This document shows, one piece after another, positions 1-64,000 of a stretch of 64,000 bases of DNA. Position 1 is the first letter of the stretch. Each line of letters begins with the position of its first letter. This DNA comes from Salinarchaeum laminariae. Its GTDB lineage: Archaea > Halobacteriota > Halobacteria > Halobacteriales > Salinarchaeaceae. Made by a program: the position numbers and the translations under genes. The stretch is taken from assembly GCF_023204835.1 (NCBI RefSeq), contig NZ_CP096270.1, positions 62,001 through 126,000 on the forward strand, written 5' to 3'. The notes beneath the pieces were generated by a model, which worked only from the letters and a program-made list of their open reading frames with translations, did not search any database and was not told where the DNA came from.

Positions 1-291
1 ACGACGGTTGCCCTCGGAACGGACAACGTCTTCCTCAACTCGCCGTCGATGTTCCGCGAAATGGCGATCACCGCGAAGCTGACGGGGCTGCCAAGCGCGG
101 AAGTGCTCGCGATGGCGACCTACCGCGGCGCCGAAATTGCAGACCTGGATTGGGGCGTACTCGAGGAAGGCCGGCCCGCGAAGCTGTTCACCCTCGACGG
201 CGACACGGACAATCTGGCAGGCGCGAAGGACCCGGTCCGGACAGTCGTGCGCCGGGCGAGCCATTCCGACGTCGACCGCGTCCTGGTGTAG
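1..291 (+). CDS. Amidohydrolase family protein, C-terminal part
   Basis: The frame is open from the first base, so only the C-terminal 96 residues are present. The fragment carries GTDNVFLNSPSMFREM, followed by LPSAEVLAMATYRGAEI and a terminal strand-rich segment. This is the usual C-terminal layout of TIM-barrel amidohydrolases of the cytosine deaminase/chlorohydrolase group: the GTDN aspartate is a metal ligand and a small beta-sandwich cap follows the barrel. Substrate cannot be told from this part; haloarchaeal members are usually annotated as deaminases or amidohydrolases. No partner gene is visible in the window. Family assignment is fairly secure, function is not. Confidence 0.75.
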   Translation, partial: TTVALGTDNVFLNSPSMFREMAITAKLTGLPSAEVLAMATYRGAEIADLDWGVLEEGRPAKLFTLDGDTDNLAGAKDPVRTVVRRASHSDVDRVLV

Positions 292-564
292 ACCGAGTCG
301 GCGATCGGGGACCGATGGCAGAGTGATCCTGACGACCTGGGAGGAAACCTTTTGTATAGTCGACGTTCACAGCCATTTGCAAGACACACCCACACATACA
401 CCAATAAATATGAAAAGTATGCAACCGTGTGGCCAACAGAACGCGTCAGAAAAGTACAAAGTGCGAATTTATGGTGAGCGGCGAGCCGATCGGCTGGTCG
501 ACCGGTCGGCAAACCGTCGAATCCACCGCAGATCCCGAACCGCAGGGCGAACGCGTGGCGCTCG

Positions 565-1320
565 ATGATTCTCCCCGGCAGCCTCATCGAAGCCGTGGCG
601 CGGCGGCCGCTGCTCCGGCGACTCGTGCGCCCGGTGCTCGCCTTCGCCTGCGTGGTCACGGCTGGCGTGGTCGGCTTCGTCGCACTGGCTGGCATCGGGC
701 CCGTAAACGCCGCCTTCTGGCTGCTCGACCCCACGAGCATCGAGCTGTACTTCGAACACCACGACGGCCCGGCACGGCTGGTCAAGGCCTACGCCATCGC
801 CGTCCTCTCCGGACTCGTCCTGACGGGAATCTGGACGGGTGAAACGCTGTTTTCGGCCGCCTTCGGCGGCCAGCTAACCGACGAACTCACCGCCATGAGC
901 ATCGACCGACGCATCGACGACCGGGAATCGCACGTGATCGTCTGTGGCTACGGCACCTTCGGCCGAACCGTCGCCGAGGGGCTCCTCGCTGACGATCGCG
1001 AACCAGTGATCGTGGAGCAAAACTCCGAGAACTACGAGCGAGCGATCGACGACGGATTTCTCGCAATCGAAGGCGACGCACGCACCGACGAGACGCTCCG
1101 GACTGCCGGTATCGAGCGCGCCGAAACCGTGGTCGGTGCCGTCGACGACACGAGCACGAACGTCCAGGTCGCAGTGGCAGCGACCGAGCGGGCGCCGGAC
1201 GTTCGCCTCGTGGTGCGCGCTGGCGACGAGATGGACGAAGCCCTGGCAAAGCGGGTCGGCGCGGACGAGGTGATTATTCCGGAGGTCGTCAGCGGACAGC
1301 AGGTCTGTCAGGGACTCTGA
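565..1320 (+). CDS. 2-TM protein with TrkA-N/RCK NAD-binding domain (K+ channel-like, no selectivity filter)
   Basis: A 251-residue protein. Residues about 22-44 and 72-92 form two membrane helices. Residues about 121-251 form a Rossmann RCK/TrkA-N domain with the nucleotide-binding motif GYGTFG at 128-133 and an acidic residue (VIVEQN) after beta-2. The architecture is that of 2-TM potassium channels, but the loop between the helices (about 45-70) has no TVGYGD-like filter. It may therefore be a regulatory or degenerate channel subunit rather than a conducting pore. ATG 565 is the only sensible start. It stands alone in the same direction as the amidohydrolase, 273 bases downstream. The gap has an AT-rich patch near 400-430 that could hold its promoter. 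Confidence 0.8.
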   Translation: MILPGSLIEAVARRPLLRRLVRPVLAFACVVTAGVVGFVALAGIGPVNAAFWLLDPTSIELYFEHHDGPARLVKAYAIAVLSGLVLTGIWTGETLFSAAFGGQLTDELTAMSIDRRIDDRESHVIVCGYGTFGRTVAEGLLADDREPVIVEQNSENYERAIDDGFLAIEGDARTDETLRTAGIERAETVVGAVDDTSTNVQVAVAATERAPDVRLVVRAGDEMDEALAKRVGADEVIIPEVVSGQQVCQGL

Positions 1321-1344
1321 GCGGACCTCGCTGGCACTTTGGAC

Positions 1345-1749
1345 CTATTCGGTCGATGCAGCAGGCGGCCGACCCGGCGGCTCGCCGACGCGGTCGACCA
1401 CCGCATCGACGACGCACTCCGGCCCCTCGATCGACGCCCAGTGCTCGTCACCGCGACGGATCGTAGCGTCGCCGAACGTGATCGCGACCGCGTAGGGAAC
1501 GCCCGAGGACGGCACCGCGAACGCGTAGACGATCAGCCGGTCGGTGTCGTCGCGAACGAGCACTTCGATGGCCTCCTCGACGGGCAGACTGTCGAGATCG
1601 ACCGTCGCGATCGGCCGGACGTCCAACACGGTCGGCGTGCCGACGAGCGGCGTCGCGGGTGAGTCGCAGTCGGGACATCGGCCGTCGTCGACGGCCAGCG
1701 GGACGTACTCCGTACCGCAATCGTAGCAGCGATCGGTGAGGGTAGTCAT
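1345..1749 (-). CDS. Zinc-ribbon protein of unknown function
   Basis: The protein has 134 residues from ATG 1749. It opens with a zinc ribbon, CYDCGT followed by CPDC (two CxxC knuckles about 15 residues apart), and continues with an acidic alpha/beta domain. An ATG 14 codons upstream (1791) is in frame, but the extension is not conserved-looking and runs towards the promoter-like TTTAAT near 1803-1808. A start next to the zinc ribbon is typical of haloarchaeal paralogues. Convergent with the RCK gene (24-base gap). Function unknown. Confidence 0.7.
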   Translation of the reverse strand: MTTLTDRCYDCGTEYVPLAVDDGRCPDCDSPATPLVGTPTVLDVRPIATVDLDSLPVEEAIEVLVRDDTDRLIVYAFAVPSSGVPYAVAITFGDATIRRGDEHWASIEGPECVVDAVVDRVGEPPGRPPAASTE

Positions 1750-1791
1750 GGTGATGAGGACCGCGTCGTTCCGGGACCCATTATTCCACAC

Positions 1792-2185
1792 CCATCGTGC
1801 ATTAAACTACCGACGGTGACGGCCGGTAGCGATGCCGGAGTTGGGGAACCGAATGAGAGATGCACCGAATTTCAGCAGTATAGACGTTCTCGTAGCTGTT
1901 CTCTCGGATTCGAGACGATGACGAGTGCCGCGACGACGCCAGAATTCGATATATCGTGATGCAGTTCAATATATAAAAGATCGGGCGAACTCGGTTGCTC
2001 TGGCAGACGCAAATGCGAGGAGCAGCGACCGAGGAGAGCAGCAGCTGATGCGGACACTGCTCAAGGAGTACCCGGGGCAGATTCGCACCCGAGCCAGACG
2101 TGCTCGCTCGCGATGCTCGCTGCGCGCGACTGTCAAGGTTCGATCCGCCGGAGATAACTCTCGCTCACGATCGTTTCCGAGAAGA
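1792..2185. other. Intergenic region, no convincing gene
   Basis: This stretch contains an AT-rich patch with ATATATAAAA near 1968-1978, set in otherwise GC-rich DNA. A basic, Arg-rich 87-codon frame (1925-2188) and an antisense frame exist, but neither has the acidic composition of real proteins here. No other RNA gene was recognised. Confidence 0.5.
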
Positions 2186-2289
2186 TAGCCCTGGGCGGAT
2201 TCGAACCGCCGTCAACGGCTCACCTCCGCATCCGGCCGTAACCGAACGCGTCCAAAGGCCGCTATGATTGGCCGCTACACCACAGGGCT
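2186..2289 (-). tRNA. tRNA-Gln (anticodon UUG) with a 31-nt intron
   Basis: Read on the minus strand. The 7-bp acceptor stem pairs AGCCCTG (2289-2283) with CAGGGCT (2193-2187), discriminator A at 2186. The T arm is GGCGG-TTCGAAT-CCGCC. The anticodon loop is CTTTGGA with anticodon TTG, closed by the stem GCGGC/GCCGT (one G-U pair). After G37 there is a 31-nt insertion before A38, the canonical archaeal intron position; removing it gives a 73-nt tRNA. From memory, haloarchaeal tRNA-Gln genes are known to carry a small intron here. CCA is not encoded. The splicing enzyme EndA is at 42264-43307. The HNH gene ends 35 bases upstream. Confidence 0.88.
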
Positions 2290-2324
2290 TCGCGTAGGTG
2301 GTTCCGTTCCCGCATACAAGTGCA

Positions 2325-3074
2325 TTACTCATTTCCCGGCGATGGGGCCGGAATGGATTCAGACTCCACCTTCCTGTGACACGATCTACAGAGTGCAATT
2401 ACGTTGTCCAGACGGTGTGCCTCACGCGGGTCCTCGAAGGAGCGAACTGGCTGGATGTGGTGGACGTCCGGATGCCGGCCGAGCTCCGATTTCGTTACCC
2501 CACAGATCTGACAGCGATGGTCGTCTCGAACTCGTGCAGCGCGGCGAATGGTCCACCAGCCACGATTGTACGTGGGCTCCGACGCACTCCACTGGTGATG
2601 GTCCGAGCCGACGATATGCGCGGAGAGCCAGTCCCCATAGCAGTCCATATCACAGAACACCCCTCGCTTGCGGCGATCCAGGCGAGACTGTAGAACGTGC
2701 CGAGTAGTGCCACAGGCGGGACAGTCGGTCCTTACGCGCTCGATCTTGTCCGCCGGATTGTCCGGGAGTAGCCCGTCACACTCCTGGATGCACCTCGAAC
2801 AGTAGACGCCATCCCTGTTTGAGGGATAATACTCGAACTGCTCGCCACACTCTGTGCAGTCGCTCGTTTCGAGCGCGTCGCTCCAGTTGCCGTTGTTGGA
2901 GCCAGCGTTGGGATCACAGTCCTCACAGTAGGTACGGCGAGAGTTCGGATCGTAGAACTCCGATCCACAGTCACTGCAGGTTCGGTTGGGGAGGGGATTC
3001 CCGTGGACCTTGGTGTGATGTTGCCGGAGCCCGGCCTGGGTCGACAGACGACGATCGCACGTCGGACACTCCAT
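2325..3074 (-). CDS. HNH endonuclease with N-terminal C2H2 and CxxC zinc fingers
   Basis: A 249-residue protein. It starts with a C2H2-like finger (CPTC...H...H, residues about 3-24), followed by several CxxC knuckles (CSDCGS, CEDC, CTECG, CSRC, CPACGT). The C-terminal 60 residues hold an HNH nuclease: CQICG, then the HHIQP core, then N and CRSCH, so both zinc knuckle and catalytic His are present. This is a common haloarchaeal layout of free-standing HNH nucleases, often linked to mobile or defence islands; its target is unknown. It lies directly upstream of tRNA-Gln on the same strand. ATG 3074 precedes the first finger immediately, which supports the start. Confidence 0.85.
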   Translation of the reverse strand: MECPTCDRRLSTQAGLRQHHTKVHGNPLPNRTCSDCGSEFYDPNSRRTYCEDCDPNAGSNNGNWSDALETSDCTECGEQFEYYPSNRDGVYCSRCIQECDGLLPDNPADKIERVRTDCPACGTTRHVLQSRLDRRKRGVFCDMDCYGDWLSAHIVGSDHHQWSASEPTYNRGWWTIRRAARVRDDHRCQICGVTKSELGRHPDVHHIQPVRSFEDPREAHRLDNVIALCRSCHRKVESESIPAPSPGNE

Positions 3075-3126
3075 GCAGATCGGTCGCCTCGTGCTCGGAG
3101 AAAGATCTGTGGCCGCGATGACGGCC

Positions 3127-3555
3127 TCAGTCCGCCTGTTGCTCGACTTCTAGAAACTCACAGCAGTCCGCCTCGGCGTCGAAACAGTCCGGACACTCCT
3201 CCCGCCGGTCGATGATCGTGTCCAGTCGCTCGGCGACGGTGTCGTCGATGACGCTCTCGAGGGCGCGGGCCTCACCACGGAAGTCCTCGACTTCGAGGAC
3301 GTTGTAGAGGAATCGCTCGATGATGCAGTAGGTCTGGAGGGTGTCCTCGGCGCGAACGATTCCATCGTCGGTGAGGGTCGCACCGGCGTACTTCTCGTGT
3401 TCGACGAGCCCACGGGACTCGAGTTTGCCGACCATCTCGTTGACGCTGGCCGGCGACACGTCGAGCATGTCCGCGAGCGTGCCAGTCGCCGCAGGTCCGT
3501 CCTCCAGTCGCTGGGCGAGGTAGATCGCCTTGAGATACTGATCTGCCGAATTCAT
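3127..3555 (-). CDS. DtxR/SirR-family metal-dependent transcriptional regulator
   Basis: A 142-residue protein. Residues 1-70 are the winged helix of the DtxR/MntR family (SADQYLKAIYLAQ, VSPASVNEMVGKLESRGLV). The rest is a helical dimerisation and metal-binding domain ending in a Cys-rich tail (CPDCFDAEADCCEF). Family members repress metal uptake or storage genes when Fe or Mn is bound. The ATG at 3555 overlaps the stop codon of the ferritin-like gene by one base (TGATG), so the two are translationally coupled. That makes iron homeostasis the likely theme. The tail cysteines may bind metal, but that is inference. Confidence 0.85.
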   Translation of the reverse strand: MNSADQYLKAIYLAQRLEDGPAATGTLADMLDVSPASVNEMVGKLESRGLVEHEKYAGATLTDDGIVRAEDTLQTYCIIERFLYNVLEVEDFRGEARALESVIDDTVAERLDTIIDRREECPDCFDAEADCCEFLEVEQQAD

Positions 3556-4049
3556 CACTCGCGAGCCTCCATGATTGCCGCGACGTCTTCGACGCCCTTC
3601 TCCTCTTCTGCCCGAATTTCCCGGAGCGTCGCGAGCACCTCCTCGCGATCCACGCTGAACTCCGTGTCGCTGTCCTCGATGGCGGCGATCAGATCGTCGT
3701 AAAACTTGTAGGCAGTCTCCTCGCTGAACAGCTGATCGTAGAGCACGCCGTCGGTGTTCCCCGGCGCGGAGTAGTGCTCCTCGACGAGCGCCTCGATCTG
3801 CTCGAACCGGGTCGTCTCCGCGTCGAGCTCGTCGAGGAGAGCGGCGACGCGATCGCGGTGTTCGGCTGACTCCACGGCCGCCTCTGCGAGCAGTTCCTCC
3901 ACCTCGTCGTCCAGCGCCGCTCGCTTCGATGGATCCAGCTCCTCGAGGTGGCGTTCCGCGCGAGCCTCGACCAGCTCCTCCAGCACGACGCCGATCTGCA
4001 GGAGGCGCGCGAGTTGATGGTCGGTCGAGACGCGCTGCCCCAGACTCAT
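3555..4049 (-). CDS. Ferritin-like helical protein, partner of the DtxR regulator
   Basis: An all-helical, very acidic protein of 164 residues. Long amphipathic helices carry regularly spaced Glu and a few His (LEELVEARAERH, ESAEHRDRV, VEEHYSAPG, EIRAEEEKG), compatible with a four-helix ferritin/rubrerythrin-like fold. The diiron ExxH motifs are not clean, so iron binding is unproven. It is first in a two-gene operon whose second gene is a DtxR-type regulator (one-base overlap), as expected for metal homeostasis. ATG 4049 has no better in-frame alternative. It could also be another helical-bundle family. Confidence 0.6.
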   Translation of the reverse strand: MSLGQRVSTDHQLARLLQIGVVLEELVEARAERHLEELDPSKRAALDDEVEELLAEAAVESAEHRDRVAALLDELDAETTRFEQIEALVEEHYSAPGNTDGVLYDQLFSEETAYKFYDDLIAAIEDSDTEFSVDREEVLATLREIRAEEEKGVEDVAAIMEARE

Positions 4050-4152
4050 ACACTCGGGTCAGCAGGCCGCGCACTTACCGCTTCCCCTCTCGCGCGGCTG
4101 GCAACGGCGTCGGTGACGGGGATTTAGGCTGCAGCGGTGCGAATCAGAGCGC

Positions 4153-4419
4153 GTGAATCGGCCCGATCTCGCGTTTGCGCTCGAGGACGCGTTCGACGCC
4201 GATCCAGAAGCGGCGCGAGTCGTCGCCAGAGCCGCCGGCGACCTCGACGACGCTGAGACATATCGGGAGGATATCGGTGCGGAGCTGGGCGTGGCTCTCG
4301 TCGTCGAGCAGCTCGAGGACGCCCCCGAGGAGATGGATCTCGCCGAGCGCTGGAACTGGTGGATCGGCTCGCTCGATCTGGCGTTTGGCGGCTACGAGCG
4401 GTTTCTGGTTCGCGAGTGA
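4153..4419 (+). CDS. Small acidic protein of unknown function
   Basis: Eighty-eight residues from GTG 4153. Composition is strongly acidic and Ala-rich with a conserved-looking Trp-rich end (ERWNWWIGSLDLAFGGYERFLVRE). This matches the haloarchaeal proteome style, unlike the Arg/Ser-rich frames on the other strand. No ATG is available in frame upstream. It diverges from the ferritin-like gene with a gap of 103 bases. No family recognised; likely soluble. Confidence 0.6.
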   Translation: MNRPDLAFALEDAFDADPEAARVVARAAGDLDDAETYREDIGAELGVALVVEQLEDAPEEMDLAERWNWWIGSLDLAFGGYERFLVRE

Positions 4420-5100
4420 GTGGAAAGACCGGTGATTCACGATACGACGACCGAACGGCGACCGCCCCAGGAAGCCCCCTCCCGCTCGACGATTCTGACT
4501 CACTGTGCTCCTCGTTCGCTCCGCTCACTCACTGCGGTGCTTGCGTCGTCAGATATCGACGAACGGTCACCGGGAGACCTCTGGTCTCCCGAGCAGACGG
4601 ACGTAGTCCGTCAACGGCCCCTTCCAGTCCCACCCAGAAGCTTGTGTAGTTGAGCTACGTTCAGTGGTGAGCGGTGGCGCGCGTTTCGCGGCTGCGTCAG
4701 CAGCCGCGTAGCGTGCGAGGGACGACCGAGCGAAGGGAGGGAGGAGGTTGGGGAGGGTGAGGTCGCGGGAAGCGGTGCAGGGTGAGACATCGAAAGAGCC
4801 GGGCGACTCGACTATCCCGGGCGATGGGAGCGAAGCGCACTGCGAGCGTCACGCGAACAAAGTGAGTGTGAGTTCGAAAGACGAGCGAAGCGGCGTCTTT
4901 CGGTGCTGAGCCGAGCAAACGCGAGGCGAAGCCCGTCGGAGATTGCTCCGAGGTGCCCGGGGCACCGAGCATCCGGCCTCTTTCAGAGGTGACAATCACG
5001 ACCACTCGATCTCTACGTTCTCAGCCGCAAGTCAAGCAGCAACAGCGCTTCGTGGCCGAACCGACGAGCGCAAGGACCCGCCCGCAGTACTACGCCACAG
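4420..5100. other. 681-base gene-free region rich in perfect hairpins
   Basis: No frame with haloarchaeal codon or amino-acid style is present. It is dense in perfect inverted repeats with very short loops: 4572-4590, 4596-4612, 4687-4708, 4875-4902, 4952-4966 and 4977-4989. Purine-rich blocks (GAGCGAAGGGAGGG near 4730) lie between them. The beta-CASP gene starts at 5101. It may be a non-coding RNA, a palindromic repeat element or a decayed insertion. Confidence 0.55.
4572..4989. repeat. Hairpin cluster A: six perfect inverted repeats, most with 3-nt loops
   Basis: GGGAGACC-TCT-GGTCTCCC (4572-4590), GACGGAC-GTA-GTCCGTC (4596-4612), a 9-bp stem with loop GTCA (4687-4708), CGAAAGACG...CGTCTTTCG (4875-4902, 10-nt loop), GGTGCC-CGG-GGCACC (4952-4966), CCTCT-TTC-AGAGG (4977-4989). 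Each pairing was checked base by base. A similar cluster lies at 62794-63040. Confidence 0.7.
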
Positions 5101-6333
5101 ATGAAACTGGAGTTCCTCGGCGGCGCCCGCGAGGTCGGGCGGAGCGCGATCCTCGTCAACGATCGCCTCCTGCTGGACTACGGGATGGGCTCGGGCTCGC
5201 CGCCGGGGTTCCCGGTCGGGGACGTGGCGCCGGAGGCCGTGGTCGTCAGCCACGGACATCTCGACCACGTCGGCACGGTGCCCTCGCTGTGCTCCGGCGA
5301 TCGACGACCACCGATCCACTGGACGCCGCCGACCCGGGACCTGTGTCGCACGCTCGCGCGAGACACCCTCAAACTCCGAGGCGGGACCTACGATTGCCCG
5401 TTCACCGAGATGGAGATTCAGCGCGTCTCGCAGGTGTCCCAGACCCACGGGTACGAGGAGCCCTTCGAGGCCGCGGGCCACGAGGTAACGTTCTACGACG
5501 CCGGCCACATTCCCGGGAGCGCCCACGTGCTGATCGACGACGGCGACACACGACTCTGCTACAGCGGCGACTTCCACACGGACACCCAGCGACTGCTTCC
5601 CGCGTCGACGGCCCGGCCGGAGGCCGACGCGGTCATCGTCGAGAGCACCTATGCGGACGTCGAGCGACCACCGCGGCGCGAGATCGAGGCGTCGTTCGTC
5701 GACGCCGTCGAGGAGGCGCTCTGGGAGGGCGGCACCGTCGTGGTGCCGGCCTTCGCCATCGGGCGAACGCAGGAAATCCTCATGGTCTGTGCCGCGCACG
5801 ACCTGCCGACGTACGTGGACGGAATGGGCCAGTACGTCACGCGAACGGTCCAGCAGTACCCGGAGTTTCTGCGGGACCCTGACGCGCTGCGTGAGGCGGC
5901 AGGCCACGCTCGGTTCGTCGACGGGAAGGAAGGCCAGCGAAAGCGCATCGCCGAGGAATCCGCCGTGATCGTGACGACCAGCGGGATGCTCAACGGCGGG
6001 CCGGCGATGACCTACGTCCCGGAGATCGCGGGCAATCCCACGAACCTGATCGCGATGACGGGCTATCAGGTCGAGGGGACGCCAGGCCGCGAGCTGCTGG
6101 ACACCGGTAGCGCGCCGATCGACGGCGACGTCCTCCGGGTCGCAGCGGGCGTCGAACGGTTCGACTTCTCCGCCCACGCCGATCGGCCCGGGCTCACCGA
6201 GTTCCTCGAGCCCTATTCCGAGGCCGAACTCCTGGTCAACCACGGCGATCGCTGTGCGGAGTTCGCAGCGACGCTCCGCGACGACGGCTATCGGGCGAGC
6301 GCGCCCGAAATCGGCGAGACCGTCGAACTCTGA
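5101..6333 (+). CDS. Beta-CASP metallo-beta-lactamase RNA nuclease (aCPSF2-like)
   Basis: A 410-residue protein that starts at once with the metallo-beta-lactamase fold (MKLEFLGGAREVGRSA). Motif 2 is SHGHLDH (zinc ligands). Further motifs are GHIPGS, YSGDFHTD and a beta-CASP domain with VESTYAD and VVVPAFAIGRTQE. The C-terminal block has TTSGMLNGGP, FSAHAD and VNHGD, the motif A, B and C histidines. There are no N-terminal KH domains, so this is the shorter archaeal CPSF paralogue rather than the termination factor FttA (aCPSF1). Expected role: exo/endoribonuclease in RNA processing or decay. ATG 5101 sits directly before the first strand. Confidence 0.9.
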   Translation: MKLEFLGGAREVGRSAILVNDRLLLDYGMGSGSPPGFPVGDVAPEAVVVSHGHLDHVGTVPSLCSGDRRPPIHWTPPTRDLCRTLARDTLKLRGGTYDCPFTEMEIQRVSQVSQTHGYEEPFEAAGHEVTFYDAGHIPGSAHVLIDDGDTRLCYSGDFHTDTQRLLPASTARPEADAVIVESTYADVERPPRREIEASFVDAVEEALWEGGTVVVPAFAIGRTQEILMVCAAHDLPTYVDGMGQYVTRTVQQYPEFLRDPDALREAAGHARFVDGKEGQRKRIAEESAVIVTTSGMLNGGPAMTYVPEIAGNPTNLIAMTGYQVEGTPGRELLDTGSAPIDGDVLRVAAGVERFDFSAHADRPGLTEFLEPYSEAELLVNHGDRCAEFAATLRDDGYRASAPEIGETVEL

Positions 6334-6388
6334 CCGATGAATCGATCGCAGTGATCGGCTATCGCGCAGCGGTGAGCAGTAGCACCGC

Positions 6389-6397
6389 GATAACAAG
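6389..6397 (+). promoter_or_regulatory. WATAACAAW-type promoter box (GATAACAAG)
   Basis: The box lies 31-39 bases before ATG 6428, the right distance for a leaderless or short-leader transcript. It is too close to ATG 6407, so it argues for the internal start. It shares its core with boxes before several glycan genes in the window. Confidence 0.45.
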
Positions 6398-6427
6398 GAG
6401 CCGTGCATGGAGAGATTCTCGGCATCG

Positions 6428-6613
6428 ATGGCACGACGACACCGCCACGTACGGGGACCAGCCGAGGAGTTCGAACTCGAACACGATCCCGACGCCCAGG
6501 AGTTCGTCGACCCGGGATCGACGCAGCCGCACGCGGCGTTCGCGATCGCTGCCGAGTCCAGCGAGGATTCCGAGGACGAGCGAGCGGAGGATCCGATCGA
6601 TGTTCGGGACTAG
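6428..6613 (+). CDS. Small acidic protein upstream of the phosphomannomutase gene
   Basis: 61 residues from ATG 6428 (MARRHRHVRGPAEEFELEHD). A basic N-terminus is followed by an acidic, Ser-rich, probably disordered remainder. An alternative ATG lies seven codons upstream at 6407, but the promoter-like GATAACAAG at 6389-6397 fits 6428 better. The stop overlaps the next gene by 14 bases, which suggests co-translation with the mutase. No family recognised. It could be a leader ORF. Confidence 0.5.
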   Translation: MARRHRHVRGPAEEFELEHDPDAQEFVDPGSTQPHAAFAIAAESSEDSEDERAEDPIDVRD

Positions 6614-7964
6614 CGGCATCCGCGGCCCGTTCGGGGAGACCGTGACGGCCGACGTCGCTCTTTCTGTCGGTCGCGCGCTGGCGACCCACGGCGCGGACCG
6701 ACTCGTGATCGGCCGAGATCCACGACCTACCGGCTCGTTGCTCGCAGACGCAGTCTCGACGGGTGCGCGAGAGTACGGCGCCGACGTCCTGCGGGTCGGC
6801 GTCGCGGCCACGCCGACGATCGCACGGAGCGTCGACTGGTACGACGCCGAGGCCGGCGTCGCCGTCACGGCCTCGCACAACCCGCCCGCGGACAACGGAC
6901 TCAAATGCTGGACCGACGAGGGAGTGGCCTTCGGCGAGGAGCGCCGAGAGCGGATCACCGAAATCGTCCGGAACGACGAGGGCGAGCCCGCAGCCTGGGA
7001 CGCGGTGGGGACGGAATCCGCACGCGGCGCCGAGGCCCGCTGTGACGGGAGTGGTCGCTCCGACGCCACCGAACGACACCGGGAGGCGCTCGTCGAAGCG
7101 GTCTCGATCCAGGACCCACCATCGGTCGTCGTCGACGTCGGAAACGGCGCCGGTGGCGTCACCGCCGACGCGCTCCGGGAGCTCGGCTGTGACGTGACGA
7201 CGCTCGGCGCCGAGCCCGACGGCCGGTTCCCATCGCGGCCGAGTGAGCCGACGGCGGGTACCTGCGACGCGCTCGCTACACACGTCGCAGCTACCGACGC
7301 CGATCTCGGCATCGCGCACGACGGCGACGCCGACCGTACGATGGCCGTCGACGACCGCGGGCGATTCTGCGCCGGCGACGAGCTCCTCGCGCTCTTCGCA
7401 GGCGACGCGGTCGCCGACGGCGCCACGGTCGTCGCGCCGGTCGGTGCGAGCCTCGTCGTCGACGACGTCGTCGAGCAGGCTGGCGGCCGCGTCGAACGCT
7501 GTCGCGTGGGTGACGTCTTCGTGGCCGAGCGGGCACGCGAGTCCGGCGTCAGCTTCGGTGGCGAACCCAGCGGTGCGTGGATCTGGCCACACCAGACGCT
7601 CGCTCCGGACGGGCCGCTGGCAGCCTGCAAGCTCGCGGCGCTCGTCGCACGAGAGGGGCCGCTCTCACAGCAGATCGCCGCCCTCCCGAGCTACCCGGTC
7701 GAACGCGACCAGCTTCCGGTGGCCGCGGCGGCCGACAAGAACGAGATCGTGGAGGCGGTGGCCCGACGGGCTGCCGAGCGATACGAGGAGATCGACGAAC
7801 GCGACGGCGTGCGAGTCGAGACGGAAGCCGGGTGGTTCCTCGTCCGCGCGAGCGGCACGCAACCCCTCGTCCGGGTCACGGCACAGGGCCGGACCGAGGA
7901 TCGAACTGTGGCGCTCACCGAGACCGCCCGTGACCTGATCGACGACGCACTCCAGACCGCCTGA
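6600..7964 (+). CDS. glmM: Phosphoglucosamine/phosphomannomutase
   Basis: 454 residues of the alpha-D-phosphohexomutase family. The start MFGTSGIRGPFG is the canonical N-terminus. Catalytic phosphoserine loop TASHNPPADNG, metal loop DGDADR, sugar-binding GGEPSG and phosphate-binding RASGTQPLVRV are all present, so all four domains are intact. It interconverts hexose 6- and 1-phosphates. With glmU-like and glmS genes nearby, glucosamine-6-P to glucosamine-1-P is the likely reaction, although archaeal members can be promiscuous with mannose and glucose phosphates. It overlaps the upstream small ORF by 14 bases. A T-run at about 7982-7986 may terminate it. Confidence 0.87.
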   Translation: MFGTSGIRGPFGETVTADVALSVGRALATHGADRLVIGRDPRPTGSLLADAVSTGAREYGADVLRVGVAATPTIARSVDWYDAEAGVAVTASHNPPADNGLKCWTDEGVAFGEERRERITEIVRNDEGEPAAWDAVGTESARGAEARCDGSGRSDATERHREALVEAVSIQDPPSVVVDVGNGAGGVTADALRELGCDVTTLGAEPDGRFPSRPSEPTAGTCDALATHVAATDADLGIAHDGDADRTMAVDDRGRFCAGDELLALFAGDAVADGATVVAPVGASLVVDDVVEQAGGRVERCRVGDVFVAERARESGVSFGGEPSGAWIWPHQTLAPDGPLAACKLAALVAREGPLSQQIAALPSYPVERDQLPVAAAADKNEIVEAVARRAAERYEEIDERDGVRVETEAGWFLVRASGTQPLVRVTAQGRTEDRTVALTETARDLIDDALQTA

Positions 7965-8108
7965 TTCTCGGCGACGGCATCGTTTTTCGCATTCTCCACG
8001 CAGAAGCTGCGCCGGGACCCCCGCTCCTGCGTCGGTGCATCGTTACCCATCAGCTACCGATTCGAACGGTCTCGGGTGATTATGAGCGGTCCGACCGCTG
8101 CCAGCGAT

Positions 8109-9404
8109 ATGGACGCGATCGTCATCGCCGCCGGCGAAGGAACGCGAATGCGACCGCTGACCGATCGGCGACCGAAGCCGCTCCTGCCGGTCGGGCGGAC
8201 GACGCTCGTTCAGCGGATCATGGATCAGTGTCTCGGGCCGGTCGATCGGTTCGTGCTCGTCGTCGGCTACCGGAGCGAGGCGATCCGAGAACAGGTGGGA
8301 GCAACCCACCGCGGAATCCCAGTCGAGTACGTCGAGCAGTCCGAGCCCCGCGGAACCGCCCACGCGATCGGGCGTGCGGGCGATCTCGTCGACCGACGAT
8401 GTCTCGCGCTGAACGGCGACGTGCTCGTCGACGACGACATCGTGGAGACGCTCGCCGCTGCCGGCGGGACGGCGATGGCCGTGCGGGAGGTGCCGGATCC
8501 CGAGAACTACGGCGTCGTCGAAACCGACGGCGATCGAGTCACGGGGTTGGTCGAGAAGCCCAGTGCGCCGGCCTCGAGCCTGATCAACGCGGGGCTCTAC
8601 GCCTTCGAGCCGTCGATCTTCGACGCGATCGAACGGATCGGAGCGAGCCCGCGCGGCGAGTACGAGCTCACGGACGCCATCGGTCGCGAGATCGAAGCGG
8701 GGAACGAGGTTCGCGCAGTCGAGCACGACGGGACCTGGCTCGACGTGGGGCGTCCCTGGGAGCTTCTCACGGCCACAGAGCAGGTCCTCGGCAAACTGGG
8801 TAGTAGCGAAGAGGACCAACCCGGCGGCGTGAATGGTGAGTTCGCGATCGGCGATACCATCACAGGGGGCGTGGGGCCAACTGATGACACAGAGGATGCC
8901 GGCGAGCGACGGATCGATGGCACCGTCGAGGCCGACGTCCACCTCGACGGCCCGGTGGTCGTCGAGGACGGCGCCCGCGTCCGTTCGGGCACGTACGTCG
9001 AAGGGCCGGTGGTGATGAGAGAGGATGCCGACGTCGGCCCGAACGCGTACGTCCGCGGAGCGACCGTCGTAGGCCCGTCGGCGCGAATCGGCAACGCCGT
9101 CGAGGTGAAAAACTCGATTTTGTTCGCGGGAGCGACCGTGGGACACCTCTCCTACGTCGGCGACTCGATCCTCGGCCGCGACGTGAACTTCGGTGCGGGC
9201 ACCACCGTCGCGAATCTTCGGCACGACGACGAGTCCGTGCGGACGACCGTGAACGGCGAGCGCGTCGACACCGGCCGGCGGAAGTTCGGCGTGGTCGTCG
9301 CCGACGACGCGAAGACCGGCATCGACACCAGCCTCAACGCCGGGGTACAACTCTCGACGGCGGCGCGGACCGGGCCGAGTGAAACGGTGCTGCGAGACAA
9401 GTGA
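8109..9404 (+). CDS. glmU: Bifunctional sugar-1-phosphate nucleotidylyl/acetyltransferase (GlmU-like)
   Basis: From ATG 8109 the protein has 431 residues and begins with MDAIVIAAGEGTRMRPLT, the nucleotidyltransferase signature. KPLLPVG and NGDVLVDDD follow. The C-terminal third is a left-handed beta-helix of hexapeptide repeats (VHLDGPVVVEDGARV, IGNAVEVKNS). It then ends in a GlmU-like block (DSILGRDVNFGAGT, NLRHDD). The pair of domains would make UDP-GlcNAc from glucosamine-1-P. Upstream GTG 8076 and ATG 8082 would add an unconserved tail. It follows glmM in the same direction, 144 bases away, which supports the pathway call. The nucleotide used is not certain. Confidence 0.85.
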   Translation: MDAIVIAAGEGTRMRPLTDRRPKPLLPVGRTTLVQRIMDQCLGPVDRFVLVVGYRSEAIREQVGATHRGIPVEYVEQSEPRGTAHAIGRAGDLVDRRCLALNGDVLVDDDIVETLAAAGGTAMAVREVPDPENYGVVETDGDRVTGLVEKPSAPASSLINAGLYAFEPSIFDAIERIGASPRGEYELTDAIGREIEAGNEVRAVEHDGTWLDVGRPWELLTATEQVLGKLGSSEEDQPGGVNGEFAIGDTITGGVGPTDDTEDAGERRIDGTVEADVHLDGPVVVEDGARVRSGTYVEGPVVMREDADVGPNAYVRGATVVGPSARIGNAVEVKNSILFAGATVGHLSYVGDSILGRDVNFGAGTTVANLRHDDESVRTTVNGERVDTGRRKFGVVVADDAKTGIDTSLNAGVQLSTAARTGPSETVLRDK

Positions 9405-9684
9405 GTCGGCAAGGCGCTCCACGTCGGGTAGTACGGTTCGAGATACAGGAGAACGGCCCATGGGTCGGATGCCACGGCTTCGGATCCGGGCCCCACGGCC
9501 CAGGAGCGAGGACGGTGGACGCAATTCGCCCGATCGGAATCTTCCAGTGTCACTCGAGGGGTTGAGCGCTGCGCCATCTCCCGAAACCGGCCGTGTAGCA
9601 TAGCATCCGTATATAAACCGCCGGGCGAGCGAATTCCGTGCCTGTCTAAAGGATGCGCCACGACGCAACAGATGGGATTTACGG

Positions 9685-9924
9685 ATGGGTAACTCTGCGC
9701 GGCCGGCGCTCTCAGTTCGCGTCGTCCGCTCGTTGGCCGACGCGCGCGGCGTCGATCCGATGGACCTCGGATTCAGACTCGGTGACGCTGTCGATACGGA
9801 CGCACTCGACGCGATGGACGATCACGACAGTACCGACTGGGAACTCGAGTTCGAGGTCGACGGCCACGTCGTGACTGTCGCGCCGGAGGCCCCTGTGCGC
9901 GTCGACGGCACGCCATATCGCTAA
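9685..9924 (+). CDS. HalOD1 output domain protein
   Basis: 79 residues forming a stand-alone HalOD1 domain: SVRVVRSLADARGVDPMDL, then GDAVDTDALDAM, then ELEFEVDGHVVTVAPEAPVRV. HalOD1 domains are short haloarchaea-specific output modules of two-component and other signalling proteins; free-standing copies are abundant and of unknown action. A strong TATA-like TATATAAA lies near 9611-9618, giving a leader of about 45 bases before ATG 9685. A related protein is at 40518-40844. Confidence 0.75.
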   Translation: MGNSARPALSVRVVRSLADARGVDPMDLGFRLGDAVDTDALDAMDDHDSTDWELEFEVDGHVVTVAPEAPVRVDGTPYR

Positions 9925-10056
9925 TCTGTCTGCATCGCGACGAACGGCGAGCACCACTCGCACCCGTCGAGAGCGACGCCGTCGCGTCGGAAGCGTTCAG
10001 TCCTGTGTCGCGGCCCGCTCTTCGTCGTCGCGAGCGCGCCCGAACACCTACCGCAA

Positions 10057-10224
10057 TCACTTGCCAGCCGTCTGGCGAGTCGGCTGCTCGACCGTACACC
10101 GTGGCGCCGCTTCGAGCGCAACACGACAGCCCTCACAGAGCACCACGGAGACTCGCTTGTCTTCGCGAGGAAACACGACTGTCGCGGGCGCACCAGCGCC
10201 GTCGTTGCAGTTCGAACAGGTCAT
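10057..10224 (-). CDS. Small CxxC zinc-finger protein
   Basis: A 55-residue gene. It begins MTCSNCNDGAGAPATVVF and continues with VVLCEGCRVALEAAP, giving two knuckles (CxxC at residues 3-6 and 30-33) about 24 apart and a further Cys at 43. This is the pattern of haloarchaeal zinc mini-proteins, several of which act in stress or biofilm control in other species. CTATACTATT at 10251-10260 lies 27-36 bases before ATG 10224, fitting a leaderless transcript. The gene is convergent with the HalOD1 gene. Confidence 0.6.
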   Translation of the reverse strand: MTCSNCNDGAGAPATVVFPREDKRVSVVLCEGCRVALEAAPRCTVEQPTRQTAGK

Positions 10225-10250
10225 CGACAGATCACGGAGCCCCTATGGCC

Positions 10251-10260
10251 AATAGTATAG
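10251..10260 (-). promoter_or_regulatory. TATA box of the small zinc-finger gene
   Basis: Reads CTATACTATT on the minus strand, about 30 bases before ATG 10224, the usual leaderless spacing. Confidence 0.5.
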
Positions 10261-10291
10261 GCCGGCTACCGCCGACCGTCGGCGGCGTCGC

Positions 10292-10630
10292 TCAGTGAAT
10301 CTGGTCAGCCCGCCGTCGCTCCTCGATGAACGCGAGCAGTGATTCGGCGAACTCGTCGGGATCGTACACGACGCGCTCCCGATCCGAATCGTACTCACAG
10401 AGGCCGGCGTCCGCGAGCGCCGGGAGATGGACGTGGCGGAGCAGAATCGCTGTCTCGGATTGCGTTCGGATCTGGGACGTCGAGCGGTCGATCTCGCGGA
10501 AAACTGCTGCTTCGAGTTCACTGACGGGGATGACCTCGCATGGACTCTCGACGAGTTCGCGCAGCACGAGCCGTCGGTGAGGGTTCGCAAGTGCTTGAAG
10601 CAGTTCGTCGGTGGGGACGTCTGCATCCAT
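10292..10630 (-). CDS. DUF7344-type winged-helix regulator
   Basis: 112 residues. The core LLQALANPHRRLVLRELVES is the start of the haloarchaeal ArsR-like/DUF7344 winged helix. It continues with a long helix, ETAILLRHVHLPALADAGL, and the wing EYDSDRERVVYDPD. It has no membrane segments, unlike the two related proteins at 17317-17907 and 38945-39484. Probably a DNA-binding regulator; target unknown. ATG 10630 is the first in-frame start and directly precedes the domain. Confidence 0.75.
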   Translation of the reverse strand: MDADVPTDELLQALANPHRRLVLRELVESPCEVIPVSELEAAVFREIDRSTSQIRTQSETAILLRHVHLPALADAGLCEYDSDRERVVYDPDEFAESLLAFIEERRRADQIH

Positions 10631-11172
10631 TGTGCGATCAGAGCTGGTCTAGATCTGTCACGGGACCGGCGATGGCCGTTCGGATCTGTTGTTGGGACAA
10701 CGTGATCGGGCCCCAAATGATTTCTGTCGGGTGGTAGCACATGACAGAGATGTCACTGTTCGGTCGCGGGCCGGTATAGCAGGGAGATCACCAATCGGAG
10801 ACCTCGGGAGAACCAGCGTTCTCGGCGATGGACAGTGCAGCAGAGTGACCGCACACTACTCTCGAATACCGTTCGGTGGGACCGCCGTCTGCCGTGCGTG
10901 GGATCGAAGTGGCCGCGCATACCCCTCGAATTAAGCTGCTCGTCGGTTGTGTTAACGACAGCTGGTAGCTATCCCTAGGTATCTGGCACGGAGCTGGAAC
11001 GCCAACAGCCCCACGTCGACAGCGTCCGGCCGAAACGTGCCACTACGTTTACGTGGGTAACTCCGGCCTACCGGAGTATGCAACGACGGTACTGCGGCGG
11101 TACGGTCTGGAAGGCTCTGCGTAGCTGCAACGACACCACTGGTACTCACTGGCTACCCGGCGGAGGGGGTGC
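10631..11172. other. 542-base intergenic region without a supported gene
   Basis: Frames here are Arg/Ser-rich and do not resemble haloarchaeal proteins. It contains a perfect hairpin ACTCCGG-CCTA-CCGGAGT near 11062-11079, shortly upstream of the 11173 gene, which might act as a terminator or regulatory structure. Confidence 0.45.
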
Positions 11173-11391
11173 GTGACCGTGTCCAGCGAATCGGAGTGGG
11201 AGGCGGTTGCGGACGATCCACATCCCCAGCGCGACCTGGGGTATCGCGGCGAGACGTGGGAGGTCATCTCCGTCGAGCAGCGCGGCAGCGAACACTGTCT
11301 GTTTCTCCCGCCCGAGGAGGAGTGTATCTGGCGCGAGGAGTTCGTCATCGCAGAGGCCGAGCTCGTCTGCGATCTGGCAGACGCTCGCTGA
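11173..11391 (+). CDS. Small conserved-looking acidic protein
   Basis: Seventy-two residues from GTG 11173. The sequence DLGYRGETWEVISVEQRGS and FLPPEEECIWREEFVIAEAE is acidic, Trp-containing and well structured, in haloarchaeal style, while the overlapping minus-strand frame is Arg/Ser-rich. No ATG is available in frame nearby. Function unknown; no membrane segment. It stands alone, upstream of the large membrane protein gene. Confidence 0.6.
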   Translation: MTVSSESEWEAVADDPHPQRDLGYRGETWEVISVEQRGSEHCLFLPPEEECIWREEFVIAEAELVCDLADAR

Positions 11392-11522
11392 GGGGACACT
11401 GCCTACCGATTCGATCGTCACCCTACCGCGAGCAACGACCACCGCCCCGGCAGCGAGGGCCATACTCCGCTGATCGCCAGCAAGCGGCGTGGTACGACGC
11501 GCATACTCACCGTACCAGCGCC

Positions 11523-11531
11523 ATTACAAAG
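11523..11531 (+). promoter_or_regulatory. ATTACAAAG promoter-like box
   Basis: A member of the TAACAA-like box family, 57-65 bases before ATG 11588. A small inverted repeat TTGCC-AGCATA-GGCAA lies between the box and the start. Confidence 0.35.
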
Positions 11532-11587
11532 GCCGCTAGCTTGCCAGCATAGGCAAGTTCGCGCGGTCTCGCCGCGCAGCAAATACA

Positions 11588-13408
11588 ATGCACGCGCACA
11601 ATGCTCGGCAGGAGAGCAGGCGGCCGAGGCGACGGGGAACGGCACAGAAGCTCGCGCTCGCCGTGGGGTTTCTCGCGCTGGCCGTCGGTATCGCCGCGGC
11701 GTACCGATCGCCCACCACGGGCTACGAACAGTCGATCTACCGGGCGACGCCATTCGCCTACTGGGCGGCGATCGGCGTCGCGACGCTGATCGGTGGCTGG
11801 GTTGCGGTGACCGCATCGCGTCGACGACGGGACGCGGCGCATCTACTCGTCGCGATCGCCGTGATCTCCGTGCTCGCGCTGCCCGCGATCCGGGGCTACT
11901 ACTTCTACGGCGCCGGCGACTCCCTGACCCACCTCGGCTGGGCGAAAGAGATGGATCGCGGGAGCTGGGGGCCACTCCAGAGCCTCTACCCCGGCGTCCA
12001 CCTCGGCGGCATCATCTTCGGCCACGTCGCGGGCGTCGAGCTCCGGCGAGCGCTGGTCGTCCTGCCGCTCACGGTGTTCCCACTCGCGTTCGTGACGTTC
12101 GTGAGCCTCACCGTCTCGGTCGTCTCGGATCGGCCCTGGGCCGCGACGATCGGGCTCCTCTCGGGTCTCCTGTTCGTGCCGATCAACGGGCTGACGATCC
12201 ACCCGATGGCCCATCCCTCCAGTCAGGCGATCATGCTCGTTCCGTTCGTGATCTACCTGATGATCCGGTATCTCACGGCGGAGGTGGCCGCACGCTCGCT
12301 GTTCTCCGCGAGCAGCGTCGCCTTCGGATTCGCGGCCGTCGCACTGGTCTTCTATCACCCACAGGAGACCATGGATCTCGTGGCGATGTTGCTCGCGATC
12401 GCCCTCGTGCAGTACTGCTACAGGCGGTGGAATCCCACCCATCCGATCGCGAGTCACCACTCGATCCGGGCCCACACCCTGGTCGTCGGGCTCGCCTTCC
12501 TCGTCTGGACGTTCAGACATCCGCGGGCCCGCGGGCGAACCGAGTACGTCATCAGCGGACTGCTCGGCGAGGGACCACAGACCGTGCAGCAGGCAGGGAC
12601 GTGGTCGAGCTCGCTGCAGGCCGTCGGCGGGAGCGTCGAGCTCCTCTTCCTCAAGCTGTTCGCCGTCACCGTCGTTTTCGGCGTCATCGCGGGGCTGCTG
12701 GCGCTCCGAACGTTCCGCAGCGGCACCAGCCCGACGACGCGCGACGCGCTCGTGACCTATCTCGTGGCGGGACTGATCCCACCGGGGCTGTTGATGGCGT
12801 TCGTGTTCGTCGCCGACCAGGGTGACCACTACTTCCGCTTCCTCGGCTTCCTCGCTGTCCCGATCACGATCCTCGGCGCGGTCGCGATCGCGGAGTCCGT
12901 CGAATCCCTCGGCGTCAGGAGCTCCGGTCGTACGGTCGCCATCGCTCTCTGCACGCTGTTCGCCGTGATGCTCGTCGTCCAGGCCGCAGGTTTCCACCAG
13001 AGCCCGTACATGTACAAGTCGAACCAGCAGGTCACCGACGGGTCGATCGAGGGGTACGAGACGACGTTCGACTACCGCCAGGGAGACACTGTCGTTCTGG
13101 GGATTCGCGGCGGCCCGAGACGCTACGTCGACGCGATCTACGGCACGCACGCGGCAGACAGGTCCGCCTCGCTGTCGGCGACCGGCGGCGTACGCGGCCC
13201 AGTGTTCAACGCGAACCTGACGACGGCCTACGAGTCCGACCGCTATCTCACGATCGACGACGGCGACTACCAGCGAGAGGTCGATCTGTACAAAGGGCTC
13301 CGCTACTCCGAAGCCGGATTCGAACGCCTCGAGCGCGATGCCGCTATCTCGCGCGTGATCTCGAACGGCGATCTCGAGGTCTATCGCGTGGCTGGCACCG
13401 AATCGTAG
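11588..13408 (+). CDS. Large multi-pass membrane protein, GT-C-like, surface polysaccharide-related
   Basis: A 606-residue protein. After a basic N-terminus (residues 1-20) there are about ten membrane helices up to residue about 480. The remaining 130 residues, about half of them extracellular-looking, contain a beta-rich acidic segment. After the first helix pair the acidic motif GAGDSLTHLGWAKEMDRG lies in a predicted outer loop, reminiscent of the loop acidic residues in GT-C glycosyltransferases. This supports, but does not prove, a dolichol-sugar glycosyltransferase or a polysaccharide-assembly membrane role. It sits between glmU and glmS and near the glycan cluster. ATG 11588 is preferred because no upstream start lies close to the promoter. 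Confidence 0.65.
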   Translation: MHAHNARQESRRPRRRGTAQKLALAVGFLALAVGIAAAYRSPTTGYEQSIYRATPFAYWAAIGVATLIGGWVAVTASRRRRDAAHLLVAIAVISVLALPAIRGYYFYGAGDSLTHLGWAKEMDRGSWGPLQSLYPGVHLGGIIFGHVAGVELRRALVVLPLTVFPLAFVTFVSLTVSVVSDRPWAATIGLLSGLLFVPINGLTIHPMAHPSSQAIMLVPFVIYLMIRYLTAEVAARSLFSASSVAFGFAAVALVFYHPQETMDLVAMLLAIALVQYCYRRWNPTHPIASHHSIRAHTLVVGLAFLVWTFRHPRARGRTEYVISGLLGEGPQTVQQAGTWSSSLQAVGGSVELLFLKLFAVTVVFGVIAGLLALRTFRSGTSPTTRDALVTYLVAGLIPPGLLMAFVFVADQGDHYFRFLGFLAVPITILGAVAIAESVESLGVRSSGRTVAIALCTLFAVMLVVQAAGFHQSPYMYKSNQQVTDGSIEGYETTFDYRQGDTVVLGIRGGPRRYVDAIYGTHAADRSASLSATGGVRGPVFNANLTTAYESDRYLTIDDGDYQREVDLYKGLRYSEAGFERLERDAAISRVISNGDLEVYRVAGTES

Positions 13409-13961
13409 CGCCGAGAACCGCCGACTCGTCGCGCTGCTGGACGTCGGGACCGGTTTCAATCGCTCCAGATCCCTCGTAGTCTGTTTTTCCGCTCTATTCT
13501 CCACGCACGCTCGTCCGGCCAGTGATCGGCGGTCTCGTACCCACGACCAGGAGACCCTCACTCACCAGGAAGGGTACTAGCTCCACCCTCCCGCTCACCT
13601 CCACCGTGGGTGCAATCGCCCCACTCCCCGAGAGCGACGGGGGAACGGGGTAGCAATCAGTCGGCGGCCGACTGGGATGCGAATCGTCTGACGAACGAGC
13701 AAGAGGGCAGGAGGCGGGGAGGCAGGAGAACAGGAGAGGAGGAGAGGCAGGGGGCAGGAGAACAGGAGAGGAGGAGAGGCAGGGGGCAGGAGAACAGGAG
13801 AGGAGGAGAGGCAGGGGGCAGGAGAACAGGAGAGGAGGAGGGCAGGAGGACAAGTGGATAGAGGGACGTGGGACGTGGGACGTGAATCCGCAGAGAAGCA
13901 GTCAGACGGATCGGGCGCGAACGCTGTACGAATCCAGTGGCGACCTAGAGAGCCCGCTGCG
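13409..13961. other. Intergenic region with purine-rich tandem repeats
   Basis: No gene is supported. It contains a T-run (CTGTTTTTCC near 13480-13489) that could terminate the membrane protein gene. A 32-bp purine-rich tandem repeat follows (13721-13852), then three copies of GGGACGT near 13863-13881. Open frames in the repeat are an artefact of its low complexity. Confidence 0.55.
13721..13852 (+). repeat. 32-bp purine-rich tandem repeat, about four copies
   Basis: Full units start at 13746, 13778 and 13810, with a shortened copy before (13721-13745) and a decayed copy after. Each unit begins GGCAGGGGGCAGGAGAACAG and ends GAGAGGAGGAGA; copies are identical. The period of 32 is not a multiple of three, so it is not a coding repeat. 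Confidence 0.8.
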
Positions 13962-14153
13962 TTACTCGAGCGTCGGCGCGCTCGCCTCCTCTTCGAGTGC
14001 GGCCTCTCCCTCACAGAGCTCCGAGAGCGTCATACACTCCACGCAGCCGTGGACAGTCTCGTCGTTGCCGCCGAAGACCCGGCGGAATCGGGTGCTCACC
14101 GAGGTGCCACATCGCTGGCATCGTCCGTCCGGCGCGTCGCCTGGCTGGGACAT
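13962..14153 (-). CDS. Small zinc-ribbon protein (DUF7563-like)
   Basis: 63 residues. CQRCGTSVSTRFRRVFGGND and then VHGCVECMTLSEL form a two-knuckle zinc ribbon (CxxC ... CxxC) of a haloarchaeal family usually annotated DUF7563; function unknown. A TATAACGAA box at 14179-14187, 26-34 bases before ATG 14153, fits a leaderless promoter. Convergent with nothing close; isolated. Confidence 0.75.
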   Translation of the reverse strand: MSQPGDAPDGRCQRCGTSVSTRFRRVFGGNDETVHGCVECMTLSELCEGEAALEEEASAPTLE

Positions 14154-14475
14154 GGCAGATCGGTGGGGGTCCCGGTTGTTCGTTATACAGTGCTTCCCGA
14201 CGGGAAGGGGCGTCTACGACCGAATTACCGACGTTTCGGCGACCGGTTACCGGAGGAGGTTGTGGCCATTACCCGGGGCGTTGGCTGAGGATACCGGACG
14301 GTTGTCGGTGGATACCGGGACAGTCGCCATAGGCACCTGGAGCGCGACCGAGACCCGACGCCGGGACGAAAGGGATAGAACGCTGGACAGCTCGAGGACA
14401 GCGCGAGGACAACGCGCGTCGGGAGCAGTCGGTCGATAACCAAGGGAGCCAGCCACGAGCCTCCGATCGATTCCC
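14154..14475. other. Intergenic region between divergent genes
   Basis: It holds the promoter of the minus-strand zinc-ribbon gene (TATAACGAA, 14179-14187). It also holds GATAACCAAGGG near 14434-14445, about 35 bases before the GTG start at 14476. Nothing gene-like otherwise. Confidence 0.5.
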
Positions 14476-14832
14476 GTGTCTGCACTGCTCGACCGCCACG
14501 CTCCGTACGTCGCGCCGCTCGTCCTGGGCAGACTGGCCGATACTGCCACGACGCTCTACGGACTGACGGTGGCCGGCATCTACGAGCGTAATCCGTTCGT
14601 CGCCGCGTTGATCGAGGCCTTCGGGCCGGGAGTGGGCATGCTGCTCGCGAACCTCGTCTCGATCGCGGCGATCGTGGCCGCGGTCGAGATCGGGCTCAGC
14701 GTCGCCGGCCCGGTCCGAGACGCCGTCGAGTGGCCAGTGGAGAAACACCTGCTCGATATCGGCTATTTGCCGGCGGTCATCGTTTCGTTCCTCGCGGCGA
14801 TCCACAACGTGGGCGTCATCGCGATTGCCTGA
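14476..14832 (+). CDS. Small membrane protein (DUF5658-like)
   Basis: 118 residues from GTG 14476. Three or four hydrophobic helices (residues about 8-28, 42-70 and 92-115) with few charges; LGRLADTATTLYGLTVAGIYERNPFV is the typical start of this haloarchaeal family, in which DxxTT and ERNP recur. Function unknown. No ATG is available in frame, and a promoter-like GATAACCAAGG lies about 35 bases upstream. It converges on glmS. Confidence 0.65.
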   Translation: MSALLDRHAPYVAPLVLGRLADTATTLYGLTVAGIYERNPFVAALIEAFGPGVGMLLANLVSIAAIVAAVEIGLSVAGPVRDAVEWPVEKHLLDIGYLPAVIVSFLAAIHNVGVIAIA

Positions 14833-14972
14833 GCGGCCCGTTGGTGCCAGCGTGAGCCCCGCGTCGTCGGACCGTGCTGACGGCAGGAGAGGATTCTCTG
14901 AGGTCGGTGGAATCCCGACGTCCCTGCAGCGGCTCGAACGACGCTGGCAGAGACTCAGATGCCGACTGCCGG

Positions 14973-14977
14973 AAAAA
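14973..14977 (-). terminator. T-run downstream of glmS
   Basis: Five Ts on the minus strand (CGTTTTTCCGG), 41-45 bases beyond the glmS stop. Oligo-T tracts are the usual archaeal termination signal. Confidence 0.4.
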
Positions 14978-15017
14978 CGAGAATCTTCGATGGCGGCGCC
15001 GTGACGGCGACTGCCGC

Positions 15018-16835
15018 TCACTCGACGGTGACGCTCTTCGCGAGGTTCCGCGGCTTGTCGATGGGGCGATCGAGCAGGTCAGCGACGTGGTAGGAGAGCA
15101 GCTGTAACTGGACGTTCGCGAGCAGGCCGGCGAGCTCCGGTTCCGTGTCCGGAATGGGCAGCAACTCGTCTGCGGCCTCGACGACGCTGTGACTGTCCTC
15201 GCTGGCGATGGCGATCACCGGCGCGTCCCGGGCCTGGACCTCGCGGACGTTTGCGAGCGTCTTCTCGTCGTGGCGGCCGGTGAACACCGCGACCACCGCC
15301 GTATCGTCAGTGACGAGCGCGAGGGGTCCGTGTTTGAGCTGTGCCGCGGCGAACCCCTCGGCGTGTTCGTAGGTGATCTCCTTGAACTTGAGCGCGCCCT
15401 CGAGCGCGACCGGATGGGCGACGTCCCGGCCGATGAAGAAGTGCGATTCGCGACCGTTCGCGCGGCGAGCGATGGCCCCGGCGTCCGTGTTGTCGACGAC
15501 GGTCCGGAGATTCCCCGGCAGTGATTCGAGCGCCGACAGCACTGCGGAGGTATCGTCGCTGCCAGCGCCGTCGACGTCGGCGGCCATGCGTTCGGCGAGC
15601 AGGAGGAGGGTCGCGACCTGCGAGCTGAACGTCTTCGTCGCGGCGACGCCGATCTCCGGGCCCGCACGGATGTAGAGCGCGTCGTCGGCCTCTCGCGAGA
15701 TCGTCGAGCCGACGACGTTCGTCACCGCGAGCGTGCGAGCGTCGGCGTCGGTGATCCGGCGGAGCGACTGCAGCGTGTCGGCCGTCTCGCCGCTCTGGCT
15801 AACGCCCACGACGAGCGTGCCGTGCTCCAGCGTGTTCGCAGTCTCGGCGTACTCGCCGGCGCGGTGGGCAGTCGCGGGGATCCCGCGGTGCGTGAGGAGT
15901 CGCTGTGCGTACGCGGCTGCGTGATAGGAGGTGCCACAGGCGACGAGCTGGACGCGCTCGACGTCCGCGAAGCTCCCCGGCGGGAACGCCTCGAGGTCGA
16001 CCGTGCCGCGCTCGGCGTCGATACGCCCCTCGAGCGTCCGTTCGAGCGCGTCGGGCTGCTCGTCGATCTCCTTGAGCATGTAGTGGTCGTAGCCGCGTTT
16101 TTCGGCGTCCTCGGGGTTCCAGTCGACGGTCTCGGGCGTACGGACGATCATCGCGCCGTCGGAATCCGTGATCGTATGCGTCGAGGCGGTGACCGTCGCA
16201 ACGTCGCCGTCCTCGAGGAAGACCACGCGGTCGGTGTACTCGAGAAACGCCGGCACGTCGCTCGCGAGAAAGTAGCCGTCGTCGGCGATACCGAGCACGA
16301 GCGGCGAGCCCGATCGCGTCGCGTAGACCGCGTCGCGACCGTCGACCATCGCCACGATCGCGTAGCTGCCCTCGAGACGGTCGATCGCTGCTCTGAAAGC
16401 AGCTTCAGGTCCGTCACCCGCTGCGAGACGCTCCTCGATCAGGTGGGGAACGACCTCGGAGTCCGTCTCGCTCGTGAACTCGTGCGCCGCGGCCTCGAGT
16501 TCTGTTCGGAGCTCGTCGTGGTTCTCGATGATGCCGTTGTGGACGACCGCGACGTCGCCGCCACAGCATGTGTGGGGATGGGCGTTCGCATCAGTCGGTG
16601 CGCCGTGGGTCGACCAGCGGGTGTGACCGATGCCGATCTCGCCGCTCGGGCGGCGTCGGCGGACGTCCGCGTCCAGATCGCCGGTCTCGCCCTGGCGCTT
16701 GTAGACGTCGAGACCGTCGCCGTTCTGGAGCGCAATGCCCGCCGAATCGTAGCCGCGGTACTCGAGGTTCTTGAGACCGTTCAGCAGGTCGTCGACCACG
16801 TCCGCTCGTCCGGTTCGTGCGGTGATGCCGCACAC
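15018..16835 (-). CDS. glmS: Glutamine-fructose-6-phosphate aminotransferase (isomerizing)
   Basis: 605 residues from GTG 16835. The glutaminase domain begins MCGITARTGRADVVDDLLNG, and the catalytic cysteine directly follows the initiator Met, as Ntn hydrolases require. An ATG two codons upstream (16841) would put the cysteine at position 4, so the GTG is the better start. Further motifs: HTRWSTHG, two SIS domains (GCTSYHAA-like ACGTSYHAAAYAQ; VGVSQSGETADT), and the C-terminal KPRNLAKSVTVE. It makes glucosamine-6-P from fructose-6-P and glutamine, the entry to UDP-GlcNAc. glmM- and glmU-like genes are 8-10 kb away. The TATAACAATT box at 16956-16965 implies a leader of about 100 bases. Confidence 0.95.
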   Translation of the reverse strand: MCGITARTGRADVVDDLLNGLKNLEYRGYDSAGIALQNGDGLDVYKRQGETGDLDADVRRRRPSGEIGIGHTRWSTHGAPTDANAHPHTCCGGDVAVVHNGIIENHDELRTELEAAAHEFTSETDSEVVPHLIEERLAAGDGPEAAFRAAIDRLEGSYAIVAMVDGRDAVYATRSGSPLVLGIADDGYFLASDVPAFLEYTDRVVFLEDGDVATVTASTHTITDSDGAMIVRTPETVDWNPEDAEKRGYDHYMLKEIDEQPDALERTLEGRIDAERGTVDLEAFPPGSFADVERVQLVACGTSYHAAAYAQRLLTHRGIPATAHRAGEYAETANTLEHGTLVVGVSQSGETADTLQSLRRITDADARTLAVTNVVGSTISREADDALYIRAGPEIGVAATKTFSSQVATLLLLAERMAADVDGAGSDDTSAVLSALESLPGNLRTVVDNTDAGAIARRANGRESHFFIGRDVAHPVALEGALKFKEITYEHAEGFAAAQLKHGPLALVTDDTAVVAVFTGRHDEKTLANVREVQARDAPVIAIASEDSHSVVEAADELLPIPDTEPELAGLLANVQLQLLSYHVADLLDRPIDKPRNLAKSVTVE

Positions 16836-16955
16836 GGTCACGGCACCTCCGTGGAGGTCGTCTGTGGGATCGTTGGTGGAATCATCGTGAGGTCCGGGTC
16901 CGCAGGCCGGCGCTCCCGGCCCGATCGGAACGCGCGAACCGTATCGCTGCCCCCG

Positions 16956-16965
16956 AATTGTTATA
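16956..16965 (-). promoter_or_regulatory. TATAACAATT promoter box of glmS
   Basis: About 120 bases before the GTG start, so the mRNA would have a leader of roughly 95-100 bases. Shares its core with boxes before the DegT, DUF1616, GT2 and DUF354 genes. Confidence 0.45.
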
Positions 16966-17256
16966 GAGACGTTTGCGATATCCGGAGATAGCGCCCCTCT
17001 GGATAGCCATCTTCTACGATTCGGCGGCTATCTACCAATGGTCGGAAGCAAGGAGCTACTCCAATCTCGGTAGTAGCCCGAGTCGGAGGGCGAAGTCAGC
17101 GGCCACCGACGGCGGTGTGTGTGTGTACAGACAGCTGAGGACCACGACTGAGAGGAGAATGGAGGGTGTGTAGAGATCGTGAGAAGAGAAAGTAAGGGGA
17201 GTGCTGTGATCCGTGACGACACCGGATCTGGTCACGGCCGACGTCGTCCGGAGCGG

Positions 17257-17262
17257 GAAAAA
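17257..17262 (-). terminator. T-run downstream of the winged-helix gene
   Basis: CCCGTTTTTCCCG on the minus strand, about 55 bases beyond the stop at 17317. Confidence 0.35.
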
Positions 17263-17316
17263 CGGGGAATGCGGGGACGGGATCACTACGCGATCCAACG
17301 GATAGCGGCCGCGCGG

Positions 17317-17907
17317 TCAGGGTCGTTCTGTCAAAAGATGTGCTGCCGAAAGCACGACGGCACCGGCGACGAGGAGCCCGACGACGAACAGTTGCGCCGC
17401 AGCGGGGGCACCCCAGGCCAGGGCGAGTCCGGTGAGCACACCGCCGATTCCGTAGAGGGCGTAGTAGGTCGACCAGTCCTCGGGCTCGGAATCGTCCTCG
17501 GCCGATTCGAGGTGATCGTACACCTGCGCGGAGTGTGAGCCCAGTTCGACGGTGCCCCGGTCACCGTCGAAGTCGACGACGCCCGCGTCGTCCATGCGCG
17601 GGAGGTGACACTGGTACAGTCCGACGTACACGCGTTTGCGCTCCTGGGCGTCGAGTTGTGCGCGGGGTTTGTCGTTCTCGACGGCCGCGATGCGCTCGGC
17701 GAGGTCGCCGAGCGTCGTTCCGTCGCCGTCTTCCTCGTGGAGGAAATGGAGCACGCGTCGCCGCCGCGTGTTTTTCAGGATGTCGTACACGACGTCCAGC
17801 GAGAGCTGCGCTGGCTCCGTCGATTCGGTCGCATCTGATGCTGTCTCCGACGAGGGCAGCTGCTGATCGGGATCGAGAGGTTCCGACTCGGACGCGGTCG
17901 AACTCAT
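17317..17907 (-). CDS. Membrane-anchored DUF7344-type winged-helix regulator
   Basis: 196 residues. A disordered acidic N-terminus (1-35) precedes the winged helix (VVYDILKNTRRRRVLHFLHE, RKRVYVGLYQCHLPRMDDAGVV). Two membrane helices (about 150-170 and 172-192) end the protein. This haloarchaea-specific layout suggests a membrane-tethered transcription regulator. A close paralogue is at 38945-39484, on the other side of the glycan region. TTATAATCC near 17926-17934, about 20-25 bases before ATG 17907, fits a leaderless promoter. Confidence 0.8.
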   Translation of the reverse strand: MSSTASESEPLDPDQQLPSSETASDATESTEPAQLSLDVVYDILKNTRRRRVLHFLHEEDGDGTTLGDLAERIAAVENDKPRAQLDAQERKRVYVGLYQCHLPRMDDAGVVDFDGDRGTVELGSHSAQVYDHLESAEDDSEPEDWSTYYALYGIGGVLTGLALAWGAPAAAQLFVVGLLVAGAVVLSAAHLLTERP

Positions 17908-18706
17908 GAATGGTTCACTACTGGATTATAAGTGTCGTCGGGGGTCGTTTCCACTGCAATTCGTCCCGGTTGGAGAGAGCTGTCCACGTTCAGATCGATC
18001 GAAGGCCCGGCATGAGACCTGGAACGATCCCGGATCTGAAACCACCGTTTGCGCTCACCCGTCGCCGAACCATCCGTCAGTTTCGGCGACCGATTTCGTC
18101 GTTGTAACATTGCACATACCACCCTTGGCAGTAGCGTCAATACTACCAACCTGTATTAATGGGCCGTACTGTTCATCCAATGTCTGTTCTGTAAATAGGT
18201 CCTACTCGAAGGACAGGTGCAATGGCGAATGGAAACCGCCAACGCGATGCCAGCTCACACGAGCCCTACTCTGAGCACGAGACAAGATGCCACCCCGACG
18301 CAATACGGCGGTAGTGCATTACTAAGCGAGGGCGGCCACGGTTCGTCGGAGGGAGGGTGGGAATCTCCAGTCGAAACTTTGCTGGAAATGGGGGTGGGGG
18401 TCGTAGTCCGACGATACCGATTGCGCTATCAAGGGAAATCGGTTGCCGAGGGACAGGAATTCCGGATCAGGGTCTATTTGCCCCATTTCGGGCAGCTGCA
18501 CCCGACAGCGTCGCTGTCCGGATGACGGACGCAGGATCCCAGCGGCAGTGCGATCCGGCGAAACGGAACCGTCCGGAGCAACGCAGGCCTATCCGGACGT
18601 AGGGAAGGCAATCTTCGTGTTGAAAGACGTCGCTGGACTGACAAAGCATCGTCGGCCCGGATCGAGTCGGCGGATCCGGGGGCGTGGATCGGCCTACTGG
18701 GAGCAC
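17908..18706. other. About 800 bases without a supported gene
   Basis: Both strands were read. Frames are interrupted or have non-haloarchaeal composition (the 122-codon plus frame at 17906-18274 is Cys/Ser/Pro-rich). Base composition is lower in GC around 18090-18300. Nothing resembling a known RNA was recognised. It could be a decayed gene or the promoter side of the 17907 gene. Confidence 0.45.
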
Positions 18707-19918
18707 TCACTCGGCGTCTGGGGACCGCTCAGGGGCGACGGCCAGCACTGATTCGAGCCCCTGATCGAAATCGACCTGAGGCTCGTACCCCAGTTGATCG
18801 CGAGCACGCTGGATCGACGCCAGACTGTGCTCGAGGTCGCCGGATCGCGGCGGCGCGTGCTCGATCGGAACGGAGCAGTTTGCCTCTTCGATCAGTCGCT
18901 CCGCCAGCTCGAGGATCGAGATTCGCTCGCCGGTGCCGACGTTGTAGGCGCGACCGGTGTGTGGCGTCGTCGCAGCGGCGAGCGTCGCGCGGACGACGTC
19001 GTCGACGTGGACGAAATCGCGAGTCTGCTCGCCGTCGCCGTGGATCAGGAGCGGGTCGCCCGCCAGGACCCGCTCTGTGAACGCCTTCACGACGCCCGCG
19101 TTCGCACCGGGACCGTAGGCGTTGAAGAATCGGAGCGCCGTGACGGGGACGTCGAACCGGGCGCCGTAGACGCGGGCGTAGTTGTCTGCGGCGAGCTTGT
19201 CCACGCCGTAGGGCGATTCGGGCCGTTTCGGATCGGTCTCGTGGACCGGAACCGACGCCGGATCGCCGTAGATCGCGGCGCTTGAGGCCAGCACCACGCG
19301 CGCCCCCTCGCGACGGGCGAGTTCGAGCACGTCGAGCGTCGCCGCGACGTTGGTCTCGTTGCTGGCCGGTGGATCCGAAAGGGAGTCCTCAACGCTGACC
19401 TGCGCAGCGAGGTGGACGATCACGTCCACGTCGGTCGCCGCCTCCGAAAGGAGCGACCGGTCGCGGACGTCACCCTCGATCGCCGTCACGTCGTCGGGTA
19501 GCTGCGAACGGCTTCCGGTATCGAACGTGTCGAGTACGCGAACGTCGTTGCAGGCCGCGAGCGCGCGGACGAGGTGGCTGCCGATGAACCCGCCGCCGCC
19601 CGTGACGAGCACCGTTCCGAGTGCAGGCACCTCGATGCTCGCGCTGGCAGGCCGTTCGCCTAACGGTGAATCGACAAGAGCCCTGGCGACCGCGCCGTCG
19701 ACGGTGGCACCGGGCTCGGCGGTAGAGTGGGGGTCCGTCATCTTCGGTTCCGCGTCGGCCTGCGTTTCGGCGTCCTGGGCCGCGTCGGCCTGCGTTTCGG
19801 CGTCCTGGGCCGCGTCGGCCTGCGTTTCGGCGTCCTGAGCCGCGTCGGCCAACTCGGTGAAGAGCGTCGCCGACTCTCGCTGGTCACTATCGCCCTTGTG
19901 GATCCTGTCGTCTGTCAT
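18707..19918 (-). CDS. NAD-dependent epimerase/dehydratase (extended SDR) with repetitive N-terminal extension
   Basis: 403 residues. Residues about 101-403 form an extended short-chain dehydrogenase: GGGGFIG at 107-113, catalytic YGVDK, and a typical sugar-nucleotide pocket (NAYGPG, TRDFVHVDDV). It probably epimerises or dehydrates a nucleotide sugar such as UDP-Glc or UDP-GlcNAc derivatives. Unusually, residues 26-55 are three exact AAQDAETQAD repeats in a 100-residue acidic disordered extension. An internal ATG (19741, residue 60) could be a shorter start, but the promoter box at 19946-19954 supports 19918. It is downstream of the deacetylase gene in the same direction. Confidence 0.88.
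   Translation of the reverse strand: MTDDRIHKGDSDQRESATLFTELADAAQDAETQADAAQDAETQADAAQDAETQADAEPKMTDPHSTAEPGATVDGAVARALVDSPLGERPASASIEVPALGTVLVTGGGGFIGSHLVRALAACNDVRVLDTFDTGSRSQLPDDVTAIEGDVRDRSLLSEAATDVDVIVHLAAQVSVEDSLSDPPASNETNVAATLDVLELARREGARVVLASSAAIYGDPASVPVHETDPKRPESPYGVDKLAADNYARVYGARFDVPVTALRFFNAYGPGANAGVVKAFTERVLAGDPLLIHGDGEQTRDFVHVDDVVRATLAAATTPHTGRAYNVGTGERISILELAERLIEEANCSVPIEHAPPRSGDLEHSLASIQRARDQLGYEPQVDFDQGLESVLAVAPERSPDAE
19751..19850 (-). repeat. Exact 30-bp in-frame tandem repeat, three copies plus 10 bases
   Basis: Units at 19751-19780, 19781-19810 and 19811-19840 (one base change in the last) plus a partial copy to 19850. They encode the decapeptide AAQDAETQAD inside the epimerase N-terminus. 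Near identity at DNA level implies recent expansion. Confidence 0.85.
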
Positions 19919-19945
19919 CTGACCGGAGTCGGCCGGGCTACGCGC

Positions 19946-19954
19946 ATTGTAATA
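19946..19954 (-). promoter_or_regulatory. TATTACAAT promoter box of the epimerase
   Basis: 28-36 bases before ATG 19918, correct leaderless spacing, in the 43-base gap after the deacetylase gene. The epimerase can thus be transcribed on its own. Confidence 0.45.
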
Positions 19955-19961
19955 GAGCGGT

Positions 19962-20840
19962 TTACCCACCGAAGGGGCCGACGTACCGCTCGATGCGGTC
20001 GTGGCACTGCTCGCGGTGATGCTCGAGGATCGTCGCCAACGATCGGTCCGCCGATCCCCAGAGCCCAGGATGCACGAGCAGCTGCATCGCATCCGGAACG
20101 CCCTCGGTAAAGGGTCGCTCCGATCGCCACTTGCCGCCCGAATCCGAGACGTACGCGACGTCGGTGAAGTAGGCCGGCTCGTAGGTGTTCTCGAAGGCGT
20201 CGAAGGTCGCCCCCAGCGCCCACTCGGGGGGCTGGTGGATCGACGTCGCGACGACCGTCGAGTCGACGGCCACCGGCCCTGGCTGCTCCCGGGCGACGAA
20301 GGAGAGTGCGTGCTCCAGCGCCGCGCGATCCTCGAGAACGCGGGCTTCGAGATCCTCCACCACGGGCTCTGCCTCCCAGTAGTAGTGGGGATCGAAGTGG
20401 AGGCCGACGTCGTGGCCCGCCGAGAGGATCGTGTGCAGATGCCGCCGGCTGTCGGGTGCAAGGAGATCGTACAGCGGATTCGTCACCAGCACGCAGTACG
20501 TCGACGTGACGCCAAGCTCCGCCTCGGCGCGGGCCATCGCGGCCGCCCGCGCGAGCGAGATGTCGACGTCGTGTCTGAGTGCGATCTCGCCGTCCGCGAT
20601 CGCGCCCTCGAAGCCCACGAACTCGTACCCGCGCGCGAGGAGGCCCTCCAGCAATCCGGCGTAGACGTCGAGTTCGTAGGCGATCCCCTCGGTCGGATCC
20701 TCGGAGGCTTCGCCACACCAGAGATCGGGGACCGACTCGGCACCTCCGGACCGTTCGACCCGCTCGGAGAGCTCGACGCCCCCGTCGCTCCGGGCATCTG
20801 CGCCGTCCCCCGGATCGCCACCATCCGAATGTTCACGCAT
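19962..20840 (-). CDS. Polysaccharide deacetylase-like protein (NodB fold)
   Basis: 292 residues. After an acidic N-terminus (1-50), a NodB-type barrel shows IALRHDVDIS (metal Asp), HDVGLHFDPHYYW (metal His pair) and LLVHPGLWGSAD (catalytic His). These are the metal- and base-binding motifs of carbohydrate esterase family 4. Such enzymes remove N- or O-acetyl groups from glycans. Here the barrel is short and the His spacing atypical, so it may act on a lipid-linked or small sugar. It overlaps the formyltransferase gene by 8 bases, an obvious operon. The disordered N-terminus is typical of the neighbours. Confidence 0.78.
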   Translation of the reverse strand: MREHSDGGDPGDGADARSDGGVELSERVERSGGAESVPDLWCGEASEDPTEGIAYELDVYAGLLEGLLARGYEFVGFEGAIADGEIALRHDVDISLARAAAMARAEAELGVTSTYCVLVTNPLYDLLAPDSRRHLHTILSAGHDVGLHFDPHYYWEAEPVVEDLEARVLEDRAALEHALSFVAREQPGPVAVDSTVVATSIHQPPEWALGATFDAFENTYEPAYFTDVAYVSDSGGKWRSERPFTEGVPDAMQLLVHPGLWGSADRSLATILEHHREQCHDRIERYVGPFGG

Positions 20841-21864
20841 CGGGCGCCCCCGATCCCGTCAGGTGCTGGCGATGCTCGTATCGGTCCACGCGGTCGTGCT
20901 CGCCGGGAGACTCGAACCGGCGGCCCGGTACCGGCTCCCAGTCGTCGGCCGCCCACTCGGTGACGAGGAGCGTACCATCCGGCGTTGCGACGACGAAGTC
21001 ACCGAGCTCGAAGGACTCGACGATCACGCCAGGCTCGACGTCGACTGCGAGATCGTCGGAGAAGGGCATCGCTTCCTGTATCTCGACGCGGGCGTCGCCC
21101 TCGAAGGTGTACGCCCCGGGATAGGGATCGGTGACGGCCCGAATCTGGTTGTAGACGTCCCGCGTGACGTTCCCCCAGTGGATCTCGCCGTCCTCGGGGT
21201 TCCGTTTGGGGTAGTAGGTGACCTCGCCGCGTTGCTCCCCGTACTCGATCTCGTCCCGGAGCACGGGCCCCAGCGAGTCGAACAGCATCGCCTCGATCGC
21301 CATCGTCACCTTGTGATAGAGCGTCTCGATCGTGTCGTAGGTCGTCAGATCGAACTTCCGAGTGGTGACGACCTCGCCGGAGTCAGCGCCAGGATCGAGC
21401 TGGATGATCGAGAGCAAGAATCGGTCCAGATCCTCGACGAGCGACCAGTTCAGCGGTGATCGACCGCGCCCGCGCGGGAGGCCGAAGGCGCTCCCGTGGT
21501 TGCCCAGCGCACCCTGCTCGAACGTGTCCAGGATCTCGCCGGGCAGGAGGCGCTGCCAGCCGTTGACGATCAGGAGATCGGCGTCGATCGTCTGAAAGTG
21601 ATCGAGATCGGCGGGGTCCTCCATCCCGTACTCCTGTGGGTAGTAGATCGGGAGATCGTGCTCCTCGGCGATCTCGGCGAAGGATCGGTATTTGCAGACG
21701 GAGCCACGCTCGGCCATCTCCGGAGTGATCGAGACGATCTCGCTCACGGGCGCGCCGTGGTCGAGGAGTGACTCGAGGACCTCGTGACCCGGTCGAGTAC
21801 AGCTCGCGTAGACGATCTCGGCGTCGTCGGGGACGTCGAGCGTGCGGTCGCCAGGAACGTACAT
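20833..21864 (-). CDS. Formyltransferase-family protein (sugar N-formyltransferase?)
   Basis: 343 residues from ATG 21864 (MYVPGDRTLDVPDDAEIVYA). A formyltransferase domain has GNHGSAFGLPRGRGRSPLNW, containing the catalytic Asn and His, and LDPGADSGEVV with the catalytic Asp. The C-terminal part contains a beta-barrel segment like that of methionyl-tRNA formyltransferases. In a sugar cluster the usual role is N-formylation of an amino sugar with formyl-tetrahydrofolate; archaea do not formylate initiator tRNA. The substrate is not deducible. The ORF can be extended upstream to 21969 but not with conserved sequence. GTAACAAAG at 21892-21900 supports 21864. Confidence 0.75.
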   Translation of the reverse strand: MYVPGDRTLDVPDDAEIVYASCTRPGHEVLESLLDHGAPVSEIVSITPEMAERGSVCKYRSFAEIAEEHDLPIYYPQEYGMEDPADLDHFQTIDADLLIVNGWQRLLPGEILDTFEQGALGNHGSAFGLPRGRGRSPLNWSLVEDLDRFLLSIIQLDPGADSGEVVTTRKFDLTTYDTIETLYHKVTMAIEAMLFDSLGPVLRDEIEYGEQRGEVTYYPKRNPEDGEIHWGNVTRDVYNQIRAVTDPYPGAYTFEGDARVEIQEAMPFSDDLAVDVEPGVIVESFELGDFVVATPDGTLLVTEWAADDWEPVPGRRFESPGEHDRVDRYEHRQHLTGSGAPDA

Positions 21865-21891
21865 CCTGCCGGGCACTGTCCGTCGACCGGG

Positions 21892-21900
21892 CTTTGTTAC
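21892..21900 (-). promoter_or_regulatory. GTAACAAAG promoter box of the formyltransferase operon
   Basis: 28-36 bases before ATG 21864, followed by CCCGG on the minus strand. Confidence 0.45.
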
Positions 21901-21955
21901 GCCCCGCGTAGCCGGCCGTAGATGGGTGCTACCGGGACAGTGGGATCGCGACTGC

Positions 21956-23134
21956 TCACCTGGAGCCACGAAGCTTCGTCGAGATCCCGGCGAGAAACGG
22001 CGCGGGGTCGTCGAATCGAAGATAATCGAAGCGGGGCTCGGCGAGACAGGAGGCGGCGATCGTGAGCGCGGTGCCTGCCATCGACGGCCGCTCGACGTGC
22101 GGCGAGTCCTCGCTCCTGATGCTCAGGAGGTGGCCAAGCTCACCGTGGAGCAGGTGGCTCCCGACGCCAGTCTCGTACGTGGGGTCGATCTCCTCGCCGC
22201 GACCAGTCGCCTGGAGCCAGTAGTAGGCGGGAAAGTCGGCACCGGCCCGGACCGTCGACGGCAGGGACTGCCAGAACCGCGGGTTGATCTCGGTGAGGAC
22301 GTACTCGCCGGTTCGGGCGTCGCGCATGTACTCGATGCAGGCGAGGCCGTGCCAGTCGAGTTCGTCGAGGAGGTCGCGAGCGACGGACTCGAGTTCGGTG
22401 TCGTAGATCGAACGCCGATAGACGCCACCGCCACCGGTGTAGGAATCCCCGCGGATCTGGCGGTGCTGAAACGTTGCGACCGGAGTGCCGTGGTCGTAGA
22501 GCGCGGCGACCATGAACTCGCCGTCGGTCGGGACGAACTCCTGGGCGATCGGCGTGTGATCGAAGGCGTCGACGAGCTCGTCGACGTCCGGCTCGGCACC
22601 GGGCGGAACGTGTTCGATCGATTTGACCACGTCGAGGTCCTCGGGAGCGCGCTCGGGAAGATACGGCTCGGCGAGGACGTTGTACCGCGACTTGACGACG
22701 TGGCGACCGTCCCAGTCCTCGACCGCGTCCAGCGACCGCGTCTCCGGGACAGGCACACCGGCGGCCTCGGCTGCGGCCGCGAGTGCGAGCCGGTCGTGGA
22801 CACGCTCGATGTGATCGAACGGCGGGACCACGAGCGAGACGCGGTCGGCGAACGCCTCCTCGTATCGCGACAGGACGTAGCCGTCCTCGGCGCGAATCGG
22901 GTAGATCGTCTCGACGTCGGGGCGATCCGCGAGCGCGAGCAGCGCGTCCCGGTATGCGAGCAGATCCTCACGAGGGTCCGGTAACGTCGCAGTTCTGTCG
23001 ACGAACCTCGACTTCGTTGCGGGAACCCCGCCCTTTTCGGAGGCGACGATCGGCGAGACGCCCCCAGCAGCGAGCGAACGGACACAGGTGTAGGTCGCAG
23101 CCTCTCGGCCGGTCGGCAACAGCGCTGCAGTCAC
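21956..23134 (-). CDS. ATP-grasp domain ligase-like protein
   Basis: 392 residues from GTG 23134. The N-terminal Rossmann-like domain starts with ALLPTGREAATYTCVRSL. The ATP-grasp core then shows HVVKSRYNVLAEPY (nucleotide-binding Lys), AQEFVPTDGEFMVAALYD, and the metal-binding strand VLTEINPRFWQSL with Glu and Asn. Families of this type join a carboxylate to an amine or phosphate (carbamoyl-phosphate synthase, D-Ala-D-Ala ligase style). In a glycan cluster it may acylate amino sugars with an amino acid, but that is inference. An in-frame ATG at 23224 exists; 23134 is preferred because the TATA-like TATACTATTCC (23174-23184) would lie upstream of it. It is followed by the formyltransferase operon. 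Confidence 0.78.
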   Translation of the reverse strand: MTAALLPTGREAATYTCVRSLAAGGVSPIVASEKGGVPATKSRFVDRTATLPDPREDLLAYRDALLALADRPDVETIYPIRAEDGYVLSRYEEAFADRVSLVVPPFDHIERVHDRLALAAAAEAAGVPVPETRSLDAVEDWDGRHVVKSRYNVLAEPYLPERAPEDLDVVKSIEHVPPGAEPDVDELVDAFDHTPIAQEFVPTDGEFMVAALYDHGTPVATFQHRQIRGDSYTGGGGVYRRSIYDTELESVARDLLDELDWHGLACIEYMRDARTGEYVLTEINPRFWQSLPSTVRAGADFPAYYWLQATGRGEEIDPTYETGVGSHLLHGELGHLLSIRSEDSPHVERPSMAGTALTIAASCLAEPRFDYLRFDDPAPFLAGISTKLRGSR

Positions 23135-23275
23135 CGAGTAGCACTCCCCATGATCGGCACTACCCAGTGTACAGGGAATAGTATACGCCGCTGATCGAGC
23201 GGATTCTGTGGGTACGCAACGCATACGGTCGACCGAAGAAACCGCCGCCTGCGTGCGGTTTGACGCGAACGCGGC

Positions 23276-24217
23276 TCACGTCGTCGGATAGGACCACGTC
23301 GAGGGCGGCTCGGATCGGGCACGCTCGGCGACCGCCTCCACCGTCGCCACCTCGACCCCCGCTTCCCGGGCGCGGTCGATTGCAGCACACATCTCGCGGA
23401 TCCGTGCCGCGTCCCGCTCGTCGACGACGTCCGCGGGTCGCAACCGGACGTGAAGTACACCGCCGCTGTCGGCCACGCGATCGAGACCGCGCTCGATCGT
23501 GGCGATCCCCGGATCAGCGATGGCACGACCCGAGAGCCAGCCGGCCGTGCCGTCGAACCGTGCGAAATCCACGGAGGTCGGCACCCCGACCAGTCCGTAC
23601 TCGTCGATCGCTGGACGCACGATCGGCGGTCCGGATATCGTCGCGTTCGCGAGCCGTCGCGCGGAGTTGGCGAGCGGGAAGGACGACGATGCGTCGGGAA
23701 CGGCGCAGCGGTAGTACTCGAACCCCCACTCGGCGAGGACGCCACGATGGCCGACGGCGTTGCCCGGAAACGCCGCGGTCCGTGGGGCCGGCAACGAGTC
23801 GGGGAGCGCGTCGAAGAAGCCGACGCACTCCGCTCTGGCCAGATCCAGACTGACGTCGTCGTGGCCGAACTCGACGCCAGAGAAGGGCAGGAATGCGAGT
23901 TCGTGGTCGGCCGGGGAGTCCACCGTCGCCTCGACCAGTTCGCGGGCGTGGCGTAGCTCCGGACGCTCCGCCCAGGCCTCGCGCTCGCGGGCGAAACGGG
24001 CGGGCGCGAGCGGGTGGTGTTCGTGGACGCCGTCGCAGTCCTCCAGAAGGAGGTGACCGACGACCGCCCATGTCGCCGAAATCTCGTAGCTCTCGAACAG
24101 TTCGAGGATCCGTCGCCAGCCCGATCGAGCCGCCGCTGCGCGTTCGACCGACGGCGGCTGCCCGTCGGTACAGTTCCAGCCGAGCGCTGCGTCCACCGAG
24201 ATCACGACGGTACCCAT
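23276..24217 (-). CDS. Polysaccharide deacetylase family protein
   Basis: 313 residues. The first strand carries VVISVDAALGWN (metal-site acidic residue). SATWAVVGHLLLEDCDGVHEHH follows, then FSGVEFGHDDVS and the C-terminal block LHVRLRPADVV, where the catalytic region is degenerate. This is a NodB-like barrel, second of three in this region, but with several motif residues changed. It may therefore have another substrate or be inactive. A GTTTATTC box at 24244-24251, about 30 bases before ATG 24217, indicates its own leaderless promoter. The adjacent ATP-grasp gene starts 141 bases downstream on the same strand. Confidence 0.75.
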   Translation of the reverse strand: MGTVVISVDAALGWNCTDGQPPSVERAAAARSGWRRILELFESYEISATWAVVGHLLLEDCDGVHEHHPLAPARFAREREAWAERPELRHARELVEATVDSPADHELAFLPFSGVEFGHDDVSLDLARAECVGFFDALPDSLPAPRTAAFPGNAVGHRGVLAEWGFEYYRCAVPDASSSFPLANSARRLANATISGPPIVRPAIDEYGLVGVPTSVDFARFDGTAGWLSGRAIADPGIATIERGLDRVADSGGVLHVRLRPADVVDERDAARIREMCAAIDRAREAGVEVATVEAVAERARSEPPSTWSYPTT

Positions 24218-24432
24218 TCGAAACGGGAGTCGGGAGATCGTCGAATAAACCCACGCGACCGTTCTGGGCTGTAGCGGCCTGTTACCGGCTGAGGTACCCG
24301 TTTTCGGTCCCGTAGTAGCTGGCTACGGACGGTTGTCAGCGGTAGCACCGCCCGCAGGCCCGCAAATTGCGGCGTGAGAGTGTGGAACGACGGCGGGCAG
24401 GCGATCGCCGGCGAGCAATCGGGAACGGATCG

Positions 24433-24441
24433 TATAACAAA
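24433..24441 (+). promoter_or_regulatory. TATAACAAA promoter box of the sugar-nucleotide operon
   Basis: 54-62 bases before ATG 24495, preceding a four-gene operon (24495-27713) whose genes overlap by 4 bases at each junction. Confidence 0.5.
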
Positions 24442-24494
24442 GCGGATGCTCCGGCTGGCTCCGGTCAGAGCCCGCTTCGGCGGGGACACCACCT

Positions 24495-24692
24495 ATGACG
24501 AGGCCGATTCAGCGAGCGACGGACCCGACAGCATCGATCGAGGCCGACGCGGCGTCGGCCCGCGAGGGAGCGGCGTCGAGCGACGGACCGACGTCGGGCG
24601 GAGGAACGGTGTTGGGCGGTGAAACGACGGCGTCGAACGACGACGGACCACTGACGATCGACGAACGCACAGTTGGAGGGCGATTCGCGTGA
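24495..24692 (+). CDS. Small acidic low-complexity ORF, first in the operon
   Basis: 65 residues, rich in Ala, Asp, Ser, Thr and Gly, no predicted fold. Its stop overlaps the GTG start of the acyltransferase (GTGA), the same coupling used by the next two junctions. A TATAACAAA box precedes it. It may be a translated leader, or an N-terminal tail in another frame. Alternatively it is not translated; I see no homologous motif. Confidence 0.4.
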
Positions 24693-25273
24693 CCGACGCC
24701 GCCCAGATCGACGGCGACGTCGACGTCGCACAGACCGCCAGCCTCGCGCCGGACGGCGCCGAGGGCGAGCCACCGGTCATCGGTGCTGGCGCGACGATCC
24801 GCGGCGGGACCGTGATCTACCCGGACGTCGTCGTCGGCGAGAACTTCTCGACAGGTCACCACGCGATCGTGCGCGAGGAGACCCGGATCGGAGACGGCGT
24901 GCTCGTCGGGACGACAGCCGTGATCGACGGCCACGCGCAGATCGGCGACGGCACCAGCCTCCAGACCAACGCCTACGTCCCAACCCAGTCGAAACTCGGC
25001 GATCGAGTGTTTCTCGGACCGGGCGCCACGCTCACCAACGATGCAACGCCCGTCCGAAACGAACAGGAGACGCTCGATGGGCCACATCTCCACGACGACG
25101 TGACGATCGGTGCGAACGCGACGATCCTGCCCGGCGTCGAGGTCGGTGAGGGTGCGTTCGTCGCCGCAGGCGCCGTCGTCACGAAGGACGTTCCGCCACG
25201 GACGCTGGCGATCGGCACGCCCGCCGAGCACCGACCGCTTCCCGACGAGCTCGAAGGAGGGAACCACCTGTGA
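24689..25273 (+). CDS. LbH-fold N-acyltransferase (WbpD/WlbB-like)
   Basis: 194 residues from GTG 24689. A left-handed beta-helix of hexapeptide repeats fills residues about 28-175 ([40 protein letters not shown]). The block [15 protein letters not shown] and [19 protein letters not shown], then [10 protein letters not shown], matches the WbpD/WlbB acetyltransferase group that acetylates the 3-amino group of UDP-2-acetamido-3-amino-uronates. The operon neighbours (dehydrogenase) and the linked aminotransferase and oxidoreductase at 34.6-36.6 kb support that reading. The GTG start overlaps the preceding stop by 4 bases. Other amine-acyl acceptors are possible. Confidence 0.8.
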
Positions 25274-26691
25274 GCGACGTCTTCACCGTCGACCGGCTCT
25301 ACGGCACGCTCGCGCCGTCGGATCACCGAAGCCGGTCGTTCCAGAACGGCGAGATCCCGGTCGCAGTCTACGGGCTCGGCAAGCTCGGACTCCCGGTCGC
25401 CGCCACGCTCGCGAAGGCGTCGAGCAACGTGATCGGCGCAGACGTCGATCCCGACGTCGTCCGCGATATTCAGGCTGGCCGCTCGCACGTCGACGGCGAA
25501 CCCGGCCTCGACGGGCTCGTCGAGGAGGTGGTCGAGGACGGCTCGCTGCGCGCCGTGCAGGATCCGGCGACGGCAGCGCACGAAGCCGCAATCCACGTGA
25601 TCGTCGTCCCAACCCTGCTCGACGACGACGGCGAACCTGATCTCGCGACGCTGGTCGCGGCGACGTCCTCGATCGCTGCCGGACTGGACCCCGGCGATCT
25701 CGTGCTGCTAGAGTCGACGGTACCGCCGGGAACCACCGCCGAGATGCTCGAACCGTCCCTCGCGGCGGCGAGCGGTCTCGATCCCTCGGAGTTCGGCGTC
25801 GCGTTCTGTCCCGAGCGGATCAGCTCCGGTCGCGCGCTGAAGGACATCCGCCGAGCGTACCCCAAGCTGGTCGGCGGGACGGACGGGGCCGCGACGGAGG
25901 CTGCCGCGCTCGTCTACGAACACGTCACCGAGAACGAGGTCATCCGGCTCGACGACGCGACGACGGCGGAGGCAGTCAAGGTCTTCGCTGGCGTCTATCG
26001 CGACGTCAACATCGCGCTCGCCAACGAGTTCGCCCGGTACGCCGACGAGCTCGGCGTCGACGTCGAAACGGTGACCGAGGCCGCGAACTCGATCTCGGTC
26101 ACGAACATCCTGGAGCCGGGCATCGGCGTCGGCGGCCATTGCATCCCGGTCTACCCACAGTTCCTCACGAAGACGAACGCCGTCGACGGGCCGGTGATCC
26201 CCGCCGCACGGGCGCTCAACGACGACATGCCGGCCTACGCGGTCGATCGGCTCGCCGACGAGCTGGCTGAGAGAGACACCGACATCGGCGACGCGACGGT
26301 GCTCCTGCTCGGACTCGCCTACCGGGGCGACGTGGCGGAGACGCGAAACAGCCCGCCGATCGCTATCGCCGAGTTGCTCGCCCAGTACGGAACGCGCGTG
26401 CTCGCGGTCGATCCAGTGCTCGACGACGAGGCCTTCGAGGGACTGCCCGTCGAGAACGTGTCGCTCAGAACCGCGGCGGCCGCGGAGCCGGATGCAACGA
26501 TCCTCGGCACGGATCACGACGCGTTCCAGACGATCGACTGGACTGCCTTCGAGCCGATGGTCGTGCTCGACGGCCGCAACGCGCTCGACCTCGGGGGCAC
26601 CACCCACCGGCACTGCCGGCTCGGGGACGGCGACGTGCCAGCGGCGAATTCGCACTGGCTCGACGCGGACCCACAGCGCAGCCAGCAGTGA
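25270..26691 (+). CDS. UDP-sugar 6-dehydrogenase (WecC/WbpA-like)
   Basis: 473 residues from GTG 25270. The NAD domain has [16 protein letters not shown] (GxGxxG), followed by FCPERIS and a central helical domain. The catalytic cysteine is in [13 protein letters not shown]. The C-terminal NAD-like UDP-binding domain ends the protein. These enzymes oxidise UDP-GlcNAc or UDP-ManNAc twice at C6 to the uronate, using two NAD. It is coupled to the acyltransferase (4-base overlap) and to the GT4 gene (4-base overlap). Together with the oxidoreductase and aminotransferase this suggests a UDP-diacetamido-uronate pathway; sugar identity is inferred. Confidence 0.88.
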
Positions 26692-27713
26692 CCGCAGCCG
26701 CCGGACCCGCCGACACCGAGGAGTCCACGGACAACGCGGACACGGCGACCACGAACGATACAGACGCCGCGGACACCACGATGCGCGTGCTGAACCTCGT
26801 GACCAACGACCGGGCCCGATTCTTCGTCCAGCAGGTCGATGCGCTGGAGGCACGAGGCGTCGAGAGCACGACGATCACGGTGCCGAACGATCACGGCCCC
26901 GATTCGAACCGGTCTGTGGTCGATTACCTCCGGCTGCTCCCGACGACGATCCGGGAGTCCTTCGGCGAGTACGACCTCGTTCACGCGAACTACGGGTTGA
27001 CAGCGCCAGCAGCGCTCGCACAGCCCAACCTCCCGGTGGTCGTCTCGCTCTGGGGGTCGGATCTCCTGGGGCGCTACGGGCCGATCACGAGCCGCTGTGC
27101 CGCGCGCGCTGACGAGGTCGTCGTGATGTCCACCGAGATGGCCGACGCGTTGCCCTTCGACCCCGCTGTGATCCCCCACGGCGTCGATCTGGACCGGTTC
27201 GCGCCCCAGGAACAGCGAGCGGCCCAGAGGGCCGTCGGCTGGAACCCGGAGCATCGACACGTCCTCTTTCCCTACGACACCGCACGGGAGATCAAGGACT
27301 TCCCGCGCGCGGAGGCGATCGTCGAGGCAGCGAACGACCAGCTATCTGGCACGCTTGCGCTCCAGACGATCAGCGGCGTGCCCCACGAGGCGGTGGCGAC
27401 GTACATGAACGCGGCCGACGTCCTCATCCTGACGTCGAAGAGCGAGGGCTCGCCCAACGTCGTCAAGGAGGCGATGGCGGCGAACCTTCCGGTCGTCGCG
27501 ACGCGGGTCGGCGACGTTGCCGAGCGCCTGGAGAGCGTCGAGCCGTCGGTCGTCGCCGAAGACGATCGGCGACTGGCCCGCGGAGTCGCCGAGATCGCCG
27601 AAAGCGGCGAGCGCTCGAACGGCCGCGAGCGGGTCGCCGCCGAGTTGAGCGTCGACGCGACGGCAGATCGGCTCTACGAAGTCTACCAGTCGGTCGTGGG
27701 CCAGTCGCGCTGA
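26688..27713 (+). CDS. Glycosyltransferase family 4
   Basis: 341 residues from GTG 26688; ATG 26781 (MRVLNLVTNDRARFF) would remove a 31-residue acidic tail and is a plausible start. GT-B fold: the N-terminal Rossmann half carries LVHANYGLTAPAALA and VSLWGSDLLGRYG. The C-terminal half has SEGSPNVVKEAMAANLPVVAT, with the EX7E nucleotide-sugar binding pair. It transfers a sugar from UDP- or GDP-sugar to a lipid-linked or glycan acceptor. As the last gene of the dehydrogenase operon it may use the uronate-type sugar made there. Family certain, donor unknown. Confidence 0.85.
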   Translation: MTAAAGPADTEESTDNADTATTNDTDAADTTMRVLNLVTNDRARFFVQQVDALEARGVESTTITVPNDHGPDSNRSVVDYLRLLPTTIRESFGEYDLVHANYGLTAPAALAQPNLPVVVSLWGSDLLGRYGPITSRCAARADEVVVMSTEMADALPFDPAVIPHGVDLDRFAPQEQRAAQRAVGWNPEHRHVLFPYDTAREIKDFPRAEAIVEAANDQLSGTLALQTISGVPHEAVATYMNAADVLILTSKSEGSPNVVKEAMAANLPVVATRVGDVAERLESVEPSVVAEDDRRLARGVAEIAESGERSNGRERVAAELSVDATADRLYEVYQSVVGQSR

Positions 27714-27721
27714 GAATCCGG

Positions 27722-28417
27722 TCAGGCAAACTCTTCGGTCACCGAGGTCGAAGCGGAGGGTTCGACGTTGCGTGCGACGAGCGTCTCGACCGCGCTCCGA
27801 ACGTGGTGTGAGAGCGTCTGGCGGGTCGTCCCGAACTCCGCCGCGAGCTCGGATAGGGTGACCTCTTTCGGCGTCGCGAAATATCCCTGCTCGTAGGCGA
27901 GCGCCAGCGCCTCGGACTGCTTCTCGGTGAGTGGACACGCCCCAGAGCCCGACTGATCGTCGGCAGTGATCCGGGAGATCTCGACGGTGGCACCTCGAGC
28001 TGTGAGCGCAGACTGAAACGCCTTGAGTGCCTCCCTGGTCGGCGCGCGGATGCGAAGGTGGAACCCGCTCGCGTCCCGGTGGGTGTCGAGCACCGTCACG
28101 TCGTGGCGCCGCGAGAGCGGGTAGACCAGCGGTGCCTCCGACTCGGACAGTTCGTGCGTCCAGACCCTGTAGAGCGCTCGATCGTCGAACTCGACGAGCT
28201 GGGCCCAGGAGTCGACGGTGGCGTCGTCGGTCAGCGCGGCCTCGAACGCCCCGGTCTCACAGCCGGTCGCCCAGAGGAAAAACGCGTACTGTGTCGCGTC
28301 CCCCTCTGCCTGGACGTAGTGGACGTCTTCGAAGTCGAACGCCAGCCCCGGGACGGCCTCGAACGTCGGTCCGAAGAAGATCGGATCGGTGAGAGTGAGT
28401 TCCGCAAGGTCGCTCAT
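27722..28417 (-). CDS. Bat-type (HTH-10) transcriptional regulator
   Basis: 231 residues from ATG 28417 (MSDLAELTLTDP). The N-terminal 150 residues are a beta-rich sensing domain. The C-terminal 60 residues are the bacterioopsin-activator type helix-turn-helix: LTEKQSEALALAYEQGYFATP and LSELAAEFGTTRQTLSHHVR. Numerous in haloarchaea, these act as stress and surface regulators. It is convergent with the GT4 gene (8-base gap) and divergent from the DUF354 gene, so it may regulate the glycan genes, but its target is not visible. Confidence 0.85.
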   Translation of the reverse strand: MSDLAELTLTDPIFFGPTFEAVPGLAFDFEDVHYVQAEGDATQYAFFLWATGCETGAFEAALTDDATVDSWAQLVEFDDRALYRVWTHELSESEAPLVYPLSRRHDVTVLDTHRDASGFHLRIRAPTREALKAFQSALTARGATVEISRITADDQSGSGACPLTEKQSEALALAYEQGYFATPKEVTLSELAAEFGTTRQTLSHHVRSAVETLVARNVEPSASTSVTEEFA

Positions 28418-28549
28418 CGCGTTGGGATAAACAACCGCACAAAAAATGTTCATCGGCCAACACCTAGTCGCTGGGTAGCTGCTAGCACGACAGGTGGTCA
28501 CGGCCATCGCACTCGGTGGGGCTGGCGGGCGTAGCACCGGTATCCGCGC

Positions 28550-28558
28550 AATAACAAA
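28550..28558 (+). promoter_or_regulatory. AATAACAAA promoter box of the DUF354 gene
   Basis: Followed by CTCCGG, 36-44 bases before ATG 28594. Member of the WATAACAAW group. Confidence 0.5.
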
Positions 28559-28593
28559 CTCCGGTGGGTTCGGCCATCCTGTCGATCGATCCA

Positions 28594-29628
28594 ATGCGCG
28601 TTCACTTCGACGTCACTCATCCTGCGCACGTCCACCTGTTCAGACACGCGATCCAGTCGCTGGCCGCCGGAGAGCACGCAGTCGGCGTCACGGCCAGGGA
28701 GAAAGAGGTGACGACGCAGCTACTCGACGCGTACGGCATCGACCACGAGGTACTCTCCCGCAAGCGCGCGCCAGCGTGGACACTCGCGCCGGAGTGGGGC
28801 CTCCGGACGCTCAAGACGGTCGACTACGTTCGGCGGTTCGAGCCGGACGTGATCGTGAGCCAGCTCAACCCCGCGGCCGTCGGCGCAGCGCGGCTCACGC
28901 GGACGCCGAACCTCGTCTTCCACGACAGCGAGACCGCCGGCACGCTCGCGGACGTCCTCGCGCCGCTCTCGACCGCGGTCTACTCACCTACCGGCGTCCA
29001 GCAGGACCTCGGCGAGAACCATCACAATTACCATGGGTTTCACGAGCTCGCCTACCTCCACCCCACTCTGTTCGAGACCGACACTGACCTGCTCGCAGAG
29101 CACGGCGTCGATCCCGACGAGCCCTACTCGGTGCTCCGATTCGTCTCGATGGGCGCCTACCACGACGTCGGCGAAGCGGGCCTCTCGCCGGCGCAGAAAC
29201 GCCGGGTAGCAACGGAGCTCGCCGAGCACGGCCCAGTCTACGTGAGCAGCGAGGACGACCCGCCGGCGGATCTCCCCGGCGAGCCGGTGCCTGTCCCGCC
29301 CGAGGCCATCCACCACCTCCTCGCAGAGGCCTCGGTGTTTCTCGGCGACTCGGACACGATGGCGATCGAGGCCGCCGTGCTCGGGACGCCGTCGGTGCGC
29401 GTCGACTCCTTCGGCGACGGCGACGTGCTCGGCTGTTTCCACGAGCTGGAACGGTTCGATCTCGTCCACTCGACGACCGACGGCGACGAGGCCATCGATC
29501 GGGCGATCGAACTGGCCACCGACCCGGCCGCTCGCGACCGGTGGGACCGACAGCGCCGCGCACTCCTCGAGGAAACCGTCGACGTCTCCGAGTACATGCT
29601 CGACCAGATCGAGGGGGTGGCGACGTGA
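28594..29628 (+). CDS. DUF354 glycosyltransferase-like protein
   Basis: 344 residues from ATG 28594 (MRVHFDVTHPAHVHLFRHAI). DUF354 proteins have a GT-B/UDP-GlcNAc 2-epimerase-like fold. N-terminal HPAHVHLF and the C-terminal GDSDTMAIEAAVLGTPSVRV are the family signatures. Probably a glycosyltransferase or nucleotide-sugar enzyme of cell-surface glycan assembly. The upstream ATG at 28564 adds only ten residues and would lie too near the promoter box at 28550-28558. The stop overlaps the GTG of the next gene by 4 bases. Confidence 0.82.
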   Translation: MRVHFDVTHPAHVHLFRHAIQSLAAGEHAVGVTAREKEVTTQLLDAYGIDHEVLSRKRAPAWTLAPEWGLRTLKTVDYVRRFEPDVIVSQLNPAAVGAARLTRTPNLVFHDSETAGTLADVLAPLSTAVYSPTGVQQDLGENHHNYHGFHELAYLHPTLFETDTDLLAEHGVDPDEPYSVLRFVSMGAYHDVGEAGLSPAQKRRVATELAEHGPVYVSSEDDPPADLPGEPVPVPPEAIHHLLAEASVFLGDSDTMAIEAAVLGTPSVRVDSFGDGDVLGCFHELERFDLVHSTTDGDEAIDRAIELATDPAARDRWDRQRRALLEETVDVSEYMLDQIEGVAT

Positions 29629-30800
29629 GCAGCGACGCCTCGGAGCCGGCAGCCGACGAGCGGCTACCACCGGAGACCCCCTCCAAACCGGAGCGTCGAG
29701 CGGACGGGCGCCAGGAGCCGCCGCGACCGCTCAACGAGGCGACCTCGCGACAGGACGTGCGACGGTACGACGATCGGTCGACCGGCGACGGTCTATCCGC
29801 CAGCGACGAGACCGTAGCCAGCGATGGCACTGCAGTCAGCGATCGGGACGGAGCAACCGGCGCCCAGCAAACCGTCGACGAGTCGGAGGTCGTCGGGCGG
29901 ATCGCCGAGGGCGGGCCGCAGGTCGGTGAGGATCTCCTCCCCGACCACAGTTTCGCACTGTGTCTAACCCACGACGTCGACAGACCCTACAAGTTCGCAC
30001 AGGCCGGGTTCTACGCGCTCCGTGATCGGGATCCGACGCAGCTCCTCGATCTACTGCCCGGCAGACGGCCAAATTGGACCTTCGACCGGCTGCTCGCGAT
30101 CGAGGCCGAACTCGGCGTCCGGTCGGCCTTCTACTTCCTCGACGAGCAACGGTTGTTCGGGGACCGACCGATCCGAGACTGGTTCGACCTCGACGCCTGG
30201 CAGCTCTACGCGGATCGGTACTCCCTCGACGATCCCGAGATCGTCGAGTTGATGGAGCGTCTCGACCGCGGCGGCTGGGAGGTCGGCCTTCACGGCTCCT
30301 ACGAGTCCTACGACGACCGGCGGCGGCTTCGCGCGGAGAAACGACACCTCGAATCCGTCTTCGGGAAGCCCGTCCTGGGCGGTCGCCAGCACTACCTCAA
30401 CCGGACGCTCCCCGAGACCTGGGAGCACCACGCCGCGCTCGGACTGGGCTACGACGCGACCGTCGGCTCCTCGACCGAGATCGGCTTCGACTACGGCGAC
30501 ACGATCGGTCGCCCGTTCGACGACGAGTTCGTCGCCTTCCCGCTGACGATGATGGACGTGGCGATGCCAAATCCGGCCGAGAACCCCGACGCGGCGCGAG
30601 CAGCGTGTGACCGGATCCTCGAGCAGGCAGCGGATCGCGGAGCGATCGCGACGGTGCTCTGGCATCCCCGCGTATTCAACGACGGCGACTGGCCGGGGCA
30701 CACCGAGCTGTACCGCTATCTGCTCGAACGGGCGCTGGAGCTCGGCGCGTGGGTCGGATCGCCGGGCGATCTATACGGCGAACTCGACCATCCGGAGTGA
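29625..30800 (+). CDS. Polysaccharide deacetylase-like protein with acidic N-terminal region
   Basis: 391 residues from GTG 29625, coupled to DUF354 (GTGA overlap). Residues 1-100 are acidic, Ser/Thr-rich and probably disordered. The NodB barrel follows: FALCLTHDVDRPYKF (metal Asp), GWEVGLHGSYESYDD (metal His) and VLWHPRVFND (catalytic His). This is the best preserved of the three NodB proteins in the window. It likely removes acetyl groups from a surface glycan. The N-terminal tail may tether or localise it, but no signal peptide is visible. Confidence 0.82.
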   Translation: MSSDASEPAADERLPPETPSKPERRADGRQEPPRPLNEATSRQDVRRYDDRSTGDGLSASDETVASDGTAVSDRDGATGAQQTVDESEVVGRIAEGGPQVGEDLLPDHSFALCLTHDVDRPYKFAQAGFYALRDRDPTQLLDLLPGRRPNWTFDRLLAIEAELGVRSAFYFLDEQRLFGDRPIRDWFDLDAWQLYADRYSLDDPEIVELMERLDRGGWEVGLHGSYESYDDRRRLRAEKRHLESVFGKPVLGGRQHYLNRTLPETWEHHAALGLGYDATVGSSTEIGFDYGDTIGRPFDDEFVAFPLTMMDVAMPNPAENPDAARAACDRILEQAADRGAIATVLWHPRVFNDGDWPGHTELYRYLLERALELGAWVGSPGDLYGELDHPE

Positions 30801-30887
30801 TCGACTCCCGACGGTTCACGGCCCCATTCGACGCACCTGCGGAGCGAACCTCGACGAACGAACCGCCTGCGTTCCGAGTACTGCGAC

Positions 30888-30896
30888 ATTAACAAT
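30888..30896 (+). promoter_or_regulatory. ATTAACAAT promoter box of the FemAB-like gene
   Basis: 31-39 bases before ATG 30927, leaderless spacing. Confidence 0.45.
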
Positions 30897-30926
30897 CACC
30901 CGTTGCTACGTGGCTCCGCGCGTTCG

Positions 30927-31928
30927 ATGGATCTCCACCGACTCACCCTCGACGAGTGGGCCGACGCGCTTCCGACTGGTGGTACCGAGCCGTTCCACCA
31001 TCCCGCGGCGCTCGACGTCCTGGACACCCACAGCCAGGGCGAGCTCCGACTCTACGGCGGTTTCAAAGGCCAGCAGCCCGTCGCGCTCCTCCCGGCAATC
31101 GTGCAGGATCGCTCCGTCGGCACCGCAGCGCTCTCGCCACCACCCGGGCTCGGCGTTCCGCGACTCGGCCCCGTCGTGATGCCCGCGAGCCCGAAACAGC
31201 GCAAACGCGAGAAGGTCAATCGGACCTTCGCGGAGCTGGTCCTCGAGGACCTCGAGGTCGAGGGGCGGACGACGCTGTTTCGGATGACCTGCAACGCAGA
31301 CTATCTCGATCCTCGTCCCTACGTCTGGTCGGATCTCGATCTCGACACGGCGTTCACCTACCGGCTCGATACAGAAGGCAGCGATCCGGAGACGATCCGA
31401 ACGGACTTCTCGAAGAGCCTCCGCCGCGAGATCGGCGACGCGGCGGATCTCGACGTTACCGTCGGACGCGAGGGGCTCGACGGCGCCGAAGCGATCTACC
31501 AGGAGACGAGCAAGCGCTACGCCGAGCAAGACCGCCCCTTCCGGCTCACCTGGCCGTACGTCGGCGACCTCTTCGACGCACTCGGCGACCGCGCACGCGC
31601 CTACGTCGTTCGCGGTCCCGACGACGAGTTCCTTAGCGGCGTCACGGCGTTATACTCCGACGACGCGGCCTACTACTGGCAGGGCGGCGCCCGCGCGACC
31701 TACGAGGGCACCGCCGTCAACAGCCTCGTCCACTGGACGATCATCGAGGATCTGGCGACCGACGCGCCCCGCGGCGCGACGACGTACGACCTGATGGGCG
31801 CGAACACCGAGCGACTCTGCCGCTACAAGAGCAAGTTCGGCGCCGAGCTGGTTCCCTACTACGTCGTCGAATCCGGCGGTGCGGGGATGGACGTCGCGAA
31901 GAAGGCGTACAGTCTCGTCGCGCGATAA
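30927..31928 (+). CDS. FemAB-like GNAT acyltransferase
   Basis: 333 residues from ATG 30927 (MDLHRLTLDEWADAL). Two GNAT-like halves typical of FemAB/lipid II aminoacyl-transferase relatives: TEPFHHPAALDVLDTH and YYWQGGARATYEGTAVNSLV, the latter a known signature in polysaccharide-biosynthesis GNATs. These transfer acyl or aminoacyl groups onto sugars or peptide stems. An upstream ATG (30903) adds eight residues, but the ATTAACAAT box is better spaced to 30927. It is the last gene before the toxin-antitoxin pair. Confidence 0.8.
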   Translation: MDLHRLTLDEWADALPTGGTEPFHHPAALDVLDTHSQGELRLYGGFKGQQPVALLPAIVQDRSVGTAALSPPPGLGVPRLGPVVMPASPKQRKREKVNRTFAELVLEDLEVEGRTTLFRMTCNADYLDPRPYVWSDLDLDTAFTYRLDTEGSDPETIRTDFSKSLRREIGDAADLDVTVGREGLDGAEAIYQETSKRYAEQDRPFRLTWPYVGDLFDALGDRARAYVVRGPDDEFLSGVTALYSDDAAYYWQGGARATYEGTAVNSLVHWTIIEDLATDAPRGATTYDLMGANTERLCRYKSKFGAELVPYYVVESGGAGMDVAKKAYSLVAR

Positions 31929-31970
31929 CGGACCGTCGTTTTCGACTATTTCGACGATAACGCTCATTAC

Positions 31971-31985
31971 ACTACCTACAGTAGT
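31971..31985. promoter_or_regulatory. Palindromic candidate operator of the toxin-antitoxin pair
   Basis: ACTAC-CTACA-GTAGT ends 8 bases before ATG 31993, where a repressor would block transcription start. A CATTACACT box lies directly upstream. Autoregulation is typical of such operons, but this is inference. Confidence 0.4.
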
Positions 31986-31992
31986 CACATCT

Positions 31993-32367
31993 ATGTCCAT
32001 CGACCGGGAGCGGTTCGATCGATCCAGTGAGAGCGAACTGGAAGCGCTCTCGACTGCCGATCGAGTGCTCGCATTCCTCGGTGTGAACGACGATCGCGCG
32101 TTCAAAGCCAGTGAAATTGCCCATCGAACCGATCGGGACGACGGTGCCGTAAGCACGGCCCTGACGCGGTTAAAAGAGCGTGGGCTCGTGGAACACAAGG
32201 GCAACTACTGGGCGGTCACCATCGATGAAGAACGTCTGGAGGCCCACGACGGCTACGCCCGAGCGACGGCCCTGTTCAACGAGCAACTGGGCGAAGAAGA
32301 TCGTGGTGCGTGGCGCGAGCACACACCGGACGATACCCATCCAAGCGTTTCGGAGGACGACACGTGA
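31993..32367 (+). CDS. Winged-helix protein, candidate antitoxin
   Basis: 124 residues. A MarR-like winged helix covers residues about 20-80 (ADRVLAFLGVNDDRAFKASE, AVSTALTRLKERGLVEHKGNYW). The C-terminal 40 residues are acidic and probably disordered (LGEEDRGAWREHTPDD), suitable for binding and masking a toxin. Its end overlaps the GTG of the MazF-like gene by 4 bases. The pair has the layout of an archaeal type II toxin-antitoxin operon. ATG 31993 is leaderless relative to the CATTACACT box. Confidence 0.7.
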   Translation: MSIDRERFDRSSESELEALSTADRVLAFLGVNDDRAFKASEIAHRTDRDDGAVSTALTRLKERGLVEHKGNYWAVTIDEERLEAHDGYARATALFNEQLGEEDRGAWREHTPDDTHPSVSEDDT

Positions 32368-32723
32368 GCGAAGACGAGGTGCCAATCTTCCAGCCAGGAG
32401 ACGTCGTCTACGGTGCTGATCCGTTCAAAGGCTCTGCCGCTGGGCGGCCCTGGGTGATCGTTTCGAATCACGAGGGGCGGCCGTTCCATGGCGAGCAGTA
32501 CGTCGCGCTGACACTGACGACGCGGACGTGGATGGAGGGACTGATCGAAGTTGACGCGTCTGATTGGTTGCGTGGAGGGACGCCAGAGAAGAGCCACGTC
32601 GTTCCCTGGGGAGTCCAGTCCATCAGTCAAGCCGACGTCGACTATTGGCAGGGACGACTAGAGAGCGACGTGGTACGCGAGGCAGTTGGCTCTCTCGTTG
32701 CCGAACTCGAATCGGTGACGTAG
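32364..32723 (+). CDS. PemK/MazF-family toxin
   Basis: 119 residues from GTG 32364. The MazF fold starts with FQPGDVVYGADPFKGSAAGR, then PWVIVSNHEGRPFHGEQYVA, the beta-barrel entry of PemK/MazF mRNA interferases. The later SHVVPWGVQSISQADVDYW holds the conserved Ser/Thr and Pro region. These cleave RNA when not bound by the antitoxin. It is coupled to the upstream winged-helix gene. Cleavage specificity is unknown; the fold is clear, the activity inferred. Confidence 0.75.
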   Translation: MSEDEVPIFQPGDVVYGADPFKGSAAGRPWVIVSNHEGRPFHGEQYVALTLTTRTWMEGLIEVDASDWLRGGTPEKSHVVPWGVQSISQADVDYWQGRLESDVVREAVGSLVAELESVT

Positions 32724-32820
32724 CTATACACCTCTTCGAGCCGAAAAGTGAGAGAACCGGGCCGCCATCCCGTCTCGTTCGGTTCGTCCCTCCGATTCAT
32801 ACGCTACTCCGGTTCTTGCA

Positions 32821-34296
32821 CTACTCCGATTCCTCGGTTCTCGGGCCGGATCCGTCCGGAATCCGCTCGGTGTAGTTGTAGTTGCTGTTCATCACTGCAT
32901 CGAGGAGCATCGCGCCCAGAAGCGCGGCGACGCCTGCAATGGCGAGGACGGCCCAGCGTGCGACGCTCGACGAACCGCCACTGCCCGCCGGTTCGTCGCG
33001 CGGGTCCGCGGCAGCCGGCTCGATTTCGGGCGAGGTAGCGGCATCGTTCGCGGCTGAAGCACCCGTGTCGCTCTCGGCGAAGGTCGCCACGTCAGTGTCG
33101 ACCGACGCAGCCGCGTCGGTGTCTGCGGAGGCACTCTCGTCGTTCGTCGTCTTCTCCTGCGAGACATTCGACGAACGCCGAGCGTTTCGTGAGTCATCGG
33201 AGCGGCCCGCCGCGATCCCGGATGCGGTCACGCCGAGTACCCCGCCGACCGTCGCGATCGCGCCGCCGACGAACAGCGCCAGCCGTCCGCGGCCGCCCGA
33301 GGATCCGCGATCCGTTCGAAGCCGGCGGAGGAAGGATCGAAGGAGCATCCCCGAGACGCGGGGGATGTAGGAGCTGTACGCGATGTGACTCTCCTCGTCT
33401 GCGTAGGTCAACGGACAGGGGACGTCCGCTACGCGGCAGTTCGCGGCGCTCAGCCGGATCAGCAGATCGTTACAGTAGCCGAAGAACTCGTACATCTCGT
33501 CGATGCCGGCGTCGTCGAGCGCCGAGAGCGAGATTGCCGTGTAACCGTGCTGTGGGTCCCCGACGGACCAGTAGCCCGTCGCGATCTTCGTGAGCATCGT
33601 GAGAATGTGGTTGCCGACGAAGCGGTGCCGGGGCATCGTCTCGTGGTGCTCGTCGAGAAGAAGGCGGTTCGCCTTGGCGTACTCCGCGCGGCCGTCGACG
33701 ACCGGTTCGAGCAGGTCCGGCATCCAGTCGGGGTCCATCTGCCCGTCGCCACCCATCACGACGGTCACGTCAATCCGGTCGGCCCGAGCGCGCTGGTAGC
33801 CGGTCTTGATCGCGCCGCCGACGCCCCGGTTCTGCTCGTGACGGATCGGAACGACGCGGCGATCGAACGGCGCTGCAGCGCCGGTGCTGGCGGGCGATTC
33901 GCCGCTATTCCCCGGGGCTGTGCCGTTCGTCCGCGGGGAGTCGTCGGCCTGTACCGCATCCGCTCCCGCGGCCACCGTGGTTCTGGTGCCGCCGTCGGCG
34001 CTCATCGAGGGATCGTCCTCTGGGCGAGTCTCGCCATCGCCTGGTGTCTCGCGATCTCCTCGTGCCTCGTCATCGCCGGACGCTTCCTCAGTACCTCGCG
34101 CCTCGTGATCGCCGGGCGCCGTCCCGTCGATTCGGGCGGCGGCGGTCTGGATCTCCTCCCAGCTGCCGTCCGTGGAGCAGTCGTCGACGGGGTAGATTCG
34201 GTCGACGTAGTCGGGGATCGTCTCGATCACCGTCCCCACGAATCCAGCTTCGTTGTAGGTCGGAATCACGACGGCGACAGTGTGGTCCTCGTACAT
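32821..34296 (-). CDS. Glycosyltransferase family 2 with disordered insertion and C-terminal membrane helices
   Basis: 491 residues. The GT-A domain begins VAVVIPTYNEAGFVGTVIET, with PVDDCSTDGSW; a long acidic, Gly/Thr-rich insertion (residues about 57-145) then interrupts it. The domain resumes with RHEQNRGVGGAIKTGYQRA and VVMGGDGQMDPDWM, the donor-binding acidic motif. This is the dolichyl-phosphate-mannose/glucose synthase-like group. A C-terminal region has a helix near 345-365, a low-complexity acidic linker and a last helix near 455-475, anchoring it in the membrane. It probably charges dolichyl phosphate. CATAACAAA at 34331-34339 precedes it. Confidence 0.85.
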   Translation of the reverse strand: MYEDHTVAVVIPTYNEAGFVGTVIETIPDYVDRIYPVDDCSTDGSWEEIQTAAARIDGTAPGDHEARGTEEASGDDEARGDRETPGDGETRPEDDPSMSADGGTRTTVAAGADAVQADDSPRTNGTAPGNSGESPASTGAAAPFDRRVVPIRHEQNRGVGGAIKTGYQRARADRIDVTVVMGGDGQMDPDWMPDLLEPVVDGRAEYAKANRLLLDEHHETMPRHRFVGNHILTMLTKIATGYWSVGDPQHGYTAISLSALDDAGIDEMYEFFGYCNDLLIRLSAANCRVADVPCPLTYADEESHIAYSSYIPRVSGMLLRSFLRRLRTDRGSSGGRGRLALFVGGAIATVGGVLGVTASGIAAGRSDDSRNARRSSNVSQEKTTNDESASADTDAAASVDTDVATFAESDTGASAANDAATSPEIEPAAADPRDEPAGSGGSSSVARWAVLAIAGVAALLGAMLLDAVMNSNYNYTERIPDGSGPRTEESE

Positions 34297-34330
34297 GTCG
34301 GTCTCGAGCGATCCCTCCGACGGCTACCGG

Positions 34331-34339
34331 TTTGTTATG
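34331..34339 (-). promoter_or_regulatory. CATAACAAA promoter box of the GT2 gene
   Basis: Followed by CCGG, 35-43 bases before ATG 34296. Member of the WATAACAAW-like group. Confidence 0.5.
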
Positions 34340-34420
34340 GTGCGAGTGCACGCTCAGCAGCGATCGGTATGGCGCTGCTACGGGGCGAGGGGAGCGCACA
34401 GCGGGCGAACGGAAGAGACA

Positions 34421-34482
34421 GGCAGGGGAGGCGAACAGAGCGGACGGGCAGGGGAGGCGAACAGAGCGGACGGGCAGGGGAC
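34421..34482 (+). repeat. 26-bp purine-rich tandem repeat
   Basis: Two full units (34421-34446, 34447-34472) and a 10-base start of a third. The unit starts GGCAGGGGAGGCGAACAGAG. It is flanked by the same CGAACGGAAGAGAC (about 34406-34419 and 34484-34497). Comparable in style to the 32-bp repeat at 13721-13852, but different in period. Confidence 0.7.
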
Positions 34483-34568
34483 TCGAACGGAAGAGACGAA
34501 CAGGGGGAGCGAAGCGGAATAGAAGAACGACCGGGCGGACGTCGGGGAATCTGGTTCTCGGTGGGTAC

Positions 34569-35525
34569 TCAGTGCTCGCGACCCGCAGCGCCAGCCACCC
34601 GCTCGGCGGTTCGGAGCACCTCCAGGCCTTGCTCACCGGTGACGACGGGGTCGTCCCCGTTCCTCGTGGCGTCGACGAACCCCTCGAGTTCGCGTTTGAG
34701 CGGTTCGCCGTTCTCGACGGTCGGGCGCTCGACGACGTTCTCGGTGCGGTAGCGGACGTCGCCGTTCGTCTCGACGTACTCCGGCAGCGAGCGGTGGTTG
34801 ATCTTGACGGACTGCTCCATGTAGTCGACGGTGACCACGCAGTCCGTGGTGGTGATCGAGAGCTCGCGGACCTTCTTCTGGGTGACGCGGCTCGCGGTGA
34901 ACGTGCCGACGACGCCGTCGCCGTAGTCGACGGTCGCGGTCACGTACTCGCCGTTCGCGCCGGCGCGTGCGTCGACGTCCCGGGCGGTCACGTCGAGAAC
35001 GGACCGAACGACGTCGAGGTCGTGGATCATCAGGTCGAAGACGACGCCGCTGGTGACGCCGCGGTCGCCGTCGAAGGGCGGGCCGAGTCGCCTCGCTTCC
35101 ACGGCGATGATCTCGCGGTCGGCGAGGACGTCCTGGAGCGCCCGCACGGCGGGGTTGAACCGCTCGACGTGGCCGACCTGGAGCGTCACGTCCGCCTCCC
35201 GCGCGGCACGGACGATCTCCTGACCGACCTCGGCGTCGTCGACGATCGGTTTCTCGACGAGGAGGTCGACGCCGGCGTCGATCGCGGCGTTCGCGAGCTC
35301 CGCGTGGTACTCCGTCGGGACGACGATCGAGACGAGGTCGACGGCGTCGAAGAGTGACTGCAGGTCGTAGGCCTCGGTCCCGTAGTTCGTCGCGACGGCA
35401 TCTGCGCGCTCGCGGTCGACGTCGTAGACGCCACCGAGGTCGACGCCCGGTAGCTCGTGGTAGACGCGGGCGTGGTGGCGCCCCATGGAACCGACGCCGA
35501 TCACGCCGGCTGTGAGTTCGCTCAT
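34569..35525 (-). CDS. Gfo/Idh/MocA-family oxidoreductase (WbpB/WlbA-like)
   Basis: 318 residues. The NAD fold starts with GVIGVGSMGRHHARVYHELP (GxGxxG). LLVEKPIVDD carries the catalytic EKP motif, and VGHVERFNPAVRA is the typical GH.xxxNP block. The family oxidises C3 of a UDP-N-acetyl-uronate to the 3-keto sugar in UDP-2,3-diamino-uronate synthesis, among other roles. The adjacent DegT aminotransferase (one base apart) fits that reaction and would aminate the 3-keto sugar. ATG 35525 is close behind the previous gene. Substrate is inferred from context. Confidence 0.87.
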   Translation of the reverse strand: MSELTAGVIGVGSMGRHHARVYHELPGVDLGGVYDVDRERADAVATNYGTEAYDLQSLFDAVDLVSIVVPTEYHAELANAAIDAGVDLLVEKPIVDDAEVGQEIVRAAREADVTLQVGHVERFNPAVRALQDVLADREIIAVEARRLGPPFDGDRGVTSGVVFDLMIHDLDVVRSVLDVTARDVDARAGANGEYVTATVDYGDGVVGTFTASRVTQKKVRELSITTTDCVVTVDYMEQSVKINHRSLPEYVETNGDVRYRTENVVERPTVENGEPLKRELEGFVDATRNGDDPVVTGEQGLEVLRTAERVAGAAGREH

Positions 35526-36617
35526 CTACGCAGCCTCCGGGTCGAACGTTGCGAGCAGCTCCGCGATCGAGTCGACCTCGGCGGCGGAGAGGCCCGGATG
35601 CACCGGGATCGACAGCACCTCCTCCGCTGCCTGCTCGGCGACCGGGAGCGTTGCCGGACGATCGTACGCTGGCTGTCGGTGGATCGGCGTCGGGTAGTAG
35701 ATCCCACTGTCGACGCCGTTGCGCTCGAGGTAGCTCCGAAGCGCCTCTCGATCGGGCGTCCGCACGGTGTACTGGTGGTAGACGTGGCGCGTCCCGGCGG
35801 GCTCGATCGGTGCGAGCACCGATGGCGTCGCTTCAAGAGCCTCTGTGTAGCGCTCGGCCGCGCGCCGACGAGCAGCAGTGTAGCGCGGGAGCTTCCTAAG
35901 CTGTGCGCCGCCGATCGCGGCGGCGAGGCTCGTCATCCGGAGGTTGTGGCCGACGGACTCGTGGACGTCGGCGTCGCTCCGGCCGTGATTCACGTAGCGC
36001 CGGGCCCGGGCCGCGATCGCGTCGTCGTCCGTGACGATCATGCCTCCTTCGCCCGTCGTCGCGTTCTTCGTCGGGTAGAAGGAAAAGCAGGCAGCGTCGC
36101 CCAGCGAGCCGACGGGCTGGCCGGCGATCTCGGCGCCGTGGGCCTGTGCGGCGTCCTCGAGGAGCGGAACGTCGTACTCCTCGGCGATCGATCCCAGCTC
36201 GTCCATCGGTGCCGGCAGCCCGTAGAGGTGAACGGCGACGATGCAGTCCACCTCGCCGTCGTAGTCCTCGATCGTCGCGCGCACGGCGTCGGGATCGAGC
36301 GTGTAGCGCGCGGGGTCGACGTCCGCGAACACCGGCGTCGCACCCACGAGCCGTGCGGCGTTCGCGGTGGCGACGAAGGACAGCGGCGTCGTCACGACGA
36401 CGTCGCCCGCGCCGATCCCGAGCGATCGCAAGGCGGTGGTGAGTGCCGCCGTGCCGTTCGCCGCGGCGACGCCGTGGGTCGCGTCGCAGTAGTCGCTGAA
36501 CGCCGTCTCGAACTCTCTGACGGCCGGCCCGTCGGCGAGCCGACCGCTCTCGACGACGTCGATCGCGCGAGAGAGTTCGCGCGCACCCAGATCGGGAGCG
36601 GCGATCGGAATGCTCAC
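35526..36617 (-). CDS. DegT/DnrJ/EryC1-family sugar aminotransferase (WbpE-like)
   Basis: 363 residues from GTG 36617 (MSIPIAAPDLGARELSRAI). PLP fold type I with the lysine in SFYPTKNATTGEGG, plus NGTAALTTALRSLGIG and EDAAQAHGAEIAG. It aminates a keto nucleotide sugar using glutamate. Paired with the Gfo/Idh gene this matches the WbpE step. An in-frame ATG lies at 36764, but the TATAACAAT box (36748-36756) would be inside such a gene, so the GTG is preferred. That implies a leader of about 105 bases. The glycan pathway call is inference; the family is secure. Confidence 0.87.
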   Translation of the reverse strand: MSIPIAAPDLGARELSRAIDVVESGRLADGPAVREFETAFSDYCDATHGVAAANGTAALTTALRSLGIGAGDVVVTTPLSFVATANAARLVGATPVFADVDPARYTLDPDAVRATIEDYDGEVDCIVAVHLYGLPAPMDELGSIAEEYDVPLLEDAAQAHGAEIAGQPVGSLGDAACFSFYPTKNATTGEGGMIVTDDDAIAARARRYVNHGRSDADVHESVGHNLRMTSLAAAIGGAQLRKLPRYTAARRRAAERYTEALEATPSVLAPIEPAGTRHVYHQYTVRTPDREALRSYLERNGVDSGIYYPTPIHRQPAYDRPATLPVAEQAAEEVLSIPVHPGLSAAEVDSIAELLATFDPEAA

Positions 36618-37053
36618 CGGACCACCCCCCTCGGTCCGGCCGTACTGTTCGATAGCGATGCCCGCGTCGCGATCCGAACTCTGGCTACTGTCATTGTGAC
36701 GTGTCCCCAACGGCGGGGCGTGTGAGCGTGCTACCGACGAACCGGGTATTGTTATAGCGAGCATTGCGCACGCGGTACAGACCGGCTACGCCCCAGCGAA
36801 CGCGACCTGCCTGCAGAGAGAGTGGGTGCGAGACTGGACGGCCCAGAGGGCGTGTGGCTGAGCGGGTGAGAGAGTAGGTGCGAGACTGCCGGAGAAGGGG
36901 TGGGGCAGGGTGAGTGAGATGGAGTACGATACTGAGCAGGGAGCGGTGGTGAGACTTTGCGGGGTGGTGAGACTGGACAGGGAGACGGTAGGAGAGACTG
37001 GACAGGGATCGGGTGGGAGAACGACGAGTGAGATACCGCGATCGAGCGCGCCC
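36618..37053. other. Intergenic region with promoter box and purine-rich repeats
   Basis: It holds the TATAACAAT box (36748-36756) for the aminotransferase operon. A purine-rich tract (36830-37030) contains a 15-bp direct repeat GAGACTGGACAGGGA at 36969-36983 and 36994-37008. No gene supported. Confidence 0.5.
36748..36756 (-). promoter_or_regulatory. TATAACAAT promoter box upstream of the aminotransferase operon
   Basis: Followed on the minus strand by ACCCGG. It lies about 130 bases before GTG 36617. Confidence 0.45.
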
Positions 37054-37632
37054 CTACGTGCTGAAGGGATCCGCTCGCTCGGGGAGGAGCCACCGCCGGA
37101 TCGTCGCGAGGCCGGGCCGGCCGTCGAACAGCCAGAGCACGACCGTCGTGCCCAGAAGCGCACCCTCGAAGAGGACGTAGATCCGGCCACGGGACGTCTG
37201 GAGGAACTCGTAGAACGTGTGGATGACTTCGCCGGCCCTGGCGAACAGTCCCGGCGTGTCCGCCGCCGGAAGTTCGATCAGCGGGTAGAACAGGAATCGG
37301 TACGCGGGTGCGTGCCCGAGCGCGACCGGGAACAGGACGTCGCCGCCGAGGTGGAGCAGGTAGCTCAGCGCGAACGCGACCGCGATGCGTCGGCCCGCAG
37401 CGAGGCCGGCGAGGACGATCGCCGGACCAGCGAACAGCAGCGAGTGCGCGAGCGACTTGCCGCTGGGTAGTGCGCCGGCACCCCAGGCCAGCGGCTTGTC
37501 GATGAGGTCGGGGAGGAGCGCGGCAAACGCGACCGCGAGGACGGCGTCGCCACGCGGTGGCTGGCGATGGACGACGCGGGCGTACAGCGAGTAGGCCAGA
37601 TAGCCGACCGCGGCGTGCTCCCAGGGCAGCAT
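37054..37632 (-). CDS. Membrane-bound metal-dependent hydrolase (DUF457/YdjM-like)
   Basis: 192 residues from ATG 37632 (MLPWEHAAVGYLAYSLYARV). It has about four or five hydrophobic helices and HAAVGY, LLPDLIDKPLAW, and SLAHSLLFAG, the His/Asp motifs of the YdjM-like membrane-bound metal-dependent hydrolases. Activity in archaea is unknown. It follows the DUF1616 gene after one base, so they form an operon. Longer in-frame extensions exist upstream but are Arg/Ser-rich and overlap the DUF1616 gene. Confidence 0.75.
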   Translation of the reverse strand: MLPWEHAAVGYLAYSLYARVVHRQPPRGDAVLAVAFAALLPDLIDKPLAWGAGALPSGKSLAHSLLFAGPAIVLAGLAAGRRIAVAFALSYLLHLGGDVLFPVALGHAPAYRFLFYPLIELPAADTPGLFARAGEVIHTFYEFLQTSRGRIYVLFEGALLGTTVVLWLFDGRPGLATIRRWLLPERADPFST

Positions 37633-37633
37633 C

Positions 37634-38638
37634 TCAGGCGTCCCCGGATGGTGCGGAGAGCCAGAAGTAGAGATGCCGGTACGCCGTGGCCGCGTCGGCG
37701 TCCGCCGGAGCCCCACCCCGGTAGAGGTAGTAGTGGACGCGGAGCTGGGAGCCGGAAATCGTGGGCTGGAACGCGTGTCGATGGGACCATCGCTCCCCTG
37801 GATCGACGCTCGCACTGTAGCGGTCGAGTTCCACAGTCCGGTCGGACGCGTCCGCGCTTGCGTTCCGCTCGACCGTCACGACGACCGTGTAGTTGATCGT
37901 CTCTTGCTCGTGGTTTTCGACGGCGGTCACCAGCGAGGCCGACCCGTTGGGGCCGAGCTCGGAGGGATAGTCGCCGGCGATGAGCTGTCCGTCGTCGTTC
38001 TCGGTGAGGACGGCGAAGTTCGTGAACGTCTGGCCGTCCTGGGGCATCGCGAGCGCACCCCCGACGGTGAGCAACGCCAGAACGACGCTCGCGATGACGA
38101 GCGCGTTGACCGTTCGTTCGCCTGGCGATCCGTCGAGCAGCGCTGCCCGGAGCTCGCCGGCCCAGGTGGCGAGGGGGATCCGGAACCGATCCTGTGGCGG
38201 AAGACGTCGGCGAACGAGCGCGGCGATCAGCCCACCGACCGCGACGAAGGTGACGAGACCACCGACGATCGCGGCCTCGGAGAACCCCCAGGGAGAGAGC
38301 GCGATACCGATTCCGAGCACGGGGAGGAAGGCGAGACTGAGTCCGAAAGACAGCGCCATGCGCTCGCGAGCGGTCACTCTGTCGAGCCCGCGGAGCGACG
38401 ATAGCCGACCCGGCGCGGCCACTGGCCCCCTGTGCGGGAACAGTACTGCGACGAGCACGTATCCCGGAAGGACGAACAGCGCCGAGCCGCCGATGGCCAT
38501 CCGGATCGCCGCCGGTGCGTCGATCGCCACGACGAGGTAAGTGACGGCAGCGAGTATCCACGCGAGGACGACGTCTGCGGCGACGCGATCTGACAGCGCA
38601 CGTTGCCACGCGGGCATGCGAGATTCACCGTACGTCAT
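37634..38638 (-). CDS. DUF1616 membrane protein
   Basis: 334 residues. Four membrane helices occupy about 20-170 and a further one about 182-205. The second half is an extracellular-looking domain (ALAMPQDGQTFTNFAVLTEN, YTVVVTVERNAS) ending near residue 334. DUF1616 proteins are archaeal membrane proteins of unknown function that recur near surface polysaccharide genes. ATG 38638 has the TATAACAAT box 77-85 bases upstream; ATG 38617 is a possible shorter start. It is followed by the hydrolase gene. Confidence 0.78.
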   Translation of the reverse strand: MTYGESRMPAWQRALSDRVAADVVLAWILAAVTYLVVAIDAPAAIRMAIGGSALFVLPGYVLVAVLFPHRGPVAAPGRLSSLRGLDRVTARERMALSFGLSLAFLPVLGIGIALSPWGFSEAAIVGGLVTFVAVGGLIAALVRRRLPPQDRFRIPLATWAGELRAALLDGSPGERTVNALVIASVVLALLTVGGALAMPQDGQTFTNFAVLTENDDGQLIAGDYPSELGPNGSASLVTAVENHEQETINYTVVVTVERNASADASDRTVELDRYSASVDPGERWSHRHAFQPTISGSQLRVHYYLYRGGAPADADAATAYRHLYFWLSAPSGDA

Positions 38639-38714
38639 CGTTCGGTGGATCGGTCAGTGAGACGACGGGCAGCCAGAGAACTCATTCTGGGCGGAACTCG
38701 GGGACCGGTCCTGT

Positions 38715-38723
38715 ATTGTTATA
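38715..38723 (-). promoter_or_regulatory. TATAACAAT promoter box of the DUF1616 operon
   Basis: Followed by ACAGGACCGG, 77-85 bases before ATG 38638. Confidence 0.45.
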
Positions 38724-38858
38724 CTCGCCATAGCGCCAGTAGGAGCGGACTCCTGCAGGCGTGGGAGGGCCATTCCGTCGCGGGGCTTCGATCGTGGTGT
38801 GAACGGATACGGCGCCGCTATCCTGCGATTTGATCGGAATCGCCGGAGGAAACCGGGT

Positions 38859-38867
38859 TGTAACAAA
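38859..38867 (+). promoter_or_regulatory. TGTAACAAA promoter-like box
   Basis: 78-86 bases before ATG 38945 of the winged-helix gene; same core as the other boxes. Confidence 0.35.
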
Positions 38868-38944
38868 GTGCTAGACTCCGGAAAGGTTCGCTGTACCGAG
38901 CGGATCCACGCCGCCACAGCCGGCATCTACAAACGACCCAGCTA

Positions 38945-39484
38945 ATGTCAGAAACCGATCAAGAGTTGTCGTCACTCGACACGATCTTCGACCTGCTCAG
39001 CAATCCGCGTCGGCGGTTCGTGCTACACTACCTCAAGCGCGTCGAGGAGCCCGTTCAGCTGACGGAGCTCGCAGCACAGATCGCAGCCAAAGAAAACGAC
39101 GTGCCCGTCGACGAGCTGACCAGTCAGCAGCGCAAGCGCGCGTACGTCTCACTGTACCAGACTCACGTGCCCAAGCTCGAGGAGGTCGGCGTCGTCACCT
39201 ACGACTCGGAGACGGGCAACGTCGCACTTACCGCGAAAGCCGACGACATCGACGAGCAGCTCGATCGGAACGGGACCGACGTTCCCTGGCAGTGGCTCTA
39301 CCTCGGGGTTGCTCTCGCGGGGCTCGTCGGCGTCTTGCTCGCCCCGCTGGCCGGCGGCGGGAATGCGATCCAGTTCCGCATCGGACTGTTCGTCCTGGGC
39401 GCGATCGCAGTGATTGCGCTCGCGAACTACGTCTACGCCCGTCGATCGAAGCGAGACACACTTGCGCTCATCGAGGACGAGTGA
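38945..39484 (+). CDS. Membrane-anchored DUF7344-type winged-helix regulator
   Basis: 179 residues. Winged helix at about 10-90 (IFDLLSNPRRRFVLHYLKRV, RKRAYVSLYQTHVPKLEEVGVV) and two C-terminal membrane helices (about 118-138 and 143-165). Same layout and closely related sequence as the protein at 17317-17907 (RKR.YV.LYQ.H.P motif shared). Together they bracket the glycan region and could be paralogous regulators of it. Target genes unknown. Confidence 0.8.
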   Translation: MSETDQELSSLDTIFDLLSNPRRRFVLHYLKRVEEPVQLTELAAQIAAKENDVPVDELTSQQRKRAYVSLYQTHVPKLEEVGVVTYDSETGNVALTAKADDIDEQLDRNGTDVPWQWLYLGVALAGLVGVLLAPLAGGGNAIQFRIGLFVLGAIAVIALANYVYARRSKRDTLALIEDE

Positions 39485-39607
39485 TCCGACCGTGATACAG
39501 CCCACAGACGACCGACGACCCGCGCCGACGACCCGTGACCAGACTGACCCCCGGAGCACTCGCTCGGCTGCTTCGAACGATCCAACAGTCCACGAGCACA
39601 GCAAATC

Positions 39608-39886
39608 ATGAACGACGAGTGGGACGAAATCGGCTACGTGATCAGTTCGAACTACCGCACCGAGGTCCTCAGCTGTCTCGCGAACGGACCGGCGACGCCT
39701 TCGCGCATCGCCGACGAGACCAGCATCTCGATCGCACACGTCTCGCGGGCGCTTCAGGAGCTCCGTGAGCGCTCTGTGGTCGAGCTGCTGGTGCCGGAGG
39801 ATCGACGGAAGGGCCGAATCTACGGGATCACCGAGAAAGGTGACCGCGTCTGGTCGGAGATGGAGGCGGAGAACCTGATCGACTAG
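39608..39886 (+). CDS. Winged-helix regulator (ArsR/MarR-like)
   Basis: 92 residues. A single winged helix: SSNYRTEVLSCLANGPATPS, ISIAHVSRALQELRERSVV, then the wing LVPEDRRKGRIYGITEKGD. Acidic, soluble. Probably a DNA-binding regulator; no effector domain. It lies 123 bases downstream of the membrane-anchored regulator in the same direction, so they could be cotranscribed. Confidence 0.75.
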   Translation: MNDEWDEIGYVISSNYRTEVLSCLANGPATPSRIADETSISIAHVSRALQELRERSVVELLVPEDRRKGRIYGITEKGDRVWSEMEAENLID

Positions 39887-40199
39887 CCATCGGGTGCGGT
39901 CGATCACTCACTGGGTCGGTCGTCGACTCCGTCGATCACACGGATTCGTGATATCTCCACGCCACACATTCGTTCTTCCCCGCTCCGTAGACGCTGTGTC
40001 TCTCCCTCTTGCAGTTCCGCTCGCTCACAGTACACCCAATGACACAGGGTTGCTCCTCGAGCGTCCGTCTGCAGAGTCGACCGAGGCCACCGATCGGCCA
40101 CGCTCGGGGGCGTGCGGTGTCTGCTACAACGACTGGCCAAACGTGGCAACTGTTCACCTGCGAGACGCGATCGAGAAAAATCGGCGTCGATCGTGTATC
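39887..40199. other. Intergenic region with a possible decayed zinc-protein frame
   Basis: The minus-strand frame ending at 39904 reads LCHWVYCERAELQEGETQRL and MCGVEISRIRVIDGVDDRPS. It looks protein-like for its last 45 residues but lacks a good upstream start. It may be a pseudogene fragment or a very short gene starting at GTG 40035. Confidence 0.3.
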
Positions 40200-40310
40200 C
40201 TACTCTTCGCTCTCCTCGGGGGCCAACATCTCGGGCGATCGCTCGTAGCCAGGTGTGTTTGCGAACTGTGATATTCGCTCGAGTTCGTCGTCCGAGAGCC
40301 ACTGGGACAT
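40200..40310 (-). CDS. Very small acidic protein (36 residues)
   Basis: The sequence MSQWLSDDELERISQFANTP followed by GYERSPEMLAPEESEE is acidic, with an internal amphipathic helix, in haloarchaeal style. CTATTTATCC at 40335-40344, 25-34 bases before ATG 40310, is a strong TATA box at leaderless distance. Similar short haloarchaeal proteins exist in my memory, but I cannot name the family. Function unknown. Confidence 0.55.
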   Translation of the reverse strand: MSQWLSDDELERISQFANTPGYERSPEMLAPEESEE

Positions 40311-40334
40311 ACAGTACGCTCCCAGGACATCCGT

Positions 40335-40344
40335 GGATAAATAG
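40335..40344 (-). promoter_or_regulatory. TATA box of the 36-residue protein gene
   Basis: Reads CTATTTATCC, about 30 bases before ATG 40310. Confidence 0.5.
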
Positions 40345-40517
40345 CTACTGGACAAGGCAGAACCGTCACCGCCCCAGAACCGCGAATTTGGGGAGTATGG
40401 GCCCCATACGTCCGTAGTAGGAATGTCGTTATTGGAGAATTCCGGAGATCATCACACCCGCCAGTACTGGCTCTGCGTGACTGGCACCGGGTATAATCGA
40501 GCGTCGGTATCGAAGTG

Positions 40518-40844
40518 CTAACGAGTAGATACGATGACGTCGTCGCCGCCGTCGACGATGGAAACCTCACAGCCGTCGAGGACGAATCTCGCGGTGAGCG
40601 AGTCCCCTGCGGACGCGAATAGCTGCCGGAGTGCGTCCGCGTCGATAGCACCGTTGAGTGGCTCGTCGAGCCCCATCGGGTCGACGCCTTTCGACGCTGC
40701 CACCGCGTACACGACTGCGACGTCGAGTGGCTCGTCGGGAGCCACGCTGTACCGTCGCGTCGACACTGATTCGAACTCGCTGGAACGAGTTGCCTCCTGT
40801 ACTCCGCCACTGTCGATTTCTGCGTCAGTTTCGCGCATTGTCAA
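40518..40844 (-). CDS. HalOD1 output domain protein
   Basis: 108 residues (102 or so if started at the next ATG, 40838). An acidic N-terminus precedes the HalOD1 domain: AVVYAVAASKGVDPMGL, LNGAIDADALRQLF, LTARFVLDGCEVSIVDGGD. Free-standing domain of unknown signalling role, similar to the gene at 9685. GGCATATATACC near 40882-40893, 40-50 bases upstream, is the probable promoter. Confidence 0.75.
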   Translation of the reverse strand: MTMRETDAEIDSGGVQEATRSSEFESVSTRRYSVAPDEPLDVAVVYAVAASKGVDPMGLDEPLNGAIDADALRQLFASAGDSLTARFVLDGCEVSIVDGGDDVIVSTR

Positions 40845-41348
40845 TCTCTCCCCCGAACCTCAGTCGAGGTGTTGTGACAACGGTATATATGCCTTGTGAG
40901 AATCTTCCGCAAATTCACTCGTGTTTGAAGAAATTTGGCAATTATATGGACGTATGCGCTGCTCTCTCCCCCATGTATGGACAGTTCGGCGCAGCAGACC
41001 GTCAGTCAGCGACCGACTATCACCGACTGAGCTGCCCCGGTGTCCGTGACGAATCCGCCACAATGCGATCGTTCAGTCCCGTATTCGACGATCCCGCACG
41101 GTAGACTACCCGTGTGTCACCGTCAGTGATGCTGGATCGGTCATCGACCGTCCGTTGACCGTCACCCTTCAAAAACGGGCGAGATCGTTCGCGGTCGAGC
41201 AGAGAGCATCTGCCCGCCGTCCTGCGTTTTGGGCCGATGCGTACCCGGGTCGTAACAGTTCGTAGGTCACAGTTACTGCACTTGTAGGCCCGGCATTACC
41301 GCGGTCGTGGGCACAGCTTTATCACTGAACCCGCGGCGAACCCGGTTC
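40845..41348. other. Intergenic region between divergent genes
   Basis: AT-rich patches near 40880-40960 include the HalOD1 promoter. TTTATC at 41318-41323 is the promoter of the next gene, 26-31 bases before ATG 41349. Frames here look non-coding. Confidence 0.5.
41318..41323 (+). promoter_or_regulatory. TATA box of the NucS-N/zinc-ribbon gene
   Basis: TTTATC centred 28 bases before ATG 41349. Confidence 0.45.
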
Positions 41349-42194
41349 ATGCCTGTTACCACGGAGGTGCTCGGCGACGGCGGCGATGCAATCCGCGTCC
41401 TCTCCGGGGACTGCACCGTCGTCGCGGACGGCGATCGTCGGGAGGAACGACGCGGCCACGTCACCGTCGTAATCAAGCCCGACAATACGGTGCTCGTCCA
41501 CGACGCAGACGGCTATCAGCCCGTCGCGTGGCTCACCCGCGCGGCGTCAGTATCCTGCTCGCGTTCGGAGGACGGCCGTGAGCGCCAAGGCGCACGCACG
41601 ATCGTCGGGTCGCGAATTGCGGGGACCGATCCATCCGCAATCGAGGACGACGGTGCGGCGTTCACCGTCGACGCCCGCGATGGCGACGAACGGCTGCGCG
41701 TCCTCGCCCACACCGAGGACGGCTACGCCAGCTATCCGGCGACTCGCGCTGGCCACCCCGTCGGCGAGTGTCCGGACTGTGAAGGGACGCTCGTCCGCTC
41801 GGGTCGCGCAGTCAGCTGTATCGGCTGTGCCGAGCGGTACGGCCTTCCCGACGGCGCGACCGTCCGCGAGGAGCGCTGTTCCTGTGGCCTCCCCCGGCTT
41901 CGCGTCGAGCGCGGCGCACCACTCGACGTCTGCCTCGATCGGAGCTGCGAGCCGCTGCTCGATGCGGTCCAGAAGCGATTCGATCGCGAGTGGGACTGTC
42001 CGGACTGCGGCGAGGACCTTCGCGTGCTCCAGCGAGGCGGTATCTTGCTGGGCTGTGATGCGTTCCCCGACTGCGAGGGTAGTTTCGGGATGCCGACCGG
42101 GACCGTCGTCGACGACTGCGAGTGTGGACTCCCGATCTTCGAACTCGCTAGCGGGCGGCGGTGTCTCGACTCCGCCTGTGACCGGCAGGAGTGA
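41349..42194 (+). CDS. NucS N-terminal (DUF91-like) domain plus topoisomerase-type zinc ribbons, no nuclease domain
   Basis: 281 residues from ATG 41349. Residues about 5-130 resemble the N-terminal DNA-binding domain of NucS/EndoMS (DGDRREERRGHVTVVIKPDN, VLVHDADGYQPVAWL). The remainder holds zinc fingers: CPDC...CIGC, CSCG, CPDCGEDL and GCDAFPDCEGSFG, the last like the C4 zinc ribbons of type IA topoisomerases. The NucS catalytic domain is absent, so it is probably a DNA-binding protein rather than a nuclease. The domain call is by pattern. EndA follows 69 bases downstream in the same direction. Confidence 0.72.
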   Translation: MPVTTEVLGDGGDAIRVLSGDCTVVADGDRREERRGHVTVVIKPDNTVLVHDADGYQPVAWLTRAASVSCSRSEDGRERQGARTIVGSRIAGTDPSAIEDDGAAFTVDARDGDERLRVLAHTEDGYASYPATRAGHPVGECPDCEGTLVRSGRAVSCIGCAERYGLPDGATVREERCSCGLPRLRVERGAPLDVCLDRSCEPLLDAVQKRFDREWDCPDCGEDLRVLQRGGILLGCDAFPDCEGSFGMPTGTVVDDCECGLPIFELASGRRCLDSACDRQE

Positions 42195-42263
42195 CGTCGG
42201 ATCGCCTGCTCTGCGTGACTGTGGACCGTCGCCTCTTTGAGTGCGGGCGGCGCCCATCTGCGT

Positions 42264-43307
42264 ATGGACGCCCGCACGGAGGACGGTCTCGTCGTGGTCG
42301 GCGGCGACGCACGGCAGCGATTCTACGACGCCCGGGGGTACGGCTACCCTCTCGAGGGGAACGAGATTGCGCTGTCGTGGGTCGAAGCCGCCCACCTCCT
42401 GCTGCGGGGCGACATCGACGCCGTCGACGGCGTGGGGTTCGAGACGTTCCTCCGGGAGGGCGCAGGTAGCGTCCACGGTGGCGACCGGGCTGCACTCTGC
42501 TTTCTGGTCTACCTCGACCTCCGGGAGCGCGGGTTCTACTGTTCGCCCGCACGCGAGGGCTGGGTCGGCGACCCCGACGAGACGATCGACTTCGTCGTCT
42601 ACCCGCGGGGGAAAGGCCCCGAGGACGACGCCGTGGCGTACCGCGTTCGGGTCGTTGGCGAACGTGAGTCCGTGCCCGCAACCGAGTTGGGGGGCTGTAC
42701 GCTCGCGATCGTCGACGAAGAGAGCGAGGTGACCTACTTCGAGACCGAGGCGGCCGAGTGGGAGGGTACCGCGACGCCCGAGTGGGATCGCACCGTCGAG
42801 GCCACGCTCCTCGCCGATCGAGCGCTCTGCTGGGAACCACCAGAAGCGCTCTACCAGCAGTCCTTCTACGGCCAGCCACTCGGCAAACGCGACGAGGGCG
42901 TCGACGCGCTCCAGCTTTCACTCGTCGAAACTGCCCAGCTCGTGGCTGCAGGTGCCCTCACCGTAGAGGGCGGCTACGACGCCGTCGTCGAGCGGGGGCG
43001 TGCAGTGGAGGGCGATCGGTTCGACCGACGGCTGCAGGTCTACGCCGCGTTGCGAGAGTACGGCGTCGTTCCAAAGACCGGGTTCAAGTTCGGCGCGGAC
43101 TTCCGGACCTACTCCAGCGTCGAGTCCGTCGACGATCTCGGCCACTCCGAACGACTCGTTCGCGTGGTGCCCTCGGCGTTCGCCTTCGACCCTCGCGACC
43201 TCGCGCTCGACGTTCGGCTCGCTCACGGCGTGCGAAAGCAGCTCGTCGTGGCCTGGCCCGAGAACGGCGCCGTGGAGTGGGTCTCCATCGAGCGGTTAAC
43301 GCCCTGA
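42264..43307 (+). CDS. endA: tRNA-intron (splicing) endonuclease
   Basis: 347 residues from ATG 42264 (MDARTEDGLVVVGGDARQRF). The haloarchaeal two-repeat form: residues 1-170 are a degenerate half, and 180-347 the catalytic half. The catalytic half has FRTYSSVESVDDLGHSERLV and LAHGVRKQLVVAW, with Tyr, His and Lys as the active triad. It cleaves archaeal bulge-helix-bulge introns. tRNA-Gln with such an intron is in this window at 2186-2289. The start is supported by the conserved MDAR beginning, as the ORF continues upstream to 42237. Confidence 0.9.
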   Translation: MDARTEDGLVVVGGDARQRFYDARGYGYPLEGNEIALSWVEAAHLLLRGDIDAVDGVGFETFLREGAGSVHGGDRAALCFLVYLDLRERGFYCSPAREGWVGDPDETIDFVVYPRGKGPEDDAVAYRVRVVGERESVPATELGGCTLAIVDEESEVTYFETEAAEWEGTATPEWDRTVEATLLADRALCWEPPEALYQQSFYGQPLGKRDEGVDALQLSLVETAQLVAAGALTVEGGYDAVVERGRAVEGDRFDRRLQVYAALREYGVVPKTGFKFGADFRTYSSVESVDDLGHSERLVRVVPSAFAFDPRDLALDVRLAHGVRKQLVVAWPENGAVEWVSIERLTP

Positions 43308-43391
43308 ACCGGGCAGATCTTCGGAAGCGAACTATACCGTACGCGAAGCCACTGGACGTCTGTGCCAACCGTTCCCTTCGAACAACGCAAG

Positions 43392-43400
43392 CTAATTACA
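43392..43400 (+). promoter_or_regulatory. Promoter of the glutaredoxin-thioredoxin reductase gene
   Basis: CTAATTACA 24-32 bases before ATG 43424. Confidence 0.4.
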
Positions 43401-43423
43401 GCGAGGAGCACCTATAACTCCAC

Positions 43424-44788
43424 ATGAGCCAACCCCACGTCGAGGTCTACACGAAGGAGAACTGCTCCTACTGTGAGAAAGCCAAAGACCTCCTCGACTC
43501 GAAGGGAATCGAGTACGAGGAGTACATAGTAACGGGCGACGAGGCGCTGTTCGAGGAGATGGTGGAGCGGGCGAAGGGCCGCAAGACCGCACCCGAAATC
43601 TTCGTCGACGACGAGCTGATCGGCGGGTACGACGACCTGTCCGCACTGGAGGAAGCCGGCGAGCTGGACGCGAAACTCGGACTCGCTGAGACAGGTGACG
43701 CCGCCGGAGCAGTCGCTGCCGACGGCGGCGACGACGTCGAGCACCGACGGCTCGTCATCGCTGGCAGCGGCATCGCGGGCATGACCGCGGCGATCTACGC
43801 CGGCCGAGCGAACAACGATCCGCTCGTGATCGAGGGCGACGAACCGGGCGGGCAGCTCACCCTCACCACGGACGTCGAGAACTACCCCGGGTTCCCCGAG
43901 GGGATCTCCGGCCCCGAGCTCATCAACGAGATGCGCGCGCAGGCCGAGAAGTTCGGCGCCGAGTTCGAGAACGGCATCATCGAGACCGTCGACGCCGACG
44001 ACCGCCCGTTCCGCGTCGAACTCACGAACGGCGACGTCTACACCGCCGACGCGATCATCGCCGCCTCGGGCGCCAGCGCGCGCACCCTCGGCGTTCCCGG
44101 CGAAGACGATCTGATGGGGTACGGTCTCTCGACGTGTGCGACCTGCGACGGCGCCTTCTTCCGCGACGAAGACATGCTCGTCGTGGGCGGCGGCGACGCC
44201 GCGATGGAGGAGGCACACTTCCTGACGAAGTTCGCAGACACGGTCTATCTCGCACACCGCCGCGAGGAGTTCCGCGCAGAGGACTACTGGATCGACCGCA
44301 TCGAGAAGAAGGTCGAGGACGGCGACGTCGAGATCATGCGGAACACCGAACTCGCGGAGATTCACGGCTCGCAGGCCGACGGCGTCGACCACGTCACCCT
44401 CCTGCGCCACCCCGACGGCCACCCGAAGGACAAGTTCGACGATCCCGAGTTCGACGGAGAGGTCGAAGTCTTCGACCACGACGTGGGCGCGGTGTTCTAC
44501 GCCATCGGCCACACGCCGAACACGGACTACCTCGAGGGCACCGGCGTCGAGATGGACGACGCCGGCTATCTCGGCGTCGCGGGCGGTTTCGAGGGCGGTC
44601 AGACGGCCACCGACGTCGAGGGGATCTTCGGTGCTGGCGACGTCGTCGACTTCCACTACCAGCAGGCGATCACCGCCGGCGGGATGGGTTCCAAAGCGGC
44701 CATGGACGCAGACGAGTGGCTCGAGAACGAGGCCGATCTGACCGCGACCGGTGAGGCCGAAACCGCTGCCGGGCAGGCCGACGACTGA
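43424..44788 (+). CDS. Glutaredoxin-thioredoxin reductase fusion
   Basis: 454 residues. Residues 1-85 are a glutaredoxin (VEVYTKENCSYCEKAKDLL) with the CSYC active site at 14-17 and the cis-proline region TAPEIFVDDELIGG. A short Ala/Gly/Asp linker (88-105) joins it to a complete low-molecular-weight thioredoxin reductase. The reductase has FAD motif GSGIAG at 114-119, redox pair CATC at 238-241, NADPH motif GGGDAA at 255-260 and the C-terminal FGAGDV block. The arrangement suggests the reductase may reduce its own glutaredoxin domain with NADPH, without a free intermediate. It is read through cleanly with no frameshift. Grx-TrxR fusions are known in some eukaryotes but built on a different reductase class. 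Confidence 0.9.
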   Translation: MSQPHVEVYTKENCSYCEKAKDLLDSKGIEYEEYIVTGDEALFEEMVERAKGRKTAPEIFVDDELIGGYDDLSALEEAGELDAKLGLAETGDAAGAVAADGGDDVEHRRLVIAGSGIAGMTAAIYAGRANNDPLVIEGDEPGGQLTLTTDVENYPGFPEGISGPELINEMRAQAEKFGAEFENGIIETVDADDRPFRVELTNGDVYTADAIIAASGASARTLGVPGEDDLMGYGLSTCATCDGAFFRDEDMLVVGGGDAAMEEAHFLTKFADTVYLAHRREEFRAEDYWIDRIEKKVEDGDVEIMRNTELAEIHGSQADGVDHVTLLRHPDGHPKDKFDDPEFDGEVEVFDHDVGAVFYAIGHTPNTDYLEGTGVEMDDAGYLGVAGGFEGGQTATDVEGIFGAGDVVDFHYQQAITAGGMGSKAAMDADEWLENEADLTATGEAETAAGQADD

Positions 44789-44878
44789 TCGCGATCGGCG
44801 GTTGTGATTGTCTGCAGACGCTGGCACGGAACTGACCGACCCAGTGGTTGCGCCGCCTCACAGTCGCCGAAACACAGC

Positions 44879-44885
44879 TATAAAC
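44879..44885 (+). promoter_or_regulatory. TATA box of the SGNH hydrolase
   Basis: TATAAAC 28-34 bases before ATG 44913; leaderless spacing. Confidence 0.5.
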
Positions 44886-44912
44886 TCCACCGTCGGTAAC
44901 GAAACAGCAACT

Positions 44913-45926
44913 ATGGAGTCCGACGTGTATCCGTCGGTCTCGCCCCACAACGTCGCCGAACTCGACTCCGCGGAGTGGGCTGTTGATGGCCACCGATTCG
45001 CCCGCATTCCCGACACAGTCGGTGCTAATCTGAACGTCGCCGCCCGCGAGCGACTTCGACATCCGACCGGCTGTGAACTCCGATTCGTGCCAGACGCCGC
45101 CGGGAGCGTCGAGATTACACTGTCCGCACCCGAACGCACCGTAGTCTGGCCGTTCTGGGGCGAGTTCCAGCCGACCGAACCCATCGAGGTCGGACCGACG
45201 CCGACCACCGCCGACTTCGAGGTGCCAGATCGGATCCAGAATCTCGATGTCGACGGCGGCGATACCGCTGCTTTCGATCCCCGGGTCTGTCGGCTCCGCT
45301 TTGCGGACGCCGCGCCCGTCGCACTTCACGACGTCGCGGGACCGTGCCGACCGCCGACGGTGGACGAACGGCCCGACCGCCGATACCTGGCCTACGGCAC
45401 CTCGATCACGGAGGGCGCTGGCGCGGCTCCCCATCTGACCTACGTCGCACAGGCGGCCAGAGCGCTCGGGGTCGATCCGATCAATCTGGGCACCTCGGGA
45501 TCAGCGTTCTGTGAACCCGCGATGGCCGAGTACATCGCCGACCGCGAGGACTGGGACGTGGCGACGCTCGCACTCTCGGTCAACATGGCGAACCGTGGAT
45601 TCACGCTCGCGCAGTTCCGCCACCGCGCACGCACACTCATCAACACCGTCGCCAGCGCCCACCCGGAGACGCCCGTCGTCTGCATCACGCTCTTTCCCTA
45701 CCACGCCGATCTGGTGCGGGGCGACGACGCCGAACGCGCAGAGGCGTTCCGGCACGCACTCCAAACGATCGTCGCGGAGTCCGCGAACGAGAACGTGGAG
45801 ATCGTCGAGGGGTCCGAGCTACTGGAGCCCACGGGACTGACGACCGACGTGCTTCATCCCGGCGATCACGGACTGGCACAGATTGGTCGGCGGCTCGCCG
45901 ATCGAATAGCGCAGCTACCGGAGTAA
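44913..45926 (+). CDS. SGNH/GDSL-type hydrolase (esterase-like)
   Basis: 337 residues from ATG 44913. An N-terminal beta-sandwich (residues 1-165) precedes the SGNH fold. Motifs: YGTSITEGAGAAPHLT (block I, nucleophile Ser), NLGTSGSAFCE (block II Gly), LSVNMANRGFT (block III Asn) and DVLHPGDHGLAQIG (block V Asp-His). All four are present, so hydrolysis of an ester or deacetylation of a carbohydrate is likely. A longer ATG at 44808 is upstream of the TATA box and was rejected. It converges on secY. Confidence 0.85.
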   Translation: MESDVYPSVSPHNVAELDSAEWAVDGHRFARIPDTVGANLNVAARERLRHPTGCELRFVPDAAGSVEITLSAPERTVVWPFWGEFQPTEPIEVGPTPTTADFEVPDRIQNLDVDGGDTAAFDPRVCRLRFADAAPVALHDVAGPCRPPTVDERPDRRYLAYGTSITEGAGAAPHLTYVAQAARALGVDPINLGTSGSAFCEPAMAEYIADREDWDVATLALSVNMANRGFTLAQFRHRARTLINTVASAHPETPVVCITLFPYHADLVRGDDAERAEAFRHALQTIVAESANENVEIVEGSELLEPTGLTTDVLHPGDHGLAQIGRRLADRIAQLPE

Positions 45927-45987
45927 TCAGTCGCCAGCAGGAGCTCGGCGTCGAGTCCAACGGTGGTTCGATGTGAACGCGGAGTAG

Positions 45988-46045
45988 GAAAATCGGGAGC
46001 AACGGAACGCGGAAAACAGAGAAACGCGAAAGGAAAACCCGAGAG
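45988..46045 (-). terminator. T-rich tail after secY
   Basis: On the minus strand the region downstream of secY carries GGGTTTTCC, CTGTTTTCC and GATTTTCC, three oligo-T tracts within 60 bases. This is a typical archaeal terminator for the ribosomal cluster. Confidence 0.45.
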
Positions 46046-46073
46046 CGACTGGCGGTTCAGATCCCCGGCGTCG

Positions 46074-47516
46074 CTAGCCGAACATCTGGCGCATCATCGG
46101 GTGCATCTCCATGAGCTGCTCCTCGGCGATCTCCTCGTACAGTTTGTACGTGATGGAGACCGTCAGCAGCAGCCCCGTACCGGAGACGCCACCGATGGCG
46201 CCGAGCATGTTGGCCATGACGGCGAGCAGGCCGACCAGGGCACCGCCGATGACGGTCACGTGCGGGATGTACCGCTCCATAACCTTCTCGACGACGCCGA
46301 CGTCCTGGCGGAACCCGGGGATCTGCATCCCGGAGTTCTGGATCTGTTTGGCCGTCGCTTCCGGCCCCATGTCGGTCGTCTCGACCCAGAAGATCGCGAA
46401 GATCGCGCCGCCGACCACCATGAAGGTGAGGTCGATACCGACGCGGATCATGATCTGCCAGGCCTCGATTCCCGCGGGCGTCTGGCCCGCGAACCACATC
46501 CAGTCCTGGGGCGTGTAGATCGGCGCAAGATAGTACATCAGCCCGCCGACCGGATTGCCGTCGGTGTAGACGCCAAGCCACGCCGGCATCATGCCCTGTC
46601 GGTTCAGGAGCTGGCCGAAGAACTGCACGTTCGCCTGCAGCGCGCGAACGAGGATCATCGGCAGAACGCTCGCGTAGATGAGCTTCACCGGGAACCGACC
46701 CCGGGCGCCCTTGACGCGAGCGTGCGAGAGTGGGATCTCGATCCGGACGGATTCGGCGTAGACAACCACGATGAAGATGAAGATCGTGGTCATCAGCGCC
46801 AGCAAGTTCCCCGGAGCGAGGAGGATGTCCATCAGTCCGCCGCCGCCGATGATCGGGCCGATCGGTGTCCGGCCAGTGATGATGTCGAACCAGTTGGCGA
46901 AGAAGCCGCCGTCGAGACTGAGGAACCCACCGACGAGGCGCTGGCTGACGCCAGCGATAATGAACAGCCCGACCCCGCTACCGACGCCCCACTTCGAGAC
47001 GATCTCGTCGAGGTAGAGGATCAGGAGCCCGCCGATGAATATCTGCGTGACCAGCAGGAGGCGGATCGCAGAGGTGCTGACACCCAGCTGCGCCGCTACT
47101 TGTTGATCCGGCTGGATGAACCCGGCGTACACCATCGGAACTGCCGTCAGCAGCGTAACGATTACGACCAGCAGCTTCTGGAGCCCCTGATAGAGCACCT
47201 GATCCCGCGGGTCGTCGGTGTCGAGACCGAGGAGGTTAGCACCGCCCAGTAGCTGTAGCACGATCGACGCGGTGACGATCGGGCCGATCCCGACCTGCAG
47301 GAGCGACCCCTGCGCGCCGGCGAGGACGGTTCGGAACTGCCCGAATGCGTCCGCGCTGTCCGACATTCCCCACAGAAGGACGTTCGTGAGGAAGAAGTAC
47401 AGTACGAGCACGGACGCCGTCCACGCCAGCTTCCGCTTGAACGGGACGTGCGAGTCCGGTCGACGCACGACCGGCATCCGCGAGAGCACCGGTTCGGCGA
47501 CCTCCTTCCAGCCCAT
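46074..47516 (-). CDS. secY: Preprotein translocase subunit SecY
   Basis: 480 residues with ten membrane helices. The archaeal SecY start VLSRMPVVRRPDSHVPFKRK precedes helix 1, the plug region GAQGSLLQVGIGPIVTASIV is present, and the large cytosolic loop YAESVRIEIPLSHARVKG is the ribosome-docking loop. It forms the Sec61-like protein channel with SecE and Sec61beta. It is the last gene of the cluster, directly after L15 (3-base gap), as in most archaea. No adk or later genes follow here; a T-rich terminator region begins about 30 bases downstream. Confidence 0.97.
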   Translation of the reverse strand: MGWKEVAEPVLSRMPVVRRPDSHVPFKRKLAWTASVLVLYFFLTNVLLWGMSDSADAFGQFRTVLAGAQGSLLQVGIGPIVTASIVLQLLGGANLLGLDTDDPRDQVLYQGLQKLLVVIVTLLTAVPMVYAGFIQPDQQVAAQLGVSTSAIRLLLVTQIFIGGLLILYLDEIVSKWGVGSGVGLFIIAGVSQRLVGGFLSLDGGFFANWFDIITGRTPIGPIIGGGGLMDILLAPGNLLALMTTIFIFIVVVYAESVRIEIPLSHARVKGARGRFPVKLIYASVLPMILVRALQANVQFFGQLLNRQGMMPAWLGVYTDGNPVGGLMYYLAPIYTPQDWMWFAGQTPAGIEAWQIMIRVGIDLTFMVVGGAIFAIFWVETTDMGPEATAKQIQNSGMQIPGFRQDVGVVEKVMERYIPHVTVIGGALVGLLAVMANMLGAIGGVSGTGLLLTVSITYKLYEEIAEEQLMEMHPMMRQMFG

Positions 47517-47519
47517 TGA

Positions 47520-48029
47520 TTACTCCCCAGCGGACTCCGGTGATACGTCTTCTGTTTCGGCGTCCTCCTCGTCCTCGGCCGCGGCCTCGCCGCGCTCGGA
47601 GAGGACCGCCTCGCCGCCGGCCTCCTCGATGAGACCGCGGGCGCTGGCGGAAAAGGCGTCGGCGACGACGGTTAGCTCGCCGCGGACCTGCCCGCCGCCG
47701 AGAACCTTCACCGCGTCGGCCTCGAACCCGTCCTCGACGATCTCGCGAGCGTCGATTTCGTAGCCGTCGCCCTCGGCCTCGGCGAGGCCCTCTGCCGCGT
47801 AGAGCGCGGCGTCCTCGTCGAGTTTGGAGGCGTTGATCTCGAGGATCTCCTCCTGGACGGACTGGGGCCGGCTGAAGCCGTGCTTGCCCAGCGGCTCGTA
47901 GTTGTGGAACTCGTGCTTGTCGCGGCCAGCACGACCCCGGCCGCCGCGGTGGCCGGCACCACGTCGGTTCTTGTGGGTGCCGCCGCCGTGCGTGCGAGAG
48001 CCGCGCTGGCGTCGTTTCTTGCTCGTCAT
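47520..48029 (-). CDS. rpl15: 50S ribosomal protein L15
   Basis: 169 residues from ATG 48029 (MTSKKRRQRGSRTHGGGTHK), the basic RNA-binding tail typical of L15, then an acidic C-terminus (GEAAAEDEEDAETEDVSPES). The halophilic form adds this acidic extension. It lies between L30 and SecY. The ORF extends upstream, but only Arg-rich antisense-like sequence precedes the ATG. Confidence 0.95.
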   Translation of the reverse strand: MTSKKRRQRGSRTHGGGTHKNRRGAGHRGGRGRAGRDKHEFHNYEPLGKHGFSRPQSVQEEILEINASKLDEDAALYAAEGLAEAEGDGYEIDAREIVEDGFEADAVKVLGGGQVRGELTVVADAFSASARGLIEEAGGEAVLSERGEAAAEDEEDAETEDVSPESAGE

Positions 48030-48031
48030 TG

Positions 48032-48496
48032 TTATCGCATCGACGTGAGCAGTTCGTCGATCTGCTCTGTTGTGTGGACGCCGAGCTGGCCGCCGGACCC
48101 GGCGGGCTGCTTGATGCCGTCGTGACCGCCACGGGGCGGGTGCAGGCGCAGGACCGGGGAGAGACCCGCATCGCGGAGGGTCGTCTCCTCGGCGACAAGG
48201 GCCTCGGCCAGCGCGTCGACGTCGTCGTAGTCGGTGTTCGAATCGATCCACTCGTCGTCGATCTCGGCCTCCCCTTCGAGGGGCTCGCCGCGAGATCGGA
48301 CCAGCGTGGCCACGACGTCGGTCGATGGCTCACCGTGAGCCACGACGTCGTGAACCTTCGTGATCATTCCCTCGTAGGTGTCCGTTGCGGGGACGAGCGC
48401 CGCGTGGTTGACGTGGTGGAGGTTCAGCATCTCGAGAGTATCGACGACGTCCTCGGAGACGTTGACCTCCCCACGGAGCTGCACGACTGCGTACAT
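48032..48496 (-). CDS. rpl30: 50S ribosomal protein L30
   Basis: 154 residues from ATG 48496 ([20 protein letters not shown]). The start overlaps the S5 stop by one base (TGATG), so the GTG one codon earlier is not needed. Archaeal/eukaryotic-like L7/L30 family with a long acidic C-terminal half. It is in the canonical order S5-L30-L15. Confidence 0.95.
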   Translation of the reverse strand: MYAVVQLRGEVNVSEDVVDTLEMLNLHHVNHAALVPATDTYEGMITKVHDVVAHGEPSTDVVATLVRSRGEPLEGEAEIDDEWIDSNTDYDDVDALAEALVAEETTLRDAGLSPVLRLHPPRGGHDGIKQPAGSGGQLGVHTTEQIDELLTSMR

Positions 48497-49143
48497 CACT
48501 CGATCACCTCACGCTGGTCGAAGGCGTACTCGGGGACGCGCGCCTCCGCGGTCTTGCGGAGAGCGTTGAACGTCGCCTTCGCGAAGTTGACGGTGGTACG
48601 GGTGTTTCCGCTGGCCTCCGTCCACGCGTCCTCGATACCTGCGAGCTCGAGGACGTGACGGGGCGTCTCGCCGCCGGCCAGGCCGAGCCCGCGCGGTGCG
48701 GGCTGGAGCGTGACCTCGACGGAGCCTGCCTTGCCCTGCGTGCGCAGCGCGACCGTGTGGGGACGGCCACAGCCACACTCCCAGGATCCACAGCCACGGG
48801 AGACGTCGATGATGTTCAGCTTCGCGATCTCGATGGCCTTCTGGATCGCGGCGCCGACCTGGTCGTCACGCCCTTCGGCGTAGCCGACGTAGCCGTCGCG
48901 GTTGCCGATTGCGACGACGCAGCGGAACTTCACGCGCCGTCCGGAGTCGGTCATCCGCTGGACCATGTTGATGTCCAGCACTTCGTCTTCCAGCCCGGGC
49001 AGCAGCCGGTCGGTCACTTCGGGCTCCTTCAGCGGGAGACCCGAGTTGAGGGCGTCCTCCATCGTGTCGATTTCGCCCTCCTGAACCTGCCGGCCGAGCC
49101 GGGTGACCGGTTCCCAGCCGTCGTCGTTGTAGTTGTCGCTCAT
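48496..49143 (-). CDS. rps5: 30S ribosomal protein S5
   Basis: 215 residues. The double-stranded RNA-binding fold holds [20 protein letters not shown] and the C-terminal core has [19 protein letters not shown]. It functions in decoding-site fidelity. It overlaps L18 (4 bases) and L30 (1 base). Confidence 0.96.
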
Positions 49144-49685
49144 AGCAGCTCCTCCCTGACCGTATCGAAGTGCTCGGGCAGCTCCGTCGCGTCGAACTCA
49201 CCACTGTAGAGCGGATCGTCGAGCGACTCCGCGTAGTCGGCGATGTGCTCGCCGCGGTTGCGTTCCCAGTCCGACAGCACCGCCTCGTTGTGGGGAATCT
49301 CCAGGCCCGCGTCGATCGCGCCCTCCTGGATCGCGAACACCTTGCTACCCGGCGTTGGGCTGTTCAGGCCGATGTCGAGCACGGCCTCCTCGATGCCTTC
49401 TTCGACCGCACGGTTGCCCGCGAGAAGCCCAGTCAGGTACGCGCTCGGAAGGTTCCCGGTGGGAGCCTCCCAACCGTACTCGGCCAGGTCCGCGGAGTGT
49501 GCGCTCGCTACTGTCTCGTCGCCGTCGGGTCCGGTGGTGATCAGCTGCGCCCTGACGTGCCCGTTGCTCGTGCGCGCCACGAGTCGGGGCTTGCCGGATT
49601 TCAGCAGGCGCAACCTCTGGTGGTAGTCCGTCCGGACCTCGCGCCGACGCCGCATCGGAACGTTGTATCGTGGTCCTGTCGCCAT
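49140..49685 (-). CDS. rpl18: 50S ribosomal protein L18
   Basis: 181 residues from ATG 49685 ([20 protein letters not shown]). 5S rRNA-binding protein of the central protuberance; the archaeal extended form with [20 protein letters not shown]. It starts one base after the L19e stop and overlaps S5 by 4 bases. Confidence 0.95.
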
Positions 49686-49686
49686 A

Positions 49687-50154
49687 CTAGTACTCACTCC
49701 TGTCGATGTCGATCTGGTATTCGTCCTCCGCGAAGTTGAGCAGACGGCGGACGTCGGGGAACTCGCCCCCGCGCGCCTTGTTGTAGAGCGCACGGTACTG
49801 GGCGGGCGTCACGACGCCGTCGTCGCGCAGCTCGCGGAGCGTCTGTCGCTGGGCGCGCGCCGTGCGCGTCCAGCGATCTTTCTCGGACTGGCGGCCACCG
49901 GACTTCCCTTTGCGGGAGCCGGCCCCGGTCTGGTGCCCGTAGGCGCGCTTTTCGGAGCGCTCGCGGGCCTTGCCACGGGAGTTGCCGGACGTGGGCTTGG
50001 CGCGTACCGCGCCCTCGTCGACGAGCTCTCGGATGTCCTCCCGGGTGATCGCGTCAACCAGTTCGTCCTGTTCCTCGGGGTCGAGCCAGATGCGGTTCTC
50101 GCCGACGTCGAGGACGTCTGCCGCGAGTCGCTTCTGGGCACTGAGGTCAGTCAT
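49687..50154 (-). CDS. rpl19e: 50S ribosomal protein L19e
   Basis: 155 residues ([20 protein letters not shown]). Archaeal/eukaryotic-specific; a long basic helix (KARERSEKRAYGHQTGAGSR) inserts into rRNA. In the conserved order L32e-L19e-L18. It overlaps L32e by one base. Confidence 0.95.
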   Translation of the reverse strand: MTDLSAQKRLAADVLDVGENRIWLDPEEQDELVDAITREDIRELVDEGAVRAKPTSGNSRGKARERSEKRAYGHQTGAGSRKGKSGGRQSEKDRWTRTARAQRQTLRELRDDGVVTPAQYRALYNKARGGEFPDVRRLLNFAEDEYQIDIDRSEY

Positions 50155-51116
50155 TACTCGCTCACCTCGACTTCCTCGTAGGTGGGGTTGAGCACACGGA
50201 TGCCGGCCTCCTCGGCCTCGTCCTCGATGCGCTCGCGCTTGCGACCGCCGACGCCGGAGGCGATGCGTACCGCCTCAGTGTCGCCGTCGACGCCATCGAG
50301 GTCGTCCGTGTTGTGGACGCGGACCTCCTCGAAACCGCTGGGGTGGCGACCGCGAACGGCCGTCGGCGAACGGAAGCCCGCCGCGACCTTTGCGCCCTTG
50401 CCCTTGATGCCGCGGCGCTGCTTCGAGAGCTGGCCGCGTGGTGCGCGCCAGGAAGACGGCACGCGTTTCTTCTTGTGGTAGTCCTGTCGGTTGAACTGCG
50501 GCGAAGACACGGCACTCCGGCGCTCGAGGAGCCGCTCTTCCTCCTCGGAGAGCTCCGGCGTCTTGTCCGCGTGTCCGCGGGCGCGCAGTTCGGTCTCGAC
50601 GTCCTCGTCCGCATCCTCGGGACCCTCGTCTTCGACTTCGCCTTCCGGCTCGGCGTCGACGTCGAGGTCACCGACGTCCGCTTTGATGCGGGCTGCCAGC
50701 GCGTTGCCAACGCCCTCCACGCCGGAGAGGTCGGACTGGCTGGCCCCACGCACGTCGTCGAGCGTGGTGTAGCCGGCATCGCGCAGTGCGTCGGCCTTGC
50801 TGGCACCGACGCCACTGATGTCGTCGAGGTCGCGGTCCTCCTCGTCCGCCTCGGAGTCGTCGGACTCGTCGTCGGCGTCGGTGGACTCGCTATCGGCGCT
50901 GGAATCGTCCTCGGAGTCGTCCTCCTCGACCTCCAGATCGCCGACGTCGTCTTTGATGCGTGCTGCAAGCGCGTTGCCGATGCCCTCGACCTCCGAGAGC
51001 TCGTCGACAGAGGCGGCGCGAACGTCCTCGACGGACTCGTAGCCGGCCTCGCGCAGTGCGTCTGCCTTGCTGGCACCGACGCCAGCGAGATCCTCGATCT
51101 CGGATGAATCGCTCAT
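50154..51116 (-). CDS. rpl32e: 50S ribosomal protein L32e with duplicated helix-hairpin-helix N-terminus
   Basis: 320 residues, longer than the roughly 240 of Haloarcula L32e. The C-terminal 130 residues are the conserved L32e core ([41 protein letters not shown]). The N-terminus has two helix-hairpin-helix units with near-identical sequence, residues about 8-60 and 98-150 ([20 protein letters not shown] and [20 protein letters not shown]). Acidic Asp/Glu/Ser linkers separate them (about 62-97 and 155-190). One unit is known in haloarchaeal L32e; the second looks like a later duplication. The extension is read in one frame. Confidence 0.93.
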
Positions 51117-51700
51117 CAGGCACCACCCTTGCGCGGCTTGTTCGTGATGTAGACGCCGTCCTGGAAGACGCGGACGTCCTTGTCGTTCACGCGTGTGAGC
51201 TGTTCGATGTCCGCGGCAGTCTGGCCGACGGCCTCCTTGTCGGGGCCGGAGACGGTGATCTCCTCTTCGTCGACCTGGACCTGCGTGTCGTCGCCGTGAA
51301 TCGGCGCCCGTCGCGGGGCGCGCTCGCCGAGGAAGTTCTCGATGACGACCTCCTCGTTCTCCACGGTGACCTGCATCGGGAAGTGGTTGTAGAACACTTC
51401 CATCTCGTAGGTCCAGCCGTCGGAGACGCCGTGGAACATGTTCTCGACGTGGGACTCGAAGGTGCCCAGCGTCGACATGGTCTTGGCGTCGTCGGCGTCG
51501 CTCTCGATAACGACGGCGTCGACGGACTCGGTGTCCGCATCGTCGCCGTCGGCCTCGACGTCGACCTCCTCGAGGGAGATCGTCACGTCGGGGTACCAGA
51601 GCCGCCGCGTCACGCTACCGTTGTCGCCCGAGACGGTGAGGTCGAGATGGTCGATCTCGACGTCGACGGCCTCGGGGATCGGGATGTCTGTTCGTGGCAT
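51116..51700 (-). CDS. rpl6: 50S ribosomal protein L6
   Basis: 194 residues ([20 protein letters not shown]). Two related beta-alpha domains; an acidic insertion ([20 protein letters not shown]) is a halophilic expansion. Located between S8 and L32e, overlapping L32e by one base. Confidence 0.95.
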
Positions 51701-51703
51701 TGT

Positions 51704-52096
51704 CTAGTACACGTAGGCGATCACCTGCCCGCCGACCCCTTCCTCACGAGCCTCGTAGTGGCTCATGATGCCGTGACTCGTCGTCACGACGAGGGCGCCG
51801 TAGTCGCGAGCGGGGAGGAACCGCTTCTCCCACTTCTCGTACTCGCCGGCACCCGCGGAGTAGCGGGGCTTGACGGGACCGCAGTCGTTGATCGCGCCGT
51901 TCAGTTCGACCTCGAAGCGACCGGCTTTGCCGTCGTCGACGTGCTCGAATCCCTCGATGTAACCGCGATCGTAGAGGACCGAAAGCACGCTGCCGACCTC
52001 TTCGGAGGCGGGCGATACCTCGTGGGTGAGGTGCCCGACGCTCTCCGCATTGTCGATGCCCGAGAGCGCGTTCGCCAGTGGATCGTCTGCTGTCAT
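51704..52096 (-). CDS. rps8: 30S ribosomal protein S8
   Basis: 130 residues (MTADDPLANALSGIDNAESV). The C-terminal DYGALVVTTSHGIMSHYEAR is the S8 signature that contacts 16S helix 21. Length is usual. It sits three bases from L6. Confidence 0.95.
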   Translation of the reverse strand: MTADDPLANALSGIDNAESVGHLTHEVSPASEEVGSVLSVLYDRGYIEGFEHVDDGKAGRFEVELNGAINDCGPVKPRYSAGAGEYEKWEKRFLPARDYGALVVTTSHGIMSHYEAREEGVGGQVIAYVY

Positions 52097-52098
52097 CG

Positions 52099-52281
52099 TT
52101 ATCGGTACTTCTTGAATCCCATGTCACGCGCGATCTCGCGGAAGCACTGTCGGCACAGCCAGATATCGTACTTGCCGACGAGGCCCTGTTCGCGTCCGCA
52201 GCGACGGCAGGCCTCGAGCTGGCCGGTACGCTTCTCGGCGTGCTCGCCCGTGTCAGTCTGGGTCTCCTCTTGCTCGGTCAT
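52099..52281 (-). CDS. rps14: 30S ribosomal protein S14 (zinc-binding)
   Basis: 60 residues. Zinc motif [20 protein letters not shown] plus a following Cys (QCFREIARD) makes four Cys ligands. Archaeal zinc form. Two bases from S8; overlaps L5 by 4 bases. Confidence 0.95.
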
Positions 52282-52796
52282 GCTGTCACCTCTACGTCGT
52301 AGGTCGACTCGACGAAGGCCACGGCGTCCTCGGGATCGAGGCGGTGGCCCGTCGGGATCGACCGGGTCTCGGCGTCGCGCTTGGTGACGCGGTAGCCCGG
52401 TCGAACCATGTTGACGGTAACGTCGAGTCCGAAGATCCCGATCGAGGGATCGTACTCCTGACTCGGGAACTCGGTGTGCTCGGCGATGCCGAAGCTCACG
52501 TTCCCGGTGTCGTCGAACTGCCGCTTGGAGAGGTCGGCGATGGAGAGCGCTGTCTCGAGGAACTCGTGTGCGTCCTCGCCGCGCAGCGTCACCTTCGCGC
52601 CGATCGGGTCACCGTCGCGGATCCCGAACTCCGGCTCGGCAGATTTGGCCTTGGTACGGACAGGCTCTTGCTCGGTGATCTCGCCGAGGATGTCCTCGGC
52701 CAGTGCGAGCGGCTCACCGCCCTCGCCGACGCCCATGTGCACGACGACCTTCTCGACGGTCGGCTCGCGCATCTCGTGGAACTCGGCCTGGCTCAT
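52278..52796 (-). CDS. rpl5: 50S ribosomal protein L5
   Basis: 172 residues ([20 protein letters not shown]). Core [20 protein letters not shown] and later [16 protein letters not shown] match L5, a 5S rRNA-binding protein. Overlaps S4e and S14 by 4 bases each. Confidence 0.95.
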
Positions 52797-53575
52797 TCGT
52801 CGTCACCTCCGTCGTCGTCGGAATCGTCGTCCGCGTCGGCCTCCTCGGCCGTTTCGTCGTCGGACCCCTCATCGGGCTCCTCGGCGACGAAGTTCTCGTC
52901 GATGACGACGACGTACTCCTCGACAGTCTCGAAGGTCTCGTCGTCGAGACCGTCGACGAGGACGCGGTTCGGGGAGCTCCCCGCTGCCACGTCGATCGTC
53001 TCCAGTTCGCCGATCTGGCCGGCGTGCTGGCCGCGGACGGCGGTGACGAGCTCACCCTCCTCGTAGGGGAAGTGAGCGACGACCTCGCCGTCCTCGTTGT
53101 CGACGACCAGCGAGTCCTTCGGAGCGTACTCCGCGCCCGCCTCGACGACGAGCGTCTCGCCGTCGTGGAGCGTGAGCTGAACGTCGCCACCGGCAATGTC
53201 GCGCTTGCCGATGACCTTGCCCAGCTTGGAGCCCGCGGCGTCCTCGTCGATCTCGGTCAGCGAAAGCCGACCGCCCTCGTCGGGGAACACGCGGTAGAAC
53301 TCCTCTCGCTCGCGGAACGCCAGGATGTCGAACATCCCGATCGGTCGGCTCTCGTCGCTGATCCGATCGCCGTTGACGCGAACGGAGCCAGCAGAGAGCG
53401 CGTAGCGGGCTTCCTTGCGGGAGTCGACGTAGCCGAGGACGTCGCGCAGCACGACGACCAGCGGCACGCCGTCCTCACCGTGGGGGCCGGCGTCGGCCTT
53501 GACGGTGAACGTCTCGGTCTTGCGCTCGACCGGCCAGGACTTCGGCACCGAGAGGCGCTTCTGGTGGTTACTCAT
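52793..53575 (-). CDS. rps4e: 30S ribosomal protein S4e
   Basis: 260 residues ([20 protein letters not shown]). S4-like RNA-binding segment ([20 protein letters not shown]), then KOW-type barrel, then a long acidic C-terminal tail ([20 protein letters not shown]) of the halophilic type. Absent from bacteria. Confidence 0.95.
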
Positions 53576-53934
53576 GATTCGTCCTCCCCGCGAATGCGGG
53601 ACTCGCGCTCGGGATCGCGGTCGACCTCGAGGCCAGTGACCTTGAGGTTCGAGGCGTCGACCGGTCGTGGGACCTCTTCGCCGTCGGCGGTCTCGACCGT
53701 GACGTCCTCGACGTGGACGACGGACTCCTTGAGATCGACGCGGAGGACTTCGCCGGTCTCGCCGGCGTAGTCACCGCGCATGACCTCGACGGTGTCGCCC
53801 GCGTTGACGCGGACCCGTCGGGAGTCGTACTCCTCGCGGAGGTCGTCGGACAGCGTCGAGCGAACCAGGTCGTGGCGCTCGTGAAGATCCGCGTTTGCCG
53901 TGCGGTTTCGCTGTGTTCGTGGTTGTTTGCTCAT
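53572..53934 (-). CDS. rpl24: 50S ribosomal protein L24
   Basis: 120 residues. KOW motif [20 protein letters not shown] near residue 40 defines L24. It is an early assembly protein. Overlaps S4e by 4 bases. Confidence 0.95.
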
Positions 53935-53944
53935 GCTATCACTC

Positions 53945-54343
53945 TCATACGATCATGGTCGCCGCGCTGGCGATCGTTCCGAACCGCTCGGCGACTTCCC
54001 GTGCGACGGGACCCTTGATCTCGGTCCCGCGGGGTTCCTCGTTCTCGTCGATGATGACGGCCGCGTTGTCTTCGAACTTCACGCGCTGGCCGTCTGGTCG
54101 CCGGATGGATTTGCGCTGGCGCACGACCACTGCCTCGAGCACCTGGCGACGCATTTCGGGCGTCCCCTTGGTGACCGAGACGGTGATCTTGTCGCCCAGG
54201 CCCGCCTTCGGGTGGCGGTTGATCGTCCCACTGTAACCGTGGGTACTGATCACTTTGAGCTCTCGAGCGCCGGTGTTGTCGGCGCAGTTCACGATCGAGC
54301 CCTTCTCGAGACCCTGGGTGACGTCGGCGTTGAGCGCCTCCAT
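53945..54343 (-). CDS. rpl14: 50S ribosomal protein L14
   Basis: 132 residues ([20 protein letters not shown]). The beta-barrel with [20 protein letters not shown] and [20 protein letters not shown] is the L14 signature. Overlaps S17 by one base. Confidence 0.96.
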
Positions 54344-54690
54344 CAGGCGTCACCTCCGTCCACCACGTCGACCACGACGTGGCTCTTCGTCTTCGATAGC
54401 GGTCGACACTCTGCAATCCGGACCGTGTCGCCGTCCTCGATACCGTCGAGGACGCCCGGCACGTGGGCCGGGATCCGGGAGCGACGCTTCATAAGCCGGT
54501 CGTACTTCTCGACCGGGACGTCGTACTCCCGCTGGACGACGACGGTCCGATCCATGTCCGTCGAGACGACCTCGCCTTCGAGGATCTGCCCTCGAACGGA
54601 GAGTTCGCCGTAGAACGGACACGTCTCGTAGTCGTAGTCCTCCGGGTTGTCTGGCTCCGGAGGCGCTGATACGTCTAGTCCTATCGCCAT
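54343..54690 (-). CDS. rps17: 30S ribosomal protein S17
   Basis: 115 residues ([20 protein letters not shown]). The OB fold carries [20 protein letters not shown]; archaeal N-terminal extension. Overlaps the Rpp29 gene by 10 bases. Confidence 0.95.
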
Positions 54691-55091
54691 GTGGAATCAC
54701 TCCGTGTCTCCGTTCGCTCCGCAGGTCGCGCGTGGAGTCGCGCTCCATCCACCGTAACGTGGGCCACGCCCTCGCCGGCCACCACGGAGTCGGTGGGCAG
54801 TTTGGACGCAGTCCCCGACCCCTTGCGGGCGCCCTCGGTGGGCGGGCTCGCGCCGTCGGCAGCTTCATCTGTGAGCAAAAATTCGAACGTCGTCCCGCGC
54901 TTTGGAACCTGACGAACCCGCGCCTCCCCGCCAGCGGCCCCCTCGCGGTGGCCGCGGATCGAGAGCGTGGACGTCGTCTCGGCGACGACGCGGCCCGCGA
55001 TTCCGGCCATACCGGAATCGCTGGCGTCGGCTACCCGAACGGGTAGACCGACCAGCTCGTGTCGGGGAAGCGACGCGGGCGTCAGGCTCAT
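54681..55091 (-). CDS. rnp1: Ribonuclease P protein component 1 (Rpp29/Pop4)
   Basis: 136 residues. Sm-like fold, LPRHELVGLPVRVADASDSG and GIAGRVVAETTSTLSI, as in archaeal Rpp29, which activates the RNase P catalytic RNA in tRNA 5' maturation. It holds a long Gly/Ala/Thr-rich insertion (GAAGGEARVRQVPKRG; residues about 75-100 GASPPTEGARKGSG). Position between S17 and L29 is the archaeal norm. Overlaps both neighbours by 4-10 bases. Confidence 0.88.
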   Translation of the reverse strand: MSLTPASLPRHELVGLPVRVADASDSGMAGIAGRVVAETTSTLSIRGHREGAAGGEARVRQVPKRGTTFEFLLTDEAADGASPPTEGARKGSGTASKLPTDSVVAGEGVAHVTVDGARLHARPAERTETRSDSTWR

Positions 55092-55297
55092 TCGTCGAGG
55101 TCTCCCTCCTCGTTCTGGATCGTCTTGATCCGGGCAACCGCACGCCGGAGCTCCTTGATGCGACCGGGGTTGTCCGGCGCACCGCCCGCTGCCTGCACGG
55201 ACTTCGCGTTGAGCAGCTCCGTCTGGATATCCTCAAGCTCGGCCTCACGCTCGGCCGGCGTCATGTCCCGAACCTCGACTGGGTGAATCTCGGTCAT
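55088..55297 (-). CDS. rpl29: 50S ribosomal protein L29
   Basis: 69 residues (MTEIHPVEVRDMTPAEREAE). Two-helix coiled protein with the signature LRRAVARIKTIQNE. Overlaps S3 and Rpp29 by 4 bases. Confidence 0.95.
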   Translation of the reverse strand: MTEIHPVEVRDMTPAEREAELEDIQTELLNAKSVQAAGGAPDNPGRIKELRRAVARIKTIQNEEGDLDE

Positions 55298-56307
55298 TCG
55301 TCGTCACCCTCCTCGTCGGCATCGGCGTCTGCGTCGTCGGACTCGTCGTCCGCGTCGGACTCCTCGTCCTCGGAGTCGGCTTCGTCAGCCTCCTCCATCT
55401 CTTCGACGAGGTCCTCGGCTTCCGCCTCGGTATCCTCGTCGAGGTCGTCCTCCGCGGCTTCCGCCGCGTCGGTGCTGTCCTCGACGGACTCCTCGAGTTC
55501 CTCGAGCTCCTCGGCGACGTCGTCGTCATCCGGGATCTCGGGGTCCTCGAACTCCTCGTCCTCCTCGACGACTTCCTCGGGGAACTCGCCGGTGTCCTCG
55601 TCGGACTCCGCAGCCGCGTCCTCGAGCTCTTCGAGGTCATCCTCGTCGGGCTCCTCGAGCAGCTCCTCGACGCCAGCTTCGGCGTCTTCGGGCTCGAGGC
55701 CCTCGGTGGAGGCCTCCTCCGCGATCTCGAAGTCGTCGGGCAGCTCGGCGCCCGGCGGGATGATCTTCACCGTCACGCCGATCGTACCGAGCTTCATGAC
55801 GGCGACGCCCTGGCCGTGGTCGACGACCGTCTCGGCGGGCTCGCCGTTGTGCTTGATGTAGCCGTCAGAGAACTTCTCTACGCGCCCGCGGGCGCCCGTG
55901 ACCTTCCCCGACAGGACGATCTCCGCACCGAGCGCGCCGGCGTCCATGATCCGCTCGAGCGTCGTGTGGCCTGCCTTCCGGAAGTACCAGCCACGCTCGA
56001 GGGCGTTCGCCAGGCGGTCGGCGACGATCCGGGCGTTGAGGTCCGGCTCGTCGACCTCCTGCACGTCGATCTGGGGATCCTCGAGATCAAACTCCTCCTC
56101 GAGGGTCGTGGTGATCGATCGGATGTTCTCACCGCCCTTGCCGATGACCATACCGGGCTTCTCGGCTTTCAGGACGATCTGGGTCCCCATCGGCGTCTTG
56201 GCGACGTCCATGCCGCCGTAGCCGGCGCGGCCCAGCTCCTCGGCGAAGAACTCGTCGATCTGGCTCCGCTGGAGGCCGTCCTCGATGAACTGGTGTTCGT
56301 CCGCCAT
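55294..56307 (-). CDS. rps3: 30S ribosomal protein S3 with long acidic tail
   Basis: 337 residues. The first 210 are the KH-type S3 (GGMDVAKTPMGTQIVLKAEK, VIGKGGENIRSITTTLEEEF). The last 120 are almost pure Asp/Glu/Ser/Ala, ending DDADADADEEGDDE. Acidic tails are usual in halophiles, but this one is long. Overlaps L22 by one base. Confidence 0.95.
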   Translation of the reverse strand: MADEHQFIEDGLQRSQIDEFFAEELGRAGYGGMDVAKTPMGTQIVLKAEKPGMVIGKGGENIRSITTTLEEEFDLEDPQIDVQEVDEPDLNARIVADRLANALERGWYFRKAGHTTLERIMDAGALGAEIVLSGKVTGARGRVEKFSDGYIKHNGEPAETVVDHGQGVAVMKLGTIGVTVKIIPPGAELPDDFEIAEEASTEGLEPEDAEAGVEELLEEPDEDDLEELEDAAAESDEDTGEFPEEVVEEDEEFEDPEIPDDDDVAEELEELEESVEDSTDAAEAAEDDLDEDTEAEAEDLVEEMEEADEADSEDEESDADDESDDADADADEEGDDE

Positions 56308-56792
56308 CAGGCGTCACCTCCCTCGTCGTCGATCTCCTCGCCCTCTGCGAGCACGAGCTCGACGTCGACCTCCGGCGAGTTCCAGGCGCCAGCCCGGCCC
56401 ATCGCTCGGGGCTTGCGGCCCTGTGATTCGCCGACCTTGTGGGATGCGACGTGTGCGATCTCCATCGTCGCGCCGTCGAATCCCTGGTGCTCGGCGTTCG
56501 CGATCGCGTTCTCGAGCAGGTCGAGGAAGCCCTCGCTGGCCTTCTCGGGGTAGCGGCCGGCGTCCCAGCCGTCGATGTCGGATCGGTGGCCGACGCCGCT
56601 GTTGTGCTCCCGGAACGGGACGGATCGATCGCCGGCGATGACGTCCTCGAGGTAGGCGACGGCCTCGTCGGCCGTCTTGCCCTTGATCTCGCGGGCGATC
56701 GCCTTGCTGTGCTTCTGGCTCATCTGACGCTCCCGGAGCATCGCTTTCGCCGTCGCGTCCGGGTCTACGTCCACGCTGTAGCTGATTCCCAT
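56307..56792 (-). CDS. rpl22: 50S ribosomal protein L22
   Basis: 161 residues (MGISYSVDVDPDATAKAMLR). The core LENAIANAEHQGFDGATMEI and the hairpin GRKPRAMGRAGAWNSPEVDV line the exit tunnel. Ten bases from S19. Confidence 0.95.
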   Translation of the reverse strand: MGISYSVDVDPDATAKAMLRERQMSQKHSKAIAREIKGKTADEAVAYLEDVIAGDRSVPFREHNSGVGHRSDIDGWDAGRYPEKASEGFLDLLENAIANAEHQGFDGATMEIAHVASHKVGESQGRKPRAMGRAGAWNSPEVDVELVLAEGEEIDDEGGDA

Positions 56793-56801
56793 CCTATCAC
56801 C

Positions 56802-57227
56802 TCACTTGAGTGGTACGAACTTCGACGATCGAGTCGCACCGATACCGGCCTGGCCGTGCTCGACCTTGCCGCGAGTCTGCTGGAACTCGCCGAGGTAGTG
56901 CCCGAGCATTTCGGGCTCGACCTCGACGCGCTCGAACTCCTGCCCGTCGTGGACGGCAAACGTGATGTTCACCATCTCGGGGAGGATCGGCATGTCGCGC
57001 AGATGCGTTCGCAGCGGCGACTGGGCCGTCTCCTCGGGTTCGGCCTCGCGAGCGTCCTCGAGGAGCTTCTGCTTCTCGGGGGAGAGCCCGCGCTCGATGC
57101 TTCGCCGCTGGCGTGCGGGGAGCAGTTCCGCGACGTCGTCGACGCTCATGTCCTGCAACTCCTCGAGCGTGTGGCCACGGAAGGTAAACTCGCCTTCGTG
57201 ACCGGTTCTGTATCCTGATTCGCTCAT
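56802..57227 (-). CDS. rps19: 30S ribosomal protein S19
   Basis: 141 residues ([20 protein letters not shown]). C-terminal half [20 protein letters not shown] and [20 protein letters not shown] are the conserved S19 core. Overlaps L2 by one base. Confidence 0.95.
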
Positions 57228-57949
57228 TATTCGTCACCTCCCCGTCCGGTTCGACGGGAGGCGATGTCGCCGACCTTGCGGCCCGGCGGTGCGTCCCGGG
57301 AGACGGACTTCGGCCGTCCGGGATGCTGTCGTCCGCCGCCACCGAATGGGTGGTCGACGGCGTTCATCGCGACGCCACGGACCCGCGGCCAGGTCATCGC
57401 GCGCGATTTTACCTTGTGGTACTTGTTTCCGGCCTTGACCATCGGCTTCTCCGTTCGGCCACCGCCCGCCACCACGCCGATCGTGGCGCGGCAGTCGGGG
57501 TCGAGGCGTTTGACCTCGCCACTGGGCAGCTGGACGACGGTAACAGATCGATCGTGCGTGACCACGCGTGCGCTCACGCCGCTGGCGCGCGCGAAGGTCC
57601 CGCCGTCGCCGGGGTTGGACTCGACGTTACAGACCGGCACGCCCTCCGGGATCTCTGCCAGTGGGAGCGTGTTGCCGGGCTCGATCGAGGCCGAGATGCC
57701 GACCTGAATCTGATCGCCGACTGCGACGCCCTCGGGAGCCAGGACCAGTCGCTGGTCGCCGTCCTCGAAGGTCACCTGGGCGATCGGCGCGGATCGCGCT
57801 GGGTCGTGCTCGATGTCGACGACCTCGCCGCTGACCAGGTCGCCGTCCTCGTTTTTCTTGTGCTGCTTGTCGGATTTGTAGCGGTGGGATGGCGCCCGGA
57901 AGACCGAGCCGCCGCGTCCTCGCCGCTGTCCGCGAATGCGTCGTCCCAT
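57227..57949 (-). CDS. rpl2: 50S ribosomal protein L2
   Basis: 240 residues ([20 protein letters not shown]). Conserved [20 protein letters not shown] near the C-terminus is at the peptidyl-transferase centre. Length and motifs normal. Confidence 0.96.
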
Positions 57950-57951
57950 GT

Positions 57952-58215
57952 TCAGAACACCCCGATTCGCGAGGCGACTTCGTCGGCGTCGTGGTCCTCG
58001 CTGAGTTCGACGATCGCCTTCTTGTAGCCGTCCATCGTTACGTGGGCGTTGACCGACGTGACGTCGACCTCGAACTGCTCCTCGACCGCGTCCGCGATCT
58101 CCGGCTTGGTGGCGTCGGTGCGAACCGCGAACTGGAGCTTGTTCTCGAAGTCCATGTCGTTCATCGCCTTCTCGGTGACGAGCGGGTGCTTGATCACGGA
58201 CTGCGTGGAGCTCAT
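57952..58215 (-). CDS. rpl23: 50S ribosomal protein L23
   Basis: 87 residues (MSSTQSVIKHPLVTEKAMND). Alpha/beta fold around the tunnel exit, docking site for SRP. Overlaps L4 by 4 bases. Confidence 0.96.
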   Translation of the reverse strand: MSSTQSVIKHPLVTEKAMNDMDFENKLQFAVRTDATKPEIADAVEEQFEVDVTSVNAHVTMDGYKKAIVELSEDHDADEVASRIGVF

Positions 58216-58961
58216 CGCTCGCTCACCTCCTCGAGTGCGGCCTCGGTGAACACCGTGAGTCGGCCCGGATGCGTTCCGGGCGCGAGTTCCTCGGCGTTGA
58301 CCTCGGAGCCAGTCGCCACGTCGGCGCCCGCGAGGTTGCGGGCGGCCGTCGAGGGACCAGCGTCACTGGAAGTCACGAAGAGGATCGACTTGGGCTCCTG
58401 CGTCCGGCGGCCACGGGTCGTCCCCTGGCCTGCGCGAACGGTGCGGCCCTCGTCGGCTCGAACGACGTCGTCGTGGAGACCCGCTGCCTCCAGGAACGAG
58501 ACGACCTCCTGGGTCTTCACGAGGTCCTCGAACTCGTCGTCGACGACGACCGGGGTCTCGAGCTCGTCGTCGAACTCGTGACCGCGGTCGCGCACGCGAT
58601 CGGCGTCCGCGGTGGCCGCGATGGCCGAGCGGATCGCCGCCTGGCGCTCCTTGTCGTTGACTGCTTTGCCGCGATCTTTCTCCGCCTTCGGCGGGTGTGC
58701 GCTACGGCCACCGACGGTCTGGGGAACGCGGCGGGCCTGCCCGTTCTGCTGGGGCACGTGGGCCATGCCGCGACCGCTTCCCTGGGACTCCGCAGGTGTG
58801 CGGAGGCCAGCGTACTCGTCGGACCCGTAGTCCTGCGTCCGGTTTGCCTGTGCGGCGAGGACGGCGCGCTTGATGAGGTCGGGCCGGTAGTCGGCGTCGA
58901 ACACCGACGGTAGCTCGACCTCGCCCGCGGCCTCGCCATCCAGGTCGTGTACTGTCGTCAT
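58212..58961 (-). CDS. rpl4: 50S ribosomal protein L4
   Basis: 249 residues (MTTVHDLDGEAAGEVELPSV). The tunnel loop SQGSGRGMAHVPQQNGQARR and GGRSAHPPKAEKDRGKAVND are the L4 signature. Three bases from L3. Confidence 0.96.
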   Translation of the reverse strand: MTTVHDLDGEAAGEVELPSVFDADYRPDLIKRAVLAAQANRTQDYGSDEYAGLRTPAESQGSGRGMAHVPQQNGQARRVPQTVGGRSAHPPKAEKDRGKAVNDKERQAAIRSAIAATADADRVRDRGHEFDDELETPVVVDDEFEDLVKTQEVVSFLEAAGLHDDVVRADEGRTVRAGQGTTRGRRTQEPKSILFVTSSDAGPSTAARNLAGADVATGSEVNAEELAPGTHPGRLTVFTEAALEEVSER

Positions 58962-58964
58962 GGA

Positions 58965-59978
58965 TTATCCCTGGTTGGATGCCGTCGAGACGTGGCGCAC
59001 CTCGGGATCGAGGCGCGGCTGGTCTCCGGGGCGGACTGCCGGTCGGAAGCGGAGAAGCCGCTTGTCCGGACCGGGCAGCGAGCCCTTGACCAGTGCGTAG
59101 TTGCCCTCGACCTCGCCGTAGTTGACGAAGCCGCCGTCGGGCGTGACCTCGTCGTCGCCGGCGTCGACGAGGCGCTTGTTCAGTTCGGTCCGCTGGTGGT
59201 AGCCCGTCTGTCCTTGCTGGGGTACCGTCGAGCGGACGCGGGAGGGGTTCCACGGGCCGAGGTTGCCGATGCGTCGGCGCCACCCCTGGCGTGCGTGCTT
59301 CCCCTTGCGTTTCTGGACGCCCCAGCGCTTGACGGGGCCCTGGGTGCCCTTGCCCTTGGTGACGCCCGCGACGTCGAGATACTCGCCGGCGCGGAACACG
59401 TCCGTCATCGAGTGCTCGCCGCCCTCGGTGACGAGATCGAGTCCGTGGTCGACGCGCTCGTCGATCGAGCTACCGCCGATCCGGGTTTCCATCACGTCGG
59501 GGGTCGTCCGGGGAACGCCCTGGAGTTCACCAGGCGAGGTGTGGGTGATCGCCCGCACCTCGGCGACCTCGCCGTTCGCGGCGAGCTCGCGCAGCTCCTC
59601 GGCCTGGGCCTCGAGGTCGTGTCCCTCGGGGACGTCGAGCGCCCGATCGAGTTCGGGGCGCGCGTCGTCGGTCCAGACCTCCGTCGTCGGACGGAGTCCG
59701 TATGGTGTGTCCTCGTACGCTCGCAGCGCGACCGCGTACATCGGCGGCGTCTCCACGATGGTGACCGGAACCGTCTCCTCCATCCCTTCACGGGGGGAGC
59801 CAGACTGGTCGTTGATCACCACGACGTGGGACATGCCCGCCTTGTACCCGGCGAAACCCTGCAGCGTCGGCTGTCCGTCAGCGTTCGGCCACGACTTGAA
59901 GCGCGGGACCTCCGAGGTCGCGCGCTTCCGTGGACCGAACCCCATCGAGCCTTTGCGTGGTCGGCTTGGTTGTGGCAT
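58965..59978 (-). CDS. rpl3: 50S ribosomal protein L3
   Basis: 337 residues (MPQPSRPRKGSMGFGPRKRA). Conserved blocks GFAGYKAGMSHVVVIND and KGKGTQGPVKRWGVQKRKGK belong to the archaeal/eukaryotic form. First ribosomal gene of the cluster; the SPOUT gene stop lies 4 bases upstream. Confidence 0.96.
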   Translation of the reverse strand: MPQPSRPRKGSMGFGPRKRATSEVPRFKSWPNADGQPTLQGFAGYKAGMSHVVVINDQSGSPREGMEETVPVTIVETPPMYAVALRAYEDTPYGLRPTTEVWTDDARPELDRALDVPEGHDLEAQAEELRELAANGEVAEVRAITHTSPGELQGVPRTTPDVMETRIGGSSIDERVDHGLDLVTEGGEHSMTDVFRAGEYLDVAGVTKGKGTQGPVKRWGVQKRKGKHARQGWRRRIGNLGPWNPSRVRSTVPQQGQTGYHQRTELNKRLVDAGDDEVTPDGGFVNYGEVEGNYALVKGSLPGPDKRLLRFRPAVRPGDQPRLDPEVRHVSTASNQG

Positions 59979-59982
59979 TGTG

Positions 59983-60870
59983 TCACTCCGTTACGTGGCA
60001 GGTCGCGAGCGACGCGAACAGAGCTTCCTCCGTTCGCACCGTCGTGCTGCCTTGGTTCGGGATCGTGTTGAGCCAGCAGTCGAACCCACCCGTTGCGGGT
60101 CCGACGTCCGCATCGCCTGACGACTCGATTCCGCGCTGTAACGCGCTGGGCGAGTCGTCGACCGAATCGGCGTCGACGTCGAGGATCTCCGGCAAACCAC
60201 GACCGGGCGCCCCCAGGGCGAGGGTGAGCCCCACGTCCTGGAGGTGTCCGGTCAGGTCCGTGATTCGCGTCGCCGTCAGCGGCGTCCCGTGGCGGGAGGC
60301 CGCGATGGCACACGTGGATCCAGACGTCTCGATGGCCGTCGGCAGGTCCGCGCGATGAACCTCGAAGCCCGTGAGGGGCTCGTCTACGATCTTGGCGCGG
60401 ACCGGTCGTCGCGAAGAGACCCTGACGGTCACGCGCTCCCCCTCCTCGACGTCCCGTTGATTGGGAGCCGGGAGTGAGATCGGGTGTTGCAAGCCGCAAT
60501 TGACCCGTACGCGCCCCTCAGGTCCGACCTCGGTCACGATACCCTGTCTCAACGACCCCGGACCGTTCGATCCGGAGCCGGTCCGTGAAGAGGCGTGGAG
60601 CGGCGGCAAGACGCCCGCGAACTCCAGTTCGTCCCGCTGCCCCCATGCCTCCTTTCGGAGGTGCGGGGGCGTCGCGGCGTACCGCAGTACGGTACGGACG
60701 AACCCACCGTCCAGCGAGCCGGTCTCGCCCGCCGGGTCGTCGAAGACGACCAGGCGATCCACCCGGTAGATCGTCGCCGCGCGGGCGACGTAGCCGAGTT
60801 TGCGAGTTGCCTCGCGTTGGTCCTCGGCTTCCCGGGCGAGGGACGACGGCACGAGTACGCTGACGTGCAT
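59983..60870 (-). CDS. SPOUT-family RNA methyltransferase (DUF171)
   Basis: 295 residues (MHVSVLVPSSLAREAEDQRE). This is the archaeal SPOUT/RNA-MTase family often placed upstream of L3. N-terminal Rossmann-like half with RVDRLVVFDDPAGE, C-terminal trefoil knot LTLALGAPGRGLPEIL and LNTIPNQGSTTVRTEEALFA. It probably methylates rRNA using SAM, coupled to ribosome synthesis. The L3 start follows 4 bases after its stop. The promoter CCTTTTACTA lies about 60 bases upstream. Confidence 0.85.
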   Translation of the reverse strand: MHVSVLVPSSLAREAEDQREATRKLGYVARAATIYRVDRLVVFDDPAGETGSLDGGFVRTVLRYAATPPHLRKEAWGQRDELEFAGVLPPLHASSRTGSGSNGPGSLRQGIVTEVGPEGRVRVNCGLQHPISLPAPNQRDVEEGERVTVRVSSRRPVRAKIVDEPLTGFEVHRADLPTAIETSGSTCAIAASRHGTPLTATRITDLTGHLQDVGLTLALGAPGRGLPEILDVDADSVDDSPSALQRGIESSGDADVGPATGGFDCWLNTIPNQGSTTVRTEEALFASLATCHVTE

Positions 60871-60925
60871 GCCGTGACGCTTCTACGCCTCGCCACTAGA
60901 CTGTAGCGATTCATTTTCGATCAGG

Positions 60926-60935
60926 TAGTAAAAGG
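60926..60935 (-). promoter_or_regulatory. Promoter of the ribosomal cluster
   Basis: Reads CCTTTTACTA on the minus strand, 56-65 bases before ATG 60870. It is the only strong TATA-like element found upstream of the cluster. Confidence 0.4.
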
Positions 60936-61069
60936 GTGCCGCTTCCGTGTGGAGGGTGTGGCGGCATCACACGGCCGGAGGCGGCCGAACTGGGACGATT
61001 CGGCAGCCACCAGACCACTCATCACGACGCCGTCGGCGCACTGACCGCAACCCTCGGCGGGGCAATCTC

Positions 61070-61079
61070 TTTGTAACGG
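61070..61079 (+). promoter_or_regulatory. TATA-like box of the zinc-ribbon membrane gene
   Basis: TTTGTAACGG about 25 bases before ATG 61099. Confidence 0.4.
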
Positions 61080-61098
61080 GCGCGAAACGGTGGATATA

Positions 61099-61425
61099 AT
61101 GGCCGAAACGGAACGCGTGGTGGCCCACAGCGACACAGTCGTCGTTGCGGGGATCGCGCTGCTCGCCGTGCCCGTTTCCGCGGTACTGCTAGGAGTGCAT
61201 CCGTTGCTGTGGTTCGTAACGGCAGCCGTGTTGATCGTCGGCGGTGCCAGCATGGACAGCACCCGGACGGTCGTCGCCTCCGACGACACAGCGAAGACGA
61301 ACTGCCCGATCTGTGGCTCTCGCGTCCCCGCGAACCAGTCTCGCTGTGACTACTGTAACGAGCCCCTCCCCAATTCGGCGAACTACCAGTCGACGCTCGA
61401 GGACTGGGCGAGCGAGACGGCGTGA
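61099..61425 (+). CDS. Small membrane zinc-ribbon protein
   Basis: 108 residues from ATG 61099. Two membrane helices (residues about 15-35 and 37-52), then a zinc ribbon CPICGSRVPANQSRCDYC (two CxxC knuckles) and an acidic tail. GTG 61090 in frame is upstream, but the TATA box spacing favours 61099. No known family; possibly a membrane-linked adaptor. Confidence 0.7.
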   Translation: MAETERVVAHSDTVVVAGIALLAVPVSAVLLGVHPLLWFVTAAVLIVGGASMDSTRTVVASDDTAKTNCPICGSRVPANQSRCDYCNEPLPNSANYQSTLEDWASETA

Positions 61426-61574
61426 AGCCACCGATCGCAACAGCAGAGGACACACTCTGAACCGGTCGATGTCTGCCCGGCTACCTGTCTGCCCACCCGC
61501 CAGTGTACCAACCTGACTCCCAGCCGCCGGGAACGCGGCGGGAGGCTTTGAGGAACGACGCCGTAGGCTTCGAT

Positions 61575-62105
61575 ATGTCATCAACGGGGTCCCAGAGCGC
61601 GGAGTTCCCCGCCGTCGCGAGATCTATCACCGATCAGCAGGACCGCGACGTTCGCATCGAGCAGTACGACGGCGATCCGGCCCCGCTAGAGGTGTGTTAC
61701 GAACAGTTCGACGACGAGTCACGCGCGCAAGGAATCCCGCCACGGTCGGCGCAGCGCCGAACCGCCTGGATCGAAGACCTCCTCGAGGGCCACGACGTCG
61801 TCGCGTGGGACGACGGCGACGCGGTGGGTCACGCCGTCCTGATTCCGTACGGCGACGGTGAAGAGGAGGAGGAGGAGGAGGAGGCCGCCGAGCTCGCCGT
61901 GTTCGTTCGCCCGGACTACCAGTCCGCCGGCATCGGCACCGAACTCGTCCGGAGCCTGCTGGCGCTGGGACGCCGAGAAGGGATCCAGCGCGTCACACTC
62001 GTCGTCGAGCCCTCGAACACGATCGCCGTCAGCCTCTACCGGACCGTCGGCTTCTCTGTAACCGACAAACATCGCGGTGAGTTCGCGATGGAACGAGAGC
62101 TGTAG
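61575..62105 (+). CDS. GNAT-family N-acetyltransferase
   Basis: 176 residues from ATG 61575 (MSSTGSQSAEFPAVARSI). The GNAT core VFVRPDYQSAGIGTELVRSL contains the acetyl-CoA motif (R/QxxGxG/A), and SNTIAVSLYRTVGFSVTDKH is the family C-terminal block. A run of eight Glu (GDGEEEEEEEEAAELAVFV, from a GAG-repeat) sits in the beta-4 loop. Substrate unknown. An upstream ATG at 61503 adds an Arg-rich stretch and was not chosen. Confidence 0.82.
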   Translation: MSSTGSQSAEFPAVARSITDQQDRDVRIEQYDGDPAPLEVCYEQFDDESRAQGIPPRSAQRRTAWIEDLLEGHDVVAWDDGDAVGHAVLIPYGDGEEEEEEEEAAELAVFVRPDYQSAGIGTELVRSLLALGRREGIQRVTLVVEPSNTIAVSLYRTVGFSVTDKHRGEFAMEREL

Positions 62106-62167
62106 AGAACTGCTCCGTACTGACCACACCGCGAAACCCATTTCCCCGCCGGGGCGCTCGCATCCCC

Positions 62168-62497
62168 ATGAGCCTCGACGACCTCACTGCCGACGTTGAA
62201 GCGACCTACGACGAGCTGGACGGCGACCTCACGATCGACCTCGACGAGGAGTCCCGACGGGAGCTGACGATGCTGCAGGCGGCGCTCGACGCCGATGACT
62301 CCGCGGAGATCGTCAAGCGGGCGCTCCACCTGTTCTTCCAGTCGACCGTCGAGACCGGCCGGCTCGACTTCCACCTCCGGAGTACGTACGACGTCACCTA
62401 CGACGAGTATCTCTCCGGAATGACCTACGACGAGATGACCGGTGCCGATCAGTTCCCACAGGCCGAGACGAAGGACGACCGACGGTACCAGTTCTGA
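62168..62497 (+). CDS. Acidic protein of unknown function
   Basis: 109 residues (MSLDDLTADVEATYDELDGD). Acidic helices followed by a Tyr-rich motif (VTYDEYLSGMTYDEMTGADQ). It resembles a haloarchaeal conserved protein in style, but I do not recognise the family. It follows the GNAT gene 63 bases downstream in the same direction. Confidence 0.6.
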   Translation: MSLDDLTADVEATYDELDGDLTIDLDEESRRELTMLQAALDADDSAEIVKRALHLFFQSTVETGRLDFHLRSTYDVTYDEYLSGMTYDEMTGADQFPQAETKDDRRYQF

Positions 62498-63149
62498 GCG
62501 GCGATTCTGGCGTGGGAGTCCTTGCCCGAACTGACGACTGAGTATTGCTCGGTGGCGGTTGCGTCGGTTTGGATTCAGCGACCCCCGAAAGCCCCACCCG
62601 CACTGCGCCGCCCACCGCAGCCTCAGACCTCCCCAGCCTTCTGCGCTGCTCACGTCCGTTGCGCTGCTCGGCCCTCGCACGCTTGCTGGCGTCGGCCGCT
62701 CGCCCGCTCCGGGGCTCGCGACCGCGCCAGCGCGCGCCGACGCACTCCACCGGGGTGGCGCGATCGGTGGAATTTCGAACCGGGTGGGGCTGAGCGAGAT
62801 CTCCGATCTCGCGAGGCACGGAAGAGCTCCGCTCTTCCGGTACTCCGGAAGTGGCCGACCGCTCGGCGGTTTAGGCGACGCAAGCGATGACGAGCGAAGT
62901 CGCCCGAAAATCTTCGATTTTCGTGATGACGAGAGAGCTTTGCTCTCTCGAACCACTCGTCAAGTGCCGGAGGAAACCTCCGGCCACCGTAGGCGAGCGA
63001 AGCGAGCCGAGGAGCACAGCGAGCGTAAACCGCCGAGCGGGAGGGGGCTTCCGTAGCGGTCTGTTGTACCATTTCCACCACCGGGAACTGATTTCCCTAG
63101 TAACCAAGTTACTCAGTACGACGGAGAATCGACAGCCGCACTACCCGTT
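62498..63149. other. Gene-free region dense in perfect hairpins
   Basis: No protein-like frame. It contains hairpin cluster B (62794-63040) with a 15-bp perfect inverted repeat around it (62859-62873 and 63026-63040). Codon frames are Arg/Ala-rich, not haloarchaeal-like. Confidence 0.55.
62794..63040. repeat. Hairpin cluster B: short-loop perfect hairpins inside a long inverted repeat
   Basis: GCGAGATC-TCC-GATCTCGC (62794-62812), CGGAAGAGC-TCC-GCTCTTCCG (62819-62839), CGAAAATC-TTC-GATTTTCG (62905-62923), CGAGAGAGC-TTT-GCTCTCTCG (62930-62950), GCCGGAGG-AAA-CCTCCGGC (62966-62984). CCGCTCGGCGGTTTA (62859-62873) pairs perfectly with TAAACCGCCGAGCGG (63026-63040). Confidence 0.7.
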
Positions 63150-64000
63150 TCAGACTTCACGCGCACCCGCAACTGACCGCACGGCATCGCCGAACAGCTC
63201 GATGCCCATCGCGATCTCTCGCTCCCGGACGTCCAGCGGCGGAAGAAGCCGGATCGTCCGGTGGCCACAGCCAAGCACGAGCAGGCCGTGCTCGAAGCAC
63301 TCGCGAACGACCGCGTTCCGGCGCTCCGGGCCCTCGAACTCGACGGCCATCATCAGCCCGCGACCGCGGGCGTCGACGGCGCCCGGAAGATCGGCGTCGT
63401 CGAGCAGTTCGAGACACTGCTCGCCCCGCCGGGTCGCGTTCGCGAGGAGGTTCCGGTCCTCGATGACATCCAGGGTCAACACGCCCTGGAGCGCTGCGAT
63501 CACGTCGCCGGCGCCCCACGTCGAGGAGAGCCGGCCTTCGGTCTCGGGGAAGGTGTCCGAATCGGCGATCGTCGCGCCGACGCGGAGCCCCTTCGCTGCG
63601 GCGATGACGTCGGGATCGATCGGCCCGTGGTCGACCGCCCAGAACTCGCCGGTCCGGCCGATGCCGGACTGGATCTCGTCGACGACGATCGGAATGTCGT
63701 GGAGATCGGCGAGGTCGGCCAGCTCCTCGAGGAAGGGGTCGGAGGGGATCCGGTAGCCGCCCTCACCCTGGATCGGCTCGACGATGATGTAAGCCACTTC
63801 CTCGGGCGGGAGGTGGCCGGAGTCCGGGTCGAGTTTCCGGCGGAGGACGGATTCGGCGGTGGCGTCAGTCCCGGAGCCGTGCCCGTCGCCACCGACGAAG
63901 AAGCCACAGTCGCAGTTCGTCAGATCGTCACCGGCGTCGTCACAGTACGGGGCGTCGACCACGCCGCCGACGTCGGGGAAGCCCCGGCGCTGGACGTGTT
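63150..64000 (-). CDS. Class III aminotransferase (acetylornithine/GABA-type), N-terminus beyond the window
   Basis: The frame is open to the window edge, so at least 283 codons are present and the N-terminus is missing. Motifs: IIVEPIQGEGGY, VVDEIQSGIGRTGEFWA (PLP cofactor contact) and DVIAAAKGLRVG with the likely PLP lysine, then LSSTWGAGDVI. It is an omega-aminotransferase family enzyme, for example acetylornithine, GABA or ornithine aminotransferase; specificity is not clear. Stop at 63150. It begins beyond position 64000, and a Val at 63962 is not the real start. Confidence 0.85.
   Translation of the reverse strand, partial: HVQRRGFPDVGGVVDAPYCDDAGDDLTNCDCGFFVGGDGHGSGTDATAESVLRRKLDPDSGHLPPEEVAYIIVEPIQGEGGYRIPSDPFLEELADLADLHDIPIVVDEIQSGIGRTGEFWAVDHGPIDPDVIAAAKGLRVGATIADSDTFPETEGRLSSTWGAGDVIAALQGVLTLDVIEDRNLLANATRRGEQCLELLDDADLPGAVDARGRGLMMAVEFEGPERRNAVVRECFEHGLLVLGCGHRTIRLLPPLDVREREIAMGIELFGDAVRSVAGAREV

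Follow-up and report, generated by a model that had tools for sequence, protein, structure and literature searches.

A haloarchaeal gene cluster resembling the bacterial Wbp/Vim pathway: candidate genes for a 2-N-aminoacyl-3-N-acetyl uronic acid in Salinarchaeum laminariae

The Wbp/Vim pathway, whose chemistry was described in Porphyromonas gingivalis and Tannerella forsythia, is known in bacteria as the source of a sugar by which secreted proteins are held at the cell surface; in Porphyromonas surface proteins are linked through the counterpart sugar, and the VimE step is only proposed (PMC7468200). Comparable routes are the Wbp/Wlb route to UDP-ManNAc3NAcA of Pseudomonas aeruginosa and Bordetella, and the GlcNAc3NAcA route of Methanococcus maripaludis (NF040723; PMC2952790). 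In Halococcus walls, glycine-amino-sugar (N-glycyl-glucosaminyl) bridges have been reported (PMC4187196). No description of the enzymes forming these bridges was found in the literature, nor did the papers searched include any on Vim genes in haloarchaea.

The window analyzed here is a stretch of 64,000 nucleotides from Salinarchaeum laminariae and contains a cluster that, on balance, appears to encode a haloarchaeal Wbp/Vim-like pathway to a 2-N-aminoacyl-3-N-acetyl uronic acid. The genes assigned to this pathway and to the supply of its precursor are the following:

6351..7964, + strand, GlmM, precursor supply (TIGR03990, 456 bits, cut-off 439)
8076..9404, + strand, archaeal GlmU, precursor supply (TIGR03992, 507 bits, cut-off 292)
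15018..16841, - strand, GlmS, precursor supply (TIGR01135, 702 bits, cut-off 418)
24689..25273, + strand, left-handed beta-helix (LbH) N-acyltransferase, WbpD/QdtC-like, predicted 3-amino acetylation (PF00132)
25270..26691, + strand, NDP-sugar 6-dehydrogenase (UGD), WbpA-like step (TIGR03026, 358 bits, cut-off 190)
29625..30800, + strand, VimE-like CE4-type deacetylase, predicted removal of the 2-N-acetyl group (NF053580, hhalign, predicted fold); the start was chosen among candidate starts
30903..31928, + strand, VimA-like GNAT/FemX-type transferase, predicted aminoacylation of the freed 2-amino group (PF13480 and FemAB)
34569..35525, - strand, Gfo/Idh oxidoreductase, UDP-GlcNAc 3-dehydrogenase branch (PF01408, NF040723, PDB 7bvj)
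35526..36617, - strand, DegT aminotransferase, predicted 3-aminotransferase (PF01041, 380 bits; QdtB and WbpE among the best PDB matches)

As in the Wbp/Vim bacteria, the set comprises a 6-dehydrogenase, a 3-dehydrogenase, a 3-aminotransferase, an LbH acetyltransferase, a probable VimE-type deacetylase and a VimA-type transferase, the last two being adjacent genes in both domains. The archaeal pathway differs in that its genes are clustered, its 3-dehydrogenase comes from another Gfo/Idh branch and its VimE and VimA are remote from the bacterial ones, the DUF7033 domain not being detected in archaeal VimE; moreover, neither WbpS nor type IX secretion genes were found in the cluster. The WbpA-, WbpE- and WbpD-like steps are apparently shared with the Wbp/Wlb route, from which the haloarchaea diverge by a Gfo protein that is not WbpB/WlbA and by the additional VimE and VimA. 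The Methanococcus route is approached by the Gfo protein, whose nearest archaeal model is that of the UDP-GlcNAc 3-dehydrogenase, and by the archaeal GlmS, GlmM and GlmU; in contrast, VimE and VimA are not described for Methanococcus.

A sequence-only reading of this DNA had already recognized the LbH acyltransferase, the 6-dehydrogenase, the Gfo/Idh and DegT proteins, a short-chain dehydrogenase/reductase (SDR) and the three glm genes, and all of them were confirmed with Pfam and NCBIfam models, the glm products scoring above their NCBIfam cut-offs. In the window the pathway genes are divided between the two strands and form two blocks, not a single operon. In most of the haloarchaeal loci examined, LbH, DegT, Gfo and UGD form a repeated co-directional block, in which LbH adjoins DegT in 15/18 loci, DegT adjoins Gfo in 22/22 and Gfo adjoins UGD in 18/20; because of this recurrence, the combination of genes is not due to chance. 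The block often runs on into VimE-VimA in haloarchaea of several families and, in particular, all six genes are found in Haloferax mediterranei in one operon together with a wecB/WbpI-like 2-epimerase, a feature that recalls the Wbp/Wlb route. This operon belongs to pHME505, and its Gfo, VimE-like and VimA-like proteins are WP_238547500, WP_231513007 and WP_004060885, respectively. Since the four enzymes constitute a conserved haloarchaeal operon, their product is likely to be a 3-amino or 3-acetamido sugar.

The Gfo/Idh protein reaches 240 bits (235 bits in a second search) against NF040723, the archaeal UDP-GlcNAc 3-dehydrogenase model, whose cut-off of 450 is not attained, and 124 bits against PDB 7bvj, with which it shares the EKP and DLMIHDLD motifs. 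It groups with bacterial 7bvj-like proteins and with Gfo proteins encoded next to LbH genes, apart from WlbA; in fact, WlbA/WbpB structures are absent from its best 60 matches, while the wbpB product of Bacteroidota does match them. Its best matches do not belong to inositol or perosamine families, an assignment that had been named as counting against the initial proposal. That proposal, a route to a diacetamido uronate after the bacterial order WbpA, B, E and D, holds as regards the conserved unit of four enzyme classes, but the order cannot simply be transferred to an oxidoreductase lying outside the WlbA/WbpB clade. Owing to its position in the UDP-GlcNAc 3-dehydrogenase branch, oxidation at C3 probably concerns UDP-GlcNAc and not its uronate. 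Bacterial loci retrieved with the Gfo query were discarded as a Wbp/Vim reference set, being mostly devoid of DegT and Vim genes, and the reference loci were gathered through the VimE model instead.

The VimE-like and VimA-like genes, which had escaped the sequence-only reading, suggest that the diacetamido uronate is an intermediate and not, as had been supposed, the sugar of the glycan itself. The VimE-like protein matches NF053580 (VimE) with E=7.8e-15 and 54 bits (cut-off 440), is aligned by hhalign with bona fide bacterial VimE at 99.6% and E=1.2e-24, shares with it the motifs THDVD, GLHxSY, RxHxL and LWH and has a predicted fold nearest to CE4 deacetylases and ArnD. The VimA-like protein matches the same two families as bacterial VimA, PF13480 and FemAB, and its hhalign comparison with VimA gives 97% and E=9.9e-11, cross-pair controls remaining below 1%. 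Among Bacteroidota loci chosen by VimE alone, the window VimA query matched the VimE-adjacent gene in all of the 11 curated-VimE loci (11/11). The homology of this VimE-adjacent transferase is remote, the identity of archaeal VimE and VimA to their bacterial counterparts being about 21-28%. A profile search relates the VimA-like protein to FemX (6snr, E=7e-4), and the ten best matches of its predicted fold, a low-confidence model with a mean pLDDT of 58.7, are FemX or other aminoacyl-tRNA-dependent enzymes; its acceptor would differ from that of the FemX/FemAB transferases in being an amino sugar and not a peptidoglycan peptide. Methanosarcina plasmids also carry a VimE relative, in whose vicinity the annotation shows neither Wbp nor GNAT genes.

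The distribution of these genes was examined in 295 Halobacteriales genomes and is given as raw counts, in which kinship among genomes is ignored. Gfo is present in 199 of them, VimE in 155 and VimA in 133, with a nested pattern: VimE is accompanied by Gfo in 154/155 genomes and VimA by VimE in 130/133, and in 117/124 genomes no more than 12 kb separates VimA from VimE. Twenty-five genomes have VimE with no VimA match at the threshold used. About half of the sampled Halobacteriales carry the gene set. These counts bear on an unlikely alternative in which the diacetamido uronic acid is the sole product and is used unmodified, in the manner of the methanogen N-glycan, and the deacetylase and the GNAT protein serve another sugar of the cluster. 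The joint conservation of the four Wbp-like enzymes, the 45 of the 199 Gfo-bearing genomes that give no VimE match and the presence of GlcNAc3NAcA in Methanococcus N-glycans (PMC2952790) are in agreement with this explanation; however, VimE is found without Gfo in just one of its 155 genomes and often stands directly downstream of UGD, a pattern not easily reconciled with two unrelated functions.

Quite unlikely is an action of the deacetylase and the FemAB-like protein on a finished or lipid-linked glycan, such as has been proposed for bacterial PEP-CTERM/exosortase polysaccharide loci, and not on a nucleotide sugar. The predicted VimE fold is also near that of ArnD, whose substrate is a lipid-linked sugar, which accords with such an action. 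A pair of FemAB and deacetylase genes is, in addition, typical of these bacterial loci (PMC7468200). On the other hand, no PEP-CTERM FemAB or deacetylase model was matched at E<=1e-3, whereas the VimE model was, and a distance of about 70 kb separates the cluster from archaeosortase A in the S. laminariae genome, the two not being adjacent in others. A link of the cluster to archaeosortase A or to AglB was also considered in its own right and is not proposed, AglB lying about 185 kb away in the S. laminariae genome and neither gene adjoining the cluster in nine other genomes.

The remaining enzymes of the Wbp/Vim-like pathway are assigned with different precision. The DegT protein is a WbpE-like PLP aminotransferase in constant association with the 3-dehydrogenase, carrying FYPTKN where WbpE has FFPSK (PLP lysine), and the 3-aminotransferases QdtB and WbpE are among its closer matches in the PDB. 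Its substrate is predicted, and sequence comparison does not settle its specificity: WbpE scores 223.8 bits, QdtB slightly more and perosamine synthase 214.8 bits, while the top PDB match is 7b0d, deposited as 'scyllo-inositol transaminase', so that an inositol or perosamine function is only weakly excluded. The WbpD-like LbH protein of the cluster is nearer to QdtC, its best PDB match (128 bits), than to the WlbB-type 3mqg (64 bits). The 6-dehydrogenase (best PDB match 4r16) scores 270 bits with the archaeal UDP-ManNAc dehydrogenase model against 171 bits with AglM (UDP-glucose), both below their own cut-offs like all the specific models; its similarity is thus closest to 2-acetamido-sugar (UDP-ManNAc) dehydrogenases and not to UDP-glucose dehydrogenase. 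The GGHCIP motif is found in the window protein and in 19/20 orthologues.

Further genes lie between or beside those of the pathway:

18707..19741, - strand, SDR nucleotide-sugar epimerase/dehydratase, pathway membership uncertain (PF01370)
19962..20840, - strand, short protein with an RHDVD motif in its translation, deacetylase-like by eye only, no Pfam or NCBIfam match
20833..21969, - strand, sugar N-formyltransferase-like neighbor (PF00551/PF02911; ArnA-type model 140 bits, below cut-off)
21956..23224, - strand, ATP-grasp neighbor (PRK12767/PRK06849), whose orthologues in some other haloarchaea also lie close to Gfo
26688..27713, + strand, GT4 glycosyltransferase (PF13692/PF00534), sharing 4 bases with the dehydrogenase gene
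28564..29628, + strand, DUF354 protein, probably of GT-B fold (PF04007), recurring in the cluster of other haloarchaea
32821..34296, - strand, GT2 glycosyltransferase, possible partner (PF00535)

The SDR corresponds to the C-terminal half of a listed open reading frame (18707-20461, - strand) with the Epimerase domain PF01370 at residues 284-509, its true start being probably near 19741; LegB, GalE and dehydratase models are level at about 160 bits, each below its own cut-off. An orthologue of the formyltransferase occurs in the corresponding cluster of Natronomonas gomsonensis. In several haloarchaeal loci GT4 is again found close to VimA, and GT2, with a weak AglJ similarity (TIGR04182, 49 bits, cut-off 325), recurs in many. 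A different amino sugar, either a Qdt-type 3-acetamido sugar, toward which the QdtB and QdtC matches point, or an Arn-type 4-amino/4-formamido pentose made by UGD, SDR, DegT and formyltransferase, to which the SDR and formyltransferase-like genes next door lend some color, is very improbable, as no dTDP-sugar ketoisomerase required by the Qdt route was found in the cluster, the SDR is unlike UDP-4-keto-pentose enzymes (just 53 bits), DegT invariably stands beside the Gfo 3-dehydrogenase and the SDR and formyltransferase genes are seldom close to the block.

In the Wbp/Vim-like pathway proposed here, whose reactions and their order are predicted, UDP-GlcNAc would be supplied through GlmS, GlmM and GlmU, oxidized at C3 by the Gfo enzyme and aminated at this position by the DegT enzyme, the new 3-amino group being acetylated by the LbH enzyme. 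Oxidation of C6 by the 6-dehydrogenase, before or after the C3 steps, would generate a UDP-2,3-diacetamido uronic acid, from which the VimE-like enzyme would remove the original 2-N-acetyl group, presumably on the nucleotide sugar or possibly on the polymer. The FemX/VimA-like enzyme would then transfer an amino acid onto the freed amine with aminoacyl-tRNA as probable donor, and the linked glycosyltransferases would convey the product to a putative surface glycan. It is more speculative, and rather doubtful, that haloarchaea perform a tRNA-dependent aminoacylation of nucleotide sugars in which the sugar serves as a surface-protein linker, as in type IX secretion, or as a Halococcus-type wall-glycan bridge. 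A VimA relative (49.6% identity) is encoded on a Halococcus plasmid with no adjoining VimE, and no VimE match was obtained on any Halococcus plasmid searched; for this reason, the link to Halococcus is an analogy.

By this analogy, the cluster provides named candidate genes for the Halococcus glycine-amino-sugar bridges, an old observation without known enzymes (PMC4187196), and the Haloferax mediterranei operon makes the pathway idea directly testable. If the proposal is true, aminoacyl-sugar synthesis would extend to archaea with a different 3-dehydrogenase, and the use of aminoacyl-tRNA outside translation may be possible in archaea.

The genes listed by the sequence-only reading are all present in the window, positions 62001-126000 of a single-contig haloarchaeal genome of 3.17 Mb. 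The NDP-sugar dehydrogenase, LbH acyltransferase, Gfo/Idh oxidoreductase, DegT aminotransferase and SDR (the C-terminal portion only of the ORF as listed) are each confirmed by Pfam and NCBIfam, and glmM, glmU and glmS score above the curated NCBIfam cut-offs. That reading had overlooked two further genes of the cluster, a VimE-like gene (NCBIfam VimE) and a VimA-like gene (Pfam Acetyltransf_6 and FemAB). The genes discussed here are:

24689-25273, plus strand: LbH acyltransferase
25270-26691, plus strand: NDP-sugar 6-dehydrogenase (UGD)
29625-30800, plus strand: VimE-like predicted CE4-type deacetylase, most likely starting at 29625
30903-31928, plus strand: VimA-like FemX/GNAT-type protein
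34569-35525, minus strand: Gfo/Idh oxidoreductase (Gfo)
35526-36617, minus strand: DegT predicted aminotransferase, most likely starting at 36617

A Bat/HTH_10 regulator (27722-28594, minus strand), with a mere 43% identity to its sister-genome counterpart, interrupts the plus-strand block, sitting in antisense orientation between its GT4 and DUF354 genes. Three genes at 19962-23224 (minus strand) sit together and code for a formyltransferase-like protein, an ATP-grasp protein and an RHDVD-motif protein, and orthologues of all three occur in the equivalent Natronomonas gomsonensis cluster (L033); the formyltransferase-like protein carries GNHGS around the position at which ArnA has NLHGS. The glycan cluster is not far from secY and the gene for ribosomal protein S5 (46074-49143, minus strand), which belong to an otherwise conserved housekeeping region.

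The gene set is real and conserved. In 26 haloarchaeal loci, picked by Gfo match so that Gfo presence itself is no evidence, DegT adjoins Gfo in 22/22 loci having both, LbH adjoins DegT in 15/18, Gfo adjoins UGD in 18/20 and VimE adjoins VimA in 12/13. The complete order LbH-DegT-Gfo-UGD-VimE-VimA is found, for example, in Halomicrococcus gelatinilyticus, Haladaptatus litoreus and Halobacterium bonnevillei, and Haloferax mediterranei pHME505 carries all six genes and a wecB 2-epimerase. Among 295 genomes of the order, Gfo is present in 199 and VimE in 155 (both E<=1e-40) and VimA in 133 (E<=1e-75); Gfo accompanies VimE in 154 of 155 genomes and VimE accompanies VimA in 130 of 133, with Fisher values of 5e-41 and 3e-53 for this nested co-occurrence; these ignore relatedness, and the co-occurrences should not be taken for independent events. 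Among the matches listed, VimE and Gfo lie within 25 kb in 79/109 genomes with both placed, and VimA and VimE within 12 kb in 117/124. The Haloferax volcanii control gave no VimE match at E<=1e-10, which may explain why studies of that model missed these genes.

UGD is closest to UDP-ManNAc dehydrogenases. The best match of LbH is QdtC, an enzyme that acylates a 3-amino sugar. DegT matches the structures 7b0d (deposited as scyllo-inositol transaminase), QdtB and WbpE; since perosamine synthase, 9 bits under WbpE, is almost level with it, the position specificity of DegT rests on its coupling to Gfo.

In a tree, the haloarchaeal Gfo proteins group as a single clade (support 1.0) that falls with 7bvj-like and further bacterial Gfo proteins and away from the WlbA group; the root was placed on the WlbA group, so that the tree shows distance and no independent rooting. 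Gfo scores 124 bits against 7bvj, presumably GnnA of Acidithiobacillus, sharing its EKP and DLMIHDLD motifs, and among NCBIfam models it scores highest with that of the archaeal UDP-GlcNAc 3-dehydrogenase (240 bits vs a cut-off of 450). Bacteroidota Gfo genes adjoining DegT match WlbA/WbpB structures instead; 3oa2 and 3o9z are labelled WbpB, and 3q2i is, we assume, WlbA. Because Gfo sides with the 7bvj-like group and the archaeal model, away from WlbA, UDP-GlcNAc would more likely be oxidised at C3 ahead of C6. Several bacterial loci (L065, L066, L073, L076, L082, L103, L110) have a Gfo relative located 1-2 kb downstream from an LbH gene that matches weakly and may be lpxA, and no aminotransferase match was found in them.

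The sole NCBIfam match of the ORF ending at 30800 is VimE, UDP-2,3-diacetamido-2,3-dideoxy-glucuronate deacetylase, at E=7.8e-15 and far under the cut-off; profile comparison with bacterial VimE gives 99.6% (E=1.2e-24), and the predicted structure (mean pLDDT 71) first matches CE4 polysaccharide deacetylases and ArnD. Bona fide VimE, above the cut-off, occurs in 100/120 genomes of one Bacteroidota family, and that of Porphyromonas gingivalis is the proposed remover of the 2-N-acetyl group from the Wbp product (PMC7468200). A VimE relative with 29% identity is found on a Methanosarcina plasmid (L231, 4335-5357); the glycan cluster around it includes a flippase and has no annotated GNAT or Wbp genes.

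The next gene matches Acetyltransf_6 and FemAB, the same two families matched by bacterial VimA, which in P. gingivalis is proposed to attach serine or glycine, giving a sugar that is joined to secreted proteins (PMC7468200). In the Bacteroidota reference set, 11 loci of that same family fetched around VimE, the VimA-like query matches the gene beside VimE in 11/11 and finds no second match anywhere in them. Profile comparison with bacterial VimA gives 97% (E=9.9e-11), and crossed pairs of VimE and VimA give <1%. A profile built from haloarchaeal VimA relatives matches FemX (6snr, E=7e-4), and for the low-confidence predicted structure (mean pLDDT 58.7) each of the top 10 PDB matches is FemX or another aminoacyl-tRNA-dependent enzyme, followed by MprF as matches 11 and 12. 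The VimA orthologue of H. mediterranei is immediately preceded by another VimA-like GNAT gene (L229, 10791-11879), a diverged one with 34% identity; paralogues of this sort are also present elsewhere among the haloarchaeal loci.

Neither an archaeosortase A nor an AglB gene is near the cluster, and no complete VimE/VimA pair was found in Halococcus, where the search covered plasmids. The best interpretation of the gene set is that it encodes an archaeal version of the Wbp/Vim pathway, which in P. gingivalis is proposed to lead to an aminoacyl-substituted diamino uronic acid; the identities of the genes and their conservation are established, and every reaction is inferred. N-glycyl-glucosaminyl bridges are present in the walls of Halococcus morrhuae (PMC4187196), and enzymes like those proposed would suit the making of such bridges.
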